Source: Rufibacter sp. DG15C
GTDB lineage: Bacteria > Bacteroidota > Bacteroidia > Cytophagales > Hymenobacteraceae
Length of the DNA stretch: 64,000 nt
NCBI RefSeq assembly: GCF_001577755.1
Contig: NZ_CP010776.1
Coordinates: 2,294,001 to 2,358,000, forward strand
Direction of reading: 5' to 3'
The notes under the pieces are model-generated. The model saw nothing but the letters and a program-made list of their open reading frames with translations. It did no database searches and had not been told where the DNA came from. Of this stretch, positions 1 to 64,000 are shown piece by piece. The stretch's first letter is position 1. Every line of letters starts with the position of its first letter. Position numbers and translations under genes: made by a program.

Positions 1-1
1 T

Positions 2-931
2 GACATTAGAGCCACCGGTGCCCAAGGTCCGGTAGCTTTGCAATACAAAGCCAACGTGCGCCAGAATACTGGCGTGAACTGGGACAATGTGCAATTGACT
101 CTGGCCACCACTAACCCAGCTGAGGGTGCCCAGAAGCCAGAATTGAGTCCTCAACGCTTGGAGTTTAATAATGATTTTTCTCGTGCCCTAAAAGGAAGAG
201 TGTCTGGAGTTCAAGTTGAAAGGAAACAAGAATTACAAGAAGTAGTAGGTGCAGTTTATGAAGTAGCTGATGCCGCCGCTCCCTCAACTAGCACCGCAGA
301 TTTTACAAAAGCCGTAGCTACTACCTTAGCCGCCGAGTTCAAGATTGGGATTCCGTTCAGCGTGCCTTCTGACGGGGAGCCGCACACGGTAGACGTACAG
401 CAGCACAGCCTCACTACCGCCTACGCCCATACCACCGTTCCTAAACTGGACCCAACCGCCTTTTTGGTGGCGCACCTCACCAACTGGGAAAACCTAAAGT
501 TGCTTCCCGGCGAGGCCAATATTTTCCTGGACGGCACCTTCACGGGCAAGTCGGTGATTGACCCCACCCAGACCAAAGACACGCTCACGCTTTCCTTGGG
601 CCGCGACCAGAACGTGGTAGTTCAGCGCGAGCGCATGAAGGACTTCCAGAAACGCTCCACGCTGGGCAGTAACATCAAAGAGCAGTTCGGCTATGAGATA
701 AGCTTGCGCAACACCAAAAGCACGCCGGTCACCATCACCGTAGAGGACCAGATTCCCATCAGCACGCATTCAGACATTGAGGTAAGCGAGGTAAACACCA
801 ACGGCGGCAAGCTGGACAAGGAAACCGGCAAAGTTACCTGGCTGGTCACGCTCAAGCCCAATGAGACCGTCAAACGAAATCTTCGGTTTGAAGTGAAGTA
901 CCCTAAGAACAACCGGGTAAGCGGCTTATAG
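2..931 (+). CDS. DUF4139 / mucoidy-inhibitor MuiA-like protein, C-terminal part (5' end outside window)
   Basis: The reading frame is open from the window edge (frame of base 2) to TAG at 929-931, so the gene begins upstream. The visible part matches the C-terminal DUF4139 region of MuiA-family proteins: a beta-rich segment with TGVNWDNVQLTLATTNP near the start and FEVKYPKNNRV at the end. The family is widespread in Bacteroidota and its biochemical role is not established. An inserted stretch at about 180-330 contains ALKGRVSGVQV, which resembles the plug-domain start of SusC-like TonB receptors. That stretch is more AT-rich than its surroundings. The in-frame TTG at 38 is unlikely to be the true start because coding continues upstream. 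The family call is fairly sure; the function is unknown. Confidence 0.82.
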   Translation, partial: DIRATGAQGPVALQYKANVRQNTGVNWDNVQLTLATTNPAEGAQKPELSPQRLEFNNDFSRALKGRVSGVQVERKQELQEVVGAVYEVADAAAPSTSTADFTKAVATTLAAEFKIGIPFSVPSDGEPHTVDVQQHSLTTAYAHTTVPKLDPTAFLVAHLTNWENLKLLPGEANIFLDGTFTGKSVIDPTQTKDTLTLSLGRDQNVVVQRERMKDFQKRSTLGSNIKEQFGYEISLRNTKSTPVTITVEDQIPISTHSDIEVSEVNTNGGKLDKETGKVTWLVTLKPNETVKRNLRFEVKYPKNNRVSGL

Positions 932-938
932 TCCCAAT

Positions 939-978
939 CCGTTTTTGGCCTGATTTTCAGAATTCAGGCTAAAAACGG
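939..978. repeat. Palindromic intergenic repeat, copy R1
   Basis: Arms CCGTTTTTGGCCTGA and TCAGGCTAAAAACGG around a TTTTCAGAAT-like centre, 8 bp after the stop of the DUF4139 gene. It belongs to the family of about 28 copies in this window. No U-tract follows the right arm. Confidence 0.85.
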
Positions 979-1129
979 ACCTTTGCCTTTCAAAAAAAAC
1001 TCCCAAGAATAATCAGTCCATTCAAGCAACCAGACAAGCTTCTTCGGCATCTTCTGGATAGAGGTTCACGCTAACGCATTTTCTGGAACGGAATTTGTCT
1101 TAGCTTGAATATCAGTAAAAGTTAATATT

Positions 1130-3484
1130 ATGAAAGCACACCTACACTTCCTCGTTTTCACTGCCTTGCTCTTGGTGAGCGGTCAGGCAATGGCGCAGTC
1201 TAAGGTTATCTATGACCAAAAGCGCCAGGAATCTTTTGCTATTTCTAGCGTGGACAATCAGGCCTTGGCTAGAATGGCCGAGGAGTTGGAGATGCCTTCC
1301 AACAGACGGACCAGACTATTGTTGCCCATAGAATTTGAACAGCAGGAGCGCATCACCAAAAGCGGCGGGCAGATTACCCTGTCTGTGCAGGTGCGTAATG
1401 TGCGCGTGCGTGACCGGGTGCCGTACCGTGGGTTTGACATGGCGCAGGCCTTTGACCCAAGCGTGATAAGTGCCAAGGTGCAGCTGTTGGGCCGCGAGGA
1501 TAAAGTATTGCAAACCATCACCGTGGCCAGCAAAGATATTAACCGTGACGGTTCTGCCGAGCTGGTACAGGCCACCATTCAAGACACTTCTGCCTTTGAA
1601 GGCTATAAACTGCGCGTGATAGACCGCACCCTGGACTTCTCTGCCCGCAACAGAAACGCGGTAGGTGAGCGCGTGGCCTTGGTGAAGGAGTATTATGAGA
1701 TGGACGGCGGCCTGGCGCAACTGTCCAGAGAACTGCAGGCCATCAACCCCAATGACTTAGACTACCTGGCCCAGCACAAGGACCGCCTTATTGCGTTGCA
1801 AGCCAACCTGGACCGCTTAGAGCGTAAGAACCTGGATCGCGAACTGGACCTGAACCAGCACGACCCCATCCAGCTGAGACGCAAGATGAAGGACCTGGCC
1901 TACCAATTTAAGGAGCGCGCCTTGGCCCTGGACCAGATGTACGCCCGCCTGCCAGAGATTTTCTACAGCCGCGGCCTGGAACTGGCCATGAACGGAAACG
2001 TGCGTGGCGGCCGGGATTTCTTCATGCGCTCCATTCAGGCCAATCCAACCTTCGCGCCGTCTCACCTGCAATTGGCCAGGCTGGACCTGAAAGAAGGCTA
2101 CGTGAAAGAAGCCGGCCAGCGCACCCGCGACATCCTGAATGGCATGCAACCAGACCCAGAAACCTACCGCTTCGCGCAGGAACTGGCCCTAGACATCCAG
2201 AATGACTACGTGCGCGAAGGCGAAAAGCTCAACAACCAAGGCAAGTACCGCGAGGCCCTGCAGGAGTTTGAAGACGCCCGTGAGTTCTGCCGAAGCATCT
2301 CTAGCCTTCGTTGCCGCCCAGAGCTGTGGGACAGAGGTATTGCCCAGGCCAAGAACGGTATCTATGACACTTATTTAAAGGATGGACAAAAAGCCTTAGA
2401 CCAAAAGCAACTAGGCCAAGCTGAGAAGATTGCCCGTGATGCCCAGGCGTTCGCACAGCAGAACAAAACCGCCATTGGTGATGACGTAGACGCCCGCAAC
2501 TTAATGCGCGAAGTGCAACAACAGTATTACGCCAACTTCATGGCCGACGGCAGAAAAGCCCTGCAGGCCAAGCAGTACAGTAACGCCCTTGCTGCGTTTG
2601 AGAAAGCCAAAAACAAAGCCCTGGATTACCAGTTAAAGGAGCAGGCAGACGCAGTTTCATTGACCCGTCAAGCAGCCAAGCCAGTATTGCTTTCTAAGAT
2701 TGCGGTGGCTGAGAATCAGGCTTTGGGTAATTTGTTAGCCCAAGCCCGCACCGCCGCTGGTGAGGTATCTGCTATGCAAGTGAAATACGGTCTGGTAAAC
2801 GACAAAGACCTGGATGTGAAGTTCAGAGGCTTAAGCCAGCGCATTTTCTCACAAGAATGCCAGAACGCCCAAGCCGCCTATGACCAGCATTACAGAACTG
2901 CCCTGCAGTTGAGCTCTGAGAAGAAATTTCACCTGGCCGCCAATGCTTTGGAAGAAGCCATTGCAAGTGCCAGAGAGAACGGCGGCTGTGCCATCTCTAC
3001 CGCCACCGCAGACGTAGAGTTGACTCGCATAGACGCACCCGCCCGCTATCAAGAGATGCTGATTCAGGTAGATGGTTTGGTGAGTAAAGGCCAGATGGCC
3101 GAGGCCGTGCAAACTTACTTACAGGCCGGCCAACAGTACCAGGATGCGGACTTGATGCGCTTCGGGTTAGTACATACGTCTTTGGTGACCTTCGGGGTAC
3201 AGCACGCCAACAAAACCTTCATCGCCGAGGTGGCCAAATACGTCGCCGCAAACGCTGAACCAACCGCCGCCATTGACCTGCTTAAGCGCTTAATCGTGCT
3301 GGACTACTCTGGCTATAACCTGAACAAACTACAGGAACTAGTAGGCGAACAACTAGCCACCAGAGACGCTCAGGCCAACCCAAAAGCCAACTATAAAGCC
3401 ATGGCAGAAACCTACACCGCCGGCAACAAAGACCTGAAAAAGCTCAACAAAGCCTATCAGAAGAAATTCAAGAAATTGACCTAG
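1130..3484 (+). CDS. Secreted TPR-rich protein of unknown function
   Basis: A 784-residue protein that starts with a signal peptide (hydrophobic core FLVFTALLLVSG, likely cleavage after AMA at residue 22), so it should be exported to the periplasm or surface. The middle and C-terminal parts are alpha-helical with TPR-like units, for example residues about 275-340 and segments such as YREALQEFEDA and YSNALAAFEKAKNKA. There are only a few cysteines and no catalytic motif that I recognise. It stands alone: the upstream gap is about 200 bp and a strong hairpin terminator follows the stop by 6 bp. It could be a scaffold or envelope-assembly factor, but that is only a guess from the repeats. Confidence 0.85.
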   Translation: MKAHLHFLVFTALLLVSGQAMAQSKVIYDQKRQESFAISSVDNQALARMAEELEMPSNRRTRLLLPIEFEQQERITKSGGQITLSVQVRNVRVRDRVPYRGFDMAQAFDPSVISAKVQLLGREDKVLQTITVASKDINRDGSAELVQATIQDTSAFEGYKLRVIDRTLDFSARNRNAVGERVALVKEYYEMDGGLAQLSRELQAINPNDLDYLAQHKDRLIALQANLDRLERKNLDRELDLNQHDPIQLRRKMKDLAYQFKERALALDQMYARLPEIFYSRGLELAMNGNVRGGRDFFMRSIQANPTFAPSHLQLARLDLKEGYVKEAGQRTRDILNGMQPDPETYRFAQELALDIQNDYVREGEKLNNQGKYREALQEFEDAREFCRSISSLRCRPELWDRGIAQAKNGIYDTYLKDGQKALDQKQLGQAEKIARDAQAFAQQNKTAIGDDVDARNLMREVQQQYYANFMADGRKALQAKQYSNALAAFEKAKNKALDYQLKEQADAVSLTRQAAKPVLLSKIAVAENQALGNLLAQARTAAGEVSAMQVKYGLVNDKDLDVKFRGLSQRIFSQECQNAQAAYDQHYRTALQLSSEKKFHLAANALEEAIASARENGGCAISTATADVELTRIDAPARYQEMLIQVDGLVSKGQMAEAVQTYLQAGQQYQDADLMRFGLVHTSLVTFGVQHANKTFIAEVAKYVAANAEPTAAIDLLKRLIVLDYSGYNLNKLQELVGEQLATRDAQANPKANYKAMAETYTAGNKDLKKLNKAYQKKFKKLT

Positions 3485-3490
3485 CCCCTA

Positions 3491-3533
3491 AACAAGAACG
3501 GCCTCCTTTACTAAGGGAGGCCGTTCTTGTTTA
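3491..3533. terminator. Intrinsic terminator after the TPR protein, bidirectional
   Basis: Inverted repeat with arms AACAAGAACGGCCTCC and GGAGGCCGTTCTTGTT around a short loop, followed on the plus strand by TT. Its A-rich left flank lets it also serve the convergent ppx-like gene. Confidence 0.85.
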
Positions 3534-3560
3534 TGATGGAATTGTATTTTGTTTCAAGGT

Positions 3561-3600
3561 CTGTTTTAGGCTTGTTTTCTAGGAAATAGGCCAAAAGCGA
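3561..3600. repeat. Palindromic intergenic repeat, copy R2
   Basis: A degenerate copy (CTGTTTTAGGCTTG ... AATAGGCCAAAAGCG) with a CTAG centre, in the gap between convergent genes and next to the canonical terminator at 3491-3533. Confidence 0.7.
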
Positions 3601-3614
3601 AAGCTAACTTTATG

Positions 3615-4544
3615 CTACTTTAACATCTCCGCCAATAAACCTTCCTTAAGGGCATAAGAAGATACCCGGATGCGCTCCATGTTGTATTTCTCCAGCACCC
3701 AGTCAATCATGACCGTGGCCACTACAATCATATCTACGCGCATCTCCAGCATGCCCGGGATGGCAAGGCGTTCTTCACGGTTCTTGGTAAGTAATTCTTT
3801 GAAATGCGCTTGAAAGGATTCTAAAGTCAACTCACTTTCCGGCGATGCGTTTTCATCACGGGCTGGGAGGCCGCGTTTGGCCATGTCCATGTCAATGAGC
3901 GTGTCAAACGTGCCTGACGAGCCAATCAAAACCTCGGGTTGCCATTGTAAGACCGCGGCGGTAAGTTTTTGGAGTTGGTCGTGCAGGTAATGGCGTTCGG
4001 CTTTCACTTCACCGGCAGACATGGGGTCATGGTGGAAAAACTTGTCCAGCAGTCGCTGGGCCCCAATCTCAAAGCTTTTCTTCCAGAGAATGCCTTTGTC
4101 TGAACCTATGATGAACTCCACGCTTCCGCCGCCAATGTCCATCACTAACACCGGACTAGAGCCCATCTGCAAGGCTTCCTGCACGCCCTTGAAGATGAGT
4201 TCGGCTTCACGGGCGCCAGAAATCACCTGCACCTCAATGCCCGTCTGCTCTCTAATGGCCTGCACCACCTCCATGCCGTTGATAGCGTTCCGGATGGCAC
4301 TGGTCGCGGTGGCTTTTATCTCGGTGACGTTGTGCTCCTCAATAATCTTTTTGAAGTCTTTAAGCGTGGCCAAGCCGCGGTCCCGGGCATCGGGCGCAAT
4401 CTCGCCTTTGCTAATCCCGCCCTGGCCCAGCTTCACCGGCACTTTGGTTCTGTATAGGAAAGTCCGTTCCTCGTTCTCTGCAATCTCTGCAATCAACAAG
4501 TGAAAGGTGTTGGTACCCAGGTCTATGAGAGCTAAACGACGCAT
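3615..4544 (-). CDS. Ppx/GppA family phosphatase (exopolyphosphatase-like)
   Basis: A 309-residue member of the actin-like ATPase-fold Ppx/GppA family, which hydrolyses polyphosphate and/or the 5'-phosphate of pppGpp. Visible motifs are the phosphate-1 loop LIDLGTNTFHLLIAE (6-20), the ATATSAIRNA segment (about 78-87), SGAREAELIFKG (109-120) and the phosphate-2 loop VMDIGGGSVEFIIG (about 134-147). The length fits the short, single-module form without the C-terminal HD domain of E. coli Ppx. The stop is about 80 bp from the convergent TPR gene. Family assignment is secure; whether the substrate is polyP or pppGpp cannot be told from the sequence. Confidence 0.93.
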   Translation of the reverse strand: MRRLALIDLGTNTFHLLIAEIAENEERTFLYRTKVPVKLGQGGISKGEIAPDARDRGLATLKDFKKIIEEHNVTEIKATATSAIRNAINGMEVVQAIREQTGIEVQVISGAREAELIFKGVQEALQMGSSPVLVMDIGGGSVEFIIGSDKGILWKKSFEIGAQRLLDKFFHHDPMSAGEVKAERHYLHDQLQKLTAAVLQWQPEVLIGSSGTFDTLIDMDMAKRGLPARDENASPESELTLESFQAHFKELLTKNREERLAIPGMLEMRVDMIVVATVMIDWVLEKYNMERIRVSSYALKEGLLAEMLK

Positions 4545-4708
4545 CTATTTAAGTAAGAATTAAAAATTAACAATTGGTGGTTCTAGAGATTGTTTCTCTG
4601 CTTTGGCACCAATTGGGTTTGTACGAAAGAGGAACAGATTTGCCGGCAAAGGGTTGCGCTAAAATTTCTTCCAGCTTATCTCCGCTTCCTCTTAGTAAAC
4701 AAAGAAAG

Positions 4709-4749
4709 TCGTTTTTGGCCTCTTATATGAAAAACAGACCAAAAACGGC
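4709..4749. repeat. Palindromic intergenic repeat, copy R3
   Basis: Arms CGTTTTTGGCCT and AGACCAAAAACGG with a degraded centre (CTTATATGAAAAAC). It lies about 40 bp upstream of the MITE-like element. Confidence 0.78.
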
Positions 4750-4787
4750 TTTTATCTACGACTTTTATAAATCAGTTTCCCACTCTG

Positions 4788-4930
4788 GTCATCCTGAAAG
4801 GACCTTGTGAGCAAACTGTAATGTCTGAGGCTATGAAACCAGGCATTGAATTTTTCCATCAAGAGAAGCAGGCATGATTAGGTGTAGCTTCTGCTTATCT
4901 AGTTCGCCCACAAGATCCTTTCAGGATGAC
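4788..4930. mobile_element. MITE-like element M1 with inverted termini
   Basis: A 143-bp unit bounded by GTCATCCTGAAAGGACC on the left and its near-exact inverse GATCCTTTCAGGATGAC on the right. The inverted arms extend about 25-30 bp inward through GTGAGC and GCCCAC. It has no coding capacity. A second copy with the same termini but different inner sequence lies at 18808-18962. This is consistent with a non-autonomous mobile element or a structured intergenic repeat; no clear target duplication was identified. Confidence 0.75.
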
Positions 4931-5031
4931 AAAGAGGGGAAGATAGTTATTGGGATGAAATCAGCATCTAAACCAGAAATCAACTAGCACTTAATAATTA
5001 ACAACTGACAATCAGCAATCAACAATTAACC

Positions 5032-5919
5032 CTACTTGGTAGAGCTGAACCGGAAGAAGGTGCCCAGCGGTAATTTGCGTTGGCCTTGGTCTTGTAGGTA
5101 CAGTTCGCCTAGTTCTTCATTCTTGACGGTCTTCCCGAAGGAGGCTCTAATCAGGTTGTCCAGAATCAATGCCGAAAAGCCTAGCGAGTACAGGTTAATC
5201 ACGAAGAAGTTGTGCTCAGGGTCTAGCAACTGGGAGCAGAGCTTGATGAGTTCGTTGAGCTGTTCCTCTAGGAGCCATTTCTCGCCGTCGGGGCCGCGGC
5301 CGTAGGCGGGAGGGTCCAGGATGATGCCCTGGTATTTGTTGCCGCGCTTCACCTCACGGCGGGCATACTTCATGGCGTCTTCCACAATCCACCGGATGTT
5401 GTTCAGATTGCTGGCTTCCATGTTCTCGCGGGCCCAGAAGTTGACCTGCTTCACAGAGTCTAGGTGCGTGACATCGGCGCCGCCGGCATTGGCTGCCAGA
5501 GAAGCGCCGCCCGTGTAGGCGAACATGTTGAGGACCTTCGGCTTGCCGGGCAGGGCGCGGGTGCGGTCAAAGATGAACTGCCAGTTGGGGTCCTGCTCCG
5601 GGAACAAGCCCACGTGCTTAAACGAGGACAGACCTAACCTGAACCGAAGTTTTAAATCATGGTAGCGGTAGTTGATGAACCACTGCTCGGCCATGCCTTT
5701 CTTCAAAGACCACTGGCCTTTTTCCTGATTGCCTTTCTCGCGCTTGAACGTGGCCTGGGCCAGTCGCGTCCACTCGCTTTCGGGCAGGTGCTTGTCCCAG
5801 GCGGCCTGCGGTTCTGGGCGGGCCAAGATGTAGTCGCCAAATCGCTCCAGCTTCTCAAAGTTGCCGCAGTCAATCAGTTCGTAATCGGTCCAGGCGCTAG
5901 TGGTCAGGAAAGAATACAT
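5032..5919 (-). CDS. Class I SAM-dependent methyltransferase, RlmI-like
   Basis: A 295-residue Rossmann-fold methyltransferase related to the 23S rRNA cytosine-C5 methyltransferase group (COG1092). SAM-binding motif I is NMFAYTGGASLAA (131-143), the acidic motif II loop is HLDSV (about 152-156), and the catalytic-type motif IV is LDPPAYGRG (201-209). The DPPxxGRG signature fits the RlmI/RlmK type. The N-terminal PUA domain of E. coli RlmI is missing; a distinct about 100-residue N-terminal region replaces it. A role in base methylation of rRNA is inferred from family; the target base is not known. It is transcribed divergently from dapF. Confidence 0.87.
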   Translation of the reverse strand: MYSFLTTSAWTDYELIDCGNFEKLERFGDYILARPEPQAAWDKHLPESEWTRLAQATFKREKGNQEKGQWSLKKGMAEQWFINYRYHDLKLRFRLGLSSFKHVGLFPEQDPNWQFIFDRTRALPGKPKVLNMFAYTGGASLAANAGGADVTHLDSVKQVNFWARENMEASNLNNIRWIVEDAMKYARREVKRGNKYQGIILDPPAYGRGPDGEKWLLEEQLNELIKLCSQLLDPEHNFFVINLYSLGFSALILDNLIRASFGKTVKNEELGELYLQDQGQRKLPLGTFFRFSSTK

Positions 5920-6014
5920 ATCTTTGTCTTTGTGGTGTAGCCTGCAAAGGTAGGGGAAACAGTTATCATTGATTAGTTAAGAGTTAAAAGTTTAGAATGA
6001 AGAGTTGTTTCAAT

Positions 6015-6052
6015 CGTTTTTGGTCTGTTTTCCTGAAAGTAGCCCAAAAACG
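6015..6052. repeat. Palindromic intergenic repeat, copy R4 (between divergent genes)
   Basis: Arms CGTTTTTGGTCTG and AGCCCAAAAACG, centre TTTTCCTGAAAG. It lies between the start of the minus-strand methyltransferase and the start of dapF, where no transcript should end. Confidence 0.8.
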
Positions 6053-6154
6053 TATATAGGAATCACAGCGGAACAACATCTCCAAATCTGCACATCTCCA
6101 AATTTTCAAATCAAGTAGCACATCTGCACATTAAAAAATTAGAACATTACCCAA

Positions 6155-6928
6155 ATGCAACTCACCTTCTATAAATACCAGGGCACCGGCAATGACTTTG
6201 TGGTGATGGATAATTTGAACGGCGACATCTCCTTGACGCAGGAGCAGGTGGCGTTTCTGTGCGACCGTCGTAATGGCGTGGGCGCTGATGGCCTCATGCT
6301 CCTGCAAACCAAGGATGGCTATGACTTTGAGATGGTCTATTATAATGCAGATGGCAAGGTGGGCTCTATGTGCGGGAATGGTGGACGCTGCTTGGTGGCT
6401 TTCGCGCAGTTCATGGGCGTGATTGAGACAGAAGCTTATTTCATTGCCTCTGATGGTCCGCACCGCGCTACCGTGGAGCACGGCCTGGTACATTTGCAGA
6501 TGAAAGATGTAGACGGTATTGAAGAGTTTGAAGACGCCTGTTTCTTGAACACAGGTTCGCCGCATTACGTGAAGACCGTGGAGAACCTGCAAGAGTTGGA
6601 TGTGTTCAATAAAGGGCGGGCTATTCGGTATTCAGACCGTTTCAAGGCCGAGGGAACCAATGTCAACTTTGTGGAACAGAAGCCGGACAACACCTTGTTC
6701 GTGCGCACCTATGAGCGAGGCGTAGAGGATGAGACCTTCTCCTGCGGAACCGGCGTGACGGCTTGTGCTTTGGCTGCTAGTAGAGAAGGCTTTACCAGTC
6801 CGGTGCATATTCAAGTGTTGGGCGGGGAGTTGCAGGTGAGCTTTGAGCAGGAGGGGAGCGGGTTCAAAAACGTCTTCTTGATTGGGCCGGCAGAACAGGT
6901 GTTCAAAGGCGAAATATTGCTCGCTTAA
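6155..6928 (+). CDS. dapF: Diaminopimelate epimerase
   Basis: A 257-residue cofactor-independent racemase that converts LL- to meso-diaminopimelate, the precursor of lysine and of the peptidoglycan cross-link. Both catalytic cysteines are present: C73 in SMCGNGGRC and C197 in FSCGTGVTAC. The N-terminal YQGTGNDFVVMDN signature is intact. The length is near the family norm of about 260-275. The gene starts at ATG 6155 after an AT-rich leader with repeated words such as ATCTGCACAT, and without an evident Shine-Dalgarno. A GNAT gene follows after 57 bp and may be cotranscribed, with repeat R5 in between. Confidence 0.97.
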   Translation: MQLTFYKYQGTGNDFVVMDNLNGDISLTQEQVAFLCDRRNGVGADGLMLLQTKDGYDFEMVYYNADGKVGSMCGNGGRCLVAFAQFMGVIETEAYFIASDGPHRATVEHGLVHLQMKDVDGIEEFEDACFLNTGSPHYVKTVENLQELDVFNKGRAIRYSDRFKAEGTNVNFVEQKPDNTLFVRTYERGVEDETFSCGTGVTACALAASREGFTSPVHIQVLGGELQVSFEQEGSGFKNVFLIGPAEQVFKGEILLA

Positions 6929-6930
6929 TT

Positions 6931-6976
6931 CATTCTGTTTTTCACCTAATTTCCAGAAAACAGCCCAAAAACAGAA
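6931..6976. repeat. Palindromic intergenic repeat, copy R5
   Basis: The outer arms ATTCTGTTTTT and AAAAACAGAAT pair perfectly although they depart from the family consensus; the centre is TTTCCAGAAAA. The right arm ends about 10 bp before the ATG of the next gene. Confidence 0.82.
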
Positions 6977-6985
6977 TACTACTAG

Positions 6986-7510
6986 ATGCCGCTTCTCCAC
7001 ACCGACCGTATTTTCCTGCGGGCCCCAGAGCCCACAGACCTGGACTTTCTCTACCTGTTTGAGAATGACACGCGCCTGTGGCCGGTGAGCTTGTCGGTGT
7101 CGCCGTTTTCCAGGGACATGCTGCGTCAATACCTGGACAATGCGCTTTCAGACATTTACGCCACGCGGCAGTTGCGCTTTATGGTGTGTCTGCAAAAGAA
7201 AGAAACGGTAATAGGCACCATTGATCTATTTGACTTCGAGCCATTGCACCAGCGGGCGGGGGTGGGCATTGCGCTGGTGGCAGAGCACAGAGGAAACGGG
7301 TATGGCAAAGAGGCGCTGGAACTGTTGGTGGCCTATGCCCAAAACGTCCTGCAACTGCGCCAACTGTATTGCTCCGTGACAGTCTCTAACATGGGCAGCC
7401 GTCAACTGTTTGAACAGGCCGGTTTCAATCAGATTGGAATTAGAAGAGATTGGCTGAAGACGGCCAGCGGCTGGCAGGATGTGGCTGAGTACCAGAAGGT
7501 ATTGGCGTAA
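6986..7510 (+). CDS. GNAT family N-acetyltransferase (RimJ/RimL-like)
   Basis: A 174-residue acetyl-CoA-dependent N-acetyltransferase of the RimJ/RimL/diamine acetyltransferase type. The N-terminal LHTDRIFLRAPEPTDLDFLY and the acetyl-CoA loop EHRGNGYGKEALELLV (motif A, R/QxxGxG/A form) are visible, followed by LYCSVTVSNMGSRQLFEQAGF (motif B). The substrate cannot be inferred. It follows dapF closely in the same direction, with palindromic repeat R5 in the short spacer. Confidence 0.9.
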   Translation: MPLLHTDRIFLRAPEPTDLDFLYLFENDTRLWPVSLSVSPFSRDMLRQYLDNALSDIYATRQLRFMVCLQKKETVIGTIDLFDFEPLHQRAGVGIALVAEHRGNGYGKEALELLVAYAQNVLQLRQLYCSVTVSNMGSRQLFEQAGFNQIGIRRDWLKTASGWQDVAEYQKVLA

Positions 7511-7671
7511 ACGTGTTTAAACCCTGATTCGGTAAATACCCTATTTCCTCGGTCAGCCTCTGAAAAATCCTTATTAGTGGGCTAAAATATAGTTATTCTT
7601 AGATGTATTTATATATCTGTAAGGCAAATGTGCAGCCTTTTTGGGGTTTGTGCGTATAGTAGGTAGTTAAG

Positions 7672-7700
7672 AGAGAAACGGCGACGTTTCTCTTTGTTTT
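7672..7700 (+). promoter_or_regulatory. Hairpin with T-rich tail in the leader of the glycosyltransferase operon
   Basis: A perfect 9-bp stem (AGAGAAACG / CGTTTCTCT, loop GCGA) followed by TTGTTTT, ending about 25 bp before the ATG at 7726. It has the form of an intrinsic terminator but lies just upstream of a start codon and about 160 bp after the previous gene. It could end the upstream transcript or attenuate the operon. Confidence 0.55.
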
Positions 7701-7725
7701 GATATACCTAGCTATACTTCATAAC

Positions 7726-9030
7726 ATGTTGGATTTAGATTCTGATTTCGTCCCTGGCGTAGGGAGCAGCTATGTTTCTTCTGAGCCAGAAGTGAATACC
7801 TCAAACACCACGTATTCCCCCACCATAGTACCCAGTTCTTTAAAGGTGTCTGTTAAGAAAAGTCCGGCCTTTGATGTAGAGACTTATTTGCAAAGCGTTC
7901 CGGCTATTGTGTGTCTGTCACACCTGCGTTGGGACTTTGTGTATCAGCGCCCTCAGCATTTGCTTTCAAGATTTGCCAAACATACCCAGCTGTATTTCTT
8001 TGAAGAGCCCTACTTTGAAGACAACGCCGAGCCAAGGCTAGAGACGCATCTGCGTGAAGATGGAAGAGTGACTTTGGTCATCGCGCATTTGCCGCACGGC
8101 TTGACGCCAGACGAGTCTGATGCCAAGCAGATTGAATTGCTCAACGTGTTCTTCAAGGAAAATAACCTGGAGCAGTCTGTCTTCTGGTACTACACGCCCA
8201 TGGCCTTGGAGATCACGCGCCATTTCAAACCAAGCCTGACCGTCTTTGACTGCATGGATGAGCTGTCTGCCTTTAAGTTTGCGCCACCAAGACTGTTAGA
8301 ACTGGAAACTGAGATGTTGGCCAAAGCCGATGTGGTGTTTACGGGCGGGCAGAGCTTGTATGAGGCCAAGAAAGACCGTCACCAAGAGGTGTATGCCTTC
8401 CCGAGCAGCATTGACAAAGCCCACTTCGCCACGGCCCGTCAAAGCCATGAGGAGCCGGCAGACCAAGCCAACATTCCGCATCCAAGGATGGGTTTCTTTG
8501 GCGTGGTAGATGAGCGGTTTGACATTGAGCTGCTCAGAGAATTGTCTACTAAGCGCCCAGAATGGCAGTTTGTCATCATCGGGCCGGTGGTGAAAATTGA
8601 CCCGGCGCATTTGCCGAAGGCCGAAAATATCCATTACTTAGGGGGCAAGTCGTATAAAGAACTGCCTTCTTATTTGGCCGGCTGGGACGTAGCTATGCTG
8701 TTGTTCGCGCAGAATGAGTCTACCAAGTTCATCAGCCCTACCAAAACGCCTGAGTACCTGGCCGCAGGCAGACCAGTTGTGTCTACGCCTATCAGAGACG
8801 TGGTGCGGCCTTACGGTGACTTGAGCCTAGTGCACATTGCAGAGACGTCAGAAGCGTTTGAAGCCGCCATTGAGAAAGCCCTTACCCAGAAAGAAGACCA
8901 GGACTGGATGCGCCGCACAGATGATTACCTGGCCGGCATCTCTTGGGATAAGACTTGGCAGAACATGGTGCACCTGATGCACAGTGTCTCTAAAGAAAAG
9001 CAAGAGAAAAAGTTAAGAGCCGGCGTCTAG
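7726..9030 (+). CDS. Glycosyltransferase, GT4-like (GT-B fold)
   Basis: A protein of about 434 residues. The N-terminal part reads IVCLSHLRWDFVYQRPQHLLSRFAK, which is typical of GT-B enzymes next to glf in polysaccharide loci. The C-terminal donor-site part contains FISPTKTPEYLAAGRPVVSTPIRDVV, the E-x7-E-like region of family-4 transferases. I chose ATG 7726 over the in-frame TTG at 7699, which overlaps the leader hairpin. The gene is first in an operon with UDP-galactopyranose mutase and a GH1-RmlD fusion, so it probably adds a sugar to a surface glycan or glycolipid. Donor and acceptor are unknown. Confidence 0.88.
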   Translation: MLDLDSDFVPGVGSSYVSSEPEVNTSNTTYSPTIVPSSLKVSVKKSPAFDVETYLQSVPAIVCLSHLRWDFVYQRPQHLLSRFAKHTQLYFFEEPYFEDNAEPRLETHLREDGRVTLVIAHLPHGLTPDESDAKQIELLNVFFKENNLEQSVFWYYTPMALEITRHFKPSLTVFDCMDELSAFKFAPPRLLELETEMLAKADVVFTGGQSLYEAKKDRHQEVYAFPSSIDKAHFATARQSHEEPADQANIPHPRMGFFGVVDERFDIELLRELSTKRPEWQFVIIGPVVKIDPAHLPKAENIHYLGGKSYKELPSYLAGWDVAMLLFAQNESTKFISPTKTPEYLAAGRPVVSTPIRDVVRPYGDLSLVHIAETSEAFEAAIEKALTQKEDQDWMRRTDDYLAGISWDKTWQNMVHLMHSVSKEKQEKKLRAGV

Positions 9031-9070
9031 CCAAAAAAAGGCTCTTTTCTAGAAAATAAGTAAAAAACGA
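9031..9070. repeat. Palindromic intergenic repeat, copy R6 (intra-operon, degenerate)
   Basis: CCAAAAAAAGGCT ... AATAAGTAAAAAACGAG with centre TTTTCTAGAAAA. It is poorly conserved in the arms. It sits in the 57-bp spacer between the glycosyltransferase and glf. Confidence 0.55.
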
Positions 9071-9087
9071 GATTTACGAACCTCTAT

Positions 9088-10278
9088 ATGTTTGATTATC
9101 TGATTGTGGGTGCTGGTTTTGCCGGAAGTGTTTTGGCAGAAAGACTGGCCTCTTATTCTAACAAGAAAGTATTGGTGATAGACAAGCGTCCGCACATTGG
9201 CGGCAATGCTTATGACCATTACAATGAAGAAGGCATCTTAGTACACAAGTACGGACCGCATATCTTCCATACCAACTCAAAGGAAGTTTTTGAGTACCTG
9301 GGCCAGTTCACGGAGTGGCGTTCTTATGAGCACCGCGTATTGGCCAGCGTTGACGGCCAACAGGTGCCCATGCCCATCAACCTGGACACCATCAACCAGC
9401 TCTACGGCTTAAACCTGACCTCTTTTGAACTGGACAAGTTCTTTGAGTCGGTGGCCGAGAAAGTAGACACCGTGCGTACTTCTGAGGACGTGGTGGTGAG
9501 CAAAGTGGGCCGTGAGCTGTATGAGAAGTTCTTCAAGAACTACACCCGCAAGCAGTGGGGCATGGATCCTTCTGAGCTGGACAAGTCGGTGACCTCACGG
9601 GTACCCACGCGTACCAACCGGGATGACCGCTACTTCACAGACACCTACCAGGCCATGCCGCTGCACGGCTTCACCAAGATGTTTGAGAAGATGCTGGACC
9701 ATCCCAACATCAAGATCATGCTCAACACAGACTACCATGAGATCATTGATTTCATTCCGTTCAAGGAAATGATCTTTACGGGGCCGGTAGATGAGTACTT
9801 TGACTTTAAGTTCGGCAAGTTGCCATACCGCTCCCTTGAGTTCAAGCATGAGACGCTTAACAAAGAAGTGTTTCAGCCGGTGGCAGTGGTCAACTATCCT
9901 AATGACCATTTGTACACCCGCGTCACGGAGTTTAAATACCTGACCGGTCAGCAGCACCAGAAGACCAGCGTGGTGTATGAGTTCCCGCGCGCCGAAGGCG
10001 ATCCGTACTACCCAGTGCCTAGACCAGAAAACGCTGAGTTGTACAACCAGTACAAGAAACTAGCCGAGGCTACGCCCAACGTTCATTTTGTGGGCAGACT
10101 GGCTACCTACAAATATTACAACATGGACCAAGTAGTGGCCCAAGCCCTGACCTTGCACAAGAAACTGATGGGAAGCCCAAAGGAGGAATTGCCTGAAGTA
10201 GAAGGCGTTTCTGGCTTGCCTAAGGAAGTGCGTCAGGCCCTTAACGGAAGTTCCACCAAACTGAGCACGAATGGGTAA
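9088..10278 (+). CDS. glf: UDP-galactopyranose mutase
   Basis: A 396-residue flavoenzyme that interconverts UDP-galactopyranose and UDP-galactofuranose, the Galf donor for cell-surface glycans. The FAD dinucleotide-binding motif is VGAGFAGSVLAERL (7-20), followed by VIDKRPHIGGNAYD, a Glf hallmark. The conserved KYGPHIFHT segment and YTRKQWGMDP are present, as is a C-terminal FVGRLATYKYYNMDQV. It overlaps the next gene by 8 bp, so the two are translationally coupled. A family member of usual length with a secure assignment. It implies that the organism makes galactofuranose-containing glycans. Confidence 0.96.
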   Translation: MFDYLIVGAGFAGSVLAERLASYSNKKVLVIDKRPHIGGNAYDHYNEEGILVHKYGPHIFHTNSKEVFEYLGQFTEWRSYEHRVLASVDGQQVPMPINLDTINQLYGLNLTSFELDKFFESVAEKVDTVRTSEDVVVSKVGRELYEKFFKNYTRKQWGMDPSELDKSVTSRVPTRTNRDDRYFTDTYQAMPLHGFTKMFEKMLDHPNIKIMLNTDYHEIIDFIPFKEMIFTGPVDEYFDFKFGKLPYRSLEFKHETLNKEVFQPVAVVNYPNDHLYTRVTEFKYLTGQQHQKTSVVYEFPRAEGDPYYPVPRPENAELYNQYKKLAEATPNVHFVGRLATYKYYNMDQVVAQALTLHKKLMGSPKEELPEVEGVSGLPKEVRQALNGSSTKLSTNG

Positions 10279-12502
10279 CCTTGAGCTTTGGGGCGGCATT
10301 GAGTGTACAGTCAACCGGGTAGGGGACCGTTACTTTGATCAGCTGGCACAGAGCGGGCATGCACAGAGGCTGTCAGACTTAGAAGCATTGGCAGACCTGG
10401 GCATCAAGAAATTACGGTACCCTGTGCTTTGGGAGCACGTAGCCCCAGAACATCCAGAAAACCTGAATTGGGAATGGGCCACTGAGCGGTTAGATAAACT
10501 GCGCGCCCTTCACATAGATCCTATTGTGGGCCTGCTGCACCATGGCAGCGGCCCGCAGTATACTAATTTGCTTGACCCCGGCTTCCCAGAGAAGTTTGCG
10601 GCCTACGCTAAATCCGTGGCCAAACAGTTTCCTTGGGTCACGCATTACACGCCCATCAACGAGCCCTTGACCACAGCCAGGTTCAGTGCCTTGTATGGGT
10701 TGTGGTACCCGCATGCCCAAGACGATGCCTCGTTTGTCAAAGCACTCTATCACCAGATAAAAGGAACGCAACTGGCCATGCAGGCCATCCGGGAAATTAC
10801 CCCTGAGGCCAAACTGGTGCAGACCGATGACCTGGGCTACATCCATGCTACACCCACCCTTCAATACCAAGCCGACTTTGAGAACCACAGACGCTGGCTC
10901 TCTTGGGACATGCTAGCTGGTAAAGTTGATAAAAGCCATCCGTTATGGGGCTACTTAATCAGCTCTAAGCTACCTGCTCAAGACTTGCTGGATTTTGTAG
11001 CGAATCCCTGCCCGGCAGACATCATTGGCGTGAATTACTACGTGACCAGTGAACGGTACTTAGACGAGCATTTAATCCAATATCCGGTCCATACCCATGG
11101 CAGCAACGGGCAGCACCGCTACGCAGACGTAGAGGCGGTGCGCGTAAGTGCGGCCACGCCGGTGGGCCTGCAAAAGCTATTGACAGACGCCTGTGACCGC
11201 TACCAGAAACCAGTGGTGGTAACCGAAGCCCATTTGGGATGCTCCAGAGAAGAACAGATGCGGTGGCTGCATGACGTTTGGGATTCTGCCCTGTTTTTAC
11301 AGAAACAAGGCAAAAACGTACCGGCTGTAACGGCTTGGTCCTTACTAGGCTCCTTTGACTGGAACACCCTGCTCACCCAGTCTAATGGGCATTATGAGTG
11401 CGGCGTGTTTGACGTAAGAAGTGGCACGCCCCGGCCAACGGCGGCAGCGCACCTCTTGAAAAAACTTGCCGCTGGCGAAGACGCTCATCCCATTGCTCGC
11501 CTGCCCGGTTGGTGGAAACGTCCATCCAGAGCTATTTACCCAGACACCCAAGATTATACAGAGTGTTATGCCTTGTCCTGTGAAGAGAATGAGCACAAGC
11601 CCATTTTAATCACCGGCGCCACTGGCACCTTAGGCCGGGCCTTCGCCAGAATCTGCGAAGACCGCGGTTTGCCCTACGTGCTTTTGACCCGGCAGGACAT
11701 GGACATAGCCGATGCAGACTCTGTTGAAGAAGCCTTCGCCAAATACAAGCCGTGGGCCGTAGTCAATACCGCCGGCTACGTGCGCGTAGATGACGCCGAG
11801 GAAGATTCTGTGGCCTGCTACCGCGAAAACACCCAAGGACCTGTGTGTCTGGCTAAGCACTGTCATGCCCATCACATTGCCTTAGTGACGTTTTCCTCAG
11901 ATTTAGTCTTTGACGGGGATAAACAGGAGCCTTATGTTGAAACCGATCAGCCCAACCCATTAAACATCTATGGTAGCAGCAAACTGCTGGCAGAGAATCA
12001 GGTGCTTGTCGCTATGCCAGAAGCCTTGGTAATTAGAACTAGCGCGTTTTTTGGCCCATGGGATGAACATAACTTTGTGTACCATGCCCTGCGCGCCTTC
12101 GCGCAGGGGGAGCAGTTTACTGCCTGTGAGGATGCCTATATCACGCCTACCTACGTTCCAGACTTAGTGCATGCCAGCCTTGATTTGCTCTTGGATAAGG
12201 CGCATGGCATTTGGCACGTGGCCAACCAAGGTACCTATACGTGGGCCCAATTGGCTGAGCTTTCTGCCAAGGTGGCGGGTTTGGAGTCCGCTCCGTATCT
12301 GCAAAACGTTTCTCAAAATGAAATGAACCTACCAGCGCCTAGACCATCTTTCACGGCCTTGGCCTCCGGCAAAGGAATTCATTTGCCTAGCGTAGAAGAT
12401 GCTTTGGGTAGATTCCTGCGCCAAAGTGAGGTGCCTTTCAGACCGCAAGAAGTAGCGGTAGAAGAGCCAGATGCTTCCTTTGAAATGGCGGCGCAAGCCT
12501 AA
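10271..12502 (+). CDS. Fusion: GH1-like glycosidase domain + RmlD-like sugar-nucleotide reductase
   Basis: A 743-residue two-module protein. Residues 1-400 form a family-1 glycosidase-like barrel: INEP (129-132, candidate acid/base E131) and VVVTEAHLG (candidate nucleophile E319 replacing the usual TENG context). Residues about 445-720 form an extended SDR: ITGATGTLGRAFA (447-459, NAD(P) loop), FSSDLVFDG, and YGSSK (Y567, K571), as in dTDP-4-dehydrorhamnose reductase. No signal peptide is visible, so it is likely cytosolic. It overlaps glf by 8 bp. The two modules suggest coupled synthesis and trimming of a sugar donor, or a non-hydrolytic role for the barrel. Both are inferences. Confidence 0.87.
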   Translation: MGNLELWGGIECTVNRVGDRYFDQLAQSGHAQRLSDLEALADLGIKKLRYPVLWEHVAPEHPENLNWEWATERLDKLRALHIDPIVGLLHHGSGPQYTNLLDPGFPEKFAAYAKSVAKQFPWVTHYTPINEPLTTARFSALYGLWYPHAQDDASFVKALYHQIKGTQLAMQAIREITPEAKLVQTDDLGYIHATPTLQYQADFENHRRWLSWDMLAGKVDKSHPLWGYLISSKLPAQDLLDFVANPCPADIIGVNYYVTSERYLDEHLIQYPVHTHGSNGQHRYADVEAVRVSAATPVGLQKLLTDACDRYQKPVVVTEAHLGCSREEQMRWLHDVWDSALFLQKQGKNVPAVTAWSLLGSFDWNTLLTQSNGHYECGVFDVRSGTPRPTAAAHLLKKLAAGEDAHPIARLPGWWKRPSRAIYPDTQDYTECYALSCEENEHKPILITGATGTLGRAFARICEDRGLPYVLLTRQDMDIADADSVEEAFAKYKPWAVVNTAGYVRVDDAEEDSVACYRENTQGPVCLAKHCHAHHIALVTFSSDLVFDGDKQEPYVETDQPNPLNIYGSSKLLAENQVLVAMPEALVIRTSAFFGPWDEHNFVYHALRAFAQGEQFTACEDAYITPTYVPDLVHASLDLLLDKAHGIWHVANQGTYTWAQLAELSAKVAGLESAPYLQNVSQNEMNLPAPRPSFTALASGKGIHLPSVEDALGRFLRQSEVPFRPQEVAVEEPDASFEMAAQA

Positions 12503-12521
12503 AAAGTAGACCAATCTTTTT

Positions 12522-12565
12522 AGCCGTTTTTGGCCTGATTTTCAGAAATCAGGCCAAAAACGGCT
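12522..12565. repeat. Palindromic intergenic repeat, copy R7 (perfect 18-bp stem)
   Basis: Arms AGCCGTTTTTGGCCTGAT and ATCAGGCCAAAAACGGCT pair perfectly around TTTCAGAA. It is followed by TTTTT, so this copy could act as an intrinsic terminator for the sugar operon. Confidence 0.9.
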
Positions 12566-12737
12566 TTTTCATGCACGGGAATTTCTTCCTGATTTTCAAT
12601 TTTTTAAATTTATCTGCCATCGCGTCAGGTCTGGGGCACTGTTCCGGGACTGGTATTGTTTTGGCTTAGTAGCAGATTGTCGGAAAATCCGCTTATTTTT
12701 GAAATTGAATCTTAGTACATCTTTTAAATAGCTCTAT

Positions 12738-15700
12738 ATGTTTGATTTTTTTGGGAAGACAGTCGCCAAACTTTTCGGCACTAAGTCAGAACGGGACATC
12801 AAAGAAGTAATGCCGTACGTGGCTCTTATCAACCAAGAGTTCGCAAAACTGGCCTCCCTTTCTGACGACGAACTGCGCCAACGTACCCAGCAGGTACAGG
12901 CTACCATTGCCGAGCGTCTGAAACCCATTGATGATAAAATAGCGGCCTTACACCAACGCATAGAAAACGAGCCAGACCTGGACATAGCCCAGAAGGAAGG
13001 CGTTTTCGTGCAGATTGACGAGCTGGAGAAAGACCGCAACAAAGAACTGGAGGTAGTGCTTATGGAAGTGCTGCCCCAAGGCTTTGCCATTGTCAAAGAA
13101 ACCGCCCGCCGGTATAAAGAAGTTGGTCAGCTAAGTGTAACTGCCACAGACTTTGACCGTGAGATTGCTACCCGCAAACCAAACGTACAGCTACAAGGCG
13201 ACAAAGCTGTTTGGGCCAACCGTTGGAACGCCGCCGGTACTGAGGTGGTATGGGACATGGTGCACTATGACGTACAGCTGATTGGTGGAATTGTCTTGCA
13301 CCAGGGTAAAATCGCCGAGATGGCCACGGGTGAGGGGAAGACGTTGGTAGCAACCCTGCCATCGTTCCTGAATGCACTTGCCAAGCGCGGCGTGCACGTG
13401 GTAACCGTGAATGATTACCTGGCCAAGCGTGACTCTGAGTGGATGGCGCCCTTGTTTGAGTTCCATGGCATCACCATTGACTGTATTGACAAGCACCAGC
13501 CTAACACAGACGCCCGTCGCAAAGCCTATCTAGCAGACATCACCTACGGTACTAATAACGAGTTCGGGTTTGACTACCTGCGCGACAACATGGCCCGTGA
13601 GGTAGATGAGCTGGTACAACGCAAGCACCACTACGCCATGGTGGATGAGGTGGACTCCGTTTTGATTGACGATGCCCGTACGCCGCTCATCATTTCTGGT
13701 CCTGTTCCACGTGGTGATGAGCACGAATTCTATATCCTGAAACCACGTGTGGCTTCTCTGGTAGAAGCCCAGCGCAAGTTGGTAAGCAACTTCCTGGTGG
13801 AGGCCAAGCGCCTAATCAAGGAAGGCAACGACAAAGAAGGCGGTCTGGCCTTATTCAGAGCCTACAGAGGTTTGCCTAAAAACAAGCCTTTGATTAAGTT
13901 CTTGGGTGAGACCGGGGTGCGCCAGTTGTTATTGAAGACAGAGGCCTTCTACCTGCAAGACCACTCGCGTCAGATGCCAGAGGCAGATGCGCCGTTGTTC
14001 TTCACTATTGACGAGAAACACAACCAGATTGAACTAACGGAGAAAGGCATTGACTTGATTACAGGTCAAGGCGAAGACCCGCAATTGTTCATCCTCCCAG
14101 ATATTGGAACCGAGATTGCCAATATTGAAAGCCACAAAGAACTGTCAGCTGACGATAAACTGCACCAAAAAGAAAAGCTTATCCAGGATTACCAGGAGAA
14201 GTCTCAGCGCGTGCACTCCATCAACCAGTTGCTGAAAGCCTACACCCTTTTTGAGAAGGACACTGAGTACATTGTGACCGAAGACCACAAGGTAAAGATT
14301 GTGGATGAGCAGACGGGCCGCGTCATGGAAGGCCGTCGTTATTCAGACGGTTTGCACCAGGCCATTGAAGCCAAGGAGAACGTGCGCGTAGAAGATGCTA
14401 CGCAGACCTATGCCACGGTAACGCTTCAGAACTACTTCAGAATGTACCACAAGCTGGCCGGTATGACCGGTACGGCTGAGACGGAAGCCGGTGAGTTCTG
14501 GGAAATCTACAAGCTGGACGTGGTAGTGATTCCTACCAACCGCGTAGCCCAGCGCAAGGATGAGCATGACAAGGTTTATAAAACCATCAGAGAGAAATAC
14601 AACGCCGTTGCCGAAGAGATTCAGGAGCTGACCAAACAGGGCCGTCCGGTGCTGGTGGGTACTACCTCGGTAGAGATTTCTGAGTTGGTGAGCCGTATGC
14701 TTAAGATACGCGGCATTCCGCACCAAGTCTTGAACGCCAAGCATCACCAGCGCGAGGCTGAGATTGTAGCCGAAGCCGGTAAGCCAGGCACTGTGACCAT
14801 CGCCACCAACATGGCCGGTCGTGGTACGGACATTAAGCTGGCGCCTGAATCTAAGGCCGCCGGCGGATTGGCCATCATTGGTACTGAGCGCCATGAGTCG
14901 CGCCGCGTAGACCGCCAGTTGCGTGGTCGTGCCGGTCGTCAGGGTGACCCGGGTTCTTCGCAGTTCTTCGTTTCATTGGATGACAGCTTAATGCGCTTGT
15001 TCGGTTCTGACCGCATTGCCCGTTTAATGGACCGTATGGGTCTGGAGGAAGGTGAAGTGATTCAGCACTCCATGATCACCAACTCCATTGAGCGTGCCCA
15101 GAAGAAAGTGGAGGAAAACAACTTCGGGACGCGTAAGCGCCTCTTGGAGTATGATGACGTGATGAACGCCCAGCGCGAGGTGGTGTACAAACGCCGTCGC
15201 AACGCCCTCTACGGCGAGCGTCTGGAGCTGGACATCTGGACCATGATTGACGACACCGCGGTGGACATTGTGAACACCTACAAAGTGACGGGCAACCATG
15301 AGGACTTCTTGTTGCACATCATCAGAGTATACGGTTTCAATACCAGCATCACCGCCCCAGAATTAGCGTCACAGCCGGTAAATACCTTGATTGACCGCTT
15401 GTACAACGAGGCCTTAGATTTCTACCTGGGCAAGAACAAGCACATCATGGAGCAGTCGGCGCCAATCATGAAGGACATTTATGAGAACCGCGGCCCGATG
15501 ATTGAAAACATTGCGGTTCCGTTCTCAGATGGTCGTAAGCAAATCACTGCGGTGGCTAACCTGGAGAAAGTGGTGAACAGCCATGGCAAGGAGCTCATCA
15601 AAACCGTTGAGAAAATCATCACGCTGGCGACTATTGACCAAGCATGGACGCAGCACCTACGCCAGATGGACGACCTGAAGCAAAGTGTGCAGAATGCGGT

Positions 15701-16121
15701 GTACGAGCAGAAAGACCCACTCTTGATTTACAAGTTTGAGTCGTTTGAGTTGTTCAAGCGCATGATTGCCAAAGTGAACGAGGAGACCATCTCTTTCTTG
15801 TTCAAGGCAGACTTGCCACAGCAACAGGAGCAGGCACCACCGGTGCAGGAAGCCCGCGCTACGCAAGCGCCAAGACCGCCAAGATTGCAGGAGCAGAAAG
15901 AAGAAGTACATTCAACGCTAGAAGAGCAGCGCGTTCCATCTATGCCAAACATGCCAGAGGCGCCCGTGCAAAAGCAGGCACCTATCAGGGTAGAGAAGCA
16001 CGCCGGCCGCAATGACCGCGTGAGCGTGCAGTACGCAGACGGACGTGTGATGAAAGACGTGAAGTACAAGACCGTAGAAAACGACTTGCTCAACAACCGT
16101 TGCATCCTCATTGAAGACTAA
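12738..16121 (+). CDS. secA: Preprotein translocase subunit SecA
   Basis: A 1127-residue SecA ATPase, the motor that drives precursor proteins through SecYEG. Walker A is MATGEGKTL (195-203), the DEAD-box-like motif II is MVDEVDSVLIDDA (301-313), and NMAGRGTDI plus QLRGRAGRQGDPG mark the second helicase domain. It is longer than E. coli SecA (901) because of insertions, including a helical stretch at about 335-400, as is usual in Bacteroidota. The tail ends in DLLNNRCILIED and has no Zn-binding Cys cluster. A proline- and glutamine-rich linker precedes it. A 235-bp upstream gap holds repeat R7 and presumably the promoter. Confidence 0.98.
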   Translation: MFDFFGKTVAKLFGTKSERDIKEVMPYVALINQEFAKLASLSDDELRQRTQQVQATIAERLKPIDDKIAALHQRIENEPDLDIAQKEGVFVQIDELEKDRNKELEVVLMEVLPQGFAIVKETARRYKEVGQLSVTATDFDREIATRKPNVQLQGDKAVWANRWNAAGTEVVWDMVHYDVQLIGGIVLHQGKIAEMATGEGKTLVATLPSFLNALAKRGVHVVTVNDYLAKRDSEWMAPLFEFHGITIDCIDKHQPNTDARRKAYLADITYGTNNEFGFDYLRDNMAREVDELVQRKHHYAMVDEVDSVLIDDARTPLIISGPVPRGDEHEFYILKPRVASLVEAQRKLVSNFLVEAKRLIKEGNDKEGGLALFRAYRGLPKNKPLIKFLGETGVRQLLLKTEAFYLQDHSRQMPEADAPLFFTIDEKHNQIELTEKGIDLITGQGEDPQLFILPDIGTEIANIESHKELSADDKLHQKEKLIQDYQEKSQRVHSINQLLKAYTLFEKDTEYIVTEDHKVKIVDEQTGRVMEGRRYSDGLHQAIEAKENVRVEDATQTYATVTLQNYFRMYHKLAGMTGTAETEAGEFWEIYKLDVVVIPTNRVAQRKDEHDKVYKTIREKYNAVAEEIQELTKQGRPVLVGTTSVEISELVSRMLKIRGIPHQVLNAKHHQREAEIVAEAGKPGTVTIATNMAGRGTDIKLAPESKAAGGLAIIGTERHESRRVDRQLRGRAGRQGDPGSSQFFVSLDDSLMRLFGSDRIARLMDRMGLEEGEVIQHSMITNSIERAQKKVEENNFGTRKRLLEYDDVMNAQREVVYKRRRNALYGERLELDIWTMIDDTAVDIVNTYKVTGNHEDFLLHIIRVYGFNTSITAPELASQPVNTLIDRLYNEALDFYLGKNKHIMEQSAPIMKDIYENRGPMIENIAVPFSDGRKQITAVANLEKVVNSHGKELIKTVEKIITLATIDQAWTQHLRQMDDLKQSVQNAVYEQKDPLLIYKFESFELFKRMIAKVNEETISFLFKADLPQQQEQAPPVQEARATQAPRPPRLQEQKEEVHSTLEEQRVPSMPNMPEAPVQKQAPIRVEKHAGRNDRVSVQYADGRVMKDVKYKTVENDLLNNRCILIED

Positions 16122-16134
16122 TCTGGATAACTTA

Positions 16135-16782
16135 ATGGAGCAGAGCCTGGCACCGTATATTGACCATACGGTGCTTAGGCCTGACACCACCCAGCAAATG
16201 GTGGCCCAGTTGTGCCAAGAGGCCGCTGACCATCAGTTTGCCGCCGTGTGCGTGCCGCCGTGCTTTGTGCGGCAGGCGGTAGACGCTTTGCAAGACACCG
16301 GCGTGCAGATTGCCACCGTGGTGGGTTTCCCGTTGGGTTATCAATTGGCCAAAGTAAAATTCTTTGAGGCGCACCAAGCCCTCTCTGAAGGCGCCACGGA
16401 GATTGACGTGGTCATGAACATTGCCGCCTTCAAGTCTGGGCTTTTAGATGAAGTCACCGCCGAACTGCACGAACTGAGCACCCTGTGCCATTTCAAAAAT
16501 GCTGTCTTGAAGGTGATCATTGAAACTGCGCTGCTCAGTCCAGAAGAAATCATCCAGATTTGCTCCCTTTGCGTGCAGGCCGAGGTGGATTACGTGAAAA
16601 CCTCCACGGGTTTTGCCGCCAGAGGGGCCAGCGTAGAAGACATTCTCTTGATGCGCGCCCATTTACCAGAACATATTAAAATCAAAGCTTCCGGCGGAAT
16701 CAAAACCAAGGAAGCGGCACTTGCGTTGGTGAAGGCAGGGGCAGACCGGATTGGAACATCCTCCGGCGTCTCTCTGCTATGA
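16135..16782 (+). CDS. deoC: Deoxyribose-phosphate aldolase
   Basis: A 215-residue TIM-barrel class I aldolase that cleaves 2-deoxyribose-5-phosphate to glyceraldehyde-3-phosphate and acetaldehyde in nucleoside catabolism. The Schiff-base lysine is in DYVKTSTGF (K155 from this start), with IDHTVLRPDTT at the N-terminus, EIDVVMNIAAFKSG in the core and IKASGGIKT near the C-terminus. I chose ATG 16135 because the upstream TTG at 16111 lies within the end of secA. It begins 13 bp after secA and overlaps the next gene by 4 bp (ATGA). Confidence 0.96.
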   Translation: MEQSLAPYIDHTVLRPDTTQQMVAQLCQEAADHQFAAVCVPPCFVRQAVDALQDTGVQIATVVGFPLGYQLAKVKFFEAHQALSEGATEIDVVMNIAAFKSGLLDEVTAELHELSTLCHFKNAVLKVIIETALLSPEEIIQICSLCVQAEVDYVKTSTGFAARGASVEDILLMRAHLPEHIKIKASGGIKTKEAALALVKAGADRIGTSSGVSLL

Positions 16783-17327
16783 CTTGGACACAGATGACAA
16801 CTAAAGCACTTCTTTGGGTTTTTGTAGCCGTTCTCACCGGGTGCGCCGCCAGCGGTAGCACGCCCGCCAACGGAGACACTACTTCTTCCACTTCGGCTAA
16901 AAGCAAAGGCGGCGGGTCGGCGACGGCAATTGACGTCAGCAAATACCGCACGGTTTTTCCATCTGCTTCTACTACTGGTGCTACTCCCATGGCGGCGGTG
17001 ACGCCTACGCATCACGTGCGTAATCAGGTAGAAGGTCTCATGGACAGCGTGGCCTTGGCCAACAAAAACATCAAGTATGCCAACGGCTACCGTATTCTGG
17101 CCTTCACGGGCAATGAGCGCAAGGCGGCCATGGATTTGCGCAACAGCATCATTCAGCGCCTGCCCTCAGACAAAGACTACCTCACCTACAAGCAGCCTAC
17201 CTATCAGTTAAAAGTGGGTGATTATATGAGCCGGGTAGAGGCACAACTAGCCTTGTCCAAAATCAAAGACTTGATCCCCAACGCCTTGATCGTGCCCGAA
17301 ACCATCAACATCCCTAAGAACTTCTAA
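16779..17327 (+). CDS. SPOR-domain lipoprotein
   Basis: A 182-residue protein with a lipoprotein signal (hydrophobic ALLWVFVAVLTGC, lipobox LTGC), a Ser/Gly/Thr-rich linker, and a C-terminal SPOR-like domain (RILAFTGNERKAAMDLRNSI ... YQLKVGDYMSRVEAQLALSKIK). SPOR domains bind denuded peptidoglycan glycan strands, so an envelope role is likely. Starting at 16779 gives an ATGA overlap with deoC. An alternative ATG at 16794 gives a more compact signal peptide. The partner and exact job are unknown. Confidence 0.82.
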   Translation: MTWTQMTTKALLWVFVAVLTGCAASGSTPANGDTTSSTSAKSKGGGSATAIDVSKYRTVFPSASTTGATPMAAVTPTHHVRNQVEGLMDSVALANKNIKYANGYRILAFTGNERKAAMDLRNSIIQRLPSDKDYLTYKQPTYQLKVGDYMSRVEAQLALSKIKDLIPNALIVPETINIPKNF

Positions 17328-17348
17328 CGGAAACCCATAAATTGAGGC

Positions 17349-17396
17349 ACTGCCGTTTTTGGCCTACTTTCCAGAAAAGAGGCCGAAAACGGCAGT
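17349..17396. repeat. Palindromic intergenic repeat, copy R8
   Basis: Arms ACTGCCGTTTTTGGCCT and AGGCCGAAAACGGCAGT (one mismatch) around ACTTTCCAGAAAAG. The flanking ACTGCC/GGCAGT is unique to this copy yet complementary. Confidence 0.9.
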
Positions 17397-17444
17397 TTCG
17401 TTTTATACCTTACCTTTGCCAAAGCATTTACCACTTGTAACATC

Positions 17445-18647
17445 ATGCAAGACCTCAAAGACCAGATACGGTCGCTTGCCCAGCAGTACGCGCAAGACAC
17501 CATAGCCACGCGGCAACACCTGCACCAGCACCCAGAGCTTTCCTTTCAGGAGCACGAGACGTCTGCCTACGTGTTTGCCAAGTTGCAGGAGTTTGGCCTG
17601 GAGCCCCGGCGCATGACAGATACTGGAATTGTAGTCCTCATCAAAGGCCAAAGCCCAGACAAAGCCACTACCGCCCTTCGCGCCGATCTGGACGCCTTGC
17701 CCATTCTGGAACAAAACGAGGTAGCCTACAAATCCAAGCATGAAGGCGTGATGCATGCCTGCGGCCATGATGTGCATACCTCTTCGCTGCTCACCACCGC
17801 CCGTATTTTGAGTGGATTGCGTGACCAGTTTGAAGGAACGGTAAAGCTGATTTTTCAGCCCGGCGAGGAGAAGTTTCCGGGAGGCGCGTCCTTGATGATC
17901 AAGGAAGGCGTTTTGCAGAACCCCGCGCCGCAGAGCATCCTAGGCCAGCACGTGTTCACGCCCCTGGAGGTGGGTAAAGTGGGCTTTAGATCTGGCATGT
18001 ACATGGCTAGTGCAGATGAGATTTACATCACGGTCAAAGGCAAAGGCGGCCACGGCGGACTTCCCGAGCAATTGGTAGACCCGGTGTTGATTTCGGCGCA
18101 TTTGATAGTGGCCTTACAGCAGATTGTGAGCCGCAGAGCCAATCCCAAAACGCCGTCGGTGTTGTCCTTTGGCAAAGTCATCGCCAACGGGGCCACCAAC
18201 GTCATCCCCAGTGAAGTTAAAATAGAAGGCACGTTCCGGACTATGGACGAAGCCTGGCGTGCCGAGGCCAAGCAGCACATGAAGAAGCTGGCCGAAGGGC
18301 TGGTGGAAAGCATGGGCGGTACCTGTGACATCAACATCATGGACGGCTACCCGTTTCTGAAGAACGAACCCCAGCTCACGGCCCGCGCCAAAGCGGCTGC
18401 GCAAGCGTATTTAGGAGAGGAAAACGTGATTGACTTGGATATGTACATGACTGCTGAGGACTTCGCGTACTACTCCCAAACCACCGACGCCTGCTTCTAC
18501 CGCCTGGGCACCCGCAACGAGGCTCAGGGAATCACCTCGCCTGTACATACGCCAACCTTCAACATAGATGAGTCAGCCTTGGAGATTGGCAGTGGCTTAA
18601 TGGCCTATCTAGCTATTCAAGAGCTAAAGGCGCTGGCTAGTAAGTAA
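17445..18647 (+). CDS. M20 family amidohydrolase / N-acyl-amino-acid amidohydrolase
   Basis: A 400-residue metal-dependent peptidase-like enzyme of the M20D amidohydrolase group (hippurate or N-acyl-L-amino-acid hydrolases, IAA-amino-acid hydrolase relatives). The metal and substrate signatures are ALRADLDALPILE (about 77-89), HACGHDVHTSSLL (104-116, with C106 and H108) and FQPGEE near residue 140. The dimerisation lid follows (GGHGGLPEQLVDPV). No signal peptide, so it is cytosolic. It is preceded by R8 and followed by R9, which makes it a single-gene unit. The substrate is not predictable. Confidence 0.93.
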   Translation: MQDLKDQIRSLAQQYAQDTIATRQHLHQHPELSFQEHETSAYVFAKLQEFGLEPRRMTDTGIVVLIKGQSPDKATTALRADLDALPILEQNEVAYKSKHEGVMHACGHDVHTSSLLTTARILSGLRDQFEGTVKLIFQPGEEKFPGGASLMIKEGVLQNPAPQSILGQHVFTPLEVGKVGFRSGMYMASADEIYITVKGKGGHGGLPEQLVDPVLISAHLIVALQQIVSRRANPKTPSVLSFGKVIANGATNVIPSEVKIEGTFRTMDEAWRAEAKQHMKKLAEGLVESMGGTCDINIMDGYPFLKNEPQLTARAKAAAQAYLGEENVIDLDMYMTAEDFAYYSQTTDACFYRLGTRNEAQGITSPVHTPTFNIDESALEIGSGLMAYLAIQELKALASK

Positions 18648-18661
18648 TTAAATTGCCCTAA

Positions 18662-18719
18662 ACACAAAAGCCGTTTTTGGCCTGGTTTCCAGAAGCCAGG
18701 CCAAAAGCGGCTTTTGTGT
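18662..18719. repeat. Palindromic intergenic repeat, copy R9 (24-bp stem)
   Basis: The extended arms run from ACACAAAAGCCG inward and CGGCTTTTGTGT outward, giving 24 paired positions with a single G-U-type difference around TTTCCAGAAG. It lies 14 bp after the M20 gene and is the longest hairpin of the family here. Confidence 0.92.
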
Positions 18720-18807
18720 ATATACTATGCTTCAGGTTTGCAACTTGGAGCTGCCATGTGGCAAGTTTGTAACTTGCGTTACCCACATGAAGTGCCTCTC
18801 CATTTTT

Positions 18808-18962
18808 GTCATCCTGAAAGGACCTAGTGGGCGAACTAGCCAAGAATTGGCTATGAAACAATTCACCTTTTCAACTATCATCATTTTCAACTATCATCAA
18901 ATACCATCTTCTTTCTTAGGCCGCGCTCTAACAGCTGGCCCACAAGATCTTTTCAGGATGAC
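18808..18962. mobile_element. MITE-like element M2 with inverted termini
   Basis: A 155-bp unit with left end GTCATCCTGAAAGGACC, then GTGGGCGAACTAG, and right end GCCCACAAGATC followed by TTTTCAGGATGAC. The termini match element M1 at 4788-4930 while most of the interior differs; GGCTATGAAAC is a short shared inner word. Non-coding. Confidence 0.75.
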
Positions 18963-19063
18963 ATAAGAAGTAGGATGGTTTGCCTAGGTAGACACACGGC
19001 ACGTTTCTGCTTTCTCAAAAAATAGCTTAGCTAATCTACTAGGAGAGTTCTATTCCGGTAAAT

Positions 19064-19103
19064 CCGTTTTCAGCCTAATTCCTGAAAAACAAGTCAAAAA
19101 CGA
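19064..19103. repeat. Palindromic intergenic repeat, copy R10
   Basis: A degenerate copy: CCGTTTTCAGCCT, centre AATTCCTGAAAAAC, right arm AAGTCAAAAACGA. It precedes the putative hsp20 operator by 5 bp. Confidence 0.68.
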
Positions 19104-19108
19104 CATCT

Positions 19109-19133
19109 CATACTTTCTGAATCAGACAGTATG
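19109..19133. promoter_or_regulatory. 25-bp palindrome upstream of hsp20, candidate operator
   Basis: CATACTTTCTGA and TCAGACAGTATG form inverted arms with one mismatch around a single A. A related shorter palindrome, CAGACGGAATGTCTG, lies at 19166-19180. It is not a CIRCE or HAIR site. Binding by a heat-shock regulator is an inference. Confidence 0.45.
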
Positions 19134-19265
19134 TCGTATTAAAATCCGGATAAAAAAGCAAATACAGACGGAATGTCTGGTTTTCAGCTGAAATTCCAAT
19201 TGGTACAGAATTTACTGAAGAGTAAGTATCAAGTCAAAATTCAACCTAAAAACTATAAAAAGACA

Positions 19266-19700
19266 ATGACAGTGGTTAAATATCATCCGTTTTACCAAGA
19301 CAGAATGCCTCAGACGTTTAGCAGCTTGTTAGACAATTTCATCAACGAGGCCGTGACAACGCGCAAGACGCAGGGCTTTACACCGCAGGTAGATCTATGG
19401 GAAACCAAAGACGCTTATGAAGTAGAGTTGGCCTTGCCGGGCGTTTACAAAGAAGACATCAACGTAGAATTCCAAGAGGGAGTATTGACGGTAAGCGGTG
19501 AGCGCAAGCCCAAGGAAAACGGCCAGGATCTGAAGTTCCACAAAGTGGAAAGCAACTTCGGTAAGTTCAGCCGCTCCTTCCAATTACCAGAGCAGGTAGA
19601 CGCTAGCGCCATAGACGCTCAGTTTGAGAATGGCGTGCTGCACATCTCCGTGCCCAAGGTGGAAGAGAAGGTAGTCAAGCACCAGATTGCGGTGAAATAA
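19266..19700 (+). CDS. Small heat-shock protein, Hsp20/alpha-crystallin family
   Basis: A 144-residue ATP-independent holdase chaperone. The alpha-crystallin domain spans about residues 40-135, with the hallmark VDLWETKDAYEVELALPGVYKEDI start, GVLTVSGERK in the middle and ENGVLHISVPK near the end; the C-terminal tail is short. I chose ATG 19266 (MTVVKYHP) because this N-terminus fits the family. A longer in-frame start at 19173 would add a stretch overlapping a palindromic leader. Two palindromes upstream are candidate regulatory sites, and an intrinsic terminator follows. Confidence 0.93.
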   Translation: MTVVKYHPFYQDRMPQTFSSLLDNFINEAVTTRKTQGFTPQVDLWETKDAYEVELALPGVYKEDINVEFQEGVLTVSGERKPKENGQDLKFHKVESNFGKFSRSFQLPEQVDASAIDAQFENGVLHISVPKVEEKVVKHQIAVK

Positions 19701-19724
19701 CGCAAGCTCTCCCATACCCCAGAC

Positions 19725-19748
19725 AGGCGCCTAAAGAGCGCCTTTTTG
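19725..19748 (+). terminator. Intrinsic terminator after hsp20
   Basis: A 6-bp stem AGGCGC/GCGCCT, loop CTAAAGA, followed by TTTT, 25 bp after the stop codon. Confidence 0.65.
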
Positions 19749-19882
19749 GCGTCATATTTGTGGACAAGTAAATACCAATTTTGTTATTTTAGCGTTAAAG
19801 ACGTACAAGAAAGAAAGCAGTAACGCTCCGCGAAAACATTCCTTATACACCTGAGTTTTAACAGATATAGCTAACCTATTGT

Positions 19883-21376
19883 ATGAAAACGAAACAACTA
19901 ATGCTAGGCCTAATGCTCTCTGCCATGATGGGCGGGGGCGTGGCCATTGGGGGCTATAAACTGCTGGAAGATGATCAGCCCACTGCGGGACAGCAGTTGC
20001 CCAACACCAACGTACGGTACACCAGTGCCATGCGGGACGGCAAGGTGGTAGTGCCAGAAGGCTTGAACTTCCAGACGGCCGCCGAGCTGGTGACCCCGGC
20101 CGTGGTCCACGTGACCACGGAATACAAAATGCAGACGCGCCAGATGCCAAGTGAGATGCACCCGTTCTTCCGTGATTTCTTCGGGGACGAGGGCATGGAA
20201 GGGTATCAGCGCCAACAAGGTCCGGCCCTGGGCTCAGGCTCTGGGGTGATCATTGCCTCCAACGGCTACATTGTCACCAACAATCACGTGATTGACAAGG
20301 CAGACAAGATTGAGGTGATCATGGACGACAAGCGTAAGTTTGAAGCCACCCTGGTAGGCTCAGACCCGAACACGGACATTGCCCTGCTGAAAATCAACTC
20401 TGACAACCTACCGGCTTTGCGCTACGCCAACTCAGACAACGTGAAAGTGGGCGAGTGGGTATTGGCCGTGGGTAACCCGTTCAACCTCAACTCAACCGTG
20501 ACGGCTGGTATCATCAGTGCCAAAGGCCGCAACGTGGGTATTCTTCAGAATTCCAGCGGCATGAGCGTAGAGTCCTTCCTGCAGACAGACGCCGCCGTGA
20601 ACCCTGGTAACAGTGGGGGCGCTTTGGTGAACCTGAACGGTGATTTGATTGGGATCAATACGGCCATCGCGTCGCAGACTGGTACCTTCTCTGGCTACTC
20701 GTTTGCCGTGCCATCCGCCATTGTAAGCAAAGTGGTAGATGACTTGTTGAAATACGGCGAAGTGCAGCGCGCTTTGCTAGGCGTGCAGATGCAAGAGATT
20801 GACGCCAAGTTTGCCGCCGAGAAAAAGCTGAAAAACCTGAACGGGGTGTACGTGGCTGGTTTCTCTGAGAGCAGCGCCGCCAAGTCTGCCGGTATTGAGG
20901 AAGGTGATGTAATCACCGAAATCAACGGCGTGAAGGTGAACACAGGTGCCCAGTTACAAGAGCAAGTGACCCGCTACCGTCCTGGTGATAAAATCAAGGT
21001 GGGTTACAGCCGTGACGGTAGCACCAAATTGACCAACGTGACCTTGCGCAATGCCAATGGTAGCACAGAGATTGTGAAACGTGATCCTAACTCGCCTAAG
21101 TCCATGACCATTGCGGGCGCCAAGTTTGAGGCAGCCTCCAAGCAAGAGTTGAACCGTCTGGACATTACGGGCGGCGTGAAAATCTCTGGTATTGAGAAAA
21201 GCACCTTCGCTGAGTCTGGCATCAAAGACGGTTTCATCATCACCCAGATTGACAAGAAGCCTACCAACTCGCCAGAAGACGTGAATGAAATCTTACGTGG
21301 CACTCGTCGGGGTGGTCTCTTGATTGAAGGCGTGTACCCAGACGGCCGTAGGGCCTATTACGCCATTGGTCGTTAG
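19883..21376 (+). CDS. DegP/HtrA-type periplasmic serine protease (Do family)
   Basis: A 497-residue trypsin-like protease with an N-terminal membrane or signal segment (LMLGLMLSAMMGGGVAIGGY). The catalytic triad is complete: H135 in VTNNHVID, D165 in DPNTDIALLK and S244 in NPGNSGGAL. Two PDZ domains follow (about 280-375 and 395-490), the first holding GVYVAGFSESSAAKSAGI and the second GVKISGIEKSTFAESGI. This architecture fits envelope protein quality control. It follows the Hsp20 gene in the same direction with its own spacer and terminator, so proteostasis genes cluster here. An M/P-rich loop (about 85-112) matches the LA loop position. Confidence 0.95.
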   Translation: MKTKQLMLGLMLSAMMGGGVAIGGYKLLEDDQPTAGQQLPNTNVRYTSAMRDGKVVVPEGLNFQTAAELVTPAVVHVTTEYKMQTRQMPSEMHPFFRDFFGDEGMEGYQRQQGPALGSGSGVIIASNGYIVTNNHVIDKADKIEVIMDDKRKFEATLVGSDPNTDIALLKINSDNLPALRYANSDNVKVGEWVLAVGNPFNLNSTVTAGIISAKGRNVGILQNSSGMSVESFLQTDAAVNPGNSGGALVNLNGDLIGINTAIASQTGTFSGYSFAVPSAIVSKVVDDLLKYGEVQRALLGVQMQEIDAKFAAEKKLKNLNGVYVAGFSESSAAKSAGIEEGDVITEINGVKVNTGAQLQEQVTRYRPGDKIKVGYSRDGSTKLTNVTLRNANGSTEIVKRDPNSPKSMTIAGAKFEAASKQELNRLDITGGVKISGIEKSTFAESGIKDGFIITQIDKKPTNSPEDVNEILRGTRRGGLLIEGVYPDGRRAYYAIGR

Positions 21377-21414
21377 TTTTGAGCCGATTCCTGAAAAATA
21401 AGCCAAAAACGGCC
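21376..21414. repeat. Palindromic intergenic repeat, copy R11
   Basis: GTTTTGAGCCGATT, centre TCCTGAAAA, right arm AAGCCAAAAACGGCC. It begins at the htrA stop codon and is followed 8 bp later by a separate canonical terminator. Confidence 0.7.
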
Positions 21415-21421
21415 TGACTTG

Positions 21422-21453
21422 AAAAGCTCCTGCATGCTTGCAGGAGCTTTTTT
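21422..21453 (+). terminator. Intrinsic terminator after the HtrA protease
   Basis: AAAGCTCCTGC / GCAGGAGCTTT stem with a 6-nt loop, followed by TTTT. Confidence 0.88.
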
Positions 21454-21514
21454 GTTTCTTTAGGTTTGTAGAGTTCCTTGTATCAACCATATCCATTCCT
21501 TTAAAATCACTACC

Positions 21515-23065
21515 ATGACACAAATCATAGATATACCCGCCTTGCTTTCTGAGTTAGGCATCCAAGAAACCAACCCCGCCTACAGCACCGGTCTGCAATG
21601 GGGCGGTGACAAGAACCAAGAGTCCCGCACCATCCATTCGCCCACAGACGGAAGTAAGATTGCCTCTGTGCGCATGGCCACCGCAGAAGATTATGATAAG
21701 GTCATCAGCAAGGCCCAAGAGGCATTCATGGAATGGCGCACCTGGCCCTCACCCAAACGTGGCGAAGTGGTGCGTCAGATTGGTCAAAAACTGCGTGACA
21801 ACAAAGACGCGTTGGGCAAACTGGTAAGTTATGAGATGGGCAAGATTTTGCAAGAAGGCTTAGGCGAGGTGCAGGAAATGATTGACATCTGCGACTTTGC
21901 CGTTGGGTTGTCCCGGCAGTTGCACGGCTACACCATGCACTCAGAGCGCCCTACGCACCGCATGTATGAGCAGTACCACCCGCTGGGCGTGGTGGGCGTC
22001 ATCTCGGCGTTTAACTTTCCGGTGGCAGTTTGGAGCTGGAACGCCATGCTGGCCGCCATCTGCGGAGACACCGTGGTATGGAAGCCTTCTGAGAAGACGC
22101 CTTTGACAGCCGTGGCCTGCCAGCATATCATCAAAGAGGTATTAGAGGAAAACAACGTGCCGGAAGGCGTGTTCAACATTATCATAGGTGACGCCAGCAT
22201 TGGCAGCCAGATGGCGCATGACGGACGCGTGCCCTTGGTGTCTGCCACGGGTTCTACCCGCATGGGCAAGAAAGTAGGCGAGGCCGTGGGTGCTCGTTTA
22301 GGTAAATCCTTGCTAGAGTTAGGCGGTAACAACGCCATCATCCTCACGGAGAACGCTGATTTGGACATGGCTATGCGCGCCGTGGTATTTGGCGCCGTAG
22401 GTACCGCCGGTCAGCGCTGTACTTCCACCCGCCGCTTGATTATTCATGAGAGTATCTATGACTCGGTGAAGGAACGACTGTTGAACGCTTACGCCAAGCT
22501 GCCTATTGGAAACCCGTTAAAGGACACCAACCTGGTAGGTCCGCTCATTGACAAGCATGCCGTGGACTCGTTCTTACATGCGTTGGAGGCGGTGCAGAAA
22601 GAAGGCGGTAAGCTCTTGATAGGCGGGACTGTGCTGGAAGGCGAAGAGTACGCCACGGGCACCTACGTGACCCCGGCCATTGTAGAGGCTAAAAACGAGT
22701 ACCACACCGTGCAGGAAGAGACCTTTGCGCCCATCTTGTACTTGATTAAATATACGGGCTCTGTAGATGACGCCATTGAGGTGCAGAACGGCGTGCGCCA
22801 AGGCTTGTCTTCGTCCATTTTCTCCAACAACATCCTGGAGACCGAAGCCTTCTTAAGCCACTGGGGTTCTGACTGCGGCATTGCTAACGTGAACATTGGG
22901 ACGTCTGGCGCTGAGATTGGCGGCGCCTTCGGCGGTGAGAAAGAGACCGGCGGCGGGCGCGAATCGGGTTCAGATGCCTGGCGCGTGTACATGCGCCGTC
23001 AGACCAACACCATCAACTTTGGTAGAGAACTGCCATTGGCGCAGGGCATCAAGTTTGACATCTAG
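21515..23065 (+). CDS. Aldehyde dehydrogenase, ALDH7/AmaB-like
   Basis: A 516-residue NAD(P)-dependent dehydrogenase. The catalytic cysteine is C302 in GQRCTSTRRL and the general base is E268 in LLELGGNNA; the GSTRMGK cofactor loop is present. The C-terminal FGGEKETGGGRESGSDAWRV (about 469-488) is the hallmark of the ALDH7 family (antiquitin, alpha-aminoadipic semialdehyde / piperideine-6-carboxylate dehydrogenase), which points to lysine catabolism or aldehyde detoxification. No lysine-degradation partner is visible nearby. It is bounded by terminators on both sides and so is monocistronic. Confidence 0.93.
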   Translation: MTQIIDIPALLSELGIQETNPAYSTGLQWGGDKNQESRTIHSPTDGSKIASVRMATAEDYDKVISKAQEAFMEWRTWPSPKRGEVVRQIGQKLRDNKDALGKLVSYEMGKILQEGLGEVQEMIDICDFAVGLSRQLHGYTMHSERPTHRMYEQYHPLGVVGVISAFNFPVAVWSWNAMLAAICGDTVVWKPSEKTPLTAVACQHIIKEVLEENNVPEGVFNIIIGDASIGSQMAHDGRVPLVSATGSTRMGKKVGEAVGARLGKSLLELGGNNAIILTENADLDMAMRAVVFGAVGTAGQRCTSTRRLIIHESIYDSVKERLLNAYAKLPIGNPLKDTNLVGPLIDKHAVDSFLHALEAVQKEGGKLLIGGTVLEGEEYATGTYVTPAIVEAKNEYHTVQEETFAPILYLIKYTGSVDDAIEVQNGVRQGLSSSIFSNNILETEAFLSHWGSDCGIANVNIGTSGAEIGGAFGGEKETGGGRESGSDAWRVYMRRQTNTINFGRELPLAQGIKFDI

Positions 23066-23069
23066 ACAT

Positions 23070-23110
23070 CCGTTTTTTGGGCTAATTCCCAGAAAACAAG
23101 CCAAAAACAG
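23070..23110. repeat. Palindromic intergenic repeat, copy R12
   Basis: CCGTTTTTTGGGCT, centre AATTCCCAGAAAAC, right arm AAGCCAAAAACAG. It is directly fused to the canonical terminator that begins at 23108. Confidence 0.8.
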
Positions 23111-23147
23111 AAAGGCCGCCCTGCATATAGGGCGGCCTTTCTGTTTG
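23108..23147. terminator. Intrinsic terminator after the aldehyde dehydrogenase
   Basis: Stem CAGAAAGGCCGCCCT / AGGGCGGCCTTTCTG with loop GCATAT, followed by TTTG. It is separate from the adjoining repeat R12. Confidence 0.88.
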
Positions 23148-23197
23148 AAAGCGGCAAAAGGATTTGTACCTTTTCAGGACATCAATGCTTTTAGGCC

Positions 23198-23698
23198 ATG
23201 GCAGAGCAAGCGCACCTTCTTGAATTCCAGAGACAGATCACCAATCCGTTCAAGCTGAGGCTGTTTCTGCTTAAGAACCTGCCCATGGCGTATCTGGCGG
23301 GCTGCAGAATCAAATACCTTTCTGAGCAAGAGGCCCAAGTCACGCTTAAATACGGCTACCTCACCAAGAATCCGTTTAAATCCATCTACTTCGCGTGTCT
23401 GGCCATGGCTGCTGAGTTGTCCTCTGGCGTGTTGTCCATGATGTACCTCTATAAGGCCAACCCGTCTGTCTCCATGCTGGTGGTCAACATGGAGGCCGAG
23501 TTCTCCAAGAAAGCAGTGGGTACCATCACGTTTACCTGCGCCGACGGGGATGAGATTGCCGCCGCCGTCAAAGAAACCCAAACCACCGGCCAGGGAAGCA
23601 GCCTGCAGACCCTCAGCATTGGCCATGATGCGCAGGGCGAGGAGGTGGCCCGCTTTAGAATTACCTGGTCCTATAAAGCCCGCGCGGCCAGAAGCTAG
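23198..23698 (+). CDS. DUF4442 domain protein, hotdog-fold thioesterase-like
   Basis: A 166-residue protein recognisable as DUF4442 (PaaI-like hotdog fold): ITNPFKLRLFLLKNLPMAYLAGCRIKYL, then QVTLKYGYLTKNPFKSIYFACLAMAAELSSG, which corresponds to the acyl-CoA-thioesterase core helix and strand. No canonical HGG catalytic motif is seen, so enzyme activity is uncertain. The 3' end overlaps the convergent alpha/beta hydrolase by 4 bp. Confidence 0.82.
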   Translation: MAEQAHLLEFQRQITNPFKLRLFLLKNLPMAYLAGCRIKYLSEQEAQVTLKYGYLTKNPFKSIYFACLAMAAELSSGVLSMMYLYKANPSVSMLVVNMEAEFSKKAVGTITFTCADGDEIAAAVKETQTTGQGSSLQTLSIGHDAQGEEVARFRITWSYKARAARS

Positions 23699-24645
23699 AT
23701 CTTGCGGCTGGTCTTCTTTAAGAATTCCTTCACTGCTTTCTGAAACTGGGCGTTCTGCTCCAGGTAAATCACGTGCCCGCCGGGCATGGAGACCGTGGTC
23801 TGGTGTGGAAATTTAAAGCTCTTGTAATGGTCTGGCCCAATGGAGAAATCCTGCTCCCCGGAAATCACGAGCACCGGCATTTTCAAGTGCCTGGTCACCT
23901 CCGTGAAATCCTGAAAATACTCCGGTGAGTTGGCCCAAGCCTGCCCAAACGCGTAGTTATTGGGACGCTTGGCATCTTCCTCATTCATTTTTTGCAAGCC
24001 CTCTGCTGTGGTGTACATAAGCTGGTGGTAGGCGTTCTTCTCATTCAAGGCCTGGATGATGGCCATGAAGCGGTCAATGTAAGGGCGCTTTGGGTCCAGA
24101 AACGGAGTCGTGTCTGCTGGCTTCAGAATCTCCAAGCCTTTCTGTATTTGCACCTTGGCAGAGTATTCCAGATTGAGCGTGGTGTTGAGCATGATCATCC
24201 GGGAGATGGTCTTCGGGAAGTAATACGCGTACTCGGTGGCAATGATCCCCCCGAAGGAATGGGCCAGCACCGTCCATGTTGGGTAGCCCAGCTGCTGCCG
24301 TACCTCGTCAAAGTCCTGGGCCATGCGCTGCAAAGAATAATTGCCGGTGGGGGCTTTGCCCGAGCGGCCGCTGCCGCGCTGGTCCACATAGATCATCTGC
24401 ACAGAATCTTCCAGGGTGTTCAAGCCCAGCACTTCAAAAGAATGGCTCCAGGCCCCGGGACCGCCGTGAATGAACACGCAGGGGCGGCCTTTGCCAGAGA
24501 TTTTTACATATAACTCAGTGCCATCGCTCATGGTCAGCTTGGTTTCGCGGGGTTGGGTGGCGGCCTGCGCCATGGCCGTCTGGGTGCCACTTACCGTAAA
24601 AATGAGGGCTAAGCAGCTGATAATGAATGTATATACAGTTTTCAT
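23695..24645 (-). CDS. Secreted alpha/beta hydrolase (proline iminopeptidase-like)
   Basis: A 316-residue protein with a signal peptide (FIISCLALIFTVSGTQTAMAQ), so it is exported. The oxyanion motif HGGPG (60-64), DQRGSGRS (88-95) and the nucleophile elbow LAHSFGG (S130) fit the S33 peptidase / alpha-beta hydrolase family. The acid and histidine are likely in ISGEQDFSIG and MPGGHVIYLE near the C-terminus. The 3' end overlaps the converging DUF4442 gene. Substrate unknown; both an aminopeptidase and an esterase are possible. Confidence 0.88.
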   Translation of the reverse strand: MKTVYTFIISCLALIFTVSGTQTAMAQAATQPRETKLTMSDGTELYVKISGKGRPCVFIHGGPGAWSHSFEVLGLNTLEDSVQMIYVDQRGSGRSGKAPTGNYSLQRMAQDFDEVRQQLGYPTWTVLAHSFGGIIATEYAYYFPKTISRMIMLNTTLNLEYSAKVQIQKGLEILKPADTTPFLDPKRPYIDRFMAIIQALNEKNAYHQLMYTTAEGLQKMNEEDAKRPNNYAFGQAWANSPEYFQDFTEVTRHLKMPVLVISGEQDFSIGPDHYKSFKFPHQTTVSMPGGHVIYLEQNAQFQKAVKEFLKKTSRKI

Positions 24646-24875
24646 GATGTTTTGATAATTTCCGCGAAATACGGAAAAATTCAGGGTAATTTAAAGCGAT
24701 TAAAAAAGCAGAGATATTTTCGGACATCGGTGCAACTATTGGCTTTTGAGGTAGTCTTTAGGTCAGAAGTATTAGGAACACAGGATGGGTAGGCAGTTGG
24801 GCGAAGACGCGTTAGGGTTGTTCCGGGAACTGCAAATGGAGTAAGCATATGATAAGGCCTTAACACCTTTACAAT

Positions 24876-25436
24876 TTGGAGACGCTGGAATACACAGACG
24901 TAAACGCGCACATAGTGGCCCGCTGCAAAGAGGGCGACCGCAAAGCGCAATATGAGCTCTACAAGCTCTACAGCAAAGCCATGTTCAACGTGAGCATGCG
25001 CATCACCAATGACTACACAGAGGCAGAAGATGTCCTGCAGGAGTCGTTTCTGAGCGCGTTCAAAGAGTTGAGCACCTTTAAGGGGGACTCTACTTTTGGC
25101 AGTTGGCTCAAGCGCATAGTCATCAACAAGTCCATTACCAAAGTGCGCAGCCGGCGCCTGCAGGTAGTGCCCATGGAAGATTACATGGAGGTGGCAGATG
25201 ACGGGCCAGACATGGACGAGGAAGAGATGCAGTACAAGGTGGAGAGCATTCGGCGCGCCATCCAGAAACTGCCAGACGGTTACCGCGTGGTGCTGTCCCT
25301 GTACCTGCTGGAGGGATACGACCACGGCGAGATTGCCGACATCCTGAGCATCAGTGAGGCTACTTCTAAGTCACAATACAGCCGGGCCCGCAAGAAACTG
25401 TTGGGCCTCATGGAAGAAGAGGCGTTTTTAGCCTGA
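24876..25436 (+). CDS. RNA polymerase ECF-type sigma factor
   Basis: A sigma-70 family protein of about 186 residues. Region 2 is seen in YELYKLYSKAMFNVSMRITNDYTEAEDVLQESFLSAF and region 4 in YRVVLSLYLLEGYDHGEIADILSISEATSKSQYSRARKKL, which contains the helix-turn-helix. The best start is TTG at 24876, because an in-frame stop lies upstream and no ATG occurs before the conserved part. A putative anti-sigma and a DUF4097-like gene follow in the same direction, so it probably controls an envelope-linked response. Its last codons lie inside repeat R13. Confidence 0.9.
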   Translation: METLEYTDVNAHIVARCKEGDRKAQYELYKLYSKAMFNVSMRITNDYTEAEDVLQESFLSAFKELSTFKGDSTFGSWLKRIVINKSITKVRSRRLQVVPMEDYMEVADDGPDMDEEEMQYKVESIRRAIQKLPDGYRVVLSLYLLEGYDHGEIADILSISEATSKSQYSRARKKLLGLMEEEAFLA

Positions 25437-25460
25437 TTTCTCCAAAACAACCAAAAAACG
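25423..25460. repeat. Palindromic intergenic repeat, copy R13 (overlaps the sigma-factor stop)
   Basis: GCGTTTTTAGCCTGA supplies the last sense codons and the stop TGA of the sigma factor; the right arm is CAACCAAAAAACG. The centre (TTTCTCCAAAA) is degraded. It ends 19 bp before the next ATG. Confidence 0.7.
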
Positions 25461-25479
25461 AATTTACCGCTTAACCGCC

Positions 25480-26094
25480 ATGAAAGATAGATTAGAAGAT
25501 TTCGTAAAAGCCCACCGCGATGAGTTTGACTCCTTCGCACCGCGCCCAGACCTGTGGCAGGAGATTGCCGCCGACCTGGAGCCTGGGCAGACCACCATGC
25601 ACGTAGAACCCACCGCCGGCAAAGAAGCCTCCATCCTGTCCATGAACTGGAACGTGGCCTGGCGCTACGCCGCCGCCGTGGCCATGTTAGTATCTGTGTT
25701 TTTAACGGCCTGGTACTACGGTGCCAACTCGGCGCAGGCACCTCAGCTGGCCGCCACGCAACCCGCCAGCCTTGAGAAGATTGCCCCGGAGCTGAAGCAG
25801 ATTGAAACCCAGTTTGTGAGCATCATTGAGCAGAAAGAGTCCCAGTTGCAAGAATATGATTTGAAAGCGCTGGGCATGGAGAAAGAATGGGAGCAGGAAG
25901 CCAAAGCCCTAGACGCCTCTTACAACCAGTTAAAGCAGGAATTATACACCACCCCCAATAAGGCCGAACTGATCCAGGCCATGAGTGACAACCTAAAAAT
26001 GCGCATTGCCATCTTAAACAGACAGCTGGCCATTTTAGAGAACATACAGACCGTTAAAAAACAAAGTACAGATGAAACCACTACTATCTACTAA
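25480..26094 (+). CDS. Putative anti-sigma factor, single-pass membrane protein
   Basis: A 204-residue protein with a cytosolic N-terminal part (LEDFVKAHRDEFDSFAPRPDLWQEIAADL), one transmembrane helix at about 65-85 (VAWRYAAAVAMLVSVFLTAWYYG) and a long helical extracytoplasmic part with coiled-coil potential (about 100-195). I infer the anti-sigma role from this topology and from its place 43 bp after the ECF sigma gene; no zinc-binding HxxxCxxC motif is visible. It overlaps the following gene by 23 bp. Confidence 0.72.
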   Translation: MKDRLEDFVKAHRDEFDSFAPRPDLWQEIAADLEPGQTTMHVEPTAGKEASILSMNWNVAWRYAAAVAMLVSVFLTAWYYGANSAQAPQLAATQPASLEKIAPELKQIETQFVSIIEQKESQLQEYDLKALGMEKEWEQEAKALDASYNQLKQELYTTPNKAELIQAMSDNLKMRIAILNRQLAILENIQTVKKQSTDETTTIY

Positions 26095-27388
26095 GGTCCT
26101 CCTTTCCCTGGCCGCAAGCTTGGTCTTGACCGCCGCGAGGGGACAAGAAATGCCTGCGCCGCCAGTCCCTTCGGCCGCGCCGTGCACCCAAATAGTGTAT
26201 TTAGATAAAAACCACGTGGCCTCAGAAGTATCTGCCAGCGTGAAAGAAGCGCTGCTGATTGCTTCTAGAGAAACCAAGAACGCTTTGCAGTTGGTAAAGG
26301 CAGGTCAGGCGCTGGAGTTTCTTCATAATCTGGAGCAACCCAATGTGGTCATCGTTTCCAATCCCGAGGTGGAGCAGCCGCAACCCAACGCCTATGACTT
26401 CACCAAGTCCAAGAAGTTCAGCAAGACGTTCAAAGTGAGCTCTGCGGACAAACTGAACGTGGAGAACCAGTTTGGCAAGGTAGAAGTGCAGACCTGGAAC
26501 CGCAACGAGATTGCCGTAGAGGTGAACATCATCACCAGAGCCAGCACAGACGCCAAAGCCCAGGAGATTCTGGACAAGATCAACATTCAGGCCAGCCAAG
26601 GCAGCAACCTGGTGTCGGTGGTGACCGTGCGCGAGCCCATGCACATTCAGACGGCCAGCGGCAAGAGCTTTGAGGTGAACTACCTGGTGAAAATGCCGAA
26701 GGCCAATCCGGTGGCCATCTACAACAAATTTGGCGATGTAGTGCTGCCCGACCTGGATGGACCCAGCGAGGTGAGCGTGAAGTACGGTTCCATCAACGCC
26801 GGACGCCTGAACAACAAGCATAACCGGGTAACCCTGGAGTACGGCAAAGACCTTTCAACGGTAGACTACATGCGCGGCGGCAACCTCAACGTGAAGTACT
26901 CGGCCTTCAAGCTGAACTCCGCGGAGACCCTCATGACCACCACGGCCTACAGCAGCATCGCTATTGACAACATTGATGCCCTGGCCGTTGAAAGCCGCTA
27001 TGACAGAGCATTTAAGGTAGGCAATGTAAACCAGCTGTCTGGTAGAGGCTCTTACACTACCTTCACGGTGACCAACTTGAAAGAGTCTGCTGGCATGGAG
27101 ATGAAGTACTGCTCTAAGTTTGAGATTGCCAACATTGCCTCGGGCTTCAAGAAGATAGATGTGAACGGTGGCTATACCACCATCAACCTGAACTTCGCAG
27201 ACAAGACAGCCTTCAACTTTGACGTGAACACCTCTTACGGCAATTTAAAAGTAGACCAGGATCTGGTGGATTACAGCTTCAAGGAAGTGCGCAATACCTC
27301 TGCTACCTACAAGGGCAAGTTTGGCAAGGCAGCGTCCAAAGGACTGGTGAACGTGACCTCTAAATACGGGTCTGTCCAGTTCAACTAA
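26072..27388 (+). CDS. Secreted DUF4097-like (putative adhesin) beta-solenoid protein
   Basis: A 438-residue protein with a signal peptide (LLSLAASLVLTAARGQ). It has repeated beta-strand units from about residue 110, such as KLNVENQFGKVEVQTWNRNEI, VAIYNKFGDVVLPDLDG and LVNVTSKYGSVQFN. The pattern resembles DUF4097/putative adhesin domains that form beta-helices. It is likely periplasmic or surface-exposed. It overlaps the putative anti-sigma gene and is third in the ECF operon, so it may sense or respond to envelope state. A terminator follows 30 bp after the stop. Confidence 0.75.
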   Translation: MKPLLSTKVLLSLAASLVLTAARGQEMPAPPVPSAAPCTQIVYLDKNHVASEVSASVKEALLIASRETKNALQLVKAGQALEFLHNLEQPNVVIVSNPEVEQPQPNAYDFTKSKKFSKTFKVSSADKLNVENQFGKVEVQTWNRNEIAVEVNIITRASTDAKAQEILDKINIQASQGSNLVSVVTVREPMHIQTASGKSFEVNYLVKMPKANPVAIYNKFGDVVLPDLDGPSEVSVKYGSINAGRLNNKHNRVTLEYGKDLSTVDYMRGGNLNVKYSAFKLNSAETLMTTTAYSSIAIDNIDALAVESRYDRAFKVGNVNQLSGRGSYTTFTVTNLKESAGMEMKYCSKFEIANIASGFKKIDVNGGYTTINLNFADKTAFNFDVNTSYGNLKVDQDLVDYSFKEVRNTSATYKGKFGKAASKGLVNVTSKYGSVQFN

Positions 27389-27418
27389 TAAGAAATCCTA
27401 CCCCCACGCGTTAGAAAG

Positions 27419-27447
27419 AGCGAGCCCCAACGGGTTCGCTTTTTTGT
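27419..27447 (+). terminator. Intrinsic terminator of the ECF operon
   Basis: AGCGAGCCC / GGGTTCGCT stem (one G-U pair) with a CAAC loop, followed by TTTTT. Repeat R14 lies immediately downstream and is separate from it. Confidence 0.82.
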
Positions 27448-27453
27448 TATCCA

Positions 27454-27494
27454 GGCGTTTTTCGGTTATTTTAGGAAAAACAGGCTAAAAACGG
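27454..27494. repeat. Palindromic intergenic repeat, copy R14
   Basis: GGCGTTTTTCGGTTA, centre TTTTAGGAAAA, right arm CAGGCTAAAAACGG. It ends 7 bp before the ATG of the RidA gene and follows a canonical terminator. Confidence 0.7.
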
Positions 27495-27501
27495 ATGTAC
27501 T

Positions 27502-27927
27502 ATGACTACTTCTTCTTCAGACCCTATTCATTCTAATAGCGCCCCAGAACCTGTGGGCCTGTACCCGCACGCCCGCCGCGTAGGCAACCTGCTGTTCCTT
27601 TCTGGGGTAGGCCCACGGCAGAAGGGGCAGAAGCAGATACCCGGGGTGTTGTTGGACGCCCACGGCCAGATAGCCGACTATGACATTGCCGTGCAGTGCC
27701 GCGCCGTTTTCCAAAACGTGCGCACCATTCTGGAGGAGGCCGGCTCTTCCTGGGATAACCTGGTGGACGTCACCGTTTTCCTGACCAACATGAAAGAGGA
27801 CTTCCAGACCTACAACAAGGTGTACGCCGAGTATTTCAAAGACAACCAGCCTTGCCGCACTACGGTAGAGGTAAACGCCCTGCCCACGCCCATTGCTATA
27901 GAACTGAAATGCATCGCCACTATTTAA
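27502..27927 (+). CDS. RidA-family protein (reactive enamine/imine deaminase-like)
   Basis: A 141-residue YjgF/RidA fold protein that hydrolyses reactive enamines and imines from PLP enzymes or acts on related substrates. Signatures are GNLLFLSGVGPRQKG (about 29-43) and the C-terminal PCRTTVEVNALP, where the conserved catalytic Arg lies. The KQIPGV segment is typical of the 2-aminomuconate-deaminase-like subgroup. It is preceded by repeat R14. It is slightly longer than E. coli RidA (128). Confidence 0.88.
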   Translation: MTTSSSDPIHSNSAPEPVGLYPHARRVGNLLFLSGVGPRQKGQKQIPGVLLDAHGQIADYDIAVQCRAVFQNVRTILEEAGSSWDNLVDVTVFLTNMKEDFQTYNKVYAEYFKDNQPCRTTVEVNALPTPIAIELKCIATI

Positions 27928-28030
27928 TGAGAGAATGATTAATAGGGAAATGTTGGTTGAAATATAAATTATAAAATTTTATCAATGTAAGTAGTGGCCG
28001 TTTATTCGCGTTTACTACATAAGTTAATTA

Positions 28031-28399
28031 ATGGGCAATCAGATAAAAAAATCATTCCGTTATTATTCTCCAAACCAAATTCCTCCTGAAGAGAGGGGGA
28101 TAAACATCGTCTTGTCTCTAGCACTCTTGATTTATGGGACTTATGGCATAGTAAATAACGATTTCTACATACCAGCCAGGTTCACCAAGGGAATGAGTTT
28201 GACTGGTGTGTCGGCTTGGATTATGTATGCCGCTTTTTTATGTGCCGTCTTAAATTTATTATCAGTTGTGGTTGACCATTATGATGAGAGAAACAATGAA
28301 TTCAGCTACAAACGGTTTGCCCGATTTACACAGGTGTCAGGATGGGCGCTTTTCTTTTTAGCTATACTTTCTACAATAGTTATTGCCATTATTGGATAA
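28031..28399 (+). CDS. Small AT-rich membrane protein, unknown
   Basis: A 122-residue protein with about three hydrophobic segments: NIVLSLALLIYGTYGIV, SAWIMYAAFLCAVLNLLSVVV and SGWALFFLAILSTIVIAII. The N-terminus is basic and Ser/Tyr-rich. I do not recognise the family. The coding strand and the flanking 100-150 bp are clearly richer in A/T than any neighbouring gene, which suggests acquisition from another source or relaxed constraint. There is no obvious partner gene. The ATG follows an AT-rich leader. Confidence 0.65.
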   Translation: MGNQIKKSFRYYSPNQIPPEERGINIVLSLALLIYGTYGIVNNDFYIPARFTKGMSLTGVSAWIMYAAFLCAVLNLLSVVVDHYDERNNEFSYKRFARFTQVSGWALFFLAILSTIVIAIIG

Positions 28400-28573
28400 T
28401 CAACTCTTGTGTATGTAAATCAAGGAGTACTAAAACCAACATTACCTGAATGCTAGTCTTCGTCCGATGGCCTCGCCCGCCGTTTAGCCTAGTATGTTAT
28501 TATTGAGTGTAAAAAACTGCTTCATCAATACTCATCCTTTTGGTCATTACTCATTCATCACTAATCATTAGAT

Positions 28574-30379
28574 ATGACAGATTCCCCGGAAGGGCTGTTC
28601 GCAAAGAGAGAGCAACGTTTTTTATCACAAGAAGAACGGTTTGCCAGTAAACACAGATGGATTGGCTGGTTCCGGTTGGCCTTTGTGGTAGGAGCGGTGG
28701 CGGCCTGCGTGCTGTTGTTTTACTATGACAAGCCGGCCATTGGCCTTTCTATTTTGCTGGCAGGGTACTTCATCTTCGCGGGACTTATCCATTGGCACAA
28801 CAAGGTAGAGTACAAGCGCAAACACCAGCTGTATCTGGGCCTTATCAATCGGGCAGAGCAGGAGCGCCTGCGCGGCAATTTCAAAGACCTGCTGGCAGAT
28901 GGGCAGGAGTTTGAGGAGCCCAACCACTACTACACGGCAGACTTAGACGTATTCGGGTCGAACTCCATCTTTCAACTATTGAACCGAGCCGTCACGCGAT
29001 TAGGGCAGCAGCGGCTGGCACAATGGCTTAAGGCCCCTGCCGCGCCAGCAGAAATCTTGGCCCGGCAAGAGGCAGTGGCAGAACTGGCCCCCGACTTGGA
29101 ATGGCGGCAGAACCTGCAGGCGCGGGGCATGCACCATCACCGCAAAACGCAGCAACTGCCACAACCGTTTCTGCTCTGGCTAAAGAACCCTAATTTCTTT
29201 GAGGGTAAAGCCTGGCTGGCGGTGGCTACCTTTCTCTTTCCCTTGCTCACCATCGCTTCTATTATCTACTGGTCACAGGAGGGAGGCTCGCATTATCCGT
29301 TTGTGGGCTTGGTGGTCATCCAGTTTCTAATTGCCGTCAAGTACCAGCGCCAGCGCGATGAGTATTATGAGGAAAGCACGGGCATGTATGAGACCTTGCA
29401 GAGCTACACAGACATGCTGGTGCACATTGAGGGTAGAACCTTCCAGAGCGCCAAGGCCCGGCACCTGCAACAACAACTCAAGATAGACGACAAGCCCGCC
29501 TCTGAACACGTGCGGCAACTGGCCTCCATTATCCAGTATCTGTCAGCGCGGCTTAATACCTACCTCAACTTCATCCTGAACCACGCCTTGATGTGGGACT
29601 TTATCTGGATGTGGCGGCTGGAGCGCTGGAAGAAAACCATGTCGGCCAACATTGGCGAGGTCCTGAACGCCGCCGCCGAGTTTGAGGCCCTGGCCAGCCT
29701 GGCCGCTTTCCAGTACGCCAATCCCGACTACGCCATCCCGGTCATCAGCCCAGAGCCGTTCCAGTTTGACGCCGAAAAGCTGAGCCATCCCTTGATTTTC
29801 AGTTTGGGTCGCACGGCCAACAGTCTGGCCTTTAGCGGGGCAGGGCACACTGCCTTGATCACCGGGTCTAACATGTCAGGTAAAAGTACGTTTCTGCGGG
29901 CAGTGGGCGTGAACATGGTGCTGGCCTTTGCGGGCGCGGCGGTTTGTGCCAAACGCTTAACCGTCTATCCCGCGCAGGTGTATACCAGTATGCGCACCGA
30001 AGACAATCTGGCAGAAAACACCTCGTCTTTCTACGCCGAGCTCAAGCGCCTTAAGATTCTTATTGACTTGACTGCCACGGGTCAGCCCGTATATTTCTTT
30101 CTGGATGAGATTTTGAAAGGCACCAACTCGCATGACCGGCACGAGGGCGCCATGGCCCTGATCAGGCAGTTGCACAAGCGCTTCTGCTCGGGCTTTGTGT
30201 CTACCCATGACTTGGAGCTGGGCAACATGGAAGACGAACTGCCGGGCTCGGTGGAGAACTTCAGCTTTAATAGTTACTTTGACAACGGCCAGCTGCATTT
30301 TGACTATACCCTTCGGCCGGGCATCTGCAAGAGCTTTAACGCCAGCCAGCTCATGCGCCAGATGGGGATTGAAGTCTAG
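28574..30379 (+). CDS. MutS-like ABC ATPase with N-terminal membrane segments
   Basis: A 601-residue protein whose C-terminal third is a MutS/ABC-type ATPase. Walker A is ITGSNMSGKSTFLRA (about 430-445), with the EDNLAENTSSFYAELKRL region and Walker B YFFLDEILKGTNSHDR after it. The N-terminal 100 residues hold two hydrophobic helices (AFVVGAVAACVLLFYY and LSILLAGYFIFAGLIHW), and two more occur at about 215-255. The mismatch-recognition domain of MutS is not evident. This type is widespread in Bacteroidota; it may act on membrane-associated DNA, but its function is not established. Confidence 0.85.
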   Translation: MTDSPEGLFAKREQRFLSQEERFASKHRWIGWFRLAFVVGAVAACVLLFYYDKPAIGLSILLAGYFIFAGLIHWHNKVEYKRKHQLYLGLINRAEQERLRGNFKDLLADGQEFEEPNHYYTADLDVFGSNSIFQLLNRAVTRLGQQRLAQWLKAPAAPAEILARQEAVAELAPDLEWRQNLQARGMHHHRKTQQLPQPFLLWLKNPNFFEGKAWLAVATFLFPLLTIASIIYWSQEGGSHYPFVGLVVIQFLIAVKYQRQRDEYYEESTGMYETLQSYTDMLVHIEGRTFQSAKARHLQQQLKIDDKPASEHVRQLASIIQYLSARLNTYLNFILNHALMWDFIWMWRLERWKKTMSANIGEVLNAAAEFEALASLAAFQYANPDYAIPVISPEPFQFDAEKLSHPLIFSLGRTANSLAFSGAGHTALITGSNMSGKSTFLRAVGVNMVLAFAGAAVCAKRLTVYPAQVYTSMRTEDNLAENTSSFYAELKRLKILIDLTATGQPVYFFLDEILKGTNSHDRHEGAMALIRQLHKRFCSGFVSTHDLELGNMEDELPGSVENFSFNSYFDNGQLHFDYTLRPGICKSFNASQLMRQMGIEV

Positions 30380-30420
30380 CGTTTTCGGGCTGATTTCCAG
30401 AAAAGAGGCCAAAAACGGCA
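30378..30420. repeat. Palindromic intergenic repeat, copy R15
   Basis: GCGTTTTCGGGCTG, centre ATTTCCAGAAAAG, right arm AGGCCAAAAACGGC. It begins at the mutS-like stop codon. Confidence 0.82.
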
Positions 30421-30479
30421 GGGCTCCTCTCATCCATGACAATCTTTCTACCTTTGCCTTTCAACTAACCAAAAATACC

Positions 30480-30725
30480 ATGCGCGTTGTAGCGGACATC
30501 CCTCACCCAGAAATTAAAATCACCCTATTAGCTTGGAACGGCAAGTACCTGATTAAGCTGGAGCTGGGCCCGTTTGAGCAGACCTATAAAGTGAGCGAGA
30601 TGGATGTGGCTGGAGATGAAGAGATTAAGACCTGGCTAGATGAGGAGTTTCTGCAGCAGTGCATGGAGCAGTTCTTGACCATGCGCAAAAACCTGCACGA
30701 GGCCCGCAGACGGCATAGTTTCTAA
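30480..30725 (+). CDS. Small conserved-looking protein, unknown
   Basis: An 81-residue protein starting MRVVADIPHPEIKITLLAWNG; the rest is acidic and helical with FEQTYKVSEMDV and a basic C-terminus (RKNLHEARRRHSF). ATG 30480 is chosen because the same frame further upstream runs through repeat R15 and into the MutS-like gene. No family is recognised with certainty; small proteins of this kind recur in Cytophagales. Function unknown. Confidence 0.68.
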   Translation: MRVVADIPHPEIKITLLAWNGKYLIKLELGPFEQTYKVSEMDVAGDEEIKTWLDEEFLQQCMEQFLTMRKNLHEARRRHSF

Positions 30726-30887
30726 AATTAGAATATCAGTATATATACTATATCTGTGGGAAGCTTGTTGAAAAGCTTGTGGAGAACTTGTTTTTGAGAA
30801 TTACTTGCTTTATATTCATTTCTCAAACAACTCCTATTTACAAGTGCAATGGTCATGACTAAACCATAAGCTTCAACCTTTCCCATT

Positions 30888-31325
30888 ATGCAGGTAGGAA
30901 TAAGCAAACATATAAAGATTTCCTACAGAAAGGACATGCAGACGGTCATCATCCGGTGGCAGCAGCCTGTTTCTTTCACGGAATTTAAGCTGAACTGCCT
31001 GGCTATTTTAGGAATGGCCAAGGAGAACGAAGCTGCCTCCTGGCTCTTAGACTGCCGTTCTAAAGGAGAAGTAACCCAACAGGAAAGTCAGTGGCTGGTA
31101 GAAGAGTTCTACCCCAAAGCCTTACAGATGGTAGCGGCCCAACTTTGCGTGGCCTGGCTCCTGAACCCGCGGCAGATGCAACGTCTGCAAGAAGGAGAGA
31201 CCTTCACCGCCTTGACTGAGCCCCATCCCAACGTACACAGAAAAGCCTTCATGACCGAGCAAGAAGCCGTAGATTGGCTGGAGCATTCTATTGAAGAATA
31301 CGCCTGCCGTCCTAAAACCAACTAG
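30888..31325 (+). CDS. Hypothetical protein, possible STAS/SpoIIAA-like fold
   Basis: A 145-residue soluble protein. The order of strand and helix (VIIRWQQPVSFTEFKLNCLAI, then SWLLDCRSKGEVTQQESQWLVEEFYPKAL, then LCVAWLLNPRQMQRL) recalls the STAS/SEC14-like small proteins of Bacteroidota, but no diagnostic motif is present, so this is a weak analogy. It lies alone in a 600-bp span between the small protein and the SDR, converging with the latter at a gap of 21 bp. Confidence 0.65.
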   Translation: MQVGISKHIKISYRKDMQTVIIRWQQPVSFTEFKLNCLAILGMAKENEAASWLLDCRSKGEVTQQESQWLVEEFYPKALQMVAAQLCVAWLLNPRQMQRLQEGETFTALTEPHPNVHRKAFMTEQEAVDWLEHSIEEYACRPKTN

Positions 31326-31346
31326 TAGGCTTAAAATCACTTTCCT

Positions 31347-32159
31347 TTACTCCGCGAAAGAGGGGTACAGGGTCATGCCACCGTCTACGTACAAAGTAGC
31401 CCCTGTCACATAATCCGCCTCATCAGAGGCAAGCCACGCCGCCACTCTGGCAATATCGTCGGGCTCTCCAATTCTGCCATACGGTATCTGCGACAACATT
31501 TGCTCCCGGCCTTCCTTGGTCTTCCACTCGTCCTTGTTAATATCTGTTTTAATGGCCCCCGGCGAAATGCTGTTCACCCGTATCTTCTGAGGTGCCAGTT
31601 CCTGCGCCAGGGTTTTCATCATCATCATGACGCCGCCTTTGGAGGTGGTGTAGTTCACCCGTCCGCCCCAGGGAATGATGTCATGCACCGAGCTGATGAA
31701 GATGATCTTGCCCGCCGCCGCAGAGGTCTTTTTCTTGACGCCTCTTTTCACAAACTCTCTGGCCGCTGCCCGGGCACACAAGAAAGGCCCCGTCAGGTTG
31801 GTGTTGATGACCTTCTCCCATTGCTCCAGGGTAATCTCCAGAAAATCGGCGTCCTCTTGAATGCCCGCATTGTTCACCAGAATGTCAATGGTCCCGAACT
31901 CCTTCTTCGCCTTGGCAAACATCTCTTCTACCTCTGCTTCTTTTGACACGTCTGCCTTGACCAGCAAGCACTTGCCTCCCGCTTTTTCAATGGCCTGTTG
32001 GGTGTTTTTGGCACCTTCCTCATCAGAGTAGTAATTGATTACCACACGCGCTCCTTCCTGGGCCATTTTGATGGCTATGCCCTGACCAATTCCTGAGCTG
32101 GCGCCGGTTACCAAGGCCACCTGGCCATTTAATCGTTGAGAAGATGCAGAAGTAGTCAT
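31347..32159 (-). CDS. SDR oxidoreductase, glucose 1-dehydrogenase-like
   Basis: A 270-residue classical short-chain dehydrogenase. The cofactor motif is VTGASSGIGQGIA (about 15-27), with NNAG (about 95), the catalytic serine region ISSVHDI and YTTSK (Tyr/Lys). The C-terminus ends with DYVTGATLYVDGGMTLYPSF, as in FabG/glucose dehydrogenase-type SDRs. I chose the ATG at 32157-32159 because the longer frame adds an unlike N-terminal tail that overlaps the divergent promoter region. Its neighbour is a divergent secreted esterase; no pathway is evident. Confidence 0.9.
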   Translation of the reverse strand: MTTSASSQRLNGQVALVTGASSGIGQGIAIKMAQEGARVVINYYSDEEGAKNTQQAIEKAGGKCLLVKADVSKEAEVEEMFAKAKKEFGTIDILVNNAGIQEDADFLEITLEQWEKVINTNLTGPFLCARAAAREFVKRGVKKKTSAAAGKIIFISSVHDIIPWGGRVNYTTSKGGVMMMMKTLAQELAPQKIRVNSISPGAIKTDINKDEWKTKEGREQMLSQIPYGRIGEPDDIARVAAWLASDEADYVTGATLYVDGGMTLYPSFAE

Positions 32160-32347
32160 AAGATGTTCATAATAAGGTCCTGTGAGAGTACCTGCGTTGT
32201 TAAGGAAAGGTTGTGCCAGACAGTCTTTGTGGAGGCAGTAAAAGAAAGCAGATTGTTCTTGCCTGCCTGCCAGACGCGTGTAACTTTGAGGCATCTGCCA
32301 GGCCTAGCTTGCGGGCTTTTTTACCTGTTATTATTTCCCTATCTGCT

Positions 32348-33220
32348 ATGAAATCACTTCTCCTCTCCCTGTTGCTTTTGCTGTCTTTTACTGGCTACGG
32401 CCAGCAAGGCGCCCTCAAAGAAAGCCTGAAAGTAAAGAGCAAGCTCTTGGACCAGTCCGTGGAATACTCCATCTATTTACCGGCAGACTACAGCCAGTCC
32501 AACCGCCGGTACCCGGTGTTATACCTGTTGCACGGCTACACCGATGATGAAACCGGCTGGAGTCAGTTTGGCGAGGCGCATCTGATTGCCGATAGATTAG
32601 TGCAGGCCGGTCAGATTCCTCCTATGATCATTGTGATGCCTGACGCGGGCGTGACCTGGTATGTGAACAGCCAGGACGGCAAGACCAGGTATGAGGACTT
32701 TTTCATTCAGGAGTTCATCCCGCACATAGACAAAGAATACCGTACCCGCGCCACCAAAGAGTTTAGGGCGGTGGCCGGCCTTTCCATGGGCGGTTACGGG
32801 TCCATGATTTACGCGCTTAAACACCCAGAGATGTTCGCGGCAGCGGCTCCGTTGAGCGCCGCCGTCAGGACCGATGCTGAGATCTTAGCCACGCCAGACA
32901 AGGACTATACCGGTATCTTCGGGAATATCTACGGCCCAGATTTGAAAGGACAGGAGCGCCTGAGCGGGCACTGGTACAAGAACTCTGTGTTGCAATTGAT
33001 TCAAACCCAGCCGGCAGACAAGCTCAAGCAGGTGCGTTACTACATTGACTGTGGCGACGATGATTTCCTGATCAAGGGCAACATGGCCTTGCACGCCGCC
33101 TTGCTGGACAAGCAGGTGCCGCATGAGTTTAGAGTGCGGGACGGTGGCCACACCTGGACCTATTGGCGCACGGCGCTGCCCGCCGTCCTCAAGTTTGTAG
33201 GCAAGAGTTTCCATAGGTAG
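32348..33220 (+). CDS. Secreted esterase (Esterase D / Fae-XynZ-like)
   Basis: A 290-residue protein with a signal peptide (MKSLLLSLLLLLSFTGYGQ, cleavage near GYGQ). It belongs to the putative esterase family (esterase D, feruloyl-esterase, antigen 85-like). YPVLYLLHGYTDDETGW carries the oxyanion region, GLSMGGYGSM the nucleophile Ser at about 146, and the catalytic His sits in RDGGHTWTYWR. ATG 32348 is picked over the upstream in-frame start at 32213 because it gives a proper signal peptide. Divergent from the SDR; no glycan-utilisation genes nearby. Confidence 0.9.
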   Translation: MKSLLLSLLLLLSFTGYGQQGALKESLKVKSKLLDQSVEYSIYLPADYSQSNRRYPVLYLLHGYTDDETGWSQFGEAHLIADRLVQAGQIPPMIIVMPDAGVTWYVNSQDGKTRYEDFFIQEFIPHIDKEYRTRATKEFRAVAGLSMGGYGSMIYALKHPEMFAAAAPLSAAVRTDAEILATPDKDYTGIFGNIYGPDLKGQERLSGHWYKNSVLQLIQTQPADKLKQVRYYIDCGDDDFLIKGNMALHAALLDKQVPHEFRVRDGGHTWTYWRTALPAVLKFVGKSFHR

Positions 33221-33240
33221 AAAAGCTTCTGGTAGCCGAG

Positions 33241-33282
33241 GTTCGTTTTTAGGCTGTTTTCTAGGAAAGAGCCCAAAATTAG
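33241..33282. repeat. Palindromic intergenic repeat, copy R16 (degenerate)
   Basis: CGTTTTTAGGCTG, centre TTTTCTAGGAAAG, right arm AGCCCAAAATTAG. The right arm has lost the terminal ACG. Confidence 0.6.
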
Positions 33283-33422
33283 AGTTTCTAGGCAAGGATG
33301 ATAAGCCAACGGGAGTATGTTCTAATTAAGAATATCTTATATACCCCAAATCAAGTATAAGTCTAAGATTGGCTTTCTGCCAGCCTTAATTGGCAGATTC
33401 TCTTATTCTACAAACAGATTCT

Positions 33423-34769
33423 ATGCTTCAGTTAAATGAGCTTACGTTAAATATCCCAGATACCACCAAGCCCCGCGTCGTAGTTGTTGGCGGCGGTTTT
33501 GGCGGGGTGAACCTTATCAAAAACTTACCTAGCAAAGAGTTTCAGGTGGTGCTGTTTGACCGCCAGAACTACCATGGCTTTTGGCCCTTACTCTATCAGG
33601 TGGCCACCGCCGGTTTGGAGGCAGATGCCATTGCCGAGCCGCTGCGCAAGATGTTTGATGAGGACTATGAAGACTTCCACTTTAGGCAGGTGAAGGTGAC
33701 GGGCATCAACCCCGAAAGCAAAACTGTGACCACGCTGGTAGGCGACCTGTCCTATGATTACCTGGTCATTGCCACCGGTACCAAGTCCAACTACTTCGGG
33801 AATGACCAGATTAAGGAATACTCCTTCCCTTTGAAGCAGATTCCTGACGCGTTGAACCTACGCAGCCAGCTCTTGCAGTCCTTTGAACAGGCCAACATGA
33901 TTGTGAACCCAGAGGTGCGCCAAAGCCTTCTAAACATAGTGATTGTGGGCGGAGGACCCACCGGGGTGGAGTTGGCTGGCTCTTTAGCTGAGATGCGCCG
34001 CCACGTGCTGCCCAATGACTACCCAGGCATGGACTTCAGCAAGATGAACATCTACCTGGTAGAAGGTCTTGACCGCGTGCTGCCGCCCATGTCTCCAGAG
34101 TCTAGTGCTACCACTTTAAAGTATTTGCAGGAGGTAGGCATCAATGTGAAGTTGAATACGCTGGTGGAGTCCTATGACGGCAAAACGGTGGTCTTTAAAG
34201 GCGGGGAGCAGATACAGACGCAAACCTTGATCTGGGCCGCCGGGGTTTCTGGCGCGCAAGTGAAAGGCCTGCCACCTGAGGCTAGTGAACGTGGCCGCTA
34301 CCTGGTCAACCCGTACAACCAGATAATAGGTTACAATGACATCTTCGCGCTTGGTGATGTAGCTGCCATGAAAACAGAGAAATGGCCAAAGGGGCACCCG
34401 GGCGTGGCGCAACCAGCCATTCAGCAGGGCAAACACCTGGCCAAGAACCTGCGCAAAATCATGCGCCAAGAGCCTTTGGAGCCGTTTGAATACTTTGACA
34501 AAGGCTCTCTGGCCATCATTGGCCGCAACAAAGCCGTAGCCGACTTACCCAAGAACATGCACCTGACTGGCTTCATGGCTTGGATGGCGTGGCTTTTCGT
34601 GCACATCTATTACCTCATCGGGTTTAGGAACAAGCTAGTGGTATTGGCCAACTGGGTGTATAAGTTTTTTACCTATGAGAATGGTACGCGCTTAATCATC
34701 CGTCCTTTCATCCGGAAAGAGGATATTGCCGGGCAGGAATTCGTCAGGAAACAGACCGACTTGGATTAA
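33423..34769 (+). CDS. ndh: Type II NADH dehydrogenase (NDH-2)
   Basis: A 448-residue membrane-associated flavoprotein that oxidises NADH and passes electrons to quinone without pumping protons. The first dinucleotide fold is VVVVGGGFGGVNLIKNL (about 19-35, FAD) and the second is IVIVGGGPTGVELAGSLAEM (about 175-194, NADH). The C-terminal helix MAWMAWLFVHIYYLIGFRNKL provides membrane anchoring typical of NDH-2. ATG 33423 is preferred over an upstream TTG at 33390. It is followed by R17 and a bidirectional terminator that separates it from the ribosomal operon. Confidence 0.92.
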   Translation: MLQLNELTLNIPDTTKPRVVVVGGGFGGVNLIKNLPSKEFQVVLFDRQNYHGFWPLLYQVATAGLEADAIAEPLRKMFDEDYEDFHFRQVKVTGINPESKTVTTLVGDLSYDYLVIATGTKSNYFGNDQIKEYSFPLKQIPDALNLRSQLLQSFEQANMIVNPEVRQSLLNIVIVGGGPTGVELAGSLAEMRRHVLPNDYPGMDFSKMNIYLVEGLDRVLPPMSPESSATTLKYLQEVGINVKLNTLVESYDGKTVVFKGGEQIQTQTLIWAAGVSGAQVKGLPPEASERGRYLVNPYNQIIGYNDIFALGDVAAMKTEKWPKGHPGVAQPAIQQGKHLAKNLRKIMRQEPLEPFEYFDKGSLAIIGRNKAVADLPKNMHLTGFMAWMAWLFVHIYYLIGFRNKLVVLANWVYKFFTYENGTRLIIRPFIRKEDIAGQEFVRKQTDLD

Positions 34770-34811
34770 GGCGTTTTTGGCCTGTTTCCCAGATATTAAG
34801 CAAAAAACGGA
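34770..34811. repeat. Palindromic intergenic repeat, copy R17
   Basis: GGCGTTTTTGGCCTG, centre TTTCCCAGAT, right arm AAGCAAAAAACGG. It lies between ndh and the separate terminator at 34819-34851. Confidence 0.78.
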
Positions 34812-34818
34812 AGCAAAG

Positions 34819-34851
34819 AAAAGCCCCGCTGTGTAGACAGCGGGGCTTTTT
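34819..34851. terminator. Bidirectional intrinsic terminator between ndh and tsf
   Basis: AAAAGCCCCGCTGT and ACAGCGGGGCTTTT arms around GTAG, flanked by A and T tracts on both sides; it serves the convergent transcripts. Confidence 0.92.
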
Positions 34852-34872
34852 ACTATAATATTCAATCAGTGA

Positions 34873-35706
34873 TTAACCGATAGCGATACGCTTGAACTCA
34901 GTAACGGTCATGCCTTTGTTGGTGTTATCCAATAATTTAGCGATGGTTACAGAAGGGTCTTTCACGAACTCCTGGTTCAACAAAGTGCTTTCTTTGTAGA
35001 ACTTGTTCAGTTTGCCTTGAGCAATTTTCTCAAGCATTTCTTCTGGCTTGCCTTCTTGACGAGCCTGCTCTTTTCCAATCTCAATCTCGCGTTGGATAGT
35101 GTTAGCATCAACACCGTCTTTGTCTACAGCGATTGGCTTCATAGCGGCAATCTGCATGGCTACGTCTTTTCCAACCTCAGAAACCTCTACGCCACCAGTG
35201 TTCGTCAAACCTACCAATACACCTAACTTACCGTTAGAGTGGTTGTAAGCTACAACTTTCTCAGCGTTGATGGTCTCATAAGCGGCAACGTCAATCTTCT
35301 CACCAATTTTACCCATCAAGTCAGTGATGTGGTCGTTTAGCGAGCGGCCATCTGCCTGCGGCGTAGCCAATAAGTCTTCTTTTGAAGTAGAGTTGCTGGC
35401 AACAGCAGCAGCTAAAACGGCGTTCGCCAGGTTTTTGAAGTCTTCTACTTTAGAAACTGGTTCAGTCTCACAAGCCAAGGCAACAACTTTACCTACTGTA
35501 CCTTCAGCGTTTACTTGCGTCAACACAATACCTTCAGAGGTAGCGTTGTCAGCACGCTTGCTGGCAATCTTCTGACCAGCCTTGCGAAGGATGTCTTTGG
35601 CGGCTTCAAAATCGCCGTTCGCTTCAGTAAGCGCTTTTTTGCAGTCCATCATACCGGCACCGGTTTCCTGGCGCAGTCTGTTAACGTCTTGTGCTGTAAT
35701 AGCCAT
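34873..35706 (-). CDS. tsf: Translation elongation factor Ts
   Basis: A 277-residue guanine-nucleotide exchange factor for EF-Tu. The N-terminal UBA-like region VNRLRQETGAGMMDCKKALTEANGDFEAAKDILRK (about 8-42) carries the TGAGMMDCKKAL family signature, and the TDLMG / VAYNHSNGKLGVLVGL dimerisation region follows. It is the last gene of the rplM-rpsI-rpsB-tsf cluster on the minus strand. A hairpin in the rpsB-tsf spacer may lower or regulate its transcription relative to rpsB. Confidence 0.98.
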   Translation of the reverse strand: MAITAQDVNRLRQETGAGMMDCKKALTEANGDFEAAKDILRKAGQKIASKRADNATSEGIVLTQVNAEGTVGKVVALACETEPVSKVEDFKNLANAVLAAAVASNSTSKEDLLATPQADGRSLNDHITDLMGKIGEKIDVAAYETINAEKVVAYNHSNGKLGVLVGLTNTGGVEVSEVGKDVAMQIAAMKPIAVDKDGVDANTIQREIEIGKEQARQEGKPEEMLEKIAQGKLNKFYKESTLLNQEFVKDPSVTIAKLLDNTNKGMTVTEFKRIAIG

Positions 35707-35773
35707 TGTTCTTTATTTAAGAATTACGGTTAATATGTTTCTACTAGAGGAGGGCAGGGCGCCCAATAATCAA

Positions 35774-35825
35774 AAAGAAACTGAACACCAGTTGCTACGC
35801 TTCCAATGTTCAGTTTCTTTTACTT
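35774..35825 (-). terminator. Hairpin between rpsB and tsf, likely partial terminator or attenuator
   Basis: Arms AAAGAAACTGAACA and TGTTCAGTTTCTTT around a loop of about 19 nt. Both sides carry T-rich or A-rich flanks; in the minus direction the 3' arm runs into TTTTTG. Confidence 0.72.
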
Positions 35826-35845
35826 TTTATGAGTCAATTGGAAGA

Positions 35846-36607
35846 CTATTCAGCCTCAATTTTCTCTTGGATGCCTTCTTCTTCAGAACGCTTCTTGTCG
35901 GTTTCGTCTTTGTCTACTTTACGCTCAGAAAGACCTTCTTCAATGGCCTTACCAATCAATGAAGTAATCAAAGCGATAGACTTAGAAGCATCATCGTTTG
36001 CCGGGATAGGGAAGTCTACTAGCTCTGGGTTAGAGTTGGTATCTACAATCGCGAATACTGGCAAGTTCAATTTCTGAGCTTCTTTGATAGCGATGCCTTC
36101 ACGCTTCACGTCCACGATGAACAAAGCAGCTGGGAGACGTGACAAGTCAGCGATACCACCCAATACACGCTCAAGCTTCTCGCGCTCACGAGACATCATC
36201 AAACGCTCACGCTTTGCCATGGCGGCATATGCAGTGTTCTCTTTTACCATTTTGTCAATGGTAGACATTTTCTTCAAAGACTTACGTACAGTCTGGAAGT
36301 TAGTCAACATACCACCCAACCAACGATCCGTTACATAAGGCATCTTAAGGCGTTTTGCCTCTTCTGCTACTATGTCCTGCGCTTGTTTTTTGGTAGCGAC
36401 AAACAAAATCTTGCGGCCAGACTTGGCAATCTGCTTGATAGCGGAGATAGCCTCATCTAGAGAAACTAAGGTTTTGTTTAGGTCAATGATGTGGATACCG
36501 TTTTTCTCCATGAAAATGTACGGAGCCATTTTAGGATCCCATTTTCTGGTAAGGTGACCAAAGTGTACACCGGCGTCCAGTAATTCTTTATATGTGGTAT
36601 TAGCCAT
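35846..36607 (-). CDS. rpsB: 30S ribosomal protein S2
   Basis: A 253-residue ribosomal protein with the S2 signatures LLDAGVHFGHLTRKWDPKMAPYIF (about 10-33) and PVFAIVDTNSNPELVDFPIPANDDA near residue 190, and an acidic C-terminal extension (DKDETDKKRSEEEGIQEKIEAE). Located 24 bp downstream of rpsI on the minus strand; it binds the small-subunit head region late in assembly. Confidence 0.98.
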   Translation of the reverse strand: MANTTYKELLDAGVHFGHLTRKWDPKMAPYIFMEKNGIHIIDLNKTLVSLDEAISAIKQIAKSGRKILFVATKKQAQDIVAEEAKRLKMPYVTDRWLGGMLTNFQTVRKSLKKMSTIDKMVKENTAYAAMAKRERLMMSREREKLERVLGGIADLSRLPAALFIVDVKREGIAIKEAQKLNLPVFAIVDTNSNPELVDFPIPANDDASKSIALITSLIGKAIEEGLSERKVDKDETDKKRSEEEGIQEKIEAE

Positions 36608-36631
36608 GATATATTTACAGCTGATGATATA

Positions 36632-37018
36632 TTAACGTTTAGAGAACTGGAATGAACGACGAGCCTTGCGCTTACCGAATTTCTTACGCTCCACCATGCG
36701 TGGGTCACGTGTTAAGAAACCTTCTTTCTTAAGGGCCGGACGGGTCTCAGCGTTTTCTTCTACCAAAGCCTTAGTGATAGCCAGTCGTAAGGCTTCTGCC
36801 TGACCTGCCACACCGCCACCTTTGATGTTCGCACGAACGTCGTATTTACCGATCGCGTCAATAGTAGCCAACGGCTGCTGTACGATGGTCTGTAATACTT
36901 CGCTCGGGAAGTATTCCTTAATATCTCTATCGTTAATAGTGATATTCCCTTGCCCAGGCGTCATGTAGATGCGCGCCACCGAGGTTTTTCTTCTACCAGA
37001 TGTATTGAGAACTTCCAT
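36632..37018 (-). CDS. rpsI: 30S ribosomal protein S9
   Basis: A 128-residue protein ending in KKFGKRKARRSFQFSKR; this basic C-terminal tail reaches the P-site tRNA in S9. The signature GGGVAGQAEALRLAITKAL is present in the middle. It follows rplM by 14 bp, which is the classic rplM-rpsI pair. Confidence 0.98.
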   Translation of the reverse strand: MEVLNTSGRRKTSVARIYMTPGQGNITINDRDIKEYFPSEVLQTIVQQPLATIDAIGKYDVRANIKGGGVAGQAEALRLAITKALVEENAETRPALKKEGFLTRDPRMVERKKFGKRKARRSFQFSKR

Positions 37019-37032
37019 TAAATATGATTAGA

Positions 37033-37482
37033 TTATTTTGTAAGTTTTACTGTAACAGGCTGTTGCGCCTCATGCGGATGCTCTACACCTGGATACACGT
37101 ACAGGTTGCGGAACTGCTCACGTCCTAAACGTGACTTAGGTAGCATACCTCTCACGGCACGCTCTACCAATAGGGTAGAAGATTTGGCTTTCAACTCACG
37201 CGGAGTGAAGGTCTTCTGACCACCTGGGTAACCAGTGTGCGTCACAAACGTCTTCTTGTCCCACTTCTTACCAGTCATTCTAACTTTGTCAGAGTTGATA
37301 ACAATCACGTTATCACCGCAGTCAGCGTTTGGAGTGAAAGAAGGTTTGGTTTTACCGCGCAAGATCATAGCGATCTGGCTAGCCACACGGCCTAATGTTG
37401 AGTCTCCGGCGTCTATCACTACCCAGCCTTTATCTGCGGCCGCCTTATTAACTGATAGCGTCTTATAACTTAAATGGTCCAT
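37033..37482 (-). CDS. rplM: 50S ribosomal protein L13
   Basis: A 149-residue protein with the L13 signatures VIDAGDSTLGRVASQIAMILRGK (about 22-44) and GMLPKSRLGREQFRNLYVYPG near the end (about 112-132). It is the first gene of the minus-strand r-protein cluster. The leader upstream (37483-37550) is AT-rich and holds the presumed promoter. Confidence 0.98.
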   Translation of the reverse strand: MDHLSYKTLSVNKAAADKGWVVIDAGDSTLGRVASQIAMILRGKTKPSFTPNADCGDNVIVINSDKVRMTGKKWDKKTFVTHTGYPGGQKTFTPRELKAKSSTLLVERAVRGMLPKSRLGREQFRNLYVYPGVEHPHEAQQPVTVKLTK

Positions 37483-37681
37483 TGTAAATGGTTAACAGGT
37501 GAAAAAATAAAGTATCTCTACTTTGAAAAATGGTCACAAAGATAGGAGTAATTTTTTGCCGGTGCAATACCGCTTTTAGATTATTCCCTTGAAAATCATG
37601 GCACTTCTGGGCTTGTTGGCAGTTCTGCTAAAAGAGCCGCAACTTGAAGGCAAGCGCAGGGAGGAAGGAGCAGTGTGAAAA

Positions 37682-37735
37682 TCAGAATTCTGTTTTTGGC
37701 CTATTTTCTGAGAAGTAGGTCAAAAACGGAATTCT
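37682..37735. repeat. Palindromic intergenic repeat, copy R18 (extended)
   Basis: CAGAATTCTGTTTTTGGCC ... AGGTCAAAAACGGAATTCT: the outer AGAATTC/GAATTCT flanks pair although they are outside the family consensus. Centre TATTTTCTGAGAAGT. It lies upstream of rplM and downstream of the pseudouridine synthase. Confidence 0.82.
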
Positions 37736-37776
37736 TTCATCTAAGGGTAGCGCTCCGCTGGAGCAGTTCATTGTTA

Positions 37777-38490
37777 CTAGCTGTTCTGCCGCAGCAACTT
37801 CACCAGCACTTGAAAGTCCTTCGGGTAGTCTGCGGTGATGGTCACCGGCTCACCGTTCAATAGCGTAAAGCCCAACTGGTAGGAGTGCAGCGCGAAGCGT
37901 TTAATCAAAGGCTGTTCCTCGGTGTCTTTGGCCAGGTTGAACTTGCGCTTGAGCGATGACAGGAACAGTGGCTTGCCACCGTACATCTCATCCTGTACAA
38001 TAGAAGCCTTCAGGTAGGATAGGTGTAGACGAATCTGGTGCATGCGGCCGGTTACTGGTTTGCACTCCACCAAGGTATGGCGTGAGAACTTCTCCAGCGT
38101 AGTGAAATACGTCTGAGCGGGCTTGCCTTTGAAGGCCAGCTTGGCAATGCCTTTCAAGCCCGGCTGAATGGCGCGGTCCACCAGCAGGTTGTCAAATTCA
38201 TAGCTTCCCCAGACCACGGCGTGGTAGACTTTGGTCACTTTACGGTCTTCAAACTGCATGGACAAGTGACGGTAGGCCTCGGGGTTTTTGGCGATGGCCA
38301 GGGCGCCAGACGTTTCCTTGTCAATGCGGTGACAGACCTGGGCGTCATCGCAATAGTCGCGGGCCAGGGCCAGTAGGTTAGAGGATTGGAAAGAACGGTC
38401 TTCCAGCGTGGCCAGAAACGGCGGCTTGTTGACGACTATGTAATCTTCGTTCTCAAAAATAATAAGGTCTTGGAAAGCGGGTAGCTTCAT
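37777..38490 (-). CDS. RluA-family pseudouridine synthase
   Basis: A 237-residue single-domain enzyme that isomerises uridine to pseudouridine in rRNA or tRNA. The catalytic-Asp motif is HRIDKETSGALAIAKN, the RluA-family HRLDxxTSG. VNKPPFLATLEDR and MHQIRLHLSYLK are also in place. ATG at 38488-38490 is preferred over an upstream in-frame start within repeat R19. There is no S4 domain, so RluA/TruC-like specificity is possible but the target is unknown. Confidence 0.9.
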   Translation of the reverse strand: MKLPAFQDLIIFENEDYIVVNKPPFLATLEDRSFQSSNLLALARDYCDDAQVCHRIDKETSGALAIAKNPEAYRHLSMQFEDRKVTKVYHAVVWGSYEFDNLLVDRAIQPGLKGIAKLAFKGKPAQTYFTTLEKFSRHTLVECKPVTGRMHQIRLHLSYLKASIVQDEMYGGKPLFLSSLKRKFNLAKDTEEQPLIKRFALHSYQLGFTLLNGEPVTITADYPKDFQVLVKLLRQNS

Positions 38491-38518
38491 ATAAATGAGT
38501 GAGAGGGCAAAGGCCGTA

Positions 38519-38560
38519 TTCCGTTTTAGCCTCCTTTTACGAAAACAGGTCAAAAACGAC
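38519..38560. repeat. Palindromic intergenic repeat, copy R19
   Basis: TTCCGTTTTAGCCTC, centre TTTTACGAAAAC, right arm AGGTCAAAAACGAC. It lies between two minus-strand genes, upstream of the pseudouridine synthase start. Confidence 0.65.
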
Positions 38561-38641
38561 AGCCTCTGGGAAAAGGCGCAATTTACTCAATATTTCTCAC
38601 TTGTCTTGATAGGGGGTATCCGCTTCATTAGCCTTCAAAAG

Positions 38642-39754
38642 CTAGTCACCTTTTACCCTGGCCGTAGGCAGCTTAAACTTGAGAATGGTGCCTTTGCCTA
38701 CCTCGCTTTCAATGGCGATGGTGGAGCGATGGGCTTCTACAATGTGTTTAGAGATAGCCAAGCCCAAGCCAGAGCCCCCGCCGCTAGTGTCTCTGGTGCG
38801 GCTTTTGTCAATGCGGTAAAAACGCTCAAAAATGCGGGTCTGGTGCTCTTTGGGAATGCCGCGGCCATCGTCTTTCACGGTTACCAAGGTCTTTTTCTTG
38901 CCGGCAGAGAAGGAGAGCCAGATGTTGCCGTGCTCCCGACCGTACTTAATGGCGTTGTCCAAGAGGTTAATGAGCACCTGCTTGATGCGGCCTCTGTCTG
39001 CTTGTACCAGGTAGTTTTCCAGTTCGTCCTGCACCAGATGCAGGGTAATGCCTTTTAGGGCGGCCTTGGTTTCTAGTTGCTCAAAGACCTCATGCGACAG
39101 TTGACGCAGGTCAAAGGCGGTCTTGTTCATCTGCACCACGCCCTTCTCCAGCTGAGAGATGGTGATCAGGTCCTGTACCAGCTCGTCTAATCCGTCCAAG
39201 CTCTTGGCCGCTTTCTGCAGGAACTTGTCACGCACCTTTACATCGTCCATGGCGCCGTCCAACAAGGTATGGATAAAGCCCTGCGCCGCGAAAATGGGGG
39301 TTTTCAACTCATGGGACACGTCTGCCAGGAATTCGCGGCGTAAGGCTTGTAGGCGTTTAAGCTCGTCAATCTCCTTCTGCTTCTGGGCGGCCATGTGGTA
39401 AATCTCCTCCTTAATGCGCTTGAGCGGCTCTGGGCGCCAGAGGAACTTGTTGCTCATGCGCCTAAAGTCCTTGCGCTTGGTCTTGTCCAGGCCGTCATAG
39501 ATGATGTTGATCTCCTTGAAGATGAGCGCCTCATAAGAGAAGTACACCAGCAGAAAGCACGACGAAAACGTGAAGCCCAGCGCCAGAATGCGCTGTTTGA
39601 ACTCCAGGTTAGGCGAAACCAACAGGTAGGAGGTGATGATAGCGGCCACCAACAGAGAGATGATCACCGCAATGCCTTTGGAGGTCAGTTTGAATTTGCC
39701 GGAACCAACCTCTGCCAAAGGGGCGGGATTAGTCGGTGTTGAATTTGTAGCCAA
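38642..39754 (-). CDS. Sensor histidine kinase (PhoR-like), partner of the OmpR-family regulator
   Basis: A 370-residue membrane histidine kinase. Two N-terminal transmembrane helices (GIAVIISLLVAAIITSYLLV and ILALGFTFSSCFLLVYFSYEALIF) leave a very short external loop, so sensing is probably intramembrane or cytosolic. HisKA: FLADVSHELKTPIFAAQGF with phospho-His H148. HATPase: NLLDNAIKYG, DDGRGIPKEHQ and GGSGLGLAISKHIV. It overlaps its regulator gene by 26 bp and starts at TTG 39754, which is a weak start consistent with translational coupling. Confidence 0.92.
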   Translation of the reverse strand: MATNSTPTNPAPLAEVGSGKFKLTSKGIAVIISLLVAAIITSYLLVSPNLEFKQRILALGFTFSSCFLLVYFSYEALIFKEINIIYDGLDKTKRKDFRRMSNKFLWRPEPLKRIKEEIYHMAAQKQKEIDELKRLQALRREFLADVSHELKTPIFAAQGFIHTLLDGAMDDVKVRDKFLQKAAKSLDGLDELVQDLITISQLEKGVVQMNKTAFDLRQLSHEVFEQLETKAALKGITLHLVQDELENYLVQADRGRIKQVLINLLDNAIKYGREHGNIWLSFSAGKKKTLVTVKDDGRGIPKEHQTRIFERFYRIDKSRTRDTSGGGSGLGLAISKHIVEAHRSTIAIESEVGKGTILKFKLPTARVKGD

Positions 39755-40418
39755 CGCCTTTGATGGTCTTTATTTGGTCTTCGCCTATTTTCTCGCGCAC
39801 TTTTCTAATGTGTACGTCTACGGTGCGCGCAATCACAAACACGTCATTGCCCCAGACGTTGTTCAGCAGCTCATCGCGGCTAAACACCTTGTTGGGCGTG
39901 GCCGCCAAGAACGCCAGCAGTTCAAACTCTTTCTTAGGGAGGGTGATTTTCTGGTCGCCGCGCTGCACGTTGAAGCTGGTACGGTCAATGCGCAGATCAC
40001 CAATCTCAATCACCGGGCTCACCTCGGCCTGCTGGTTATCCCGGCGCACGAAGGCGGCCAGCCTGCTAATGAGCGCCCTGGGCTTGATGGGCTTGACAAT
40101 GAAATCATCGGCGCCGGCGTCAAAGGCAGCAACTTCAGAGAACTCCTCAGAGCGGGCGGTCAGGAACAGGATGCGGGTGTCTTTGAACTTGGGATTGTCC
40201 CTGAACTGTCGGCAGGCGGTAATGCCATCCATGACCGGCATCATCACGTCCAGCAGGATGATGTCTGGCTTGAACGTGCGGGCCACCTCCAAGGCCTCTT
40301 TGCCGTTGCCGGCCTGTGCTACCTCATAGCCCTCTTTCTCCAGGTTGTACTGCAGAAGCTCCACAATATCTGGGTCATCGTCTACTACCAAAACCTTGTA
40401 TTTAGCTTGAACTTGCAT
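39729..40418 (-). CDS. OmpR/PhoB-family response regulator
   Basis: A 229-residue two-domain regulator. The receiver domain has the acidic pocket VLVVDDDPD and phospho-acceptor D57 in PDIILLDVMMPVMDG; the switch Lys lies in VKPIKPRAL. The winged-helix domain (about 130-229) ends with WGNDVFVIARTVDVHIRKVREKIGEDQIKTIKGVGYKF. ATG 40418 (MQVQAKYK) is preferred. The histidine kinase overlaps it directly downstream. Function is not known from sequence; phosphate or envelope response is possible. Confidence 0.93.
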   Translation of the reverse strand: MQVQAKYKVLVVDDDPDIVELLQYNLEKEGYEVAQAGNGKEALEVARTFKPDIILLDVMMPVMDGITACRQFRDNPKFKDTRILFLTARSEEFSEVAAFDAGADDFIVKPIKPRALISRLAAFVRRDNQQAEVSPVIEIGDLRIDRTSFNVQRGDQKITLPKKEFELLAFLAATPNKVFSRDELLNNVWGNDVFVIARTVDVHIRKVREKIGEDQIKTIKGVGYKFNTD

Positions 40419-40586
40419 GCCAATAGGTATAAGAGGTGGAACAAGAAGCGCTTTTGAAAACCGCTCAAGAGACATTAAATTCTATACAAATATAGACATT
40501 CCTCTCAGGCGGCCTCGTTTTCTGCCACCGCATAACCTAATGATAACAATTTGTTAATCTTTTATGGAATGGCGGGAATTGAATTG

Positions 40587-40626
40587 CTCATTTTTGGCCT
40601 GATTCCCAGAAAACAAGCCAAAAACG
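40587..40626. repeat. Palindromic intergenic repeat, copy R20
   Basis: CTCATTTTTGGCCTG, centre ATTCCCAGAAAAC, right arm AAGCCAAAAACGA. It is directly followed by the terminator of the DUF3108 gene. Confidence 0.82.
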
Positions 40627-40658
40627 AAAAGGCCACTGGTTTGTCTCCAGTGGCCTTT
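40627..40658 (-). terminator. Intrinsic terminator of the DUF3108 gene
   Basis: AAAGGCCACTGG / CCAGTGGCCTTT stem with loop TTTGTCT. In the minus direction it lies about 23 bp after the stop and is followed by TTTCGTTTTT. Confidence 0.85.
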
Positions 40659-40680
40659 CTTATATAGTTATTTGAATCCT

Positions 40681-41490
40681 TTACTTCACCACACTCAACC
40701 TGCTCTGCAAGCCGCTGTACTTGTACAAGTCCACCTTTACAGAGCCTACAAACATTTCGGCTTTGATCAAGACCGGAATCTTGTTGTTGTCATCTGATAG
40801 GTATACAGAAATGGCGTTTTCACCGCTGAACAGTTTGTTGGCCGGCATGCGCGGTACCAGACGGTGGGCCCGTATCTTTCCGGCTTTGGTTTCTACTATT
40901 TCTTTGCCTTTGTACATCACCACCATGTTGAACACCTCGTCGTCCAGGAAGCCCTGCACTTTAAAGGTATCGCCTACTTTGTAGTTCTGCAGTTTGAGGG
41001 TACGTAAGTAGTAAAAGCCGCTCACCATGTCCTGCACGTTGTCTGGCACGTTGTAGTTCACGTTTTTACGGTTGTCACGGCTGTCTGTGACAGAAACCTT
41101 GTTCTGGTAATGGTCAAACTCAGTGGTTTCTTTCTTTTTGTAGCGACCTTCCTCAATGTTTCTGGTAAAGCGCTGCGGCACAATGGAGGTAGTGTCTATA
41201 TACGACGTCCAGGAGTCACGCACGCGGTGGAAGAAGTCAAAAGAGCCAGTGGTTCTACCGTTCACAGAAGCCTGGTAGCACACTCGGTTGTTCACGCGGT
41301 GAATGGTAGGGGCCACGTTGATGACCGCCTCGCCAGCGTTGATGACACCGTAATGGACCTTGTATTGGAGGGTTTCACCAGACTTGAAGCTGTCATTGTC
41401 AATGACCCGCATAGAGTCTTTCGCGGCAAAACCACTCAGGATGGTTCCTAGAAAACCAGTAAGGAAAAGAAATTTATATGGAGCTCGCAT
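40681..41490 (-). CDS. DUF3108 domain secreted protein
   Basis: A 269-residue protein with a signal-like N-terminus (KFLFLTGFLGTILSGFAAKD). It matches DUF3108: ETLQYKVHYGVINAGEAVINV at about 38-58 and a beta-rich body ending in SVKVDLYKYSGLQSRLSV. It is likely periplasmic. The domain occurs widely, often near cell-envelope genes, and has no known activity. A monocistronic gene with its own terminator. Confidence 0.82.
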   Translation of the reverse strand: MRAPYKFLFLTGFLGTILSGFAAKDSMRVIDNDSFKSGETLQYKVHYGVINAGEAVINVAPTIHRVNNRVCYQASVNGRTTGSFDFFHRVRDSWTSYIDTTSIVPQRFTRNIEEGRYKKKETTEFDHYQNKVSVTDSRDNRKNVNYNVPDNVQDMVSGFYYLRTLKLQNYKVGDTFKVQGFLDDEVFNMVVMYKGKEIVETKAGKIRAHRLVPRMPANKLFSGENAISVYLSDDNNKIPVLIKAEMFVGSVKVDLYKYSGLQSRLSVVK

Positions 41491-41599
41491 AAATCAATCA
41501 GATCTGTTCTTATCTGGCCTATTCAAAACTCGTACCAACTCATGCTGTACAAGGGGTTAGACAAAAATAACAGTTTTAGCCAGGAACTCAACTTAAACA

Positions 41600-41630
41600 G
41601 AAAAGGCACCTATAAAGGTGCCTTTTCTTA
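41600..41630 (-). terminator. Intrinsic terminator of recA
   Basis: GAAAAGGCACC / GGTGCCTTTTC stem with loop TATAAA, with AT-rich tails on both sides; it is about 15 bp after the recA stop. Confidence 0.85.
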
Positions 41631-41644
41631 TGCTTTTTGTGAAA

Positions 41645-42682
41645 TTATTCTGGAGTTCCTTCTAGCACGGCGGCCACTTTTTCTGGCTCACCGTTGACCA
41701 TGGCTCTGATTTTGTCTTCAATCTCCTGCATCATCTCTTCATTGTCCAGCAACAACTGCTTCACGGCGTCACGGCCCTGACCCAGTCTGTTACCATCATA
41801 AGAGAACCAAGAACCAGACTTCTGGATGATGTTCAACTCCACGCCCAAGTCAAGAATCTCACCTACTTTAGAGATACCCTGCCCGTACATGATGTCAAAT
41901 TCCACCACTTTGAACGGAGGCGCCACTTTGTTTTTCACCACTTTCACCTTAGTACGGTTACCGGTAATGTTGTCAGCACCTTCTTTGATCTGACCAATAC
42001 GACGGATGTCCAGACGCACAGAGGCGTAGAATTTAAGAGCGTTACCGCCCGTGGTGGTCTCTGGGTTACCGAACATCACACCAATCTTCTCACGCAACTG
42101 GTTGATGAAGATACAGCAGCAACCGGTTTTGTTGATGGTACCCGTCAATTTACGAAGCGCCTGAGACATCAAACGAGCCTGAAGACCCATCTTGCTATCA
42201 CCCATGTCGCCTTCCAATTCGCCTTTAGGAACCAGAGCAGCCACAGAGTCAATCACAATGATGTCAATGGCACCAGAGCTGATCAAGTGGTCTGCAATCT
42301 CAAGGGCTTGCTCACCGTTGTCTGGCTGGGCAATCAAAAGGTTTTCTGTGTCTATACCCAGCTTCTCAGCGTAGGCCTTGTCAAAAGCGTGCTCAGCGTC
42401 AATGAACGCGGCAATACCGCCTTTTTTCTGTGCTTCAGCAATGCAGTGCATGGTGAGCGTGGTTTTACCAGAAGATTCTGGTCCGTAGATTTCAACCACT
42501 CTACCGCGTGGAAGACCTCCAATGCCCAACGCAATGTCCAAACCAAGGGAGCCGGTAGAGATAGCCGGTACATCCACCACTTTGGTATCGTTCAGCTTCA
42601 TGACAGTCCCTTTTCCGTAGGTCTTGTCCAGCTTGTCGATGGTAAGTTGGAGCGCTTTCAATTTTTCGGTGTTTACACTCAT
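41645..42682 (-). CDS. recA: Recombinase RecA
   Basis: A 345-residue strand-exchange ATPase for homologous recombination and SOS signalling. Walker A is [10 protein letters not shown] (about 67-76), the Walker B-like strand [12 protein letters not shown] is visible, and the L2-type loop [32 protein letters not shown] is complete. I chose ATG at 42680-42682 ([11 protein letters not shown]). The ATG upstream of it adds an unlike N-terminus. No obvious SOS box is identified in the leader. Confidence 0.98.
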
Positions 42683-43169
42683 GTCTGTGTTTTTCGTTGC
42701 TTTTATAGTATGTGAATTTACGAATCCTAGGCTAATCTGCAAACGCTTGCCGCGGCATTTTGGGCACTTGCCAGATCTGCTTTAGAGGCGCAATATTCTA
42801 ACACCACAAGGTAGGGTTTTGTGCCATTTTAGACTACATTTTTTAGTTTTATTTTTACCCATTTGCTAAAATTTGTAGTAAAGCATTCAAGCTGAAGAAA
42901 CTACTCCTGCCCGGTGTTTGCTCATTAGGTTAGTTTTCTTGGCCACTCTTGTGCAGGTTACTTTACGGTGCTTAGCGCCTTCTTGTTAAGGCACGGGATG
43001 ACTGAGTAATTGGCAGTTGCTTTTTGGCAAACGAGTAGCCAAGCCCACTATGGACGGGGTCTGTTTTCTTTAAGTAAAATAAGTACCTTGTGGGTATTTA
43101 AGGGAGAGGCTTCTTTTCAAAAATGGCTTCTCCTTCTGATTGGCTCTCATTCTTGTCCCAAAGTATACT
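42683..43169. other. 487-bp gene-free region between divergent recA and an outer-membrane-like gene
   Basis: It contains presumed promoters on both strands. No member of either repeat family is present, and I see no convincing structured RNA. A and T tracts are clustered at 42835-42880 (poly-T then AATTTGT). A short open frame at 43010-43255 is not conserved-looking. Confidence 0.55.
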
Positions 43170-44339
43170 ATGTTGAAGAAATGGCTTTTATTGGCCGCGG
43201 TGGGCATTTGCTACACCCCTCTTGCCCAAGCCCAGTTGAACAACCAAGCCCTTGAAAACCGTCAGCCGGTCAAACCAGATCAAGCCGGCGAGCTGCAGTT
43301 GGGCCTCAACGCGCTGGGCTACAGCAAAAACAACGAGTACTTCAACAACATAGCAGACGGCTACACGCTGTTTGGCTATCACCTTAATCCTAGGCTGGTG
43401 TACCACGCCACGCCGCACGTGCGCATAGACGCCGGCGTGCAGCTGCAGAAAGACTTCGGCACCAAGAAGTATTCCCTTACCCAACCTACCTTCTCCATCC
43501 GGTATGAGAAAGATGACAAGACGCTCATCTTCGGGACGCTGGAAGGCCACGTGAACCACGGCTACATTGAGCCTCTCTATGACTTTGAGCGCCTCATGAC
43601 CAACCGCCTGGAGAACGGTCTGCAGTTTCTATTGAACAAACCGTGGCTCAAGCTGGACGCTTTTATTGACTGGCAGCGCTACCTGCGCGAGGGAGACCCG
43701 TTCCAGGAAGTGGTGGCCGGAGGCGCCGTAGCGGAGATTGCCTTGTACAAGACGCCCGCTTCCATGGACGTAGATGAAAGCAATACCGGTTCTACTTTCT
43801 ATGTGGGCTTGCCCATCCAGTTCACGGCCATGCACCGCGGCGGCCAGATTGACGTCACGGATAAGCCGCTGGATACCTTTTTTAACGGAACCGTGGGCTT
43901 GATTCTGCGCAAGGACTATGACAGGAAGGTGCTGCATGCGCTGTACTTTCAGCCATACGTGGTGGCCTTCAAAGACTTCTCCAACACCAAGCAACTGGCG
44001 TTCAAACAAGGAACGGGCATTTACCTGAATGCGGGCATAGACACCAAATACCAGAACGTGATGCTGAGCTATTGGCGGGGCAGAGGCTACGTAGCCGAGA
44101 TGGGCGGACAGTTGTACCCGTCCCAGTCCTCCAATTACCTGAACTCTACCTTCACCCAAGAGGAGCGGGACTTGTTGATTCTACGCCTGATGCATGACGT
44201 GAAATTGGCCCAGGGTTTGACTCTGACGCTGCGCTTGGAGCCTTTGTATGACTTGAATGAGCCCAAACTGGAGTTCTCTAACAGCCTGTACTTGAACTTT
44301 AACACAGACTTCTTTCTAGCCAGACTCAAGAAGCGCTAG
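43170..44339 (+). CDS. Putative outer-membrane beta-barrel protein, unknown
   Basis: A 389-residue protein with a signal peptide (LKKWLLLAAVGICYTPLAQAQ). The body alternates aromatic and polar residues as in outer-membrane strands (KLDAFIDWQRYLREGD, ALYFQPYVVAFKD, DVKLAQGLTLTLRLEPLYDL) and ends with LKKR rather than a C-terminal aromatic. ATG 43170 is chosen over an upstream start. No family recognised, and no partner gene adjoins it in the same strand. Confidence 0.75.
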   Translation: MLKKWLLLAAVGICYTPLAQAQLNNQALENRQPVKPDQAGELQLGLNALGYSKNNEYFNNIADGYTLFGYHLNPRLVYHATPHVRIDAGVQLQKDFGTKKYSLTQPTFSIRYEKDDKTLIFGTLEGHVNHGYIEPLYDFERLMTNRLENGLQFLLNKPWLKLDAFIDWQRYLREGDPFQEVVAGGAVAEIALYKTPASMDVDESNTGSTFYVGLPIQFTAMHRGGQIDVTDKPLDTFFNGTVGLILRKDYDRKVLHALYFQPYVVAFKDFSNTKQLAFKQGTGIYLNAGIDTKYQNVMLSYWRGRGYVAEMGGQLYPSQSSNYLNSTFTQEERDLLILRLMHDVKLAQGLTLTLRLEPLYDLNEPKLEFSNSLYLNFNTDFFLARLKKR

Positions 44340-44382
44340 CCGTTTTTGGGCTATTTTCCAGAAAGGGAGCTAAAAACGGCTA
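44338..44382. repeat. Palindromic intergenic repeat, copy R21
   Basis: TAGCCGTTTTTGGGCT and AGCTAAAAACGGCTA arms around ATTTTCCAGAAAGGG. The stop of the preceding gene (TAG) is part of the left flank, which pairs with CTA on the right. Confidence 0.85.
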
Positions 44383-45009
44383 AGCGGCTTTGCTGGTGTA
44401 TTCCTTTCTGGTGATGCGGTACGTGTAGAGCGGCCGGGGAGGCTTGTCTGACAGTTGGTTGAGGTAGGGCACAAATTCGCCGGTCCATGTAAAGCCGCAG
44501 CGCTCTGCCACCTTCTGGCTCCGCTGGTTTTCCTTGGCGCAACGCAGACTGATAGCATCCATGCGCAAGACCTCAAAGGCGTATTCCAGCAGCGCCAGCA
44601 TGGCCTCAGAGATGTAGCCCTTGCCCTCTGCCGAGGCGTCAATGTAATACCCCACTTCGGCCACTTTCTTGCCGCGCGCCAGGCGCCGTATGGTAATGTC
44701 CCCAATGTACTGGTGGTCTTGTTGTCGCCAAAGCCCAAAGCTATGCAAGTCTCCGGTGCGGCGCTGGTACTCCAGAAGCTTAATTCGGTTTACGGCCTCT
44801 TCCAAATTGGTCACTGAGGAAGTCCTGTCTGGGAAATCTGACAGTAACCTTTCTCTGTTCTCATCCAGCAAATCCAGGAATACCTGGGCTTCTTCCTGGT
44901 GGTAAGGCCGCAACAACAGCCGGGGCGTGGTCAGGTGAAAAGACGAAACATAAGAGGTGATGTGCTGCCGCATAGAAAAAGGGGACTTGCCTTTTTGTAC
45001 GAGGCGCAT
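44380..45009 (-). CDS. GNAT family N-acetyltransferase
   Basis: A 209-residue GNAT of the RimJ/RimL group: TPRLLLRPYHQEEAQVFLDLL near the N-terminus, VGYYIDASAEGKGYISEAMLALLEYAF (motif A with the QxxGxG/A-like loop) and LRMDAISLRCAKENQRSQKVAERCGF (motif B). Substrate unknown. It converges with the beta-barrel-like gene and has R21 next to its 3' end. Confidence 0.9.
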   Translation of the reverse strand: MRLVQKGKSPFSMRQHITSYVSSFHLTTPRLLLRPYHQEEAQVFLDLLDENRERLLSDFPDRTSSVTNLEEAVNRIKLLEYQRRTGDLHSFGLWRQQDHQYIGDITIRRLARGKKVAEVGYYIDASAEGKGYISEAMLALLEYAFEVLRMDAISLRCAKENQRSQKVAERCGFTWTGEFVPYLNQLSDKPPRPLYTYRITRKEYTSKAA

Positions 45010-45090
45010 GCAGAGAAGTGCTGTCTCTTTTCAACAAAATCTAGCACGGGTCGTTTCTCTTAGTTCTATATCACTTACAATGAAAGAGCT

Positions 45091-45963
45091 ATGAAAGGAA
45101 GATTAGAAGGAAAAGTGGCCATTGTGACCGGCGGCGGAACGGGCATAGGAGAAGCCATCTGTCACAAGTTTGCCAAAGAGGGAGCCAGCGTAGTGGTCTG
45201 TGGTTTCCCGGAAGACCCAGTAGAAGACGTGGCCAAAGCCATCACCAAAGACGGTGGCGTAGCCATTGCCTACACCGGTGACATCTCCATAGAAGCCAAC
45301 GCCAAGACCTGCGTAGACCTGGCGGTCAAGCAATACGGCCAGCTGGATATTCTGGTGAACAACGCCGGTGTATTCCCGGTCACCGCGCTGTTGCAGGACT
45401 ACCCTACAGATGCGTTTGAGTACATGCTGCGCCATAACGTGACCTCTGCGTTCATGATGAGCCGGGCGGCCTTGCCAGAACTACACAAAACCAAAGGCAA
45501 CATCGTGTCGGCGGGGTCAGAGGCGGGGAAGATTGGCATTGCCCAGAATACGCCGTACGGCGGCACCAAAGGGTTTATCCATGCCTTTATGCAAGGGCTG
45601 GCGGTAGAGCAGGCGCAGTTTGGCGTGCGCTGCAACTGCGTGTGCCCAGGACCTATTGATACCGCCTGGACGCACAAGGAAACCGGCCCCATGGACAAGA
45701 AGATGGAGACCACCATGATTCAGGCCACGCCGCTGGGCAGAAGGGGCACCCCCGAAGAGGTAGCCAACGTCTACGCCTTCCTGGCCTCTGACGAAGCCTC
45801 TTACGTGACGGGTGCCTTATACTTTGTAGACGGCGGCATCACGGTGGCCAAAGGACCCGTGGGCGATGAGATTTCTGGTAGCCTCAAGAAAGAACCCAAG
45901 GGTGAGCTGGTAACGGAACATTCGCAAGACGGGCATACCCAGATTAGGGAAGAGCACCAATAA
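45091..45963 (+). CDS. SDR family oxidoreductase
   Basis: A 290-residue classical short-chain dehydrogenase. Cofactor motif VTGGGTGIGEAICHKFA (about 12-28), NNAG (about 90), SAGSEAGKIG and the catalytic YGGTK. The end, SYVTGALYFVDGGITVAKGP, is standard. A C-terminal acidic tail (GDEISGSLKKEPKGELVTEHSQ) adds about 30 residues beyond typical FabG-like proteins. Substrate unknown; the nearby TIGR02587 gene is separated by a strong hairpin. Confidence 0.92.
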   Translation: MKGRLEGKVAIVTGGGTGIGEAICHKFAKEGASVVVCGFPEDPVEDVAKAITKDGGVAIAYTGDISIEANAKTCVDLAVKQYGQLDILVNNAGVFPVTALLQDYPTDAFEYMLRHNVTSAFMMSRAALPELHKTKGNIVSAGSEAGKIGIAQNTPYGGTKGFIHAFMQGLAVEQAQFGVRCNCVCPGPIDTAWTHKETGPMDKKMETTMIQATPLGRRGTPEEVANVYAFLASDEASYVTGALYFVDGGITVAKGPVGDEISGSLKKEPKGELVTEHSQDGHTQIREEHQ

Positions 45964-45970
45964 AATATTA

Positions 45971-46026
45971 GTACAAAAACAAAGGGCCCCTCCGTAAAAT
46001 CACGGAGGGGCCCTTTGTTTTTGTAC
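45971..46026. terminator. Perfect 25-bp-stem hairpin after the SDR gene
   Basis: GTACAAAAACAAAGGGCCCC with CTCCGT-side bases pairs perfectly with its inverse across a 6-nt loop (AAAATC). It has T-rich right arm ends (TTTGTTTTTG) and A-rich left ends, so it can serve both strands. The following gene starts about 45 bp later. Confidence 0.9.
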
Positions 46027-46070
46027 GGATGGTAACCCAAACGGCGTTTTGCAAGTATTTGACAATCAAT

Positions 46071-46988
46071 ATGCAAAAAAAGCCAATAGGGGACTCCCTT
46101 CAAGAATATGGCCGAGGCTTGATTGGTGGACTCATCTTCAGTTTGCCCTTGCTCTTCACCATGGAAGTCTGGGTGAGCAGCTACCGAACTTCGCCTGTCT
46201 TGTTGCTTTTAAACATAGCCCTCACCTATGCCTTGCTGTTGGGCTACAATGCCTATGCCGGCCTGCGGGAGAATGCGTCCTGGAAAGAGGTGGCCATCGA
46301 CTCTGTAGAAGAAATGGGGATTGGGCTGGTACTGGCCTTTTTGTTCTTGCTGCTTCTGGGCCTTATTGACTTTGACACCATGTCCTTGGAGCGGATTGTC
46401 TACATGGTCATCACCGAGGCCTTGACGGTGGCCATTGGGGTGTCCATTGGGACCGCGCAACTGGGTACGTCGGCTAACAGTGAGGAAGTGTCCGTGGGCA
46501 TGCAAGAGACCTCTGCTCAAAAAAAGGACAAGGGTTCTTCTACCTTAGAGTTAGTAGTGCTGTCTGTCTGCGCCGGTATGCTATTGGCCTCTAACATTGC
46601 GCCCACAGATGAAGTGTTTCTGCTGGCCACTTCCATCAAACCCTTGTTGGTATTGGGCATTGTGTTGGTGTCACTGGTGTTAAACGGCATCATTCTTTTT
46701 TACATAGGGTTTAGGGGAGCCTATGAAACGCCTGCCCAACAAAAGCCCCATTTCATGGAAGTCCTCTGGAATGTGAGCATCACGTACGGCACCGCGTTCT
46801 GTGTGTCTGCAGGAGCCTTGTGGTTTTATGGCCGGTTTGAAGGGGAAGGGTTCCACACGGGTGTGCAAATGACCGTCATATTAAGTCTGGTGGCTTCTTT
46901 AGGTGCTTCAGCGGGTAGGCTGCTGCTAGACCAAGAAGCCAATCCAGACGTTTCCAAAACCGACAACTATGAAAAAGAACCTGCTTGA
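46071..46988 (+). CDS. TIGR02587 family integral membrane protein
   Basis: A 305-residue protein with about seven hydrophobic segments, starting DSLQEYGRGLIGGLIFSLPLLFTMEVWV, which matches the TIGR02587 family of uncharacterised membrane proteins. A loop (residues about 150-165) is charged. The start may be 46029 (ATG) or 46071; I prefer 46071 because it gives the conserved beginning. It overlaps the following TIGR02588 gene by 20 bp, and this pairing is a known feature of the family. The function is not established. Confidence 0.85.
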   Translation: MQKKPIGDSLQEYGRGLIGGLIFSLPLLFTMEVWVSSYRTSPVLLLLNIALTYALLLGYNAYAGLRENASWKEVAIDSVEEMGIGLVLAFLFLLLLGLIDFDTMSLERIVYMVITEALTVAIGVSIGTAQLGTSANSEEVSVGMQETSAQKKDKGSSTLELVVLSVCAGMLLASNIAPTDEVFLLATSIKPLLVLGIVLVSLVLNGIILFYIGFRGAYETPAQQKPHFMEVLWNVSITYGTAFCVSAGALWFYGRFEGEGFHTGVQMTVILSLVASLGASAGRLLLDQEANPDVSKTDNYEKEPA

Positions 46989-47346
46989 GTGGAGCGTTTT
47001 TGCCGCCAGTTTGCTGTTGCTGCTGGGGCTGATTGGGTATCTGGCCTTCAAATCCTTTTCGTACCAAGATACGCCTCCAGACCTGAGAGTGTCTTTGGCC
47101 TCTACTACAGACAGCCTCCGCAGAAACATCTACAAGTTGGAATTGGTCAACAAAGGCGCGCAAACCGCTGAGAACATTGCCGTTGAGGTCACCTTGCACC
47201 AGGGAGGCGCAGAAATTGAGAAGGCCGAAGCCTTGTTTCCGCAGGCGCCCTCCCAAAGCAGGGAGGAAGCCTGGATTACCTTCAGGACCAAGCGGCAACC
47301 CGGTCAAACACTCAAGGTGCATATTCTGGGCTACAATAGGCCGTAA
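46969..47346 (+). CDS. TIGR02588 family protein
   Basis: A 125-residue protein with one N-terminal transmembrane helix (WSVFAASLLLLLGLIGYLAF) and a soluble beta-rich domain (VSLASTTDSLRRNIYKLELVNKGAQTAENIAVEVTL), fitting TIGR02588. It overlaps TIGR02587, and the pair is probably a membrane complex. A terminator follows 12 bp after the stop. Confidence 0.83.
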   Translation: MKKNLLEWSVFAASLLLLLGLIGYLAFKSFSYQDTPPDLRVSLASTTDSLRRNIYKLELVNKGAQTAENIAVEVTLHQGGAEIEKAEALFPQAPSQSREEAWITFRTKRQPGQTLKVHILGYNRP

Positions 47347-47357
47347 GGGAGGCAAAC

Positions 47358-47393
47358 AAAAAAGGCAGGTTCTGGAGAGCCTGCCTTTTTTGT
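47358..47393. terminator. Intrinsic terminator, bidirectional
   Basis: AAAAAAGGCAGG / CCTGCCTTTTTT stem with a 10-nt loop (TTCTGGAGAG); it serves TIGR02588 on the plus strand and, by the A-rich left side, the converging unknown gene. Confidence 0.9.
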
Positions 47394-47394
47394 T

Positions 47395-47823
47395 TTATTT
47401 GGTTAAGAACGGATAGTTGTACTGTACCGGGCTGCCTAGTTGCTGCCAGCGGGCAATCACTTCCATGGAGTGGGCAATCTCATTGAAGTACTCCAGGCGT
47501 CTGATCAGGTGCTCTTTCAGCAACACGGTGCCGTCTGGCGTCTTCATGTAGGCGTGCTTGTCCTGCAGAATCTGGTAGATGGCATCTGAGAAACGCTTGG
47601 CGTCCTGCTGGTACTGCTGCTGGAACTCAGTGAAGGATCCAAAACCGTCCTGGGTGATTTTATAGTCAAAGCCCACATGGTGCAGAATGTCACACAGCAT
47701 GCGCACTTCCAGGGGCATAGAGATATGGTACGGAGTGGTGCGTATGTCCACGCCGTTTTTTAAGTGACGGGCAATGGTGTCTACGTTGTTCTCAAAGCGT
47801 TCAAAAAGGGCACTAGCTTCCAT
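47395..47823 (-). CDS. Hypothetical protein
   Basis: A 142-residue soluble protein, probably all alpha-helical with charged surface (MEASALFERFENNVDTIARHL; SMEVIARWQQLGS). No family is recognised and no motif indicates activity. It is convergent with TIGR02588 and 62 bp downstream of the FAD-protein stop. Confidence 0.75.
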   Translation of the reverse strand: MEASALFERFENNVDTIARHLKNGVDIRTTPYHISMPLEVRMLCDILHHVGFDYKITQDGFGSFTEFQQQYQQDAKRFSDAIYQILQDKHAYMKTPDGTVLLKEHLIRRLEYFNEIAHSMEVIARWQQLGSPVQYNYPFLTK

Positions 47824-47885
47824 GGATGTCTTGTAAAAGTATTCTAGCTGTAAAAGTACAGATCACATTACGGTTTTCATAGTGT

Positions 47886-49331
47886 TTATACCGAAGCCGT
47901 AGGCTGCGTTTTTGGTCTGTTTTCCAGGAAATAGCCAAAAAACGGCTGAGACAGGTGCTTGGCCAGTTGAGAAGCCTGCTCACGCAACTCGGCAATGGCG
48001 TTGCTTTCCCACAACTCGCCCCGTCTGGACGAGCCCAAGGTGAACAAGCCCTGGCTGTGCGTGCCGTCTGGTTGGATGAGACTTCCCATCATGTCTACCT
48101 GCAAACCCATCTGTAAAGGATGCGCCACCGCCAGGTTCTGATGCAAAAGGGACTGCACCAACGGGTCTGGCACCGCATCATACTTAAGCTGCGGACCCGT
48201 GCAGTTAATGACGCGGTCTGCCAACACCGTTTCAGGAGTGAGGGTGTTTTTGGGCTGAAGGGTCACGGCTACTTTGTTCCCCTTTACAGCCATGGATTGC
48301 ACGCGGGCGGCCATCACTTGCAATTGACCGCTTTGCTGCATTTCTAGCACAGCGGTGTGCACTTGCGGCGGAAGCCGGTGCCGCACCACGCCCCACAAAG
48401 ATCCCAGCCTATGCATGAATTTGCGTTGCTCAGTGCGTGTGAGTTTCTGCCACATGGCGTGCGTATGCGGCCGTATGCCGTTGATCATTTCTTCCCAGCC
48501 TTGTCCCTGGTGCTGCTTTAATTCCTGATTGAACAACCGAACCATCTCCAGCAAAGAAGAAGCTTGCGCTATACGATCCCCGAAGGCTGCATTTGGTTGG
48601 CCAGACAGGTACGGACGCGGCAGGAACCCATTGGTAGAAACCGCCATTACCTTTCCTGTGAATCCCTGTTCCTGCAAACCAAGCAGCGCGTCAATGGTGG
48701 TAAGGCCCGTGCCCAGCAAAACCACGGTGGCGTCTGCAGGCAAATCCTGGAGGATGTCGGGGCGCCAGGGATCTGAAAAGTAGATAGGCGGTGTCAAAGC
48801 CTCGGTTTCCCTTGGTGCCACGCACCGCATGGGCGCCGGCTGAAAATTACCCAAAGCCAGCACTACCTGTTCGGCAGCTACTTTCTGGCCAGTTTCTAGT
48901 TCTATCTGGTAGGTTTGCTGTAAAAGATCTTTACTGGTAGTGAGTTTGGTGGCCCGCTCTGGCAATAGCGTAAACTTTTGGCTGTGCGTGTGGATGGTTT
49001 CCTGTAAAATAGCCTCTAAATATTCGCCGTACAGTTGCCTGGGCACAAAGGTATGGGCTATCTCCTCCAGCGTTGCATGCGCATAAATTGGTTGGGTTTT
49101 TAACCAATCTACAAAGTGGGTGGGTTGGTCTGGGAAGGCGCTCATGCGGCCAGCATGCACGTTGAGCAGGTATTTCTCTGAGTTTGCCGCGTACGCAACA
49201 CCTTTGCCCAGGGGATAGCCTTTGTTGATTAGGAGGACTTCTACGGGTTGGTGGGTTTGCCTGAGCAAATGGACGGCCACCATGGTTCCACTGAAACCTC
49301 CTCCAATAATTGCAATGGTCTTCCGGTGCAT
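47886..49331 (-). CDS. FAD/NAD(P)-binding protein of the NAD_binding_9 type, with repeat-encoded tail
   Basis: A 481-residue flavoprotein-like protein. The N-terminal fold is IAIIGGGFSGTMVAVHLLRQ (about 5-24) and PLGKGVAYAANSEKYLLNVHAGRMSAFPDQP follows, a hallmark of the group often annotated FAD-NAD(P)-binding domain (pyr_redox_9). A second Rossmann-like segment is DATVVLLGTGLTTIDALLGL. The last 20 residues (FFGYFLENRPKTQ and TASV) are encoded by palindromic repeat R22, so the natural end may have been moved by insertion or decay. Substrate unknown. Confidence 0.82.
   Translation of the reverse strand: MHRKTIAIIGGGFSGTMVAVHLLRQTHQPVEVLLINKGYPLGKGVAYAANSEKYLLNVHAGRMSAFPDQPTHFVDWLKTQPIYAHATLEEIAHTFVPRQLYGEYLEAILQETIHTHSQKFTLLPERATKLTTSKDLLQQTYQIELETGQKVAAEQVVLALGNFQPAPMRCVAPRETEALTPPIYFSDPWRPDILQDLPADATVVLLGTGLTTIDALLGLQEQGFTGKVMAVSTNGFLPRPYLSGQPNAAFGDRIAQASSLLEMVRLFNQELKQHQGQGWEEMINGIRPHTHAMWQKLTRTEQRKFMHRLGSLWGVVRHRLPPQVHTAVLEMQQSGQLQVMAARVQSMAVKGNKVAVTLQPKNTLTPETVLADRVINCTGPQLKYDAVPDPLVQSLLHQNLAVAHPLQMGLQVDMMGSLIQPDGTHSQGLFTLGSSRRGELWESNAIAELREQASQLAKHLSQPFFGYFLENRPKTQPTASV
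47905..47946. repeat. Palindromic intergenic repeat, copy R22 (inside coding sequence)
   Basis: GCGTTTTTGGTCTG, centre TTTTCCAGGAAA, right arm AGCCAAAAAACGGC. It lies within the 3' end of the FAD-protein gene and is translated as a tail. Confidence 0.85.
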
Positions 49332-49468
49332 AAAAGCTGTAGGTTAAAAGCTTGTTGGGTATGCGGCCACTTAGGGCAGAGAAACGAATAGTGTCTCTGC
49401 AAACTGATTTTAGGGAGAAAAGTTACGGCAGGGGAAGAGTAAGCTAAATAAGAGTAATCGTATTCAGG

Positions 49469-49508
49469 TCGTTTTTGGGCTATTTTCCAGAAAACGGGCC
49501 AAAAACGA
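49469..49508. repeat. Palindromic intergenic repeat, copy R23
   Basis: TCGTTTTTGGGCTA, centre TTTTCCAGAAAAC, right arm GGGCCAAAAACGA. It lies between the MoxR gene stop and the FAD-protein start, both on the minus strand. Confidence 0.87.
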
Positions 49509-49509
49509 A

Positions 49510-50472
49510 TTACAATAATTCTTTGACAATCTGTTCAACGGTGATGCCTTCTGCCTCGGCCTTGAAGTTACGGACCAAACGGTGGCGCAAAATAGGAACG
49601 GCCACGGTTTTCACGTCTTCAATGTCTGGGGAGTATTTGCCGTTGAGCAGCGCATTGCATTTGGCACCCATGATCAAGTGCTGCGAGGCTCTAGGGCCTG
49701 CGCCCCACTCCAGGTATTGCTTAGCCTGCGGGGCCGCCATCTCAGACTCTGGGCGGGTCTTGTGCACCAGTTTCACGGCGTACTCCACTACGTTGTCCGT
49801 TACAGGCACGCGTCTGATCAACTGTTGAAACGCAATGATTTCTTCTGCCGTGAGGATGACCTGCGGTTTGTAATTGCGGTCGCCGGTGGTATTTTTAACG
49901 ATCTGAAGTTCTGAGGCGAAGCTTGGGTAAGACAAGGCCACGTGAAACATGAAGCGGTCCAATTGCGCTTCTGGCAGGGGATAGGTTCCTTCCTGTTCAA
50001 TAGGGTTTTGCGTGGCCAGCACAAAGAACGGACGCGGCAGCTTGTAATGATGGCCGGCCACCGTCACAGAATATTCTTGCATGGCTTCTAAAAGCGCGGC
50101 CTGGGTTTTGGGCGGCGTGCGGTTGATCTCATCAGCTAAGACGATGTTGGCAAACACCGGACCTTTCACGAACTGGAAGTTGCGGTTCTGGTCCAGGGTC
50201 TCAGAGCCCAGAATGTCTGAGGGCATCAAGTCTGGCGTGAACTGTACCCGGTTAAAGGACATGTCCAGCGACGAGGCGATGGTATGGATGAGCAAGGTTT
50301 TAGCCAAGCCCGGTACGCCTACCAAAAGACAATGCCCCTGACAAAAAACAGCGGTCAGCACTAGTTTTACTACTTCCTCTTGCCCAATGATGGTTTGGGA
50401 GATTTCAGAGGTAAGGCGCCCGTAGGCTTTGTATAGCGCGTCAGCGGCTTCTTTGTCAGAGGCAAATGGCAT
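49510..50472 (-). CDS. MoxR-type AAA+ ATPase
   Basis: A 320-residue AAA+ chaperone-like ATPase. Walker A is GVPGLAKTLLIH (about 58-69), Walker B VLADEINRTPPKTQAALLEAM, and the arginine/sensor region is PLPEAQLDRFMFHV. MoxR proteins assemble or insert cofactors into partner proteins that usually carry von Willebrand factor A domains; none is seen nearby, so its client is unclear. It is preceded 13 bp by the SurA-type PPIase gene and may be in one transcript with it. Confidence 0.9.
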   Translation of the reverse strand: MPFASDKEAADALYKAYGRLTSEISQTIIGQEEVVKLVLTAVFCQGHCLLVGVPGLAKTLLIHTIASSLDMSFNRVQFTPDLMPSDILGSETLDQNRNFQFVKGPVFANIVLADEINRTPPKTQAALLEAMQEYSVTVAGHHYKLPRPFFVLATQNPIEQEGTYPLPEAQLDRFMFHVALSYPSFASELQIVKNTTGDRNYKPQVILTAEEIIAFQQLIRRVPVTDNVVEYAVKLVHKTRPESEMAAPQAKQYLEWGAGPRASQHLIMGAKCNALLNGKYSPDIEDVKTVAVPILRHRLVRNFKAEAEGITVEQIVKELL

Positions 50473-50485
50473 AGAGGATAGTTAT

Positions 50486-51841
50486 TTACTCGTCTAGTTT
50501 ACACGCCTGAAAGTCTGGGGCTACGTCTACAAAGACAGTGTTTTTGTTTTTGGCGAACCACTCAGCAATGGCTCTGTTGCGTTTGTTGCTCAAGGCGGCT
50601 GCAGCTATCTTCTGGTAATCGTCTTTGAGGTTAGCCTGGTGCGGAGCGCTTTTAGATTTCAGGTACAGGATACGCATGGCTTCTTTGCCGTCTTCGGTGC
50701 GGTAGGGAAGGGGAGCACTGATGCTGCCTACCTGCATGGTGTCAATCACGAAGAAGATGGAAGGATCCAGTTGGTCTACGGGCAGGTACGTGGTAGGGCT
50801 GTTGCCCAAGGCAATCATACCGCCGTTGCCTTTAGAGGTCATGTCATCTGAGAAGTCTTTGGCTGCTTTGGCAAACGTGATGCTGTCTTTCTGGATAAGG
50901 GTTTTGATGCTGTCCAAGGCCTGGGCCGTGGCTTGCATGTCTACCTGCGCCGTGGCCGGCTTGATGAGGATGTGGCGTGAGCTGTATTCCTCTCCGCGTA
51001 CCTCAATCAATTGGATCAAGTGGAACCCGAACATGGATTCAATCACCGGAGACATCTCGCCGGGCTTTAATCTAAGGGCCGCGGCTTCATATTCTGGTAC
51101 CAACTCGCGGCGCTTAAAGAATCCTAGCGTTCCGCCTTCTGCGGCAGAGGCAGGGTCTTGAGAGTATTGCTTGGCCAAAGCCGCAAAGTCTTCCCCGGCT
51201 ACAATGCGCTTTCTTATTTCCTCTAACTGTTGTTTAGCCGCTTGTTTCTGGGCGTTGCCAATCTGCGCCACCTTTACAATCTGGCCTACTTCTACCTCAG
51301 TAGAATAATACGGCAAGCTGTCCTGCGGAATCTGGTTGAAGAACTGCTTTACTTCTTTTGGGGTCACTTTGATCTTGCCAGAGATTTCCCGCTCCATTTT
51401 TCTAATGGTGAGGTTCTCGCGCATGCTTTTGCGCAAGTCTTCTCTGATCTGGCTCATGGGCTTGTTAAAGTAAGCCTCCAGTTTCTCTGGGCCGCCAATC
51501 TGCCCAATCATCATGGACAAGCGCTGCTCTAGTTCACCGTCTACCAGTGCTTGTTCTACCACCACAGAATCCACTTCGGCGCGGGTCAAGAGCACCTTGT
51601 TCTGGATCATGGTTTGTAAAATATTGCAGCGCAGTTCTGTAGTGGCTGGGTAGCCTTGGCTTACCGCCTGGGCTTGTTGTAATTCTAGCTCTGAGCGCAA
51701 GATGATATGGCTGCCCACGCGGGCAATGATATTGTCCAGCAGAACGGTTTGCTGCGCCTGCGCCTGGTTGCCCAAAGAGCATACCAATGCCAACGCAAAA
51801 ATGCTTTTAAAGAAAGAAGAAAAGTTAATACGGGTTTTCAT
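50486..51841 (-). CDS. Periplasmic peptidyl-prolyl isomerase, SurA-like
   Basis: A 451-residue exported protein with a signal peptide (SIFALALVCSLGNQAQAQ). The N-terminal SurA-like chaperone segment (IIARVGSHIILRSELELQQAQ) precedes two parvulin domains: one around SRHILIKPA with GFHLIQLIEVRGEEY before it, and the earlier EVGQIVKVAQ...EGGTLGFFKRRELVPE. It probably helps outer-membrane proteins fold. The next upstream gene is a second, frameshifted PPIase lipoprotein. Confidence 0.9.
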   Translation of the reverse strand: MKTRINFSSFFKSIFALALVCSLGNQAQAQQTVLLDNIIARVGSHIILRSELELQQAQAVSQGYPATTELRCNILQTMIQNKVLLTRAEVDSVVVEQALVDGELEQRLSMMIGQIGGPEKLEAYFNKPMSQIREDLRKSMRENLTIRKMEREISGKIKVTPKEVKQFFNQIPQDSLPYYSTEVEVGQIVKVAQIGNAQKQAAKQQLEEIRKRIVAGEDFAALAKQYSQDPASAAEGGTLGFFKRRELVPEYEAAALRLKPGEMSPVIESMFGFHLIQLIEVRGEEYSSRHILIKPATAQVDMQATAQALDSIKTLIQKDSITFAKAAKDFSDDMTSKGNGGMIALGNSPTTYLPVDQLDPSIFFVIDTMQVGSISAPLPYRTEDGKEAMRILYLKSKSAPHQANLKDDYQKIAAAALSNKRNRAIAEWFAKNKNTVFVDVAPDFQACKLDE

Positions 51842-51945
51842 GTTAGGTTTTTAAAGCCAGCACTTTCTGTAGAAGGCGGCTTTCAGGGCAAAATATGATT
51901 TATCTTAATAAACAAAGCTAGACAAACGCCTGCACTTTAAGAAAC

Positions 51946-53331
51946 TTACTTCTTAATGAGCTTCTCTACCTCTGCTTGGTTCACGCTTACCGGGTATTTC
52001 TGGCGAAGTTCTTTGATCCATTCCTTCTCCAAGTAGTTCTGGTAGTCAGAGATCACCGCGCCGCGGGTCTCATTCAACTGTTTAGGGCCAGCGGGGTCTA
52101 CTTTGGTAATTTTCACCAACACTGCTCTGCCGTCAACGGTGGTAGCGTAAGTGCCGGGTGCCCATGTCACCTGATCCAAAGCCTTGTTCTCGCCTTTCTG
52201 GAATTTGCGCGAAGACACTTGCAAGGCCAGTGGGCTATTTTGGTTGAACTGGTCTGCCAGGGTCTGCAAATCTGTAGAATACATTTGTACCGTTACCCGG
52301 CGTGCATTTCGGCCAGTAGCAGTTGAGATTACCTGAATGGCTTCTTCGTCCACGCCCTTTTTAACTAAGTAGTTTTTCACCGCGTTGGCTCTTCTGGCGG
52401 CCAGAGAGGCGTTGCTTCTGTTGGTGGCTTCTCTGGAATCAATATAGCCTGCCAATTCAACCGTCAAGGACGTATCTGCCTGCAATGCATTGGCCAACTG
52501 GTCTAATTGCGCAGTAGCCGTGGCAGAAAGATTGTCATTGTTAAAGGCGAAGGCCAGCTCAGGTTGCTTGTACCGCTCAGACAGGAACCGTCCGGAAGCC
52601 AGCTGTTTTTGGGCCTGTTCTAGGATGGTAGGATTGGCCGCGCTCAGGATGGTAGCCTCGGCGCGAGTGCCCCACATGTACTTGCTGCGGTTCTGCTCAA
52701 AGAAGTTACGCAAGCCCACGGTGTCTTCCATGGCCTTGGTCCAGACCTTTTCTTCCATCAATTGGAACAGCAGAATGCCATCATGGTACTCATTCACCAG
52801 CATTTTGTACTCCTTGTGTTTCTCCTCTAGGTGATCCCGCTCATAATTAAGCAGGCTGGTCTCCACAAACTTGTCATACAACAAGCCCATGATGTGAGCA
52901 GAGGAGGCTGTTTGCTTTGCCTTCTGGTTTTCCTCTATGTACTTGCCAAACTGGCTCAAGGTATACGGTTGGCCCTTGATGGTAAACAAAGGCGCTGAAC
53001 CTGCATTTTTAGGCTCTGAAGGTTCTTTGTACTGCCAGTTTCCGGAAAGGAGGGTAGAGTCTGCCAAGCGCAAGGCTAGTTCTTTGTTAGCGGCAACCTC
53101 CTGTAATTGGTTCTCTGTTCTGATGCGGCGCAAGAAGGCCGCCTTGTTTAGTTCTGAGCGGGAGTCTTTGGCAATGCGGTTACGCAGAGAGGTTTCCATC
53201 TCTTCATAGGCCGGCAGTTCTTTGCGCTCCAGTAATTTGATGATGTGCCAGCCGTAAGGGGTCTGTACAGGCGGAGTAATAGCGCCCGGTTGAGCCAATG
53301 CAAAAGCAGCTTCCTCAAAGGAAGGGATCAT
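51946..53331 (-). CDS. Frameshifted PPIase lipoprotein, C-terminal part with OmpA-like domain
   Basis: A 461-residue frame beginning after the frameshift. It continues the second parvulin domain (MIPSFEEAAFALAQPGAITPPVQTPYGWHIIKLLERK). A region (about 255-365) reads as an OmpA-C-like domain: VELAGYIDSREATNRSNASL, then AARRANAVKNYLVKKGV and GRNARRVTVQM. OmpA-like domains bind peptidoglycan. Translation presumably depends on repair of the shift at about 53459, or this half is not made. The reading frame is open up to about 53465 although the first ATG is 53331. Confidence 0.8.
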   Translation of the reverse strand: MIPSFEEAAFALAQPGAITPPVQTPYGWHIIKLLERKELPAYEEMETSLRNRIAKDSRSELNKAAFLRRIRTENQLQEVAANKELALRLADSTLLSGNWQYKEPSEPKNAGSAPLFTIKGQPYTLSQFGKYIEENQKAKQTASSAHIMGLLYDKFVETSLLNYERDHLEEKHKEYKMLVNEYHDGILLFQLMEEKVWTKAMEDTVGLRNFFEQNRSKYMWGTRAEATILSAANPTILEQAQKQLASGRFLSERYKQPELAFAFNNDNLSATATAQLDQLANALQADTSLTVELAGYIDSREATNRSNASLAARRANAVKNYLVKKGVDEEAIQVISTATGRNARRVTVQMYSTDLQTLADQFNQNSPLALQVSSRKFQKGENKALDQVTWAPGTYATTVDGRAVLVKITKVDPAGPKQLNETRGAVISDYQNYLEKEWIKELRQKYPVSVNQAEVEKLIKK

Positions 53332-53450
53332 ACGACCGGTGCCAAACCATGGCAGTTCCCCGCCTTCTTCGGCAGAAGCGGCATCTTCAGAGAACTGAGA
53401 GGCTAGCTTGTTCCAGTCTTCCTTGCGCTGTACGCGGCGATAGATCTCGT

Positions 53451-54227
53451 CTATCTTCTTTTGGCTGTTAACGAGTCAGCCTTAGGCATGCCCTGGGTGG
53501 CCCGCACCATGATATGTGCTACTTTAATTTCGCCTTGGGCCGTCCTAATGTCATTGACTTTGATCAAGTGATAGCCAAAGCGGGTTCTCACAGGTTCAGA
53601 CACCTGGCCTTTGGGCGTGTTGTAGGCGGCGTTCTCAAACGGATACACCATCTGCAAGGCCGTAAAATAACCTAGCTGGCCGTTGTTTTCTCTAGCCGAT
53701 GGGTCATCTGAGCTGGTTTTGGCCAGCACTTCAAAAGAAGCGCCGTTCAAAATCTGCTGTCTAAGGGAAGTGATCTTCTGGAAGGCGGCCAAGGTGTCCC
53801 TCGGGTCGGCTTCCATGTCTACCGCAGCCAGAATATGAGAGGCGTTGATTTCTTTTTTGGAGCGTTCGTAGGCTTCACGGACCAGTTGGTCGGTGACGCT
53901 TTTCTCCGTTAAGTACGGCTGGGCTAACTGCTCTTTGTAGCCACCCAGCTCGGTTTTAAAGGCTTGCGTGGTGTCCAGGCCGCGGCTTCTGGCTTCGGCT
54001 ACCTTCAGTTTAAAGTTGGTATACAGGTCCAGGTACTCCTGCACGCTGGCCTGGGAGTAAGCGCTGTCAGAGTTGCCGTTGTTTTTCTCATACACATAGG
54101 CAAACTCAGAAACGGGCACCGCCTCTGGCCCAATGGTCAGCACCGCGGGTTCGCCGGCTTTTTTGGGAGAGGTACAACCGTACAGAAACAAGGCGCCAAG
54201 GCCCAGGTAGATAGAAGAAGCTCGCAT
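53451..54227 (-). CDS. Frameshifted PPIase lipoprotein, N-terminal part
   Basis: A 258-residue frame. It has a lipoprotein signal (GLGALFLYGCTS, C18 as lipidation site), a helical chaperone-like region and the first parvulin domain (INASHILAAVDMEADP through YHLIKVNDIR). It ends at TAG (53451-53453) in the middle of the second parvulin domain after EIKVAHIMVRATQGMPKADS. Adding one A to the AAAA run (minus strand, plus 53459-53462 TTTT) joins it to the downstream frame as LTAKKKIDEIYRRV. This looks like a single-base deletion or a sequencing error. Confidence 0.82.
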   Translation of the reverse strand: MRASSIYLGLGALFLYGCTSPKKAGEPAVLTIGPEAVPVSEFAYVYEKNNGNSDSAYSQASVQEYLDLYTNFKLKVAEARSRGLDTTQAFKTELGGYKEQLAQPYLTEKSVTDQLVREAYERSKKEINASHILAAVDMEADPRDTLAAFQKITSLRQQILNGASFEVLAKTSSDDPSARENNGQLGYFTALQMVYPFENAAYNTPKGQVSEPVRTRFGYHLIKVNDIRTAQGEIKVAHIMVRATQGMPKADSLTAKRR

Positions 54228-54349
54228 AGATTCTTAGCAAATCACAAAAGAACAGCCGTCAACCAGCCGAACGTTATGCAATTTTACTCATTTTTTTGGA
54301 CAGAACTGATTCCCGTTGAAAAACATCCCGCCCCTTTGGTTTAACAAAG

Positions 54350-54397
54350 AAACCGTTTTTGGCCTGTTTTACAGGAAACAGGCCAAAAACGGTTTTT
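54350..54397. repeat. Palindromic intergenic repeat, copy R24 (perfect 20-bp stem)
   Basis: AAACCGTTTTTGGCCTGTTT and AAACAGGCCAAAAACGGTTT pair perfectly around TACAGG, flanked by TTTTT on the right. It lies between minus-strand genes. Confidence 0.92.
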
Positions 54398-54430
54398 ATT
54401 GTATAGCGGGATGGAAATAATAATGCCTGA

Positions 54431-54841
54431 CTAGGAGATGAGCTTGTGCAGACGGCAGATGTTGGTGGTGCCTTCCTGGGTATATTCTACCTTGTCCATG
54501 ATCCTGTTGACCAGGGCCACGCCCACGCCGCCTTTCTTGCCCATCTTGATGTTGTCAATGATGTTGGGCTCACGGTACTGGGCCTGCTCAAAGGCAATGC
54601 CATTGTCTGACAGCTCAAATACCACCTCTGTGTCATCATAGTCAATGTTGAGACACATGAACTTGCTGCCATCCTCCTGGTTGGCATGAATGATCATGTT
54701 GGCGCAGATTTCATCCACGGCCAGAATGATCTGGTTCAAGGTGATGGCAGACAAGGGGACAGGGGCCAGTGTTTCCGTGACAAACGCCCGGATGATCTTC
54801 AGGTTTTTCCTGTCGCAACTGACCCTAATGAAATTAGTCAT
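54431..54841 (-). CDS. RsbW-like anti-sigma factor / histidine-kinase-like ATPase
   Basis: A 136-residue GHKL-fold protein of the serine-kinase anti-sigma type. The N box is LAVDEICANMIIHANQED (about 45-62), and ELSDNGIAF and KKGGVGVALVNRIMDKVEY give the G1 and G2 ATP-lid motifs. It overlaps the STAS gene by 8 bp. In the family it phosphorylates a STAS partner and binds a sigma factor or other target; no sigma gene adjoins, so the target is open. Confidence 0.9.
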   Translation of the reverse strand: MTNFIRVSCDRKNLKIIRAFVTETLAPVPLSAITLNQIILAVDEICANMIIHANQEDGSKFMCLNIDYDDTEVVFELSDNGIAFEQAQYREPNIIDNIKMGKKGGVGVALVNRIMDKVEYTQEGTTNICRLHKLIS

Positions 54842-55172
54842 TGGCGATGGTCACGGCTTCTTCATAAGAAGAAACAATGGTCATTAACAGGTCAAGGCCT
54901 AAGATTTCAAATACGTTACGTACTTTCTCCTGCATGTTGAAGAAGATAAGCTTGATCTGCGCGTCTTCAAAACGCTGTAGGTGCGAAATAAATACGCCCA
55001 AGCCAGCAGAGGAAATGTAGTTAAGATTCTTGCAGTCTACCAGAATCTTGCTGAACATCATGATACTAGGCGCAGACAGTTCTTCATCTAGCATCACAGA
55101 TGAGCTTGCATCCAATTCACCGTCTAAGCTGATGGTGATGGTGTTGTCGGAAATAGTGTGTTTAATTTTCAT
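54834..55172 (-). CDS. STAS-domain anti-anti-sigma factor-like protein
   Basis: A 112-residue STAS protein. Conserved phosphorylation-site region: VDCKNLNYISSAGLGVFISHL, with candidate phospho-Ser S54 or S55. It is probably an RsbV/SpoIIAA-like switch component regulated by the adjacent RsbW-like kinase and PP2C-type phosphatase. The overlapping arrangement suggests one transcript. Confidence 0.92.
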   Translation of the reverse strand: MKIKHTISDNTITISLDGELDASSSVMLDEELSAPSIMMFSKILVDCKNLNYISSAGLGVFISHLQRFEDAQIKLIFFNMQEKVRNVFEILGLDLLMTIVSSYEEAVTIAND

Positions 55173-55192
55173 CGCGCTTCTTTACGGAACTT

Positions 55193-57271
55193 CTAAATCT
55201 TTGGTTGAGGGGGTTTGAACTTGATCACGAGCAACGTCTGGTCATCATACAAAATGTCATTTGAAAAATCTGACACATCATTGATGATGGCGCTTTTAAT
55301 GTCTTCGGCTTCAAGGTGATAGGTTTGGGAGAGCATGTATTTGAGGCGCTCCTCGCCGTATTCATCCTGGTCTGGACTGCGGGCCTCCACAATACCGTCT
55401 GTATAAATCACCATCACGTCACCGGGGTTGTAGTCATAGTGCAACCGGTGAATGCGCTTGGCATAGGACTTGTCCCGTACAATCCCCAGTCCCAGTCCTT
55501 CTGTCTGGAAGTAGAAAGTATCTTCCGTCATGGAGTTGTAGTACAGCGTATGGCAATGGCCGGCCCTGGCAAAGGAAACGCCCTGCATCTTGTAATCAAT
55601 GATATACAGCGCCGAGGTGATGAACGAGGTGCGCTCCAAACAGCGGCTCAAAGCACTGTTGGCCTGCACCATGAATTCATCTGGCAGCATGTCCTGTTGC
55701 ATGAGCCCATGAAAAATCCCTTTCATCTGGGCCATGTGGAACGCCGCCGAAATCCCTTTCCCCGACACGTCTCCTATAATAATGGCAATCCTGGACTCGC
55801 TCAGCTGCAGAAAGTCATAGAAGTCACCTCCTACCTCTTTGGCTGCCTGTGAGTAAGAACTAATTTCAAACCAGGTATCCGTAGGAAATGTTTTAGGAAT
55901 CAATCTGTCCTGCACCAGGCTGGCAATCTTGAGTTCCTCCTTGTACCGCTCATTCTGCAGTGACTCCGTGACCAGACGCAGGTTCTCAATGGTGAGGATG
56001 GTCTGGTTGGTAAACGTCTGCACCACGCTCATAGTATCTGCGTCAAAGCCTTGGCTTACCTCGCGCAGCAAGAACAAGTGGCCGTATTCTATTTTAGCAG
56101 AAGCCAATGGGATCACCAGCAAGGATTGGAACGGCAAGCGCAACTCTTTAAAAGCCGGATGGTGCAGCAAGTCTCCGTTCATGAAGACCTTGTTCTCCCC
56201 TAATTGAGAAGAATCCTGCTTCAGCTCGGCGTATGCCTTTTTAATGCTTTGTACAATAGGGTCTGGCGTGCTCTCATTGCGCAAGGGTAGAGACTTCTTG
56301 GATTCCTCCTTTAAGTCTAACCAAGCGGCATCTGCGCCAGAGGCTTTGATGGCGCTCTCAAAGAGCATGGAGTAAACCTCTTCTTCACTGCGGCCCTGCT
56401 GAATGGTCTGGCTCAGGCGCTGGAAATTGAGCAAATCGGCGTTTTTCTGTTCAAAGACCTGGGACGTGGGTAAACTGAACAAAGCCACCAGCAACGAGGC
56501 CAGCGCGTAACAGAATACAAACGATAAGGTGAGCAGAATGAACGGATTGTCTGTGTAGTCCACTACCAGCTCCGGGGAGTCTGCATACTGGAACAGGAAA
56601 TTCCCGAACAGCACCACGCTCACCAGAATGGCCATGAGCAGGAGAATGCTTCCCCATTTGCGCTCTAGGTTCAAATAGGCCACCCAACGCAAATGCACGC
56701 TCATGTACAAACCATAGGCCAGCAACAATCCCAGATCCAAAATCAGGAAGATGTGGTTCATGTACTCCACGTTGAACAGGGGCACCAGCAAGGAGAGGCC
56801 CACCAGAATCTCAAACCACTTCCACTGGCTTTCCAGGTCCTTGGTTTTATGGTAGAGCACAAACTGCCGCCACGTGTAAAACGCCTTGGCCAAGAAATAC
56901 CCCAGAAACCCGAAGACTATCTGATAGAAGATATCCAACAAATACGGGCTGTTGACCCAATAGGCCTGCAGGCTTGGATACCCCACTTGCAGGAGCATGC
57001 ACAGGTAGGCGCTCAGGCCTCCTTTGACAAACAGCTTCCAAAGCGGAGAGGTGAACTGTGGGTTCTTCTGCACCTTCATGCGTTGGCGCTGGTACAGAAA
57101 CACTGATAACAGGAAGATGACCGAGAAGAGGTTGCTCAGGTACGGCGAGGCGGCGTTGGGTTCGCCTTCATGCACCTGGCGGGCCAAAAACAGAATATTC
57201 ACCAATAGCAGAACCCAGCTTACGCTTCCTGTCAGAAAACTCAATCGCTTGACTCTTTTGGTATAGGGCAT
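55193..57271 (-). CDS. Membrane PP2C-type (SpoIIE/RsbU-like) phosphatase with GAF domain
   Basis: A 692-residue protein. The N-terminal half has about eight hydrophobic helices (from FLTGSVSWVLLLVNILFLAR to ILLTLSFVFCYALASLLVALFSL). A GAF-like domain follows (about 290-430), with LLVIPLASAKIEYGHLFLLRE. The C-terminal SpoIIE/PP2C domain has EVGGDFYDFLQL, IIGDVSGKGISAAFHMAQ, the ARAGH segment and YTDGIVEARSPDQDEYGEERL, with the metal-binding Asp residues present. It should dephosphorylate the STAS partner in response to a signal sensed in the membrane or GAF domain. Confidence 0.93.
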   Translation of the reverse strand: MPYTKRVKRLSFLTGSVSWVLLLVNILFLARQVHEGEPNAASPYLSNLFSVIFLLSVFLYQRQRMKVQKNPQFTSPLWKLFVKGGLSAYLCMLLQVGYPSLQAYWVNSPYLLDIFYQIVFGFLGYFLAKAFYTWRQFVLYHKTKDLESQWKWFEILVGLSLLVPLFNVEYMNHIFLILDLGLLLAYGLYMSVHLRWVAYLNLERKWGSILLLMAILVSVVLFGNFLFQYADSPELVVDYTDNPFILLTLSFVFCYALASLLVALFSLPTSQVFEQKNADLLNFQRLSQTIQQGRSEEEVYSMLFESAIKASGADAAWLDLKEESKKSLPLRNESTPDPIVQSIKKAYAELKQDSSQLGENKVFMNGDLLHHPAFKELRLPFQSLLVIPLASAKIEYGHLFLLREVSQGFDADTMSVVQTFTNQTILTIENLRLVTESLQNERYKEELKIASLVQDRLIPKTFPTDTWFEISSYSQAAKEVGGDFYDFLQLSESRIAIIIGDVSGKGISAAFHMAQMKGIFHGLMQQDMLPDEFMVQANSALSRCLERTSFITSALYIIDYKMQGVSFARAGHCHTLYYNSMTEDTFYFQTEGLGLGIVRDKSYAKRIHRLHYDYNPGDVMVIYTDGIVEARSPDQDEYGEERLKYMLSQTYHLEAEDIKSAIINDVSDFSNDILYDDQTLLVIKFKPPQPKI

Positions 57272-57359
57272 TGGTTGGGCGCCTGCTATTGGTGTTGGTT
57301 AGGTGTAGAACGAGGGTGAATACGTGAATTCTTACAAAAGAACTAAAATTTTAATGATA

Positions 57360-58841
<1,482 letters not shown>

Positions 58842-58917
58842 TTATGGTATTTGCCACGTAAAATTAAGAGAAAAGTTGAGGTTGGTCTGCTTTTTCTTGG
58901 AAAAGAAATTATGGGCA

Positions 58918-58960
58918 GTTTGTTTTTGGCCTGATTTCAAGAAAATAAGCGAGAAATGAA
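58918..58960. repeat. Palindromic intergenic repeat, copy R25 (degenerate)
   Basis: TTTGTTTTTGGCCTG, centre ATTTCAAGAAAAT, right arm AAGCGAGAAATGA. The right arm is decayed relative to the family. Confidence 0.6.
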
Positions 58961-59476
58961 GAGGTTGTCTTTTGTCTTCCGGAGGATTTCGCGAAAACTT
59001 TCGCCGTTGTTGGTGTTCTCACTAACGATCAAGCCTACCGTCTAAACATCTACCTTCATGGCGCGGATGTCGCATCGATGACTTTCTCTGCCGTGCGCTA
59101 CCATTGGGACTATCCCTGAGAAGGTCCTTTCTTCCGGTGCCCTTATGCCGTCTTGTTTCATATTTTCCGCTAAGCGCTCACGGCCGCGGGCCCCCGTCTT
59201 CCCGCCTCGCGCTGTACCAGCTTGCCTCTTCTGCGTGGTTTCTTCCTTGTGTGATTAACCAACCTTGCTTTGTAGCAGCCGCTGCCCTGCCAGAGGCGGC
59301 AACCTGCTTAGGCGACTCGCCGGAAAGACTGGATCAGGTGCCAGTAGCAAAGGCTTCTACTACTCGCAGGTTCTCCCCTTGAGGATTGCTCAAACGAGAG
59401 TTTGAGATAGCGAGCGCAGTTCAGCAGAGGGGTATTTATACTAGCAGATAAACCAACTAGCAACTATTACTTGTCC

Positions 59477-59519
59477 TGCTGATTTTAGCCTATTTTCCAG
59501 AAACCAGATTAAAATCGTC
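59477..59519. repeat. Palindromic intergenic repeat, copy R26
   Basis: CTGATTTTAGCCTA, centre TTTTCCAGAAACC, right arm AGATTAAAATCGTC. Both arms have changed (ATTTTAGCCT versus AGATTAAAAT), but the outer ATTTTA/TAAAAT remain complementary. Confidence 0.7.
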
Positions 59520-59539
59520 TATCAACAACCAGCAATCAT

Positions 59540-59860
59540 CTAATAGGTAGGGAAACTGAGGTCTACTTCTTTGGCCCAGGCATGTACGCCGCCTTTTAGA
59601 TTTAGGACATTGGTAAAGCCAAAGCGCTGTTGCAGAAATAGGACGGCTTGGGCGCTTCTAAACCCATGGTGACAGATAACTACTGTGGTGGCAGCAGGGT
59701 CTAGGGTAGGGGCTTTTTTAGCTAGATCGCCCATGGGAATGAGGGTGCCGCCTAGATGGCAGATGTCCCATTCCTGTGGCTCACGTACGTCAATGAGTTG
59801 CAAGGGCTCTTGGTTGTCCAGGCGTTGCTTTAACTGGGTAGGCGTGATTTCTGGTAGCAT
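59540..59860 (-). CDS. Rhodanese-like domain protein
   Basis: A 106-residue single rhodanese domain. The active-site loop is VICHHGFRSAQA (C63) in the CxxGxRS form, with LIDVREPQEWDICHLGG at the N-terminal side. These proteins carry persulfide sulphur or regulate redox. I chose ATG at 59858-59860 because the longer frame has a hydrophobic, unlike N-terminus overlapping the divergent promoter region. It is divergent from pnuC. Confidence 0.9.
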   Translation of the reverse strand: MLPEITPTQLKQRLDNQEPLQLIDVREPQEWDICHLGGTLIPMGDLAKKAPTLDPAATTVVICHHGFRSAQAVLFLQQRFGFTNVLNLKGGVHAWAKEVDLSFPTY

Positions 59861-59960
59861 GCGGCAAAGGTAAAGCAAAATAATTAGCGGTACAGGCGCC
59901 CAAACGCGCGCAAGCCACGCAGAAGCTTCTATTTTTGTGCGCCTGCTCACCTTCTTGACC

Positions 59961-60003
59961 AAGCCGTTTTGGCCTCATTTCCAGGAAACAGGCCAAAAAC
60001 GCC
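59961..60003. repeat. Palindromic intergenic repeat, copy R27 (between divergent genes)
   Basis: AAGCCGTTTTGGCCTC, centre ATTTCCAGGAAAC, right arm AGGCCAAAAACGC. It ends 8 bp upstream of the pnuC start, in the promoter or leader region between divergent genes. Confidence 0.85.
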
Positions 60004-60011
60004 ATGTGCAT

Positions 60012-60635
60012 ATGATGGACTTCTTCACCTTAGAATATTGGGACCTCGGCAAGATCACAGAGCTGGTGGGTTTTGTCTCTGGACTGCTGTGCGTTTGGCT
60101 GGCGGTTAAGCAGAACATCTGGACGTTCCCGCTGGCGCTCATCAGTGCCGCCTTTTATGTAGTGGTGTTTAGAGACGCTCTGCTGTTTGCAGACATGGGT
60201 TTGCAGGTCATGTTTGCCTTGCTCAATGTATACGGCTGGTATTTGTGGCTGTACAAAGGCGGGGAACGCGCAGAGAGACCCGTCACTAAAACGCATACCT
60301 GGCAATGGGTGCTGCTGTTGGTCTTGGTGCCGTGCTTTACCTATGGCTTGGGCCGTTACCTGGATCTTACCACCCCGGCAGATGTGCCCTACTGGGATGC
60401 GGCCACCACCGGCGTGAGTCTGGCCGCCCAATGGCTGATGAGCCGAAAGAAACTAGAGAACTGGCTGTTATGGCTGGTGGTGGACATAGTATATGTGCCG
60501 CTGTATCTCTACAAAGAATTATACCTGACCGCCATTTTGTATGCCGTCTTCATTCCCCTGGCCTGGATTGGCTACCGAGATTGGAAAAAGGCCATGCAGC
60601 CACAGAAACCCGCCTTTGAGGGTGCCCAAGTATAG
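60012..60635 (+). CDS. pnuC: Nicotinamide mononucleotide / riboside transporter PnuC
   Basis: A 207-residue membrane protein with about seven hydrophobic helices (ELVGFVSGLLCVWLAVKQNIWTFPLALISAAFYVVVF through LYLTAILYAVFIPLAWIGYRDW). The conserved NIWTFPLA region and NVYGWYLW segment of PnuC are visible. It imports nicotinamide riboside for NAD synthesis. A NadR-like kinase gene at 62705 on the same strand supports an NR salvage role. The start may be ATG 60012 or 60015. Confidence 0.94.
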   Translation: MMDFFTLEYWDLGKITELVGFVSGLLCVWLAVKQNIWTFPLALISAAFYVVVFRDALLFADMGLQVMFALLNVYGWYLWLYKGGERAERPVTKTHTWQWVLLLVLVPCFTYGLGRYLDLTTPADVPYWDAATTGVSLAAQWLMSRKKLENWLLWLVVDIVYVPLYLYKELYLTAILYAVFIPLAWIGYRDWKKAMQPQKPAFEGAQV

Positions 60636-60784
60636 CATGAAATTAGTGTTTGAATGGGCTCGATGCGTCTGTTTGTTTCTGATTAGCAGGTATTTGAAAG
60701 ATAGCGGCTGAAATTGGCAACCATTTGCCACGCGCTTACGATTTAATCTAAATAGTAACAGTTTCTTAACACAGCCTCTAGACA

Positions 60785-61648
60785 ATGAAACAAGCAATAC
60801 GCATCTGGCTTTCCTTGACCCTGACCTTCGGAAGTTTTGCCCCGCAGGTGTTTGCCCAGGAAACCGATTCCCTAAAAAAATACCAACCCCCCGTTCCGGC
60901 CCAGGACACGCTTAAAAAGTACCAGGACTCTACCGTTCACCAAGCCGCCACCAAGGCCCCGTTCTTTAAATCCAAAGCGTTTAAAGCCACCATTGTGCCG
61001 GCCATCTTAATTGGCTACGGACTCAGCACCATCAAAGGAAACGGTATTTACAGCAGCTATGACGCCCAGCGGGACCTGCAGCGCAACTTTCCCAACTTTA
61101 AGACCTCAATTGATGACGCCCTGCTCATTGCGCCCTACGTAGAGCTGGCGCTGGTGAATCTCTTGAACGTCAAGTCCAACCATGACTTTCTTAACACGGC
61201 CCTGGTGATAGTGAAAGCCGAAGCCATCTTCGGGATCACTGTTTTTGGCATAAAGCAGGTGTCTGACCTAGAACGGCCCAACAAGGAAAACTTTGAATCC
61301 ATGCCGTCTGGCCATACGGCGCAGGCATTCCTAGCTGCCTCCATTGTCCACTCAGAGTTGCGGCACAGAAGCCCTTGGTACGGAATTGGAGCGTATACCA
61401 TTGCCACCTCTGTGGGCGCGTTCAGGATGCTCAACAACAAACACTGGCAGAGTGATGTCTTTGTGGGCGCCGGTATTGGCATGCTGTCTTCCCACTTGGC
61501 CTACCTGTCGCACCGTAACCGCTGGGGAAGAAAGCCTTCTATTGTGATGTCTCCTACGTATGTGTTCGGGAAACCGGGCTTTGCCATGAACTTCAGTTTA
61601 GACGAGTATAAAAAGCGGAAGCAAAATCCCTTGTATTATAAAAACTAG
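60785..61648 (+). CDS. PAP2-superfamily phosphatase, membrane-anchored
   Basis: A 287-residue PAP2-type lipid phosphatase. The phosphatase motifs are KQVSDLERPN (motif 1), MPSGHTAQAF (motif 2, with the acid/base His) and RMLNNKHWQSDVFVGAGIG (motif 3). N-terminal signal (MKQAIRIWLSLTLTFGSFAPQVFAQ) and a conserved hydrophobic segment follow. It may act on undecaprenyl pyrophosphate or phosphatidic acid. Followed by a terminator. Confidence 0.93.
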   Translation: MKQAIRIWLSLTLTFGSFAPQVFAQETDSLKKYQPPVPAQDTLKKYQDSTVHQAATKAPFFKSKAFKATIVPAILIGYGLSTIKGNGIYSSYDAQRDLQRNFPNFKTSIDDALLIAPYVELALVNLLNVKSNHDFLNTALVIVKAEAIFGITVFGIKQVSDLERPNKENFESMPSGHTAQAFLAASIVHSELRHRSPWYGIGAYTIATSVGAFRMLNNKHWQSDVFVGAGIGMLSSHLAYLSHRNRWGRKPSIVMSPTYVFGKPGFAMNFSLDEYKKRKQNPLYYKN

Positions 61649-61691
61649 CGCCCTTTGAACGGGTAACCCCAACGCTATCAACCACTATACA

Positions 61692-61737
61692 AGCAGTCGT
61701 CTGTTGCCATGCGTGACAGGCGACTGCTCATTTTTTA
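61692..61737 (+). terminator. Intrinsic terminator after the PAP2 gene
   Basis: AGCAGTCG / CGACTGCT outer stem with an inner TCTGT/ACAGG-like continuation, loop TGCCATGCGTG, and TTTTTT after it. Confidence 0.82.
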
Positions 61738-61848
61738 ACCTCGCCAACGTCCCACTGAATGAAACGCCCCCAGGAAAAAGGAATGTTCTATTTTTGTCCG
61801 TCCAAGCATGCATGGAGTAATCAAGGCAGGTTCCTCGGTACTATTTAG

Positions 61849-62601
61849 ATGATGAAAAACTGGTTTTTAGCGGTAGCTTTTTTCTTAGGGTTGGGTGGCC
61901 ATTGGGCGCAGGGTCAGGTAGAAAGGAAATACACTACCCACGTGCAAGGTTGGTACATCTACAAGGGAGATCATTTCTTCACAGATAAATGGGGATTGAA
62001 CTCTGAGCTCCACCTAAGGAGGGCCCGTTTTCTGGACCCCTTGCAGTTGGTAGCCATAGGCGGCATTCATTACAAACTTACGCCAGACGTTCAAGTCACC
62101 GGATCCTACACTTTTACCCACACGCACCCGTATGGTGAGGCGCCCGCGCGCAACCATTTCACCGAGCACCGCCTCACAGAACAACTACAACTCAAGGCAG
62201 CCTACGGACCATTCTTGCTACAGCACCGGTTCAGGTTGGAGCAGCGGTTTATCAAGCGGCCAGCCCAGGAAAATGCTACCTTTCTGAACAGAACCCGCTA
62301 TCAACTAAAAGCGGTTCTACCGTTACTAGGAGCTACGTTAGAAGAGAAAGAGCCTTTTCTGGTTGCGTCTAATGAAGTGTTTATCAATTTCGGGGAGAAC
62401 GTGCAGGCCAATATTTTTGACCAGAACAGAGCTTATGTCGGGGTGGGCTATAAGTTGAGCCAAGCAGCGTCTTTTGAGGTTGGCTACTTGCATCAACTGG
62501 TACAGCAAAGCAACGGCATCAACTTTCTAAATAACCACACCTTGCAGTTCATGGTGAGCTACAACCTTACTTTCAAGCCCAAGCCAACCATCCCAAACTA
62601 A
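61849..62601 (+). CDS. DUF2490 domain protein, outer-membrane type
   Basis: A 250-residue protein with a signal peptide (WFLAVAFFLGLGGHWAQGQ) and beta-rich content with alternating aromatics (YTTHVQGWYIYKGDHFF, YKLTPDVQVTGSYTF, LQFMVSYNLTF), ending in a C-terminal strand typical of outer-membrane barrels. It matches the DUF2490 family; role not known. The 3' end is followed by R28 and the NadR-like kinase. Confidence 0.85.
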   Translation: MMKNWFLAVAFFLGLGGHWAQGQVERKYTTHVQGWYIYKGDHFFTDKWGLNSELHLRRARFLDPLQLVAIGGIHYKLTPDVQVTGSYTFTHTHPYGEAPARNHFTEHRLTEQLQLKAAYGPFLLQHRFRLEQRFIKRPAQENATFLNRTRYQLKAVLPLLGATLEEKEPFLVASNEVFINFGENVQANIFDQNRAYVGVGYKLSQAASFEVGYLHQLVQQSNGINFLNNHTLQFMVSYNLTFKPKPTIPN

Positions 62602-62638
62602 ACTAGTCAGCCGCTTTTTGCCTACCTTGGCCGGGTCT

Positions 62639-62680
62639 TCCGTTTTTGCCCCGTTTTCTGGAAAGTAGGCCAAAACCGAA
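62639..62680. repeat. Palindromic intergenic repeat, copy R28
   Basis: TTCCGTTTTTGCCCCG, centre TTTTCTGGAAAGT, right arm AGGCCAAAACCGAA. The centre is in the CTGG orientation, unlike most copies. It ends about 24 bp before the kinase start. Confidence 0.8.
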
Positions 62681-62704
62681 GCTTGGATTAAGGCCTTCTC
62701 TCTT

Positions 62705-63223
62705 GTGAAAAAAATAGCCATCACCGGCCCCGAAAGCACTGGCAAGTCAACCTTGGCCGCACACCTAGCCGCCCATTTTCAAGCGCCTTGGGTACCCGAG
62801 TACGCCCGTCACTACATCGCAGAACTAACCCGACCGTACCTAGCCCATGACCTGGACCAGATCCTAAAGGGACAGTTACACCGTTGGAAGGCCGCCGAAG
62901 CTTCAAATCCCCATCTCCTGATTCTGGACACCGAGGCGCTGGTCATGAAAATCTGGTCTGAACATGCCTACGGTCAGGCCTCATCTTACATCTTGCAGGA
63001 GCTGGACAAGCAGCAAATAGACCTGTACCTGCTCTTAAACGTAGACTTGCCCTGGGAGCCCGACCCGCAGCGCGAGCATCCGCATTTGCGGCAGTATTTC
63101 TATGAATGGTACAAGCGCGAGCTGCAGCAAAGGAACGCCCCGTTTGTTGAAATATCTGGTACCCACCACGCTCGTTTCCAGGCGGCCGTACACGCCGTAG
63201 AACAAATATTAATTGCAGACTAA
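62705..63223 (+). CDS. NadR-like nicotinamide riboside kinase (AAA-type ATPase)
   Basis: A 172-residue P-loop kinase that resembles the ribosylnicotinamide kinase domain of NadR. Walker A is GPESTGKSTL (8-17); VPEYARHYI and LILDTEALVMKIW (acid and substrate side) match the family. It begins with GTG 62705. With pnuC at 60012 it forms a nicotinamide-riboside salvage pair, though PAP2 and DUF2490 lie between them. It lacks the adenylyltransferase and HTH domains of E. coli NadR. Confidence 0.88.
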   Translation: MKKIAITGPESTGKSTLAAHLAAHFQAPWVPEYARHYIAELTRPYLAHDLDQILKGQLHRWKAAEASNPHLLILDTEALVMKIWSEHAYGQASSYILQELDKQQIDLYLLLNVDLPWEPDPQREHPHLRQYFYEWYKRELQQRNAPFVEISGTHHARFQAAVHAVEQILIAD

Positions 63224-63257
63224 CGAGTGTCAAGACTCAGAACTCAAGACTAGTAAC

Positions 63258-64000
63258 ATGTCCATTGCCTACTTAGAGAATGAATTGGTGCGCGTTGGCG
63301 TCAAAAGCCACGGCGCAGAACTGTGCTCGTTCCTCAAGAAATCTGAAAACCTGGAATTTATCTGGCAAGCTGATGCCCAGTTCTGGAACCGCCATGCGCC
63401 GGTGCTTTTCCCCATCGTGGGCCGATTGCCGCAAGATCAGTACCTGCACCAAGGCCAGACGTATTCCTTGCCCCAGCACGGTTTTGCCCGGGACCAGGAA
63501 TTTACGGTGCTCTCCCAAACTTTAGATCAACTAGTGTATGAACTACGGTCATCTGAGCAGTCTTTGCAGGTGTACCCTTTTCAGTTTGCGTTGAGGATAT
63601 TTTATACCTTGCAGGACCAGACCCTGGAGGTGAAATACCAGGTGCAGAATTTAGCCGAAGGGGAGATGCTGTTCTCCATTGGCGCGCACCCGGCCTTTAA
63701 TTGTCCGCTCACGCCCAATACCACTTTTGAGGACTACTACTTAGAATTTTCCCATCCAGAAACCTTGGCGCGCTACCTGCTAGAAGACGGAACTGGGCTG
63801 CAGAACGGACAGACAGAACCGGTGCTGGACAACATGGCCATCCTGCCTTTGCGCTACAGCCACTATGAGAAAGATGCGCTGGTCTTTAAGAACGTGCGCT
63901 CAGAAAAGATTGCCTTAAAATGTGACCAACACCCGCATTACGTACAGATGCAGTTTGCCGGCTTCCCGTACCTGGGCATCTGGACCAAGCGGCCGGGCGC
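63258..64000 (+). CDS. Aldose 1-epimerase family protein (3' end outside window)
   Basis: An open frame from ATG 63258 to the window end (247 codons visible). It begins MSIAYLENELVRVGVKSHGA and includes LFPIVGRLPQDQYLHQGQTY, GFARDQEFTV, IGAHPAFNCPLTP and FPYLGIWTKRPG. These match the LacX/galactose mutarotase-like family (GalM superfamily). The family interconverts sugar anomers; its exact sugar is unknown. The catalytic His is likely in the QHGFAR or AHPAF contexts. The gene is truncated by the window. Confidence 0.9.
   Translation, partial: MSIAYLENELVRVGVKSHGAELCSFLKKSENLEFIWQADAQFWNRHAPVLFPIVGRLPQDQYLHQGQTYSLPQHGFARDQEFTVLSQTLDQLVYELRSSEQSLQVYPFQFALRIFYTLQDQTLEVKYQVQNLAEGEMLFSIGAHPAFNCPLTPNTTFEDYYLEFSHPETLARYLLEDGTGLQNGQTEPVLDNMAILPLRYSHYEKDALVFKNVRSEKIALKCDQHPHYVQMQFAGFPYLGIWTKRPG

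What the first reader, a model, noticed from the sequence alone, without database searches (positions are those of the whole stretch)
939..62680. A dense family of about 28 intergenic palindromes
Twenty-eight short inverted repeats occur in 64 kb, about one per 2.3 kb and almost all between genes. Arms follow CGTTTTTGGCCTG and CAGGCCAAAAACG around a TTTTCCAGAAAA-like centre. If the density holds, a genome of several Mb would carry over a thousand copies. I recognise no named family with this consensus, although I could not search. Possible explanations are a REP/MITE-like unit spread by a RAYT-type or other transposase, a lineage-specific terminator design, or a protein-binding site.
Basis: partly seen in the sequence, partly recalled or inferred. 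Interest (0 to 1): 0.78.

Follow-up and report, generated by a model that had tools for sequence, protein, structure and literature searches.

The report
Genus-wide intergenic protein-binding palindromes
About a thousand or more 38-letter palindromes of fixed length sit, mostly singly, in the gaps between genes of this bacterium, its relatives in the genus carry their own versions, and they look like docking sites for an unknown DNA-binding protein rather than jumping DNA.

Summary
The window holds 28 copies of a 38-bp palindrome of rigid length; the genome about 1,100-1,560. All 16 genomes held for the genus carry the family (44-1,969 matches to one generic pattern), against 12 matches in 134 sampled genomes of the rest of the family. 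It is not a REP/MITE: this genome has no RAYT match, 48 of 48 alignable sites are kept in the nearest species, and a site upstream of secA is in place in 16 of 16 species. T-tracts in each arm hardly change (0-3% against 24% in flanks) while the rest turns over, arms vary mostly independently, and the consensus differs between species. That is the signature of a dimeric DNA-binding protein, not of an RNA stem. Gaps tend to hold exactly one site (all gap types pooled). About one site in six, mostly 20-80 nt after a stop codon, has longer arms and a T-rich tail and probably doubles as a terminator; in several species the best-matching sites also show paired arms. The protein was not found; six paper searches gave no description. 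Best reading: an undescribed, fast-evolving set of intergenic boundary or nucleoid-protein sites; the boundary role is inference.

The parts
940..977 (.). 38-bp palindrome site, 8 nt after a stop codon
   Evidence: retained in G013
3562..3599 (.). 38-bp site in a convergent gap
4710..4747 (.). 38-bp site, tandem gap
   Evidence: retained in G013
6015..6052 (.). 38-bp site, divergent gap
   Evidence: retained in G013
6936..6973 (.). 38-bp site, tandem gap, 7 nt after a stop codon
   Evidence: retained in G013
11281..11318 (.). 38-bp site inside a predicted gene, weak left arm; also in G013
12525..12562 (.). 38-bp site with perfect arms, ends 175 nt upstream of secA; orthologous place occupied in 16 of 16 species (some matches weak)
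12738..16121 (+). secA, anchor gene for the synteny comparison
   Evidence: Pfam PF07517, PF21090, PF07516, PF01043
17354..17391 (.). 38-bp site with extended arms, tandem gap, 26 nt after a stop codon
18672..18709 (.). 38-bp site within a 31-nt-arm inverted repeat, terminator-like
19065..19102 (.). 38-bp site, same tandem gap as the previous
21374..21411 (.). 38-bp site overlapping a stop codon, marginal match (18 of 26)
23072..23109 (.). 38-bp site, 6 nt after a stop codon
25423..25460 (.). 38-bp site overlapping a gene end
27456..27493 (.). 38-bp site, tandem gap
30380..30417 (.). 38-bp site at a gene end, within the predicted start of the next gene
33244..33281 (.). 38-bp site, tandem gap
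34772..34809 (.). 38-bp site in a convergent gap
37691..37728 (.). 38-bp site, tandem gap
38521..38558 (.). 38-bp site, tandem gap
40589..40626 (.). 38-bp site, tandem gap
44341..44378 (.). 38-bp site filling a 40-bp convergent gap
   Evidence: retained in G013
47907..47944 (.). 38-bp site inside the predicted 3' end of a gene
   Evidence: retained in G013
49470..49507 (.). 38-bp site, tandem gap
   Evidence: retained in G013
54354..54391 (.). 38-bp site with perfect arms
58921..58958 (.). 38-bp site, tandem gap
59480..59517 (.). 38-bp site, same tandem gap, marginal match (18 of 26)
59964..60001 (.). 38-bp site, divergent gap
62641..62678 (.). 38-bp site, tandem gap

Best explanation
The palindromes are in-place binding sites for an as yet unidentified dimeric DNA-binding protein of this genus. 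Each 19-bp half carries two T-tracts 11 bp apart, probably read through the minor groove, around a short stretch in the major groove that differs between species. Most intergenic regions with room keep one site, away from start codons and, in the tandem gaps where I detect an intrinsic terminator, mostly beyond it; so the most likely job is to mark or insulate the boundary between neighbouring transcription units. About one site in six, mostly 20-80 nt after a stop codon, is in addition the tip of a longer, probably terminating hairpin. Shown: in-place conservation, constraint on the T-tracts, rigid length, excess of gaps with exactly one site, genus limits in the genomes searched, different consensus in different species. 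Inferred: the protein, its dimeric state, groove contacts, the boundary role. Odds: binding site about 0.7, boundary role about 0.4; the last rival below shares the binding protein.
For: Rigid length. T at positions 3-4 and 14-15 is at 90% or more in 8 of 8 species sampled, though A-T pairs are weak for any stem; position 5 is that conserved only in G000 and G013 (the site models were seeded with these letters, so this alone is partly circular). Less circular: between G000 and G013, 48 of 48 alignable sites are kept, with 0-3% substitution at positions 3-5 and 14-15 against 24% in the flanks; 32 mirrored double changes against 23.8 expected, 10 of them fully compensated. Inner arm positions 7-17 pair no better than re-dealt arms (z -1.1, 317 sites). 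A site ends 162-175 nt upstream of secA in 16 of 16 species while arm sequences differ; site presence agrees between orthologous gaps in 5 of 5 species pairs. Gaps with 0/1/2/3+ sites: 171/222/25/0 against 271/89/32/26 at random. Divergent gaps hold sites when wide: 0 of 13 under 120 bp, 1 of 14 at 120-180, 42 of 78 above.
Against: No cognate protein was found. The best-matching sites show matched arms beyond chance at free positions in 5 of 6 species testable (z 2.8-4.8), and in G000 the outer positions and flanks pair beyond chance (z 5.5 and 9.5; small excess at positions 0, 2, 6, 7, 9), so pairing matters for a subset. The central CA/TG step is polar to transcription in tandem gaps (67 against 30), which a symmetric DNA site does not predict. 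In tandem gaps 138 of 177 sites lie nearer the upstream stop, and 136 of 163 such gaps with a site show no detected terminator, so many sites may be transcribed; promoters and transcript ends were not mapped. A stricter test puts the terminator wholly before the site for 20 of 29 tandem sites, against 24 of 27 gaps by start positions. Sites are only a little more frequent in tandem gaps with a detected terminator (27 of 50) than without (136 of 299).
Confidence: 0.62

Rival explanations
1. Lineage-specific intrinsic terminators or 3'-end mRNA hairpins: the sequence is kept because the RNA stem ends or protects transcripts.
For: Sites lean to gene 3' ends; 51 of 317 sites have arms extended by 4 or more pairs, 35 of them among the 110 sites that lie 20-80 nt after a stop; the next 8 bases are T-rich (3.7 against 2.1 for sites with no extension); in convergent gaps they avoid separate terminators (5 of 16 against 42 of 59, p 0.007; tandem 2 of 30 against 19 of 110, p 0.25). 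Matched arms in the best-matching sites of 5 of 6 species.
Against: Five-sixths of sites lack the extension; inner arm positions do not compensate in G000 and few changes since G013 are compensated; 46 sites lie in divergent gaps; ordinary terminators are as frequent in convergent gaps with sites (44 of 65) as without (18 of 28); the least variable letters are T/A, not the G/C pairs.
Confidence: 0.15
2. A REP/MITE-like mobile palindrome spread by a transposase of the RAYT or another kind.
For: High copy number, intergenic, palindromic. The other 15 genus genomes do have Y1_Tnp matches.
Against: No Y1_Tnp match in the window's 99.97% complete genome; no empty orthologous site among 48 alignable ones; same gaps across the genus; change is position-specific, not uniform; no conserved flank beyond a C or T at -1.
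Confidence: 0.04
3. An uptake signal for natural transformation, kept by biased import as with the DUS and USS of other bacteria (recalled).
For: Copy number and species-specific consensus resemble uptake sequences (recalled).
Against: Long rigid palindrome, excess of gaps with exactly one, kept at a set distance upstream of secA in 16 species; uptake drive does not predict these.
Confidence: 0.08
4. Global nucleoid-protein site without a boundary role: sites persist wherever intergenic DNA is free.
For: Present in all three gap types; even along the chromosome (2-12 per 20 kb in 40 stretches, variance 5.7, mean 7.5).
Against: The share of gaps occupied does not grow with length: 62-67% from 60 to 500 usable bases, 61% above; sites per gap rise only from 0.63 to 0.85.
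Confidence: 0.25

Closest known systems
REP elements and RAYTs (GTAG- and CGTC-tagged palindromes)
   Same: 20-40 bp extragenic palindromes in high copy; CGTC repeats are reported from Bacteroidetes (PMC3733652: start of abstract and one passage seen).
   Different: No GTAG or CGTC foot, no RAYT match in this genome, no sign of mobility, consensus that differs between species at kept places.
Sequence-specific chromosome-organising sites (Noc, MatP, SlmA sites; recalled)
   Same: Palindromic dimer sites spread over one chromosome, recognised by a dedicated protein.
   Different: Known sets count tens (recalled); this one counts about a thousand or more, is 38 bp, lies mostly in gaps and mostly singly.
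DUS/USS uptake sequences (recalled)
   Same: About a thousand or more copies, species-specific, sometimes within terminators.
   Different: Those are short and not palindromes of rigid length.
HIP1 of cyanobacteria (recalled)
   Same: Highly iterated palindrome.
   Different: HIP1 is an 8-mer common inside genes; this is a 38-mer mostly in gaps.

Membership tests
REP/RAYT | RAYT (Y1_Tnp) gene in the genome | tested here: not met
   PF01797: 0 matches in G000; the other 15 genus genomes have 1-6 each
REP/RAYT | GTAG or CGTC tetranucleotide at the palindrome foot | tested here: not met
   Arms begin CGTT; position 3 is T in nearly all arms of G000
REP/RAYT | Copies differ in place between relatives | tested here: not met
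   48 of 48 alignable sites kept in G013; 16 of 16 species at secA; a few discordant gaps in each of five comparisons (1 to 8)
MITE | Target-site duplications and transposase-matched ends | not tested
   Flanks show no shared sequence beyond C/T at -1; duplications were not scored
Intrinsic terminator | G+C stem followed by a U-tract at a gene 3' end | tested here: inconclusive
   Met by a minority: 51 of 317 have extended arms; 14 of the 47 of these in tandem or convergent gaps have 5 or more T in the next 8. My terminator rule found the site's own hairpin in 17 of 271 gaps with sites. 46 sites lie in divergent gaps
RNA family in Rfam | Match to a curated model | tested here: not met
   0 matches at gathering score in the window
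Dimeric protein-binding site | Independent half-sites with fixed spacing under purifying selection | tested here: met
   for the bulk; the best-matching subset departs from independence
Dimeric protein-binding site | Identified cognate protein | not testable with these tools
   A list of basic proteins from the sampled fifth of the genome showed no evident candidate
Uptake sequence | Raises DNA uptake | not testable with these tools
   Needs an experiment

The most novel reading that the evidence does not exclude
A bacterial genus marks most of its roomy intergenic regions with one site each, over a thousand per genome, for a dedicated dimeric protein whose specificity changes from species to species, so that the whole site set is rewritten in place: a punctuation system that insulates neighbouring transcription units, with a partly palindromic counterpart of different sequence in at least one sister genus (G016).
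Probability: 0.4. Interest if true: 0.87.

Novelty: new variant of a known kind. Interest (0 to 1): 0.74.

Why it matters
Known sequence-specific organisers of bacterial chromosomes act at tens of sites (recalled). A set of over a thousand, mostly one per gap, kept in place while its recognition sequence differs between species, would be a natural experiment in co-evolution of a protein with its whole set of sites, and would make the question of what separates neighbouring bacterial genes testable: one protein, one knockout, a thousand marked boundaries.

Tried and rejected
RAYT transposition: rejected. Terminator design for the whole family: rejected, kept for about a sixth. Length variants of the centre: none beyond shifted matches. 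Presence on mobile DNA: one consensus query had no match in the plasmid and phage collections and one exact pattern none in IMG/VR (the tools warn that near kin of the window may be left out). A strong copy outside the genus (G035) was followed as a possible hint to the protein's own gene; it lies among small genes beside sequence that looks attC-like to me, so I take it for an acquired cassette. A search for gaps with three or more sites, which might mark an autoregulated gene, found none. A list of basic proteins from the sampled fifth of the genome showed no evident binder. The alignment was set aside because two of its nine rows (G005, G003) were in the opposite orientation. My early reading that arms never compensate was narrowed. 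The gene caller is my own hexamer method and the terminator finder a simple rule.
Full report
What is there. The window is part of a 4.14-Mb single-contig genome (G000:C1:2294001-2358000). It holds 28 copies of a 38-bp palindrome, 13-bp arms around a 12-bp centre; one arm with up to 2 mismatches is found 44 times against 2.9 expected. I read 40 further stretches of 20 kb, spread over the chromosome, 864 kb with the window. The two-arm scan gives 336 places at 18+ of 26 against 1 in one shuffle, 230 at 22+, and no other centre length tried (8-11, 13-16) gives more than one place at 22+. Site sets count 317-325 depending on the filter, about 37 per 100 kb or some 1,560 per genome by extrapolation. 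The pattern count for the genome is 735 within 3 mismatches, control 0.

Who has it. With the G000 consensus, 16 of 16 genus genomes match (1 to 917 places), 1 of 21 other family genomes and 0 of 22 from the rest of the order. With a generic pattern that leaves species-variable positions open, the 16 genus genomes have 44 to 1,969 matches; 9 of 134 other family genomes have 1 or 2, 12 matches in all; the reversed control hits 4 of the 150 genomes once each. The low count of G012 (44) probably reflects its own consensus, since its locus at secA has three good sites. Sampled stretches of six species give 35-59 sites per 100 kb with 0 in shuffles; at a slightly lower cut-off G015 and G008 give 61 and 64 (no shuffle run). 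Samples of 40-60 kb from five other genera and of G035 give 0-3 by the same models. That the genus is Rufibacter is my guess from genome size, G+C and number of species, not a result.

Species differ in consensus. Half-sites: G000 and G013 CGTTTTTGGCCTGTTTTC; G005 CGTTTAGGGGCTGTTTTT; G006 (T/C)GTTTT(A/G)GGCCTGTTTT; G003 and G004 looser, GTTT...GGCT.TTTT. In all eight sampled, T at 3-4 and 14-15 is at 90% or more; position 5 is T in 98-99% only in G000 and G013 and between 25% and 82% in the others (the G005 figure). The models were seeded with these T's, so the argument rests more on the next two paragraphs.

Sites stay in place. At secA (identified) the upstream site ends 162-175 nt from the start in 16 of 16 species, with arm sequences that differ; four of these matches are weak (20-25 bits). 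Orthologous gaps, window against five species, both/only G000/only other/neither: G013 20/0/1/15, G006 15/3/2/12, G015 15/2/3/13, G004 11/0/3/10, G008 14/3/5/13; Fisher p 0.002 to 3e-9. In about 184 kb aligned with G013, 48 of 48 sites are kept; local alignments could end at lost sites, which would hide some.

What is selected. Substitutions between G000 and G013 by position, of 96: 1, 0, 0 at positions 3-5, 1 and 3 at 14-15, 28 at position 9, 33 at position 12, 35 at position 18; flanks 309 of 1,300. Mirrored double changes 32 against 23.8 expected, 10 of them fully compensated. A stem would rather protect G-C pairs and swap them in pairs. In G000 the inner arm positions pair no better than arms dealt at random (7.51 against 7.57 pairs, z -1.1), the outer ones slightly better (6.26 against 6.16, z 5.5), the 8 flanking bases clearly (2.95 against 2.27, z 9.5). 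In a set picked by other positions, the small excess of matched deviations is at positions 0, 2, 6, 7 and 9, none at 8, 10, 12, 13, 16, 17.

Two classes. The flank signal comes from gene 3' ends: tandem near the upstream stop z 8.7, convergent z 6.4, other tandem 0.4, divergent 1.9, intragenic 0.1. Sites with arms extended by four or more pairs are 51 of 317; they make up 25 of 82 tandem and 10 of 28 convergent sites 20-80 nt after a stop, and 0-13% of the other classes; the 8 bases after them are T-rich (3.67 against 2.08 for sites with no extension), and in convergent gaps they avoid separate terminators (5 of 16 against 42 of 59, p 0.007; tandem 2 of 30 against 19 of 110, p 0.25). Across species the best-matching sites (20+ of 22 skeleton letters) show matched arms at free positions with z 4.8, 0.6, 4.4, 4.1, 4.6 and 2.8 in G000, G013, G006, G004, G003 and G005. 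The weaker classes mostly show none at these positions, with exceptions at G008 (17-19, z 3.2) and G015 (16 or fewer, z 2.0); flanks still pair in the 17-19 class of G000 (z 3.9), G005 (z 4.5) and G008 (z 2.7). So a minority are hairpins, most likely terminators built around the site, and the majority are not.

Where they sit. Of 325 sites 177 are in tandem, 75 in convergent, 46 in divergent gaps, 20 inside predicted genes, 7 at stretch ends; 138 of the 177 tandem sites lie nearer the upstream stop. Among gaps of 40 bp or more, 65 of 93 convergent, 163 of 349 tandem and 43 of 105 divergent hold one; convergent gaps of 120-180 bp 22 of 25; divergent gaps 0 of 13 below 120 bp, 1 of 14 at 120-180, 42 of 78 above. 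Detected terminators are about as common with sites as without in convergent gaps (44 of 65, 18 of 28) and start before the site in 24 of 27 tandem gaps with both; by a stricter count they end before it for 20 of 29 tandem sites, and in convergent gaps a terminator serving both genes lies on one side, so the site is beyond it for one gene only. Most tandem gaps with a site (136 of 163) show no detected terminator, so whether those sites are transcribed is open. With all gap types pooled, 418 permissive gaps hold 272 sites; gaps with exactly one are 222 against 89 expected, none has three, and 62-67% are occupied from 60 to 500 usable bases (usable length subtracts 38 bp and 70 bp per start-codon side, my choice). 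Tandem sites show CA rather than TG at the centre in the sense strand, 67 against 30 (p 0.0002, one of several such tests; strongest at 20-80 nt from the stop, 31 against 9), which I cannot explain.

Interpretation. Rigid spacing, symmetric and mostly independent half-sites, near-invariant T-tracts one helical turn apart, in-place conservation and species-wide change of the rest point to a dimeric DNA-binding protein with fast-changing specificity. The excess of gaps with one site, at a distance from start codons, points to a boundary role rather than regulation. The protein is not identified; the boundary role is inference.

Sister genera. The same 8-mer test that finds this motif in G000 (CGTTTTTG 68 against 1.5) finds AACGCTAT in G016 (29 against 0.7), TATATATA in G017 (72 against 2.2), CCCTAGGT in G019 (32 against 0.8), and nothing comparable in G018 and G020 (60 kb only). 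A 39-bp fit in G016, TTTT N7 AAAA at the centre, has 21 sites in 140 kb against 0 in a shuffle, 19 of the 21 in gaps, often with one strong half only; a 40-bp fit has 44 sites, 8 inside genes, and looser cut-offs bring in many inside genes (44 of 93). It may be a counterpart; this is a lead, not a result.

Literature. Six searches listed no paper that, by title and start of abstract, describes this family; I saw listings, and one passage of PMC3733652. Most subscription papers are not held.

Noticed in passing
L176-L178, L231-L234 (G016, sister genus g2): Own over-represented intergenic element of about 39 bp, AAAACGCTATAC TTTT N7 AAAA GTATAGCGTTTT, often with only one strong half.
   Followed up: partly
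L184-L186, L226-L230 (G019, genus g5): CCCTAGGT strongly over-represented: 97 places on the two strands of 160 kb, 32 of them in gaps, so mostly outside gaps; HIP1-like.
   Followed up: no
L179, L180, L215-L220 (G017, genus g3): TATATATA over-represented, 72 counts in gaps against 2.2 expected, 108 counts in all with both strands counted.
   Followed up: no
L190:8561-8700 (G035): A strong copy outside the genus lies beside sequence that looks attC-like, among small genes, as in an integron cassette array; that it is an acquired cassette is inferred.
   Followed up: partly
tandem-gap sites of the window and L001-L040: Central step is CA rather than TG on the sense strand, 67 against 30; unexplained.
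   Followed up: partly
window:45971-46026 and window:3489-3533: Long near-perfect inverted repeats unrelated to the family, probably ordinary terminators.
   Followed up: no
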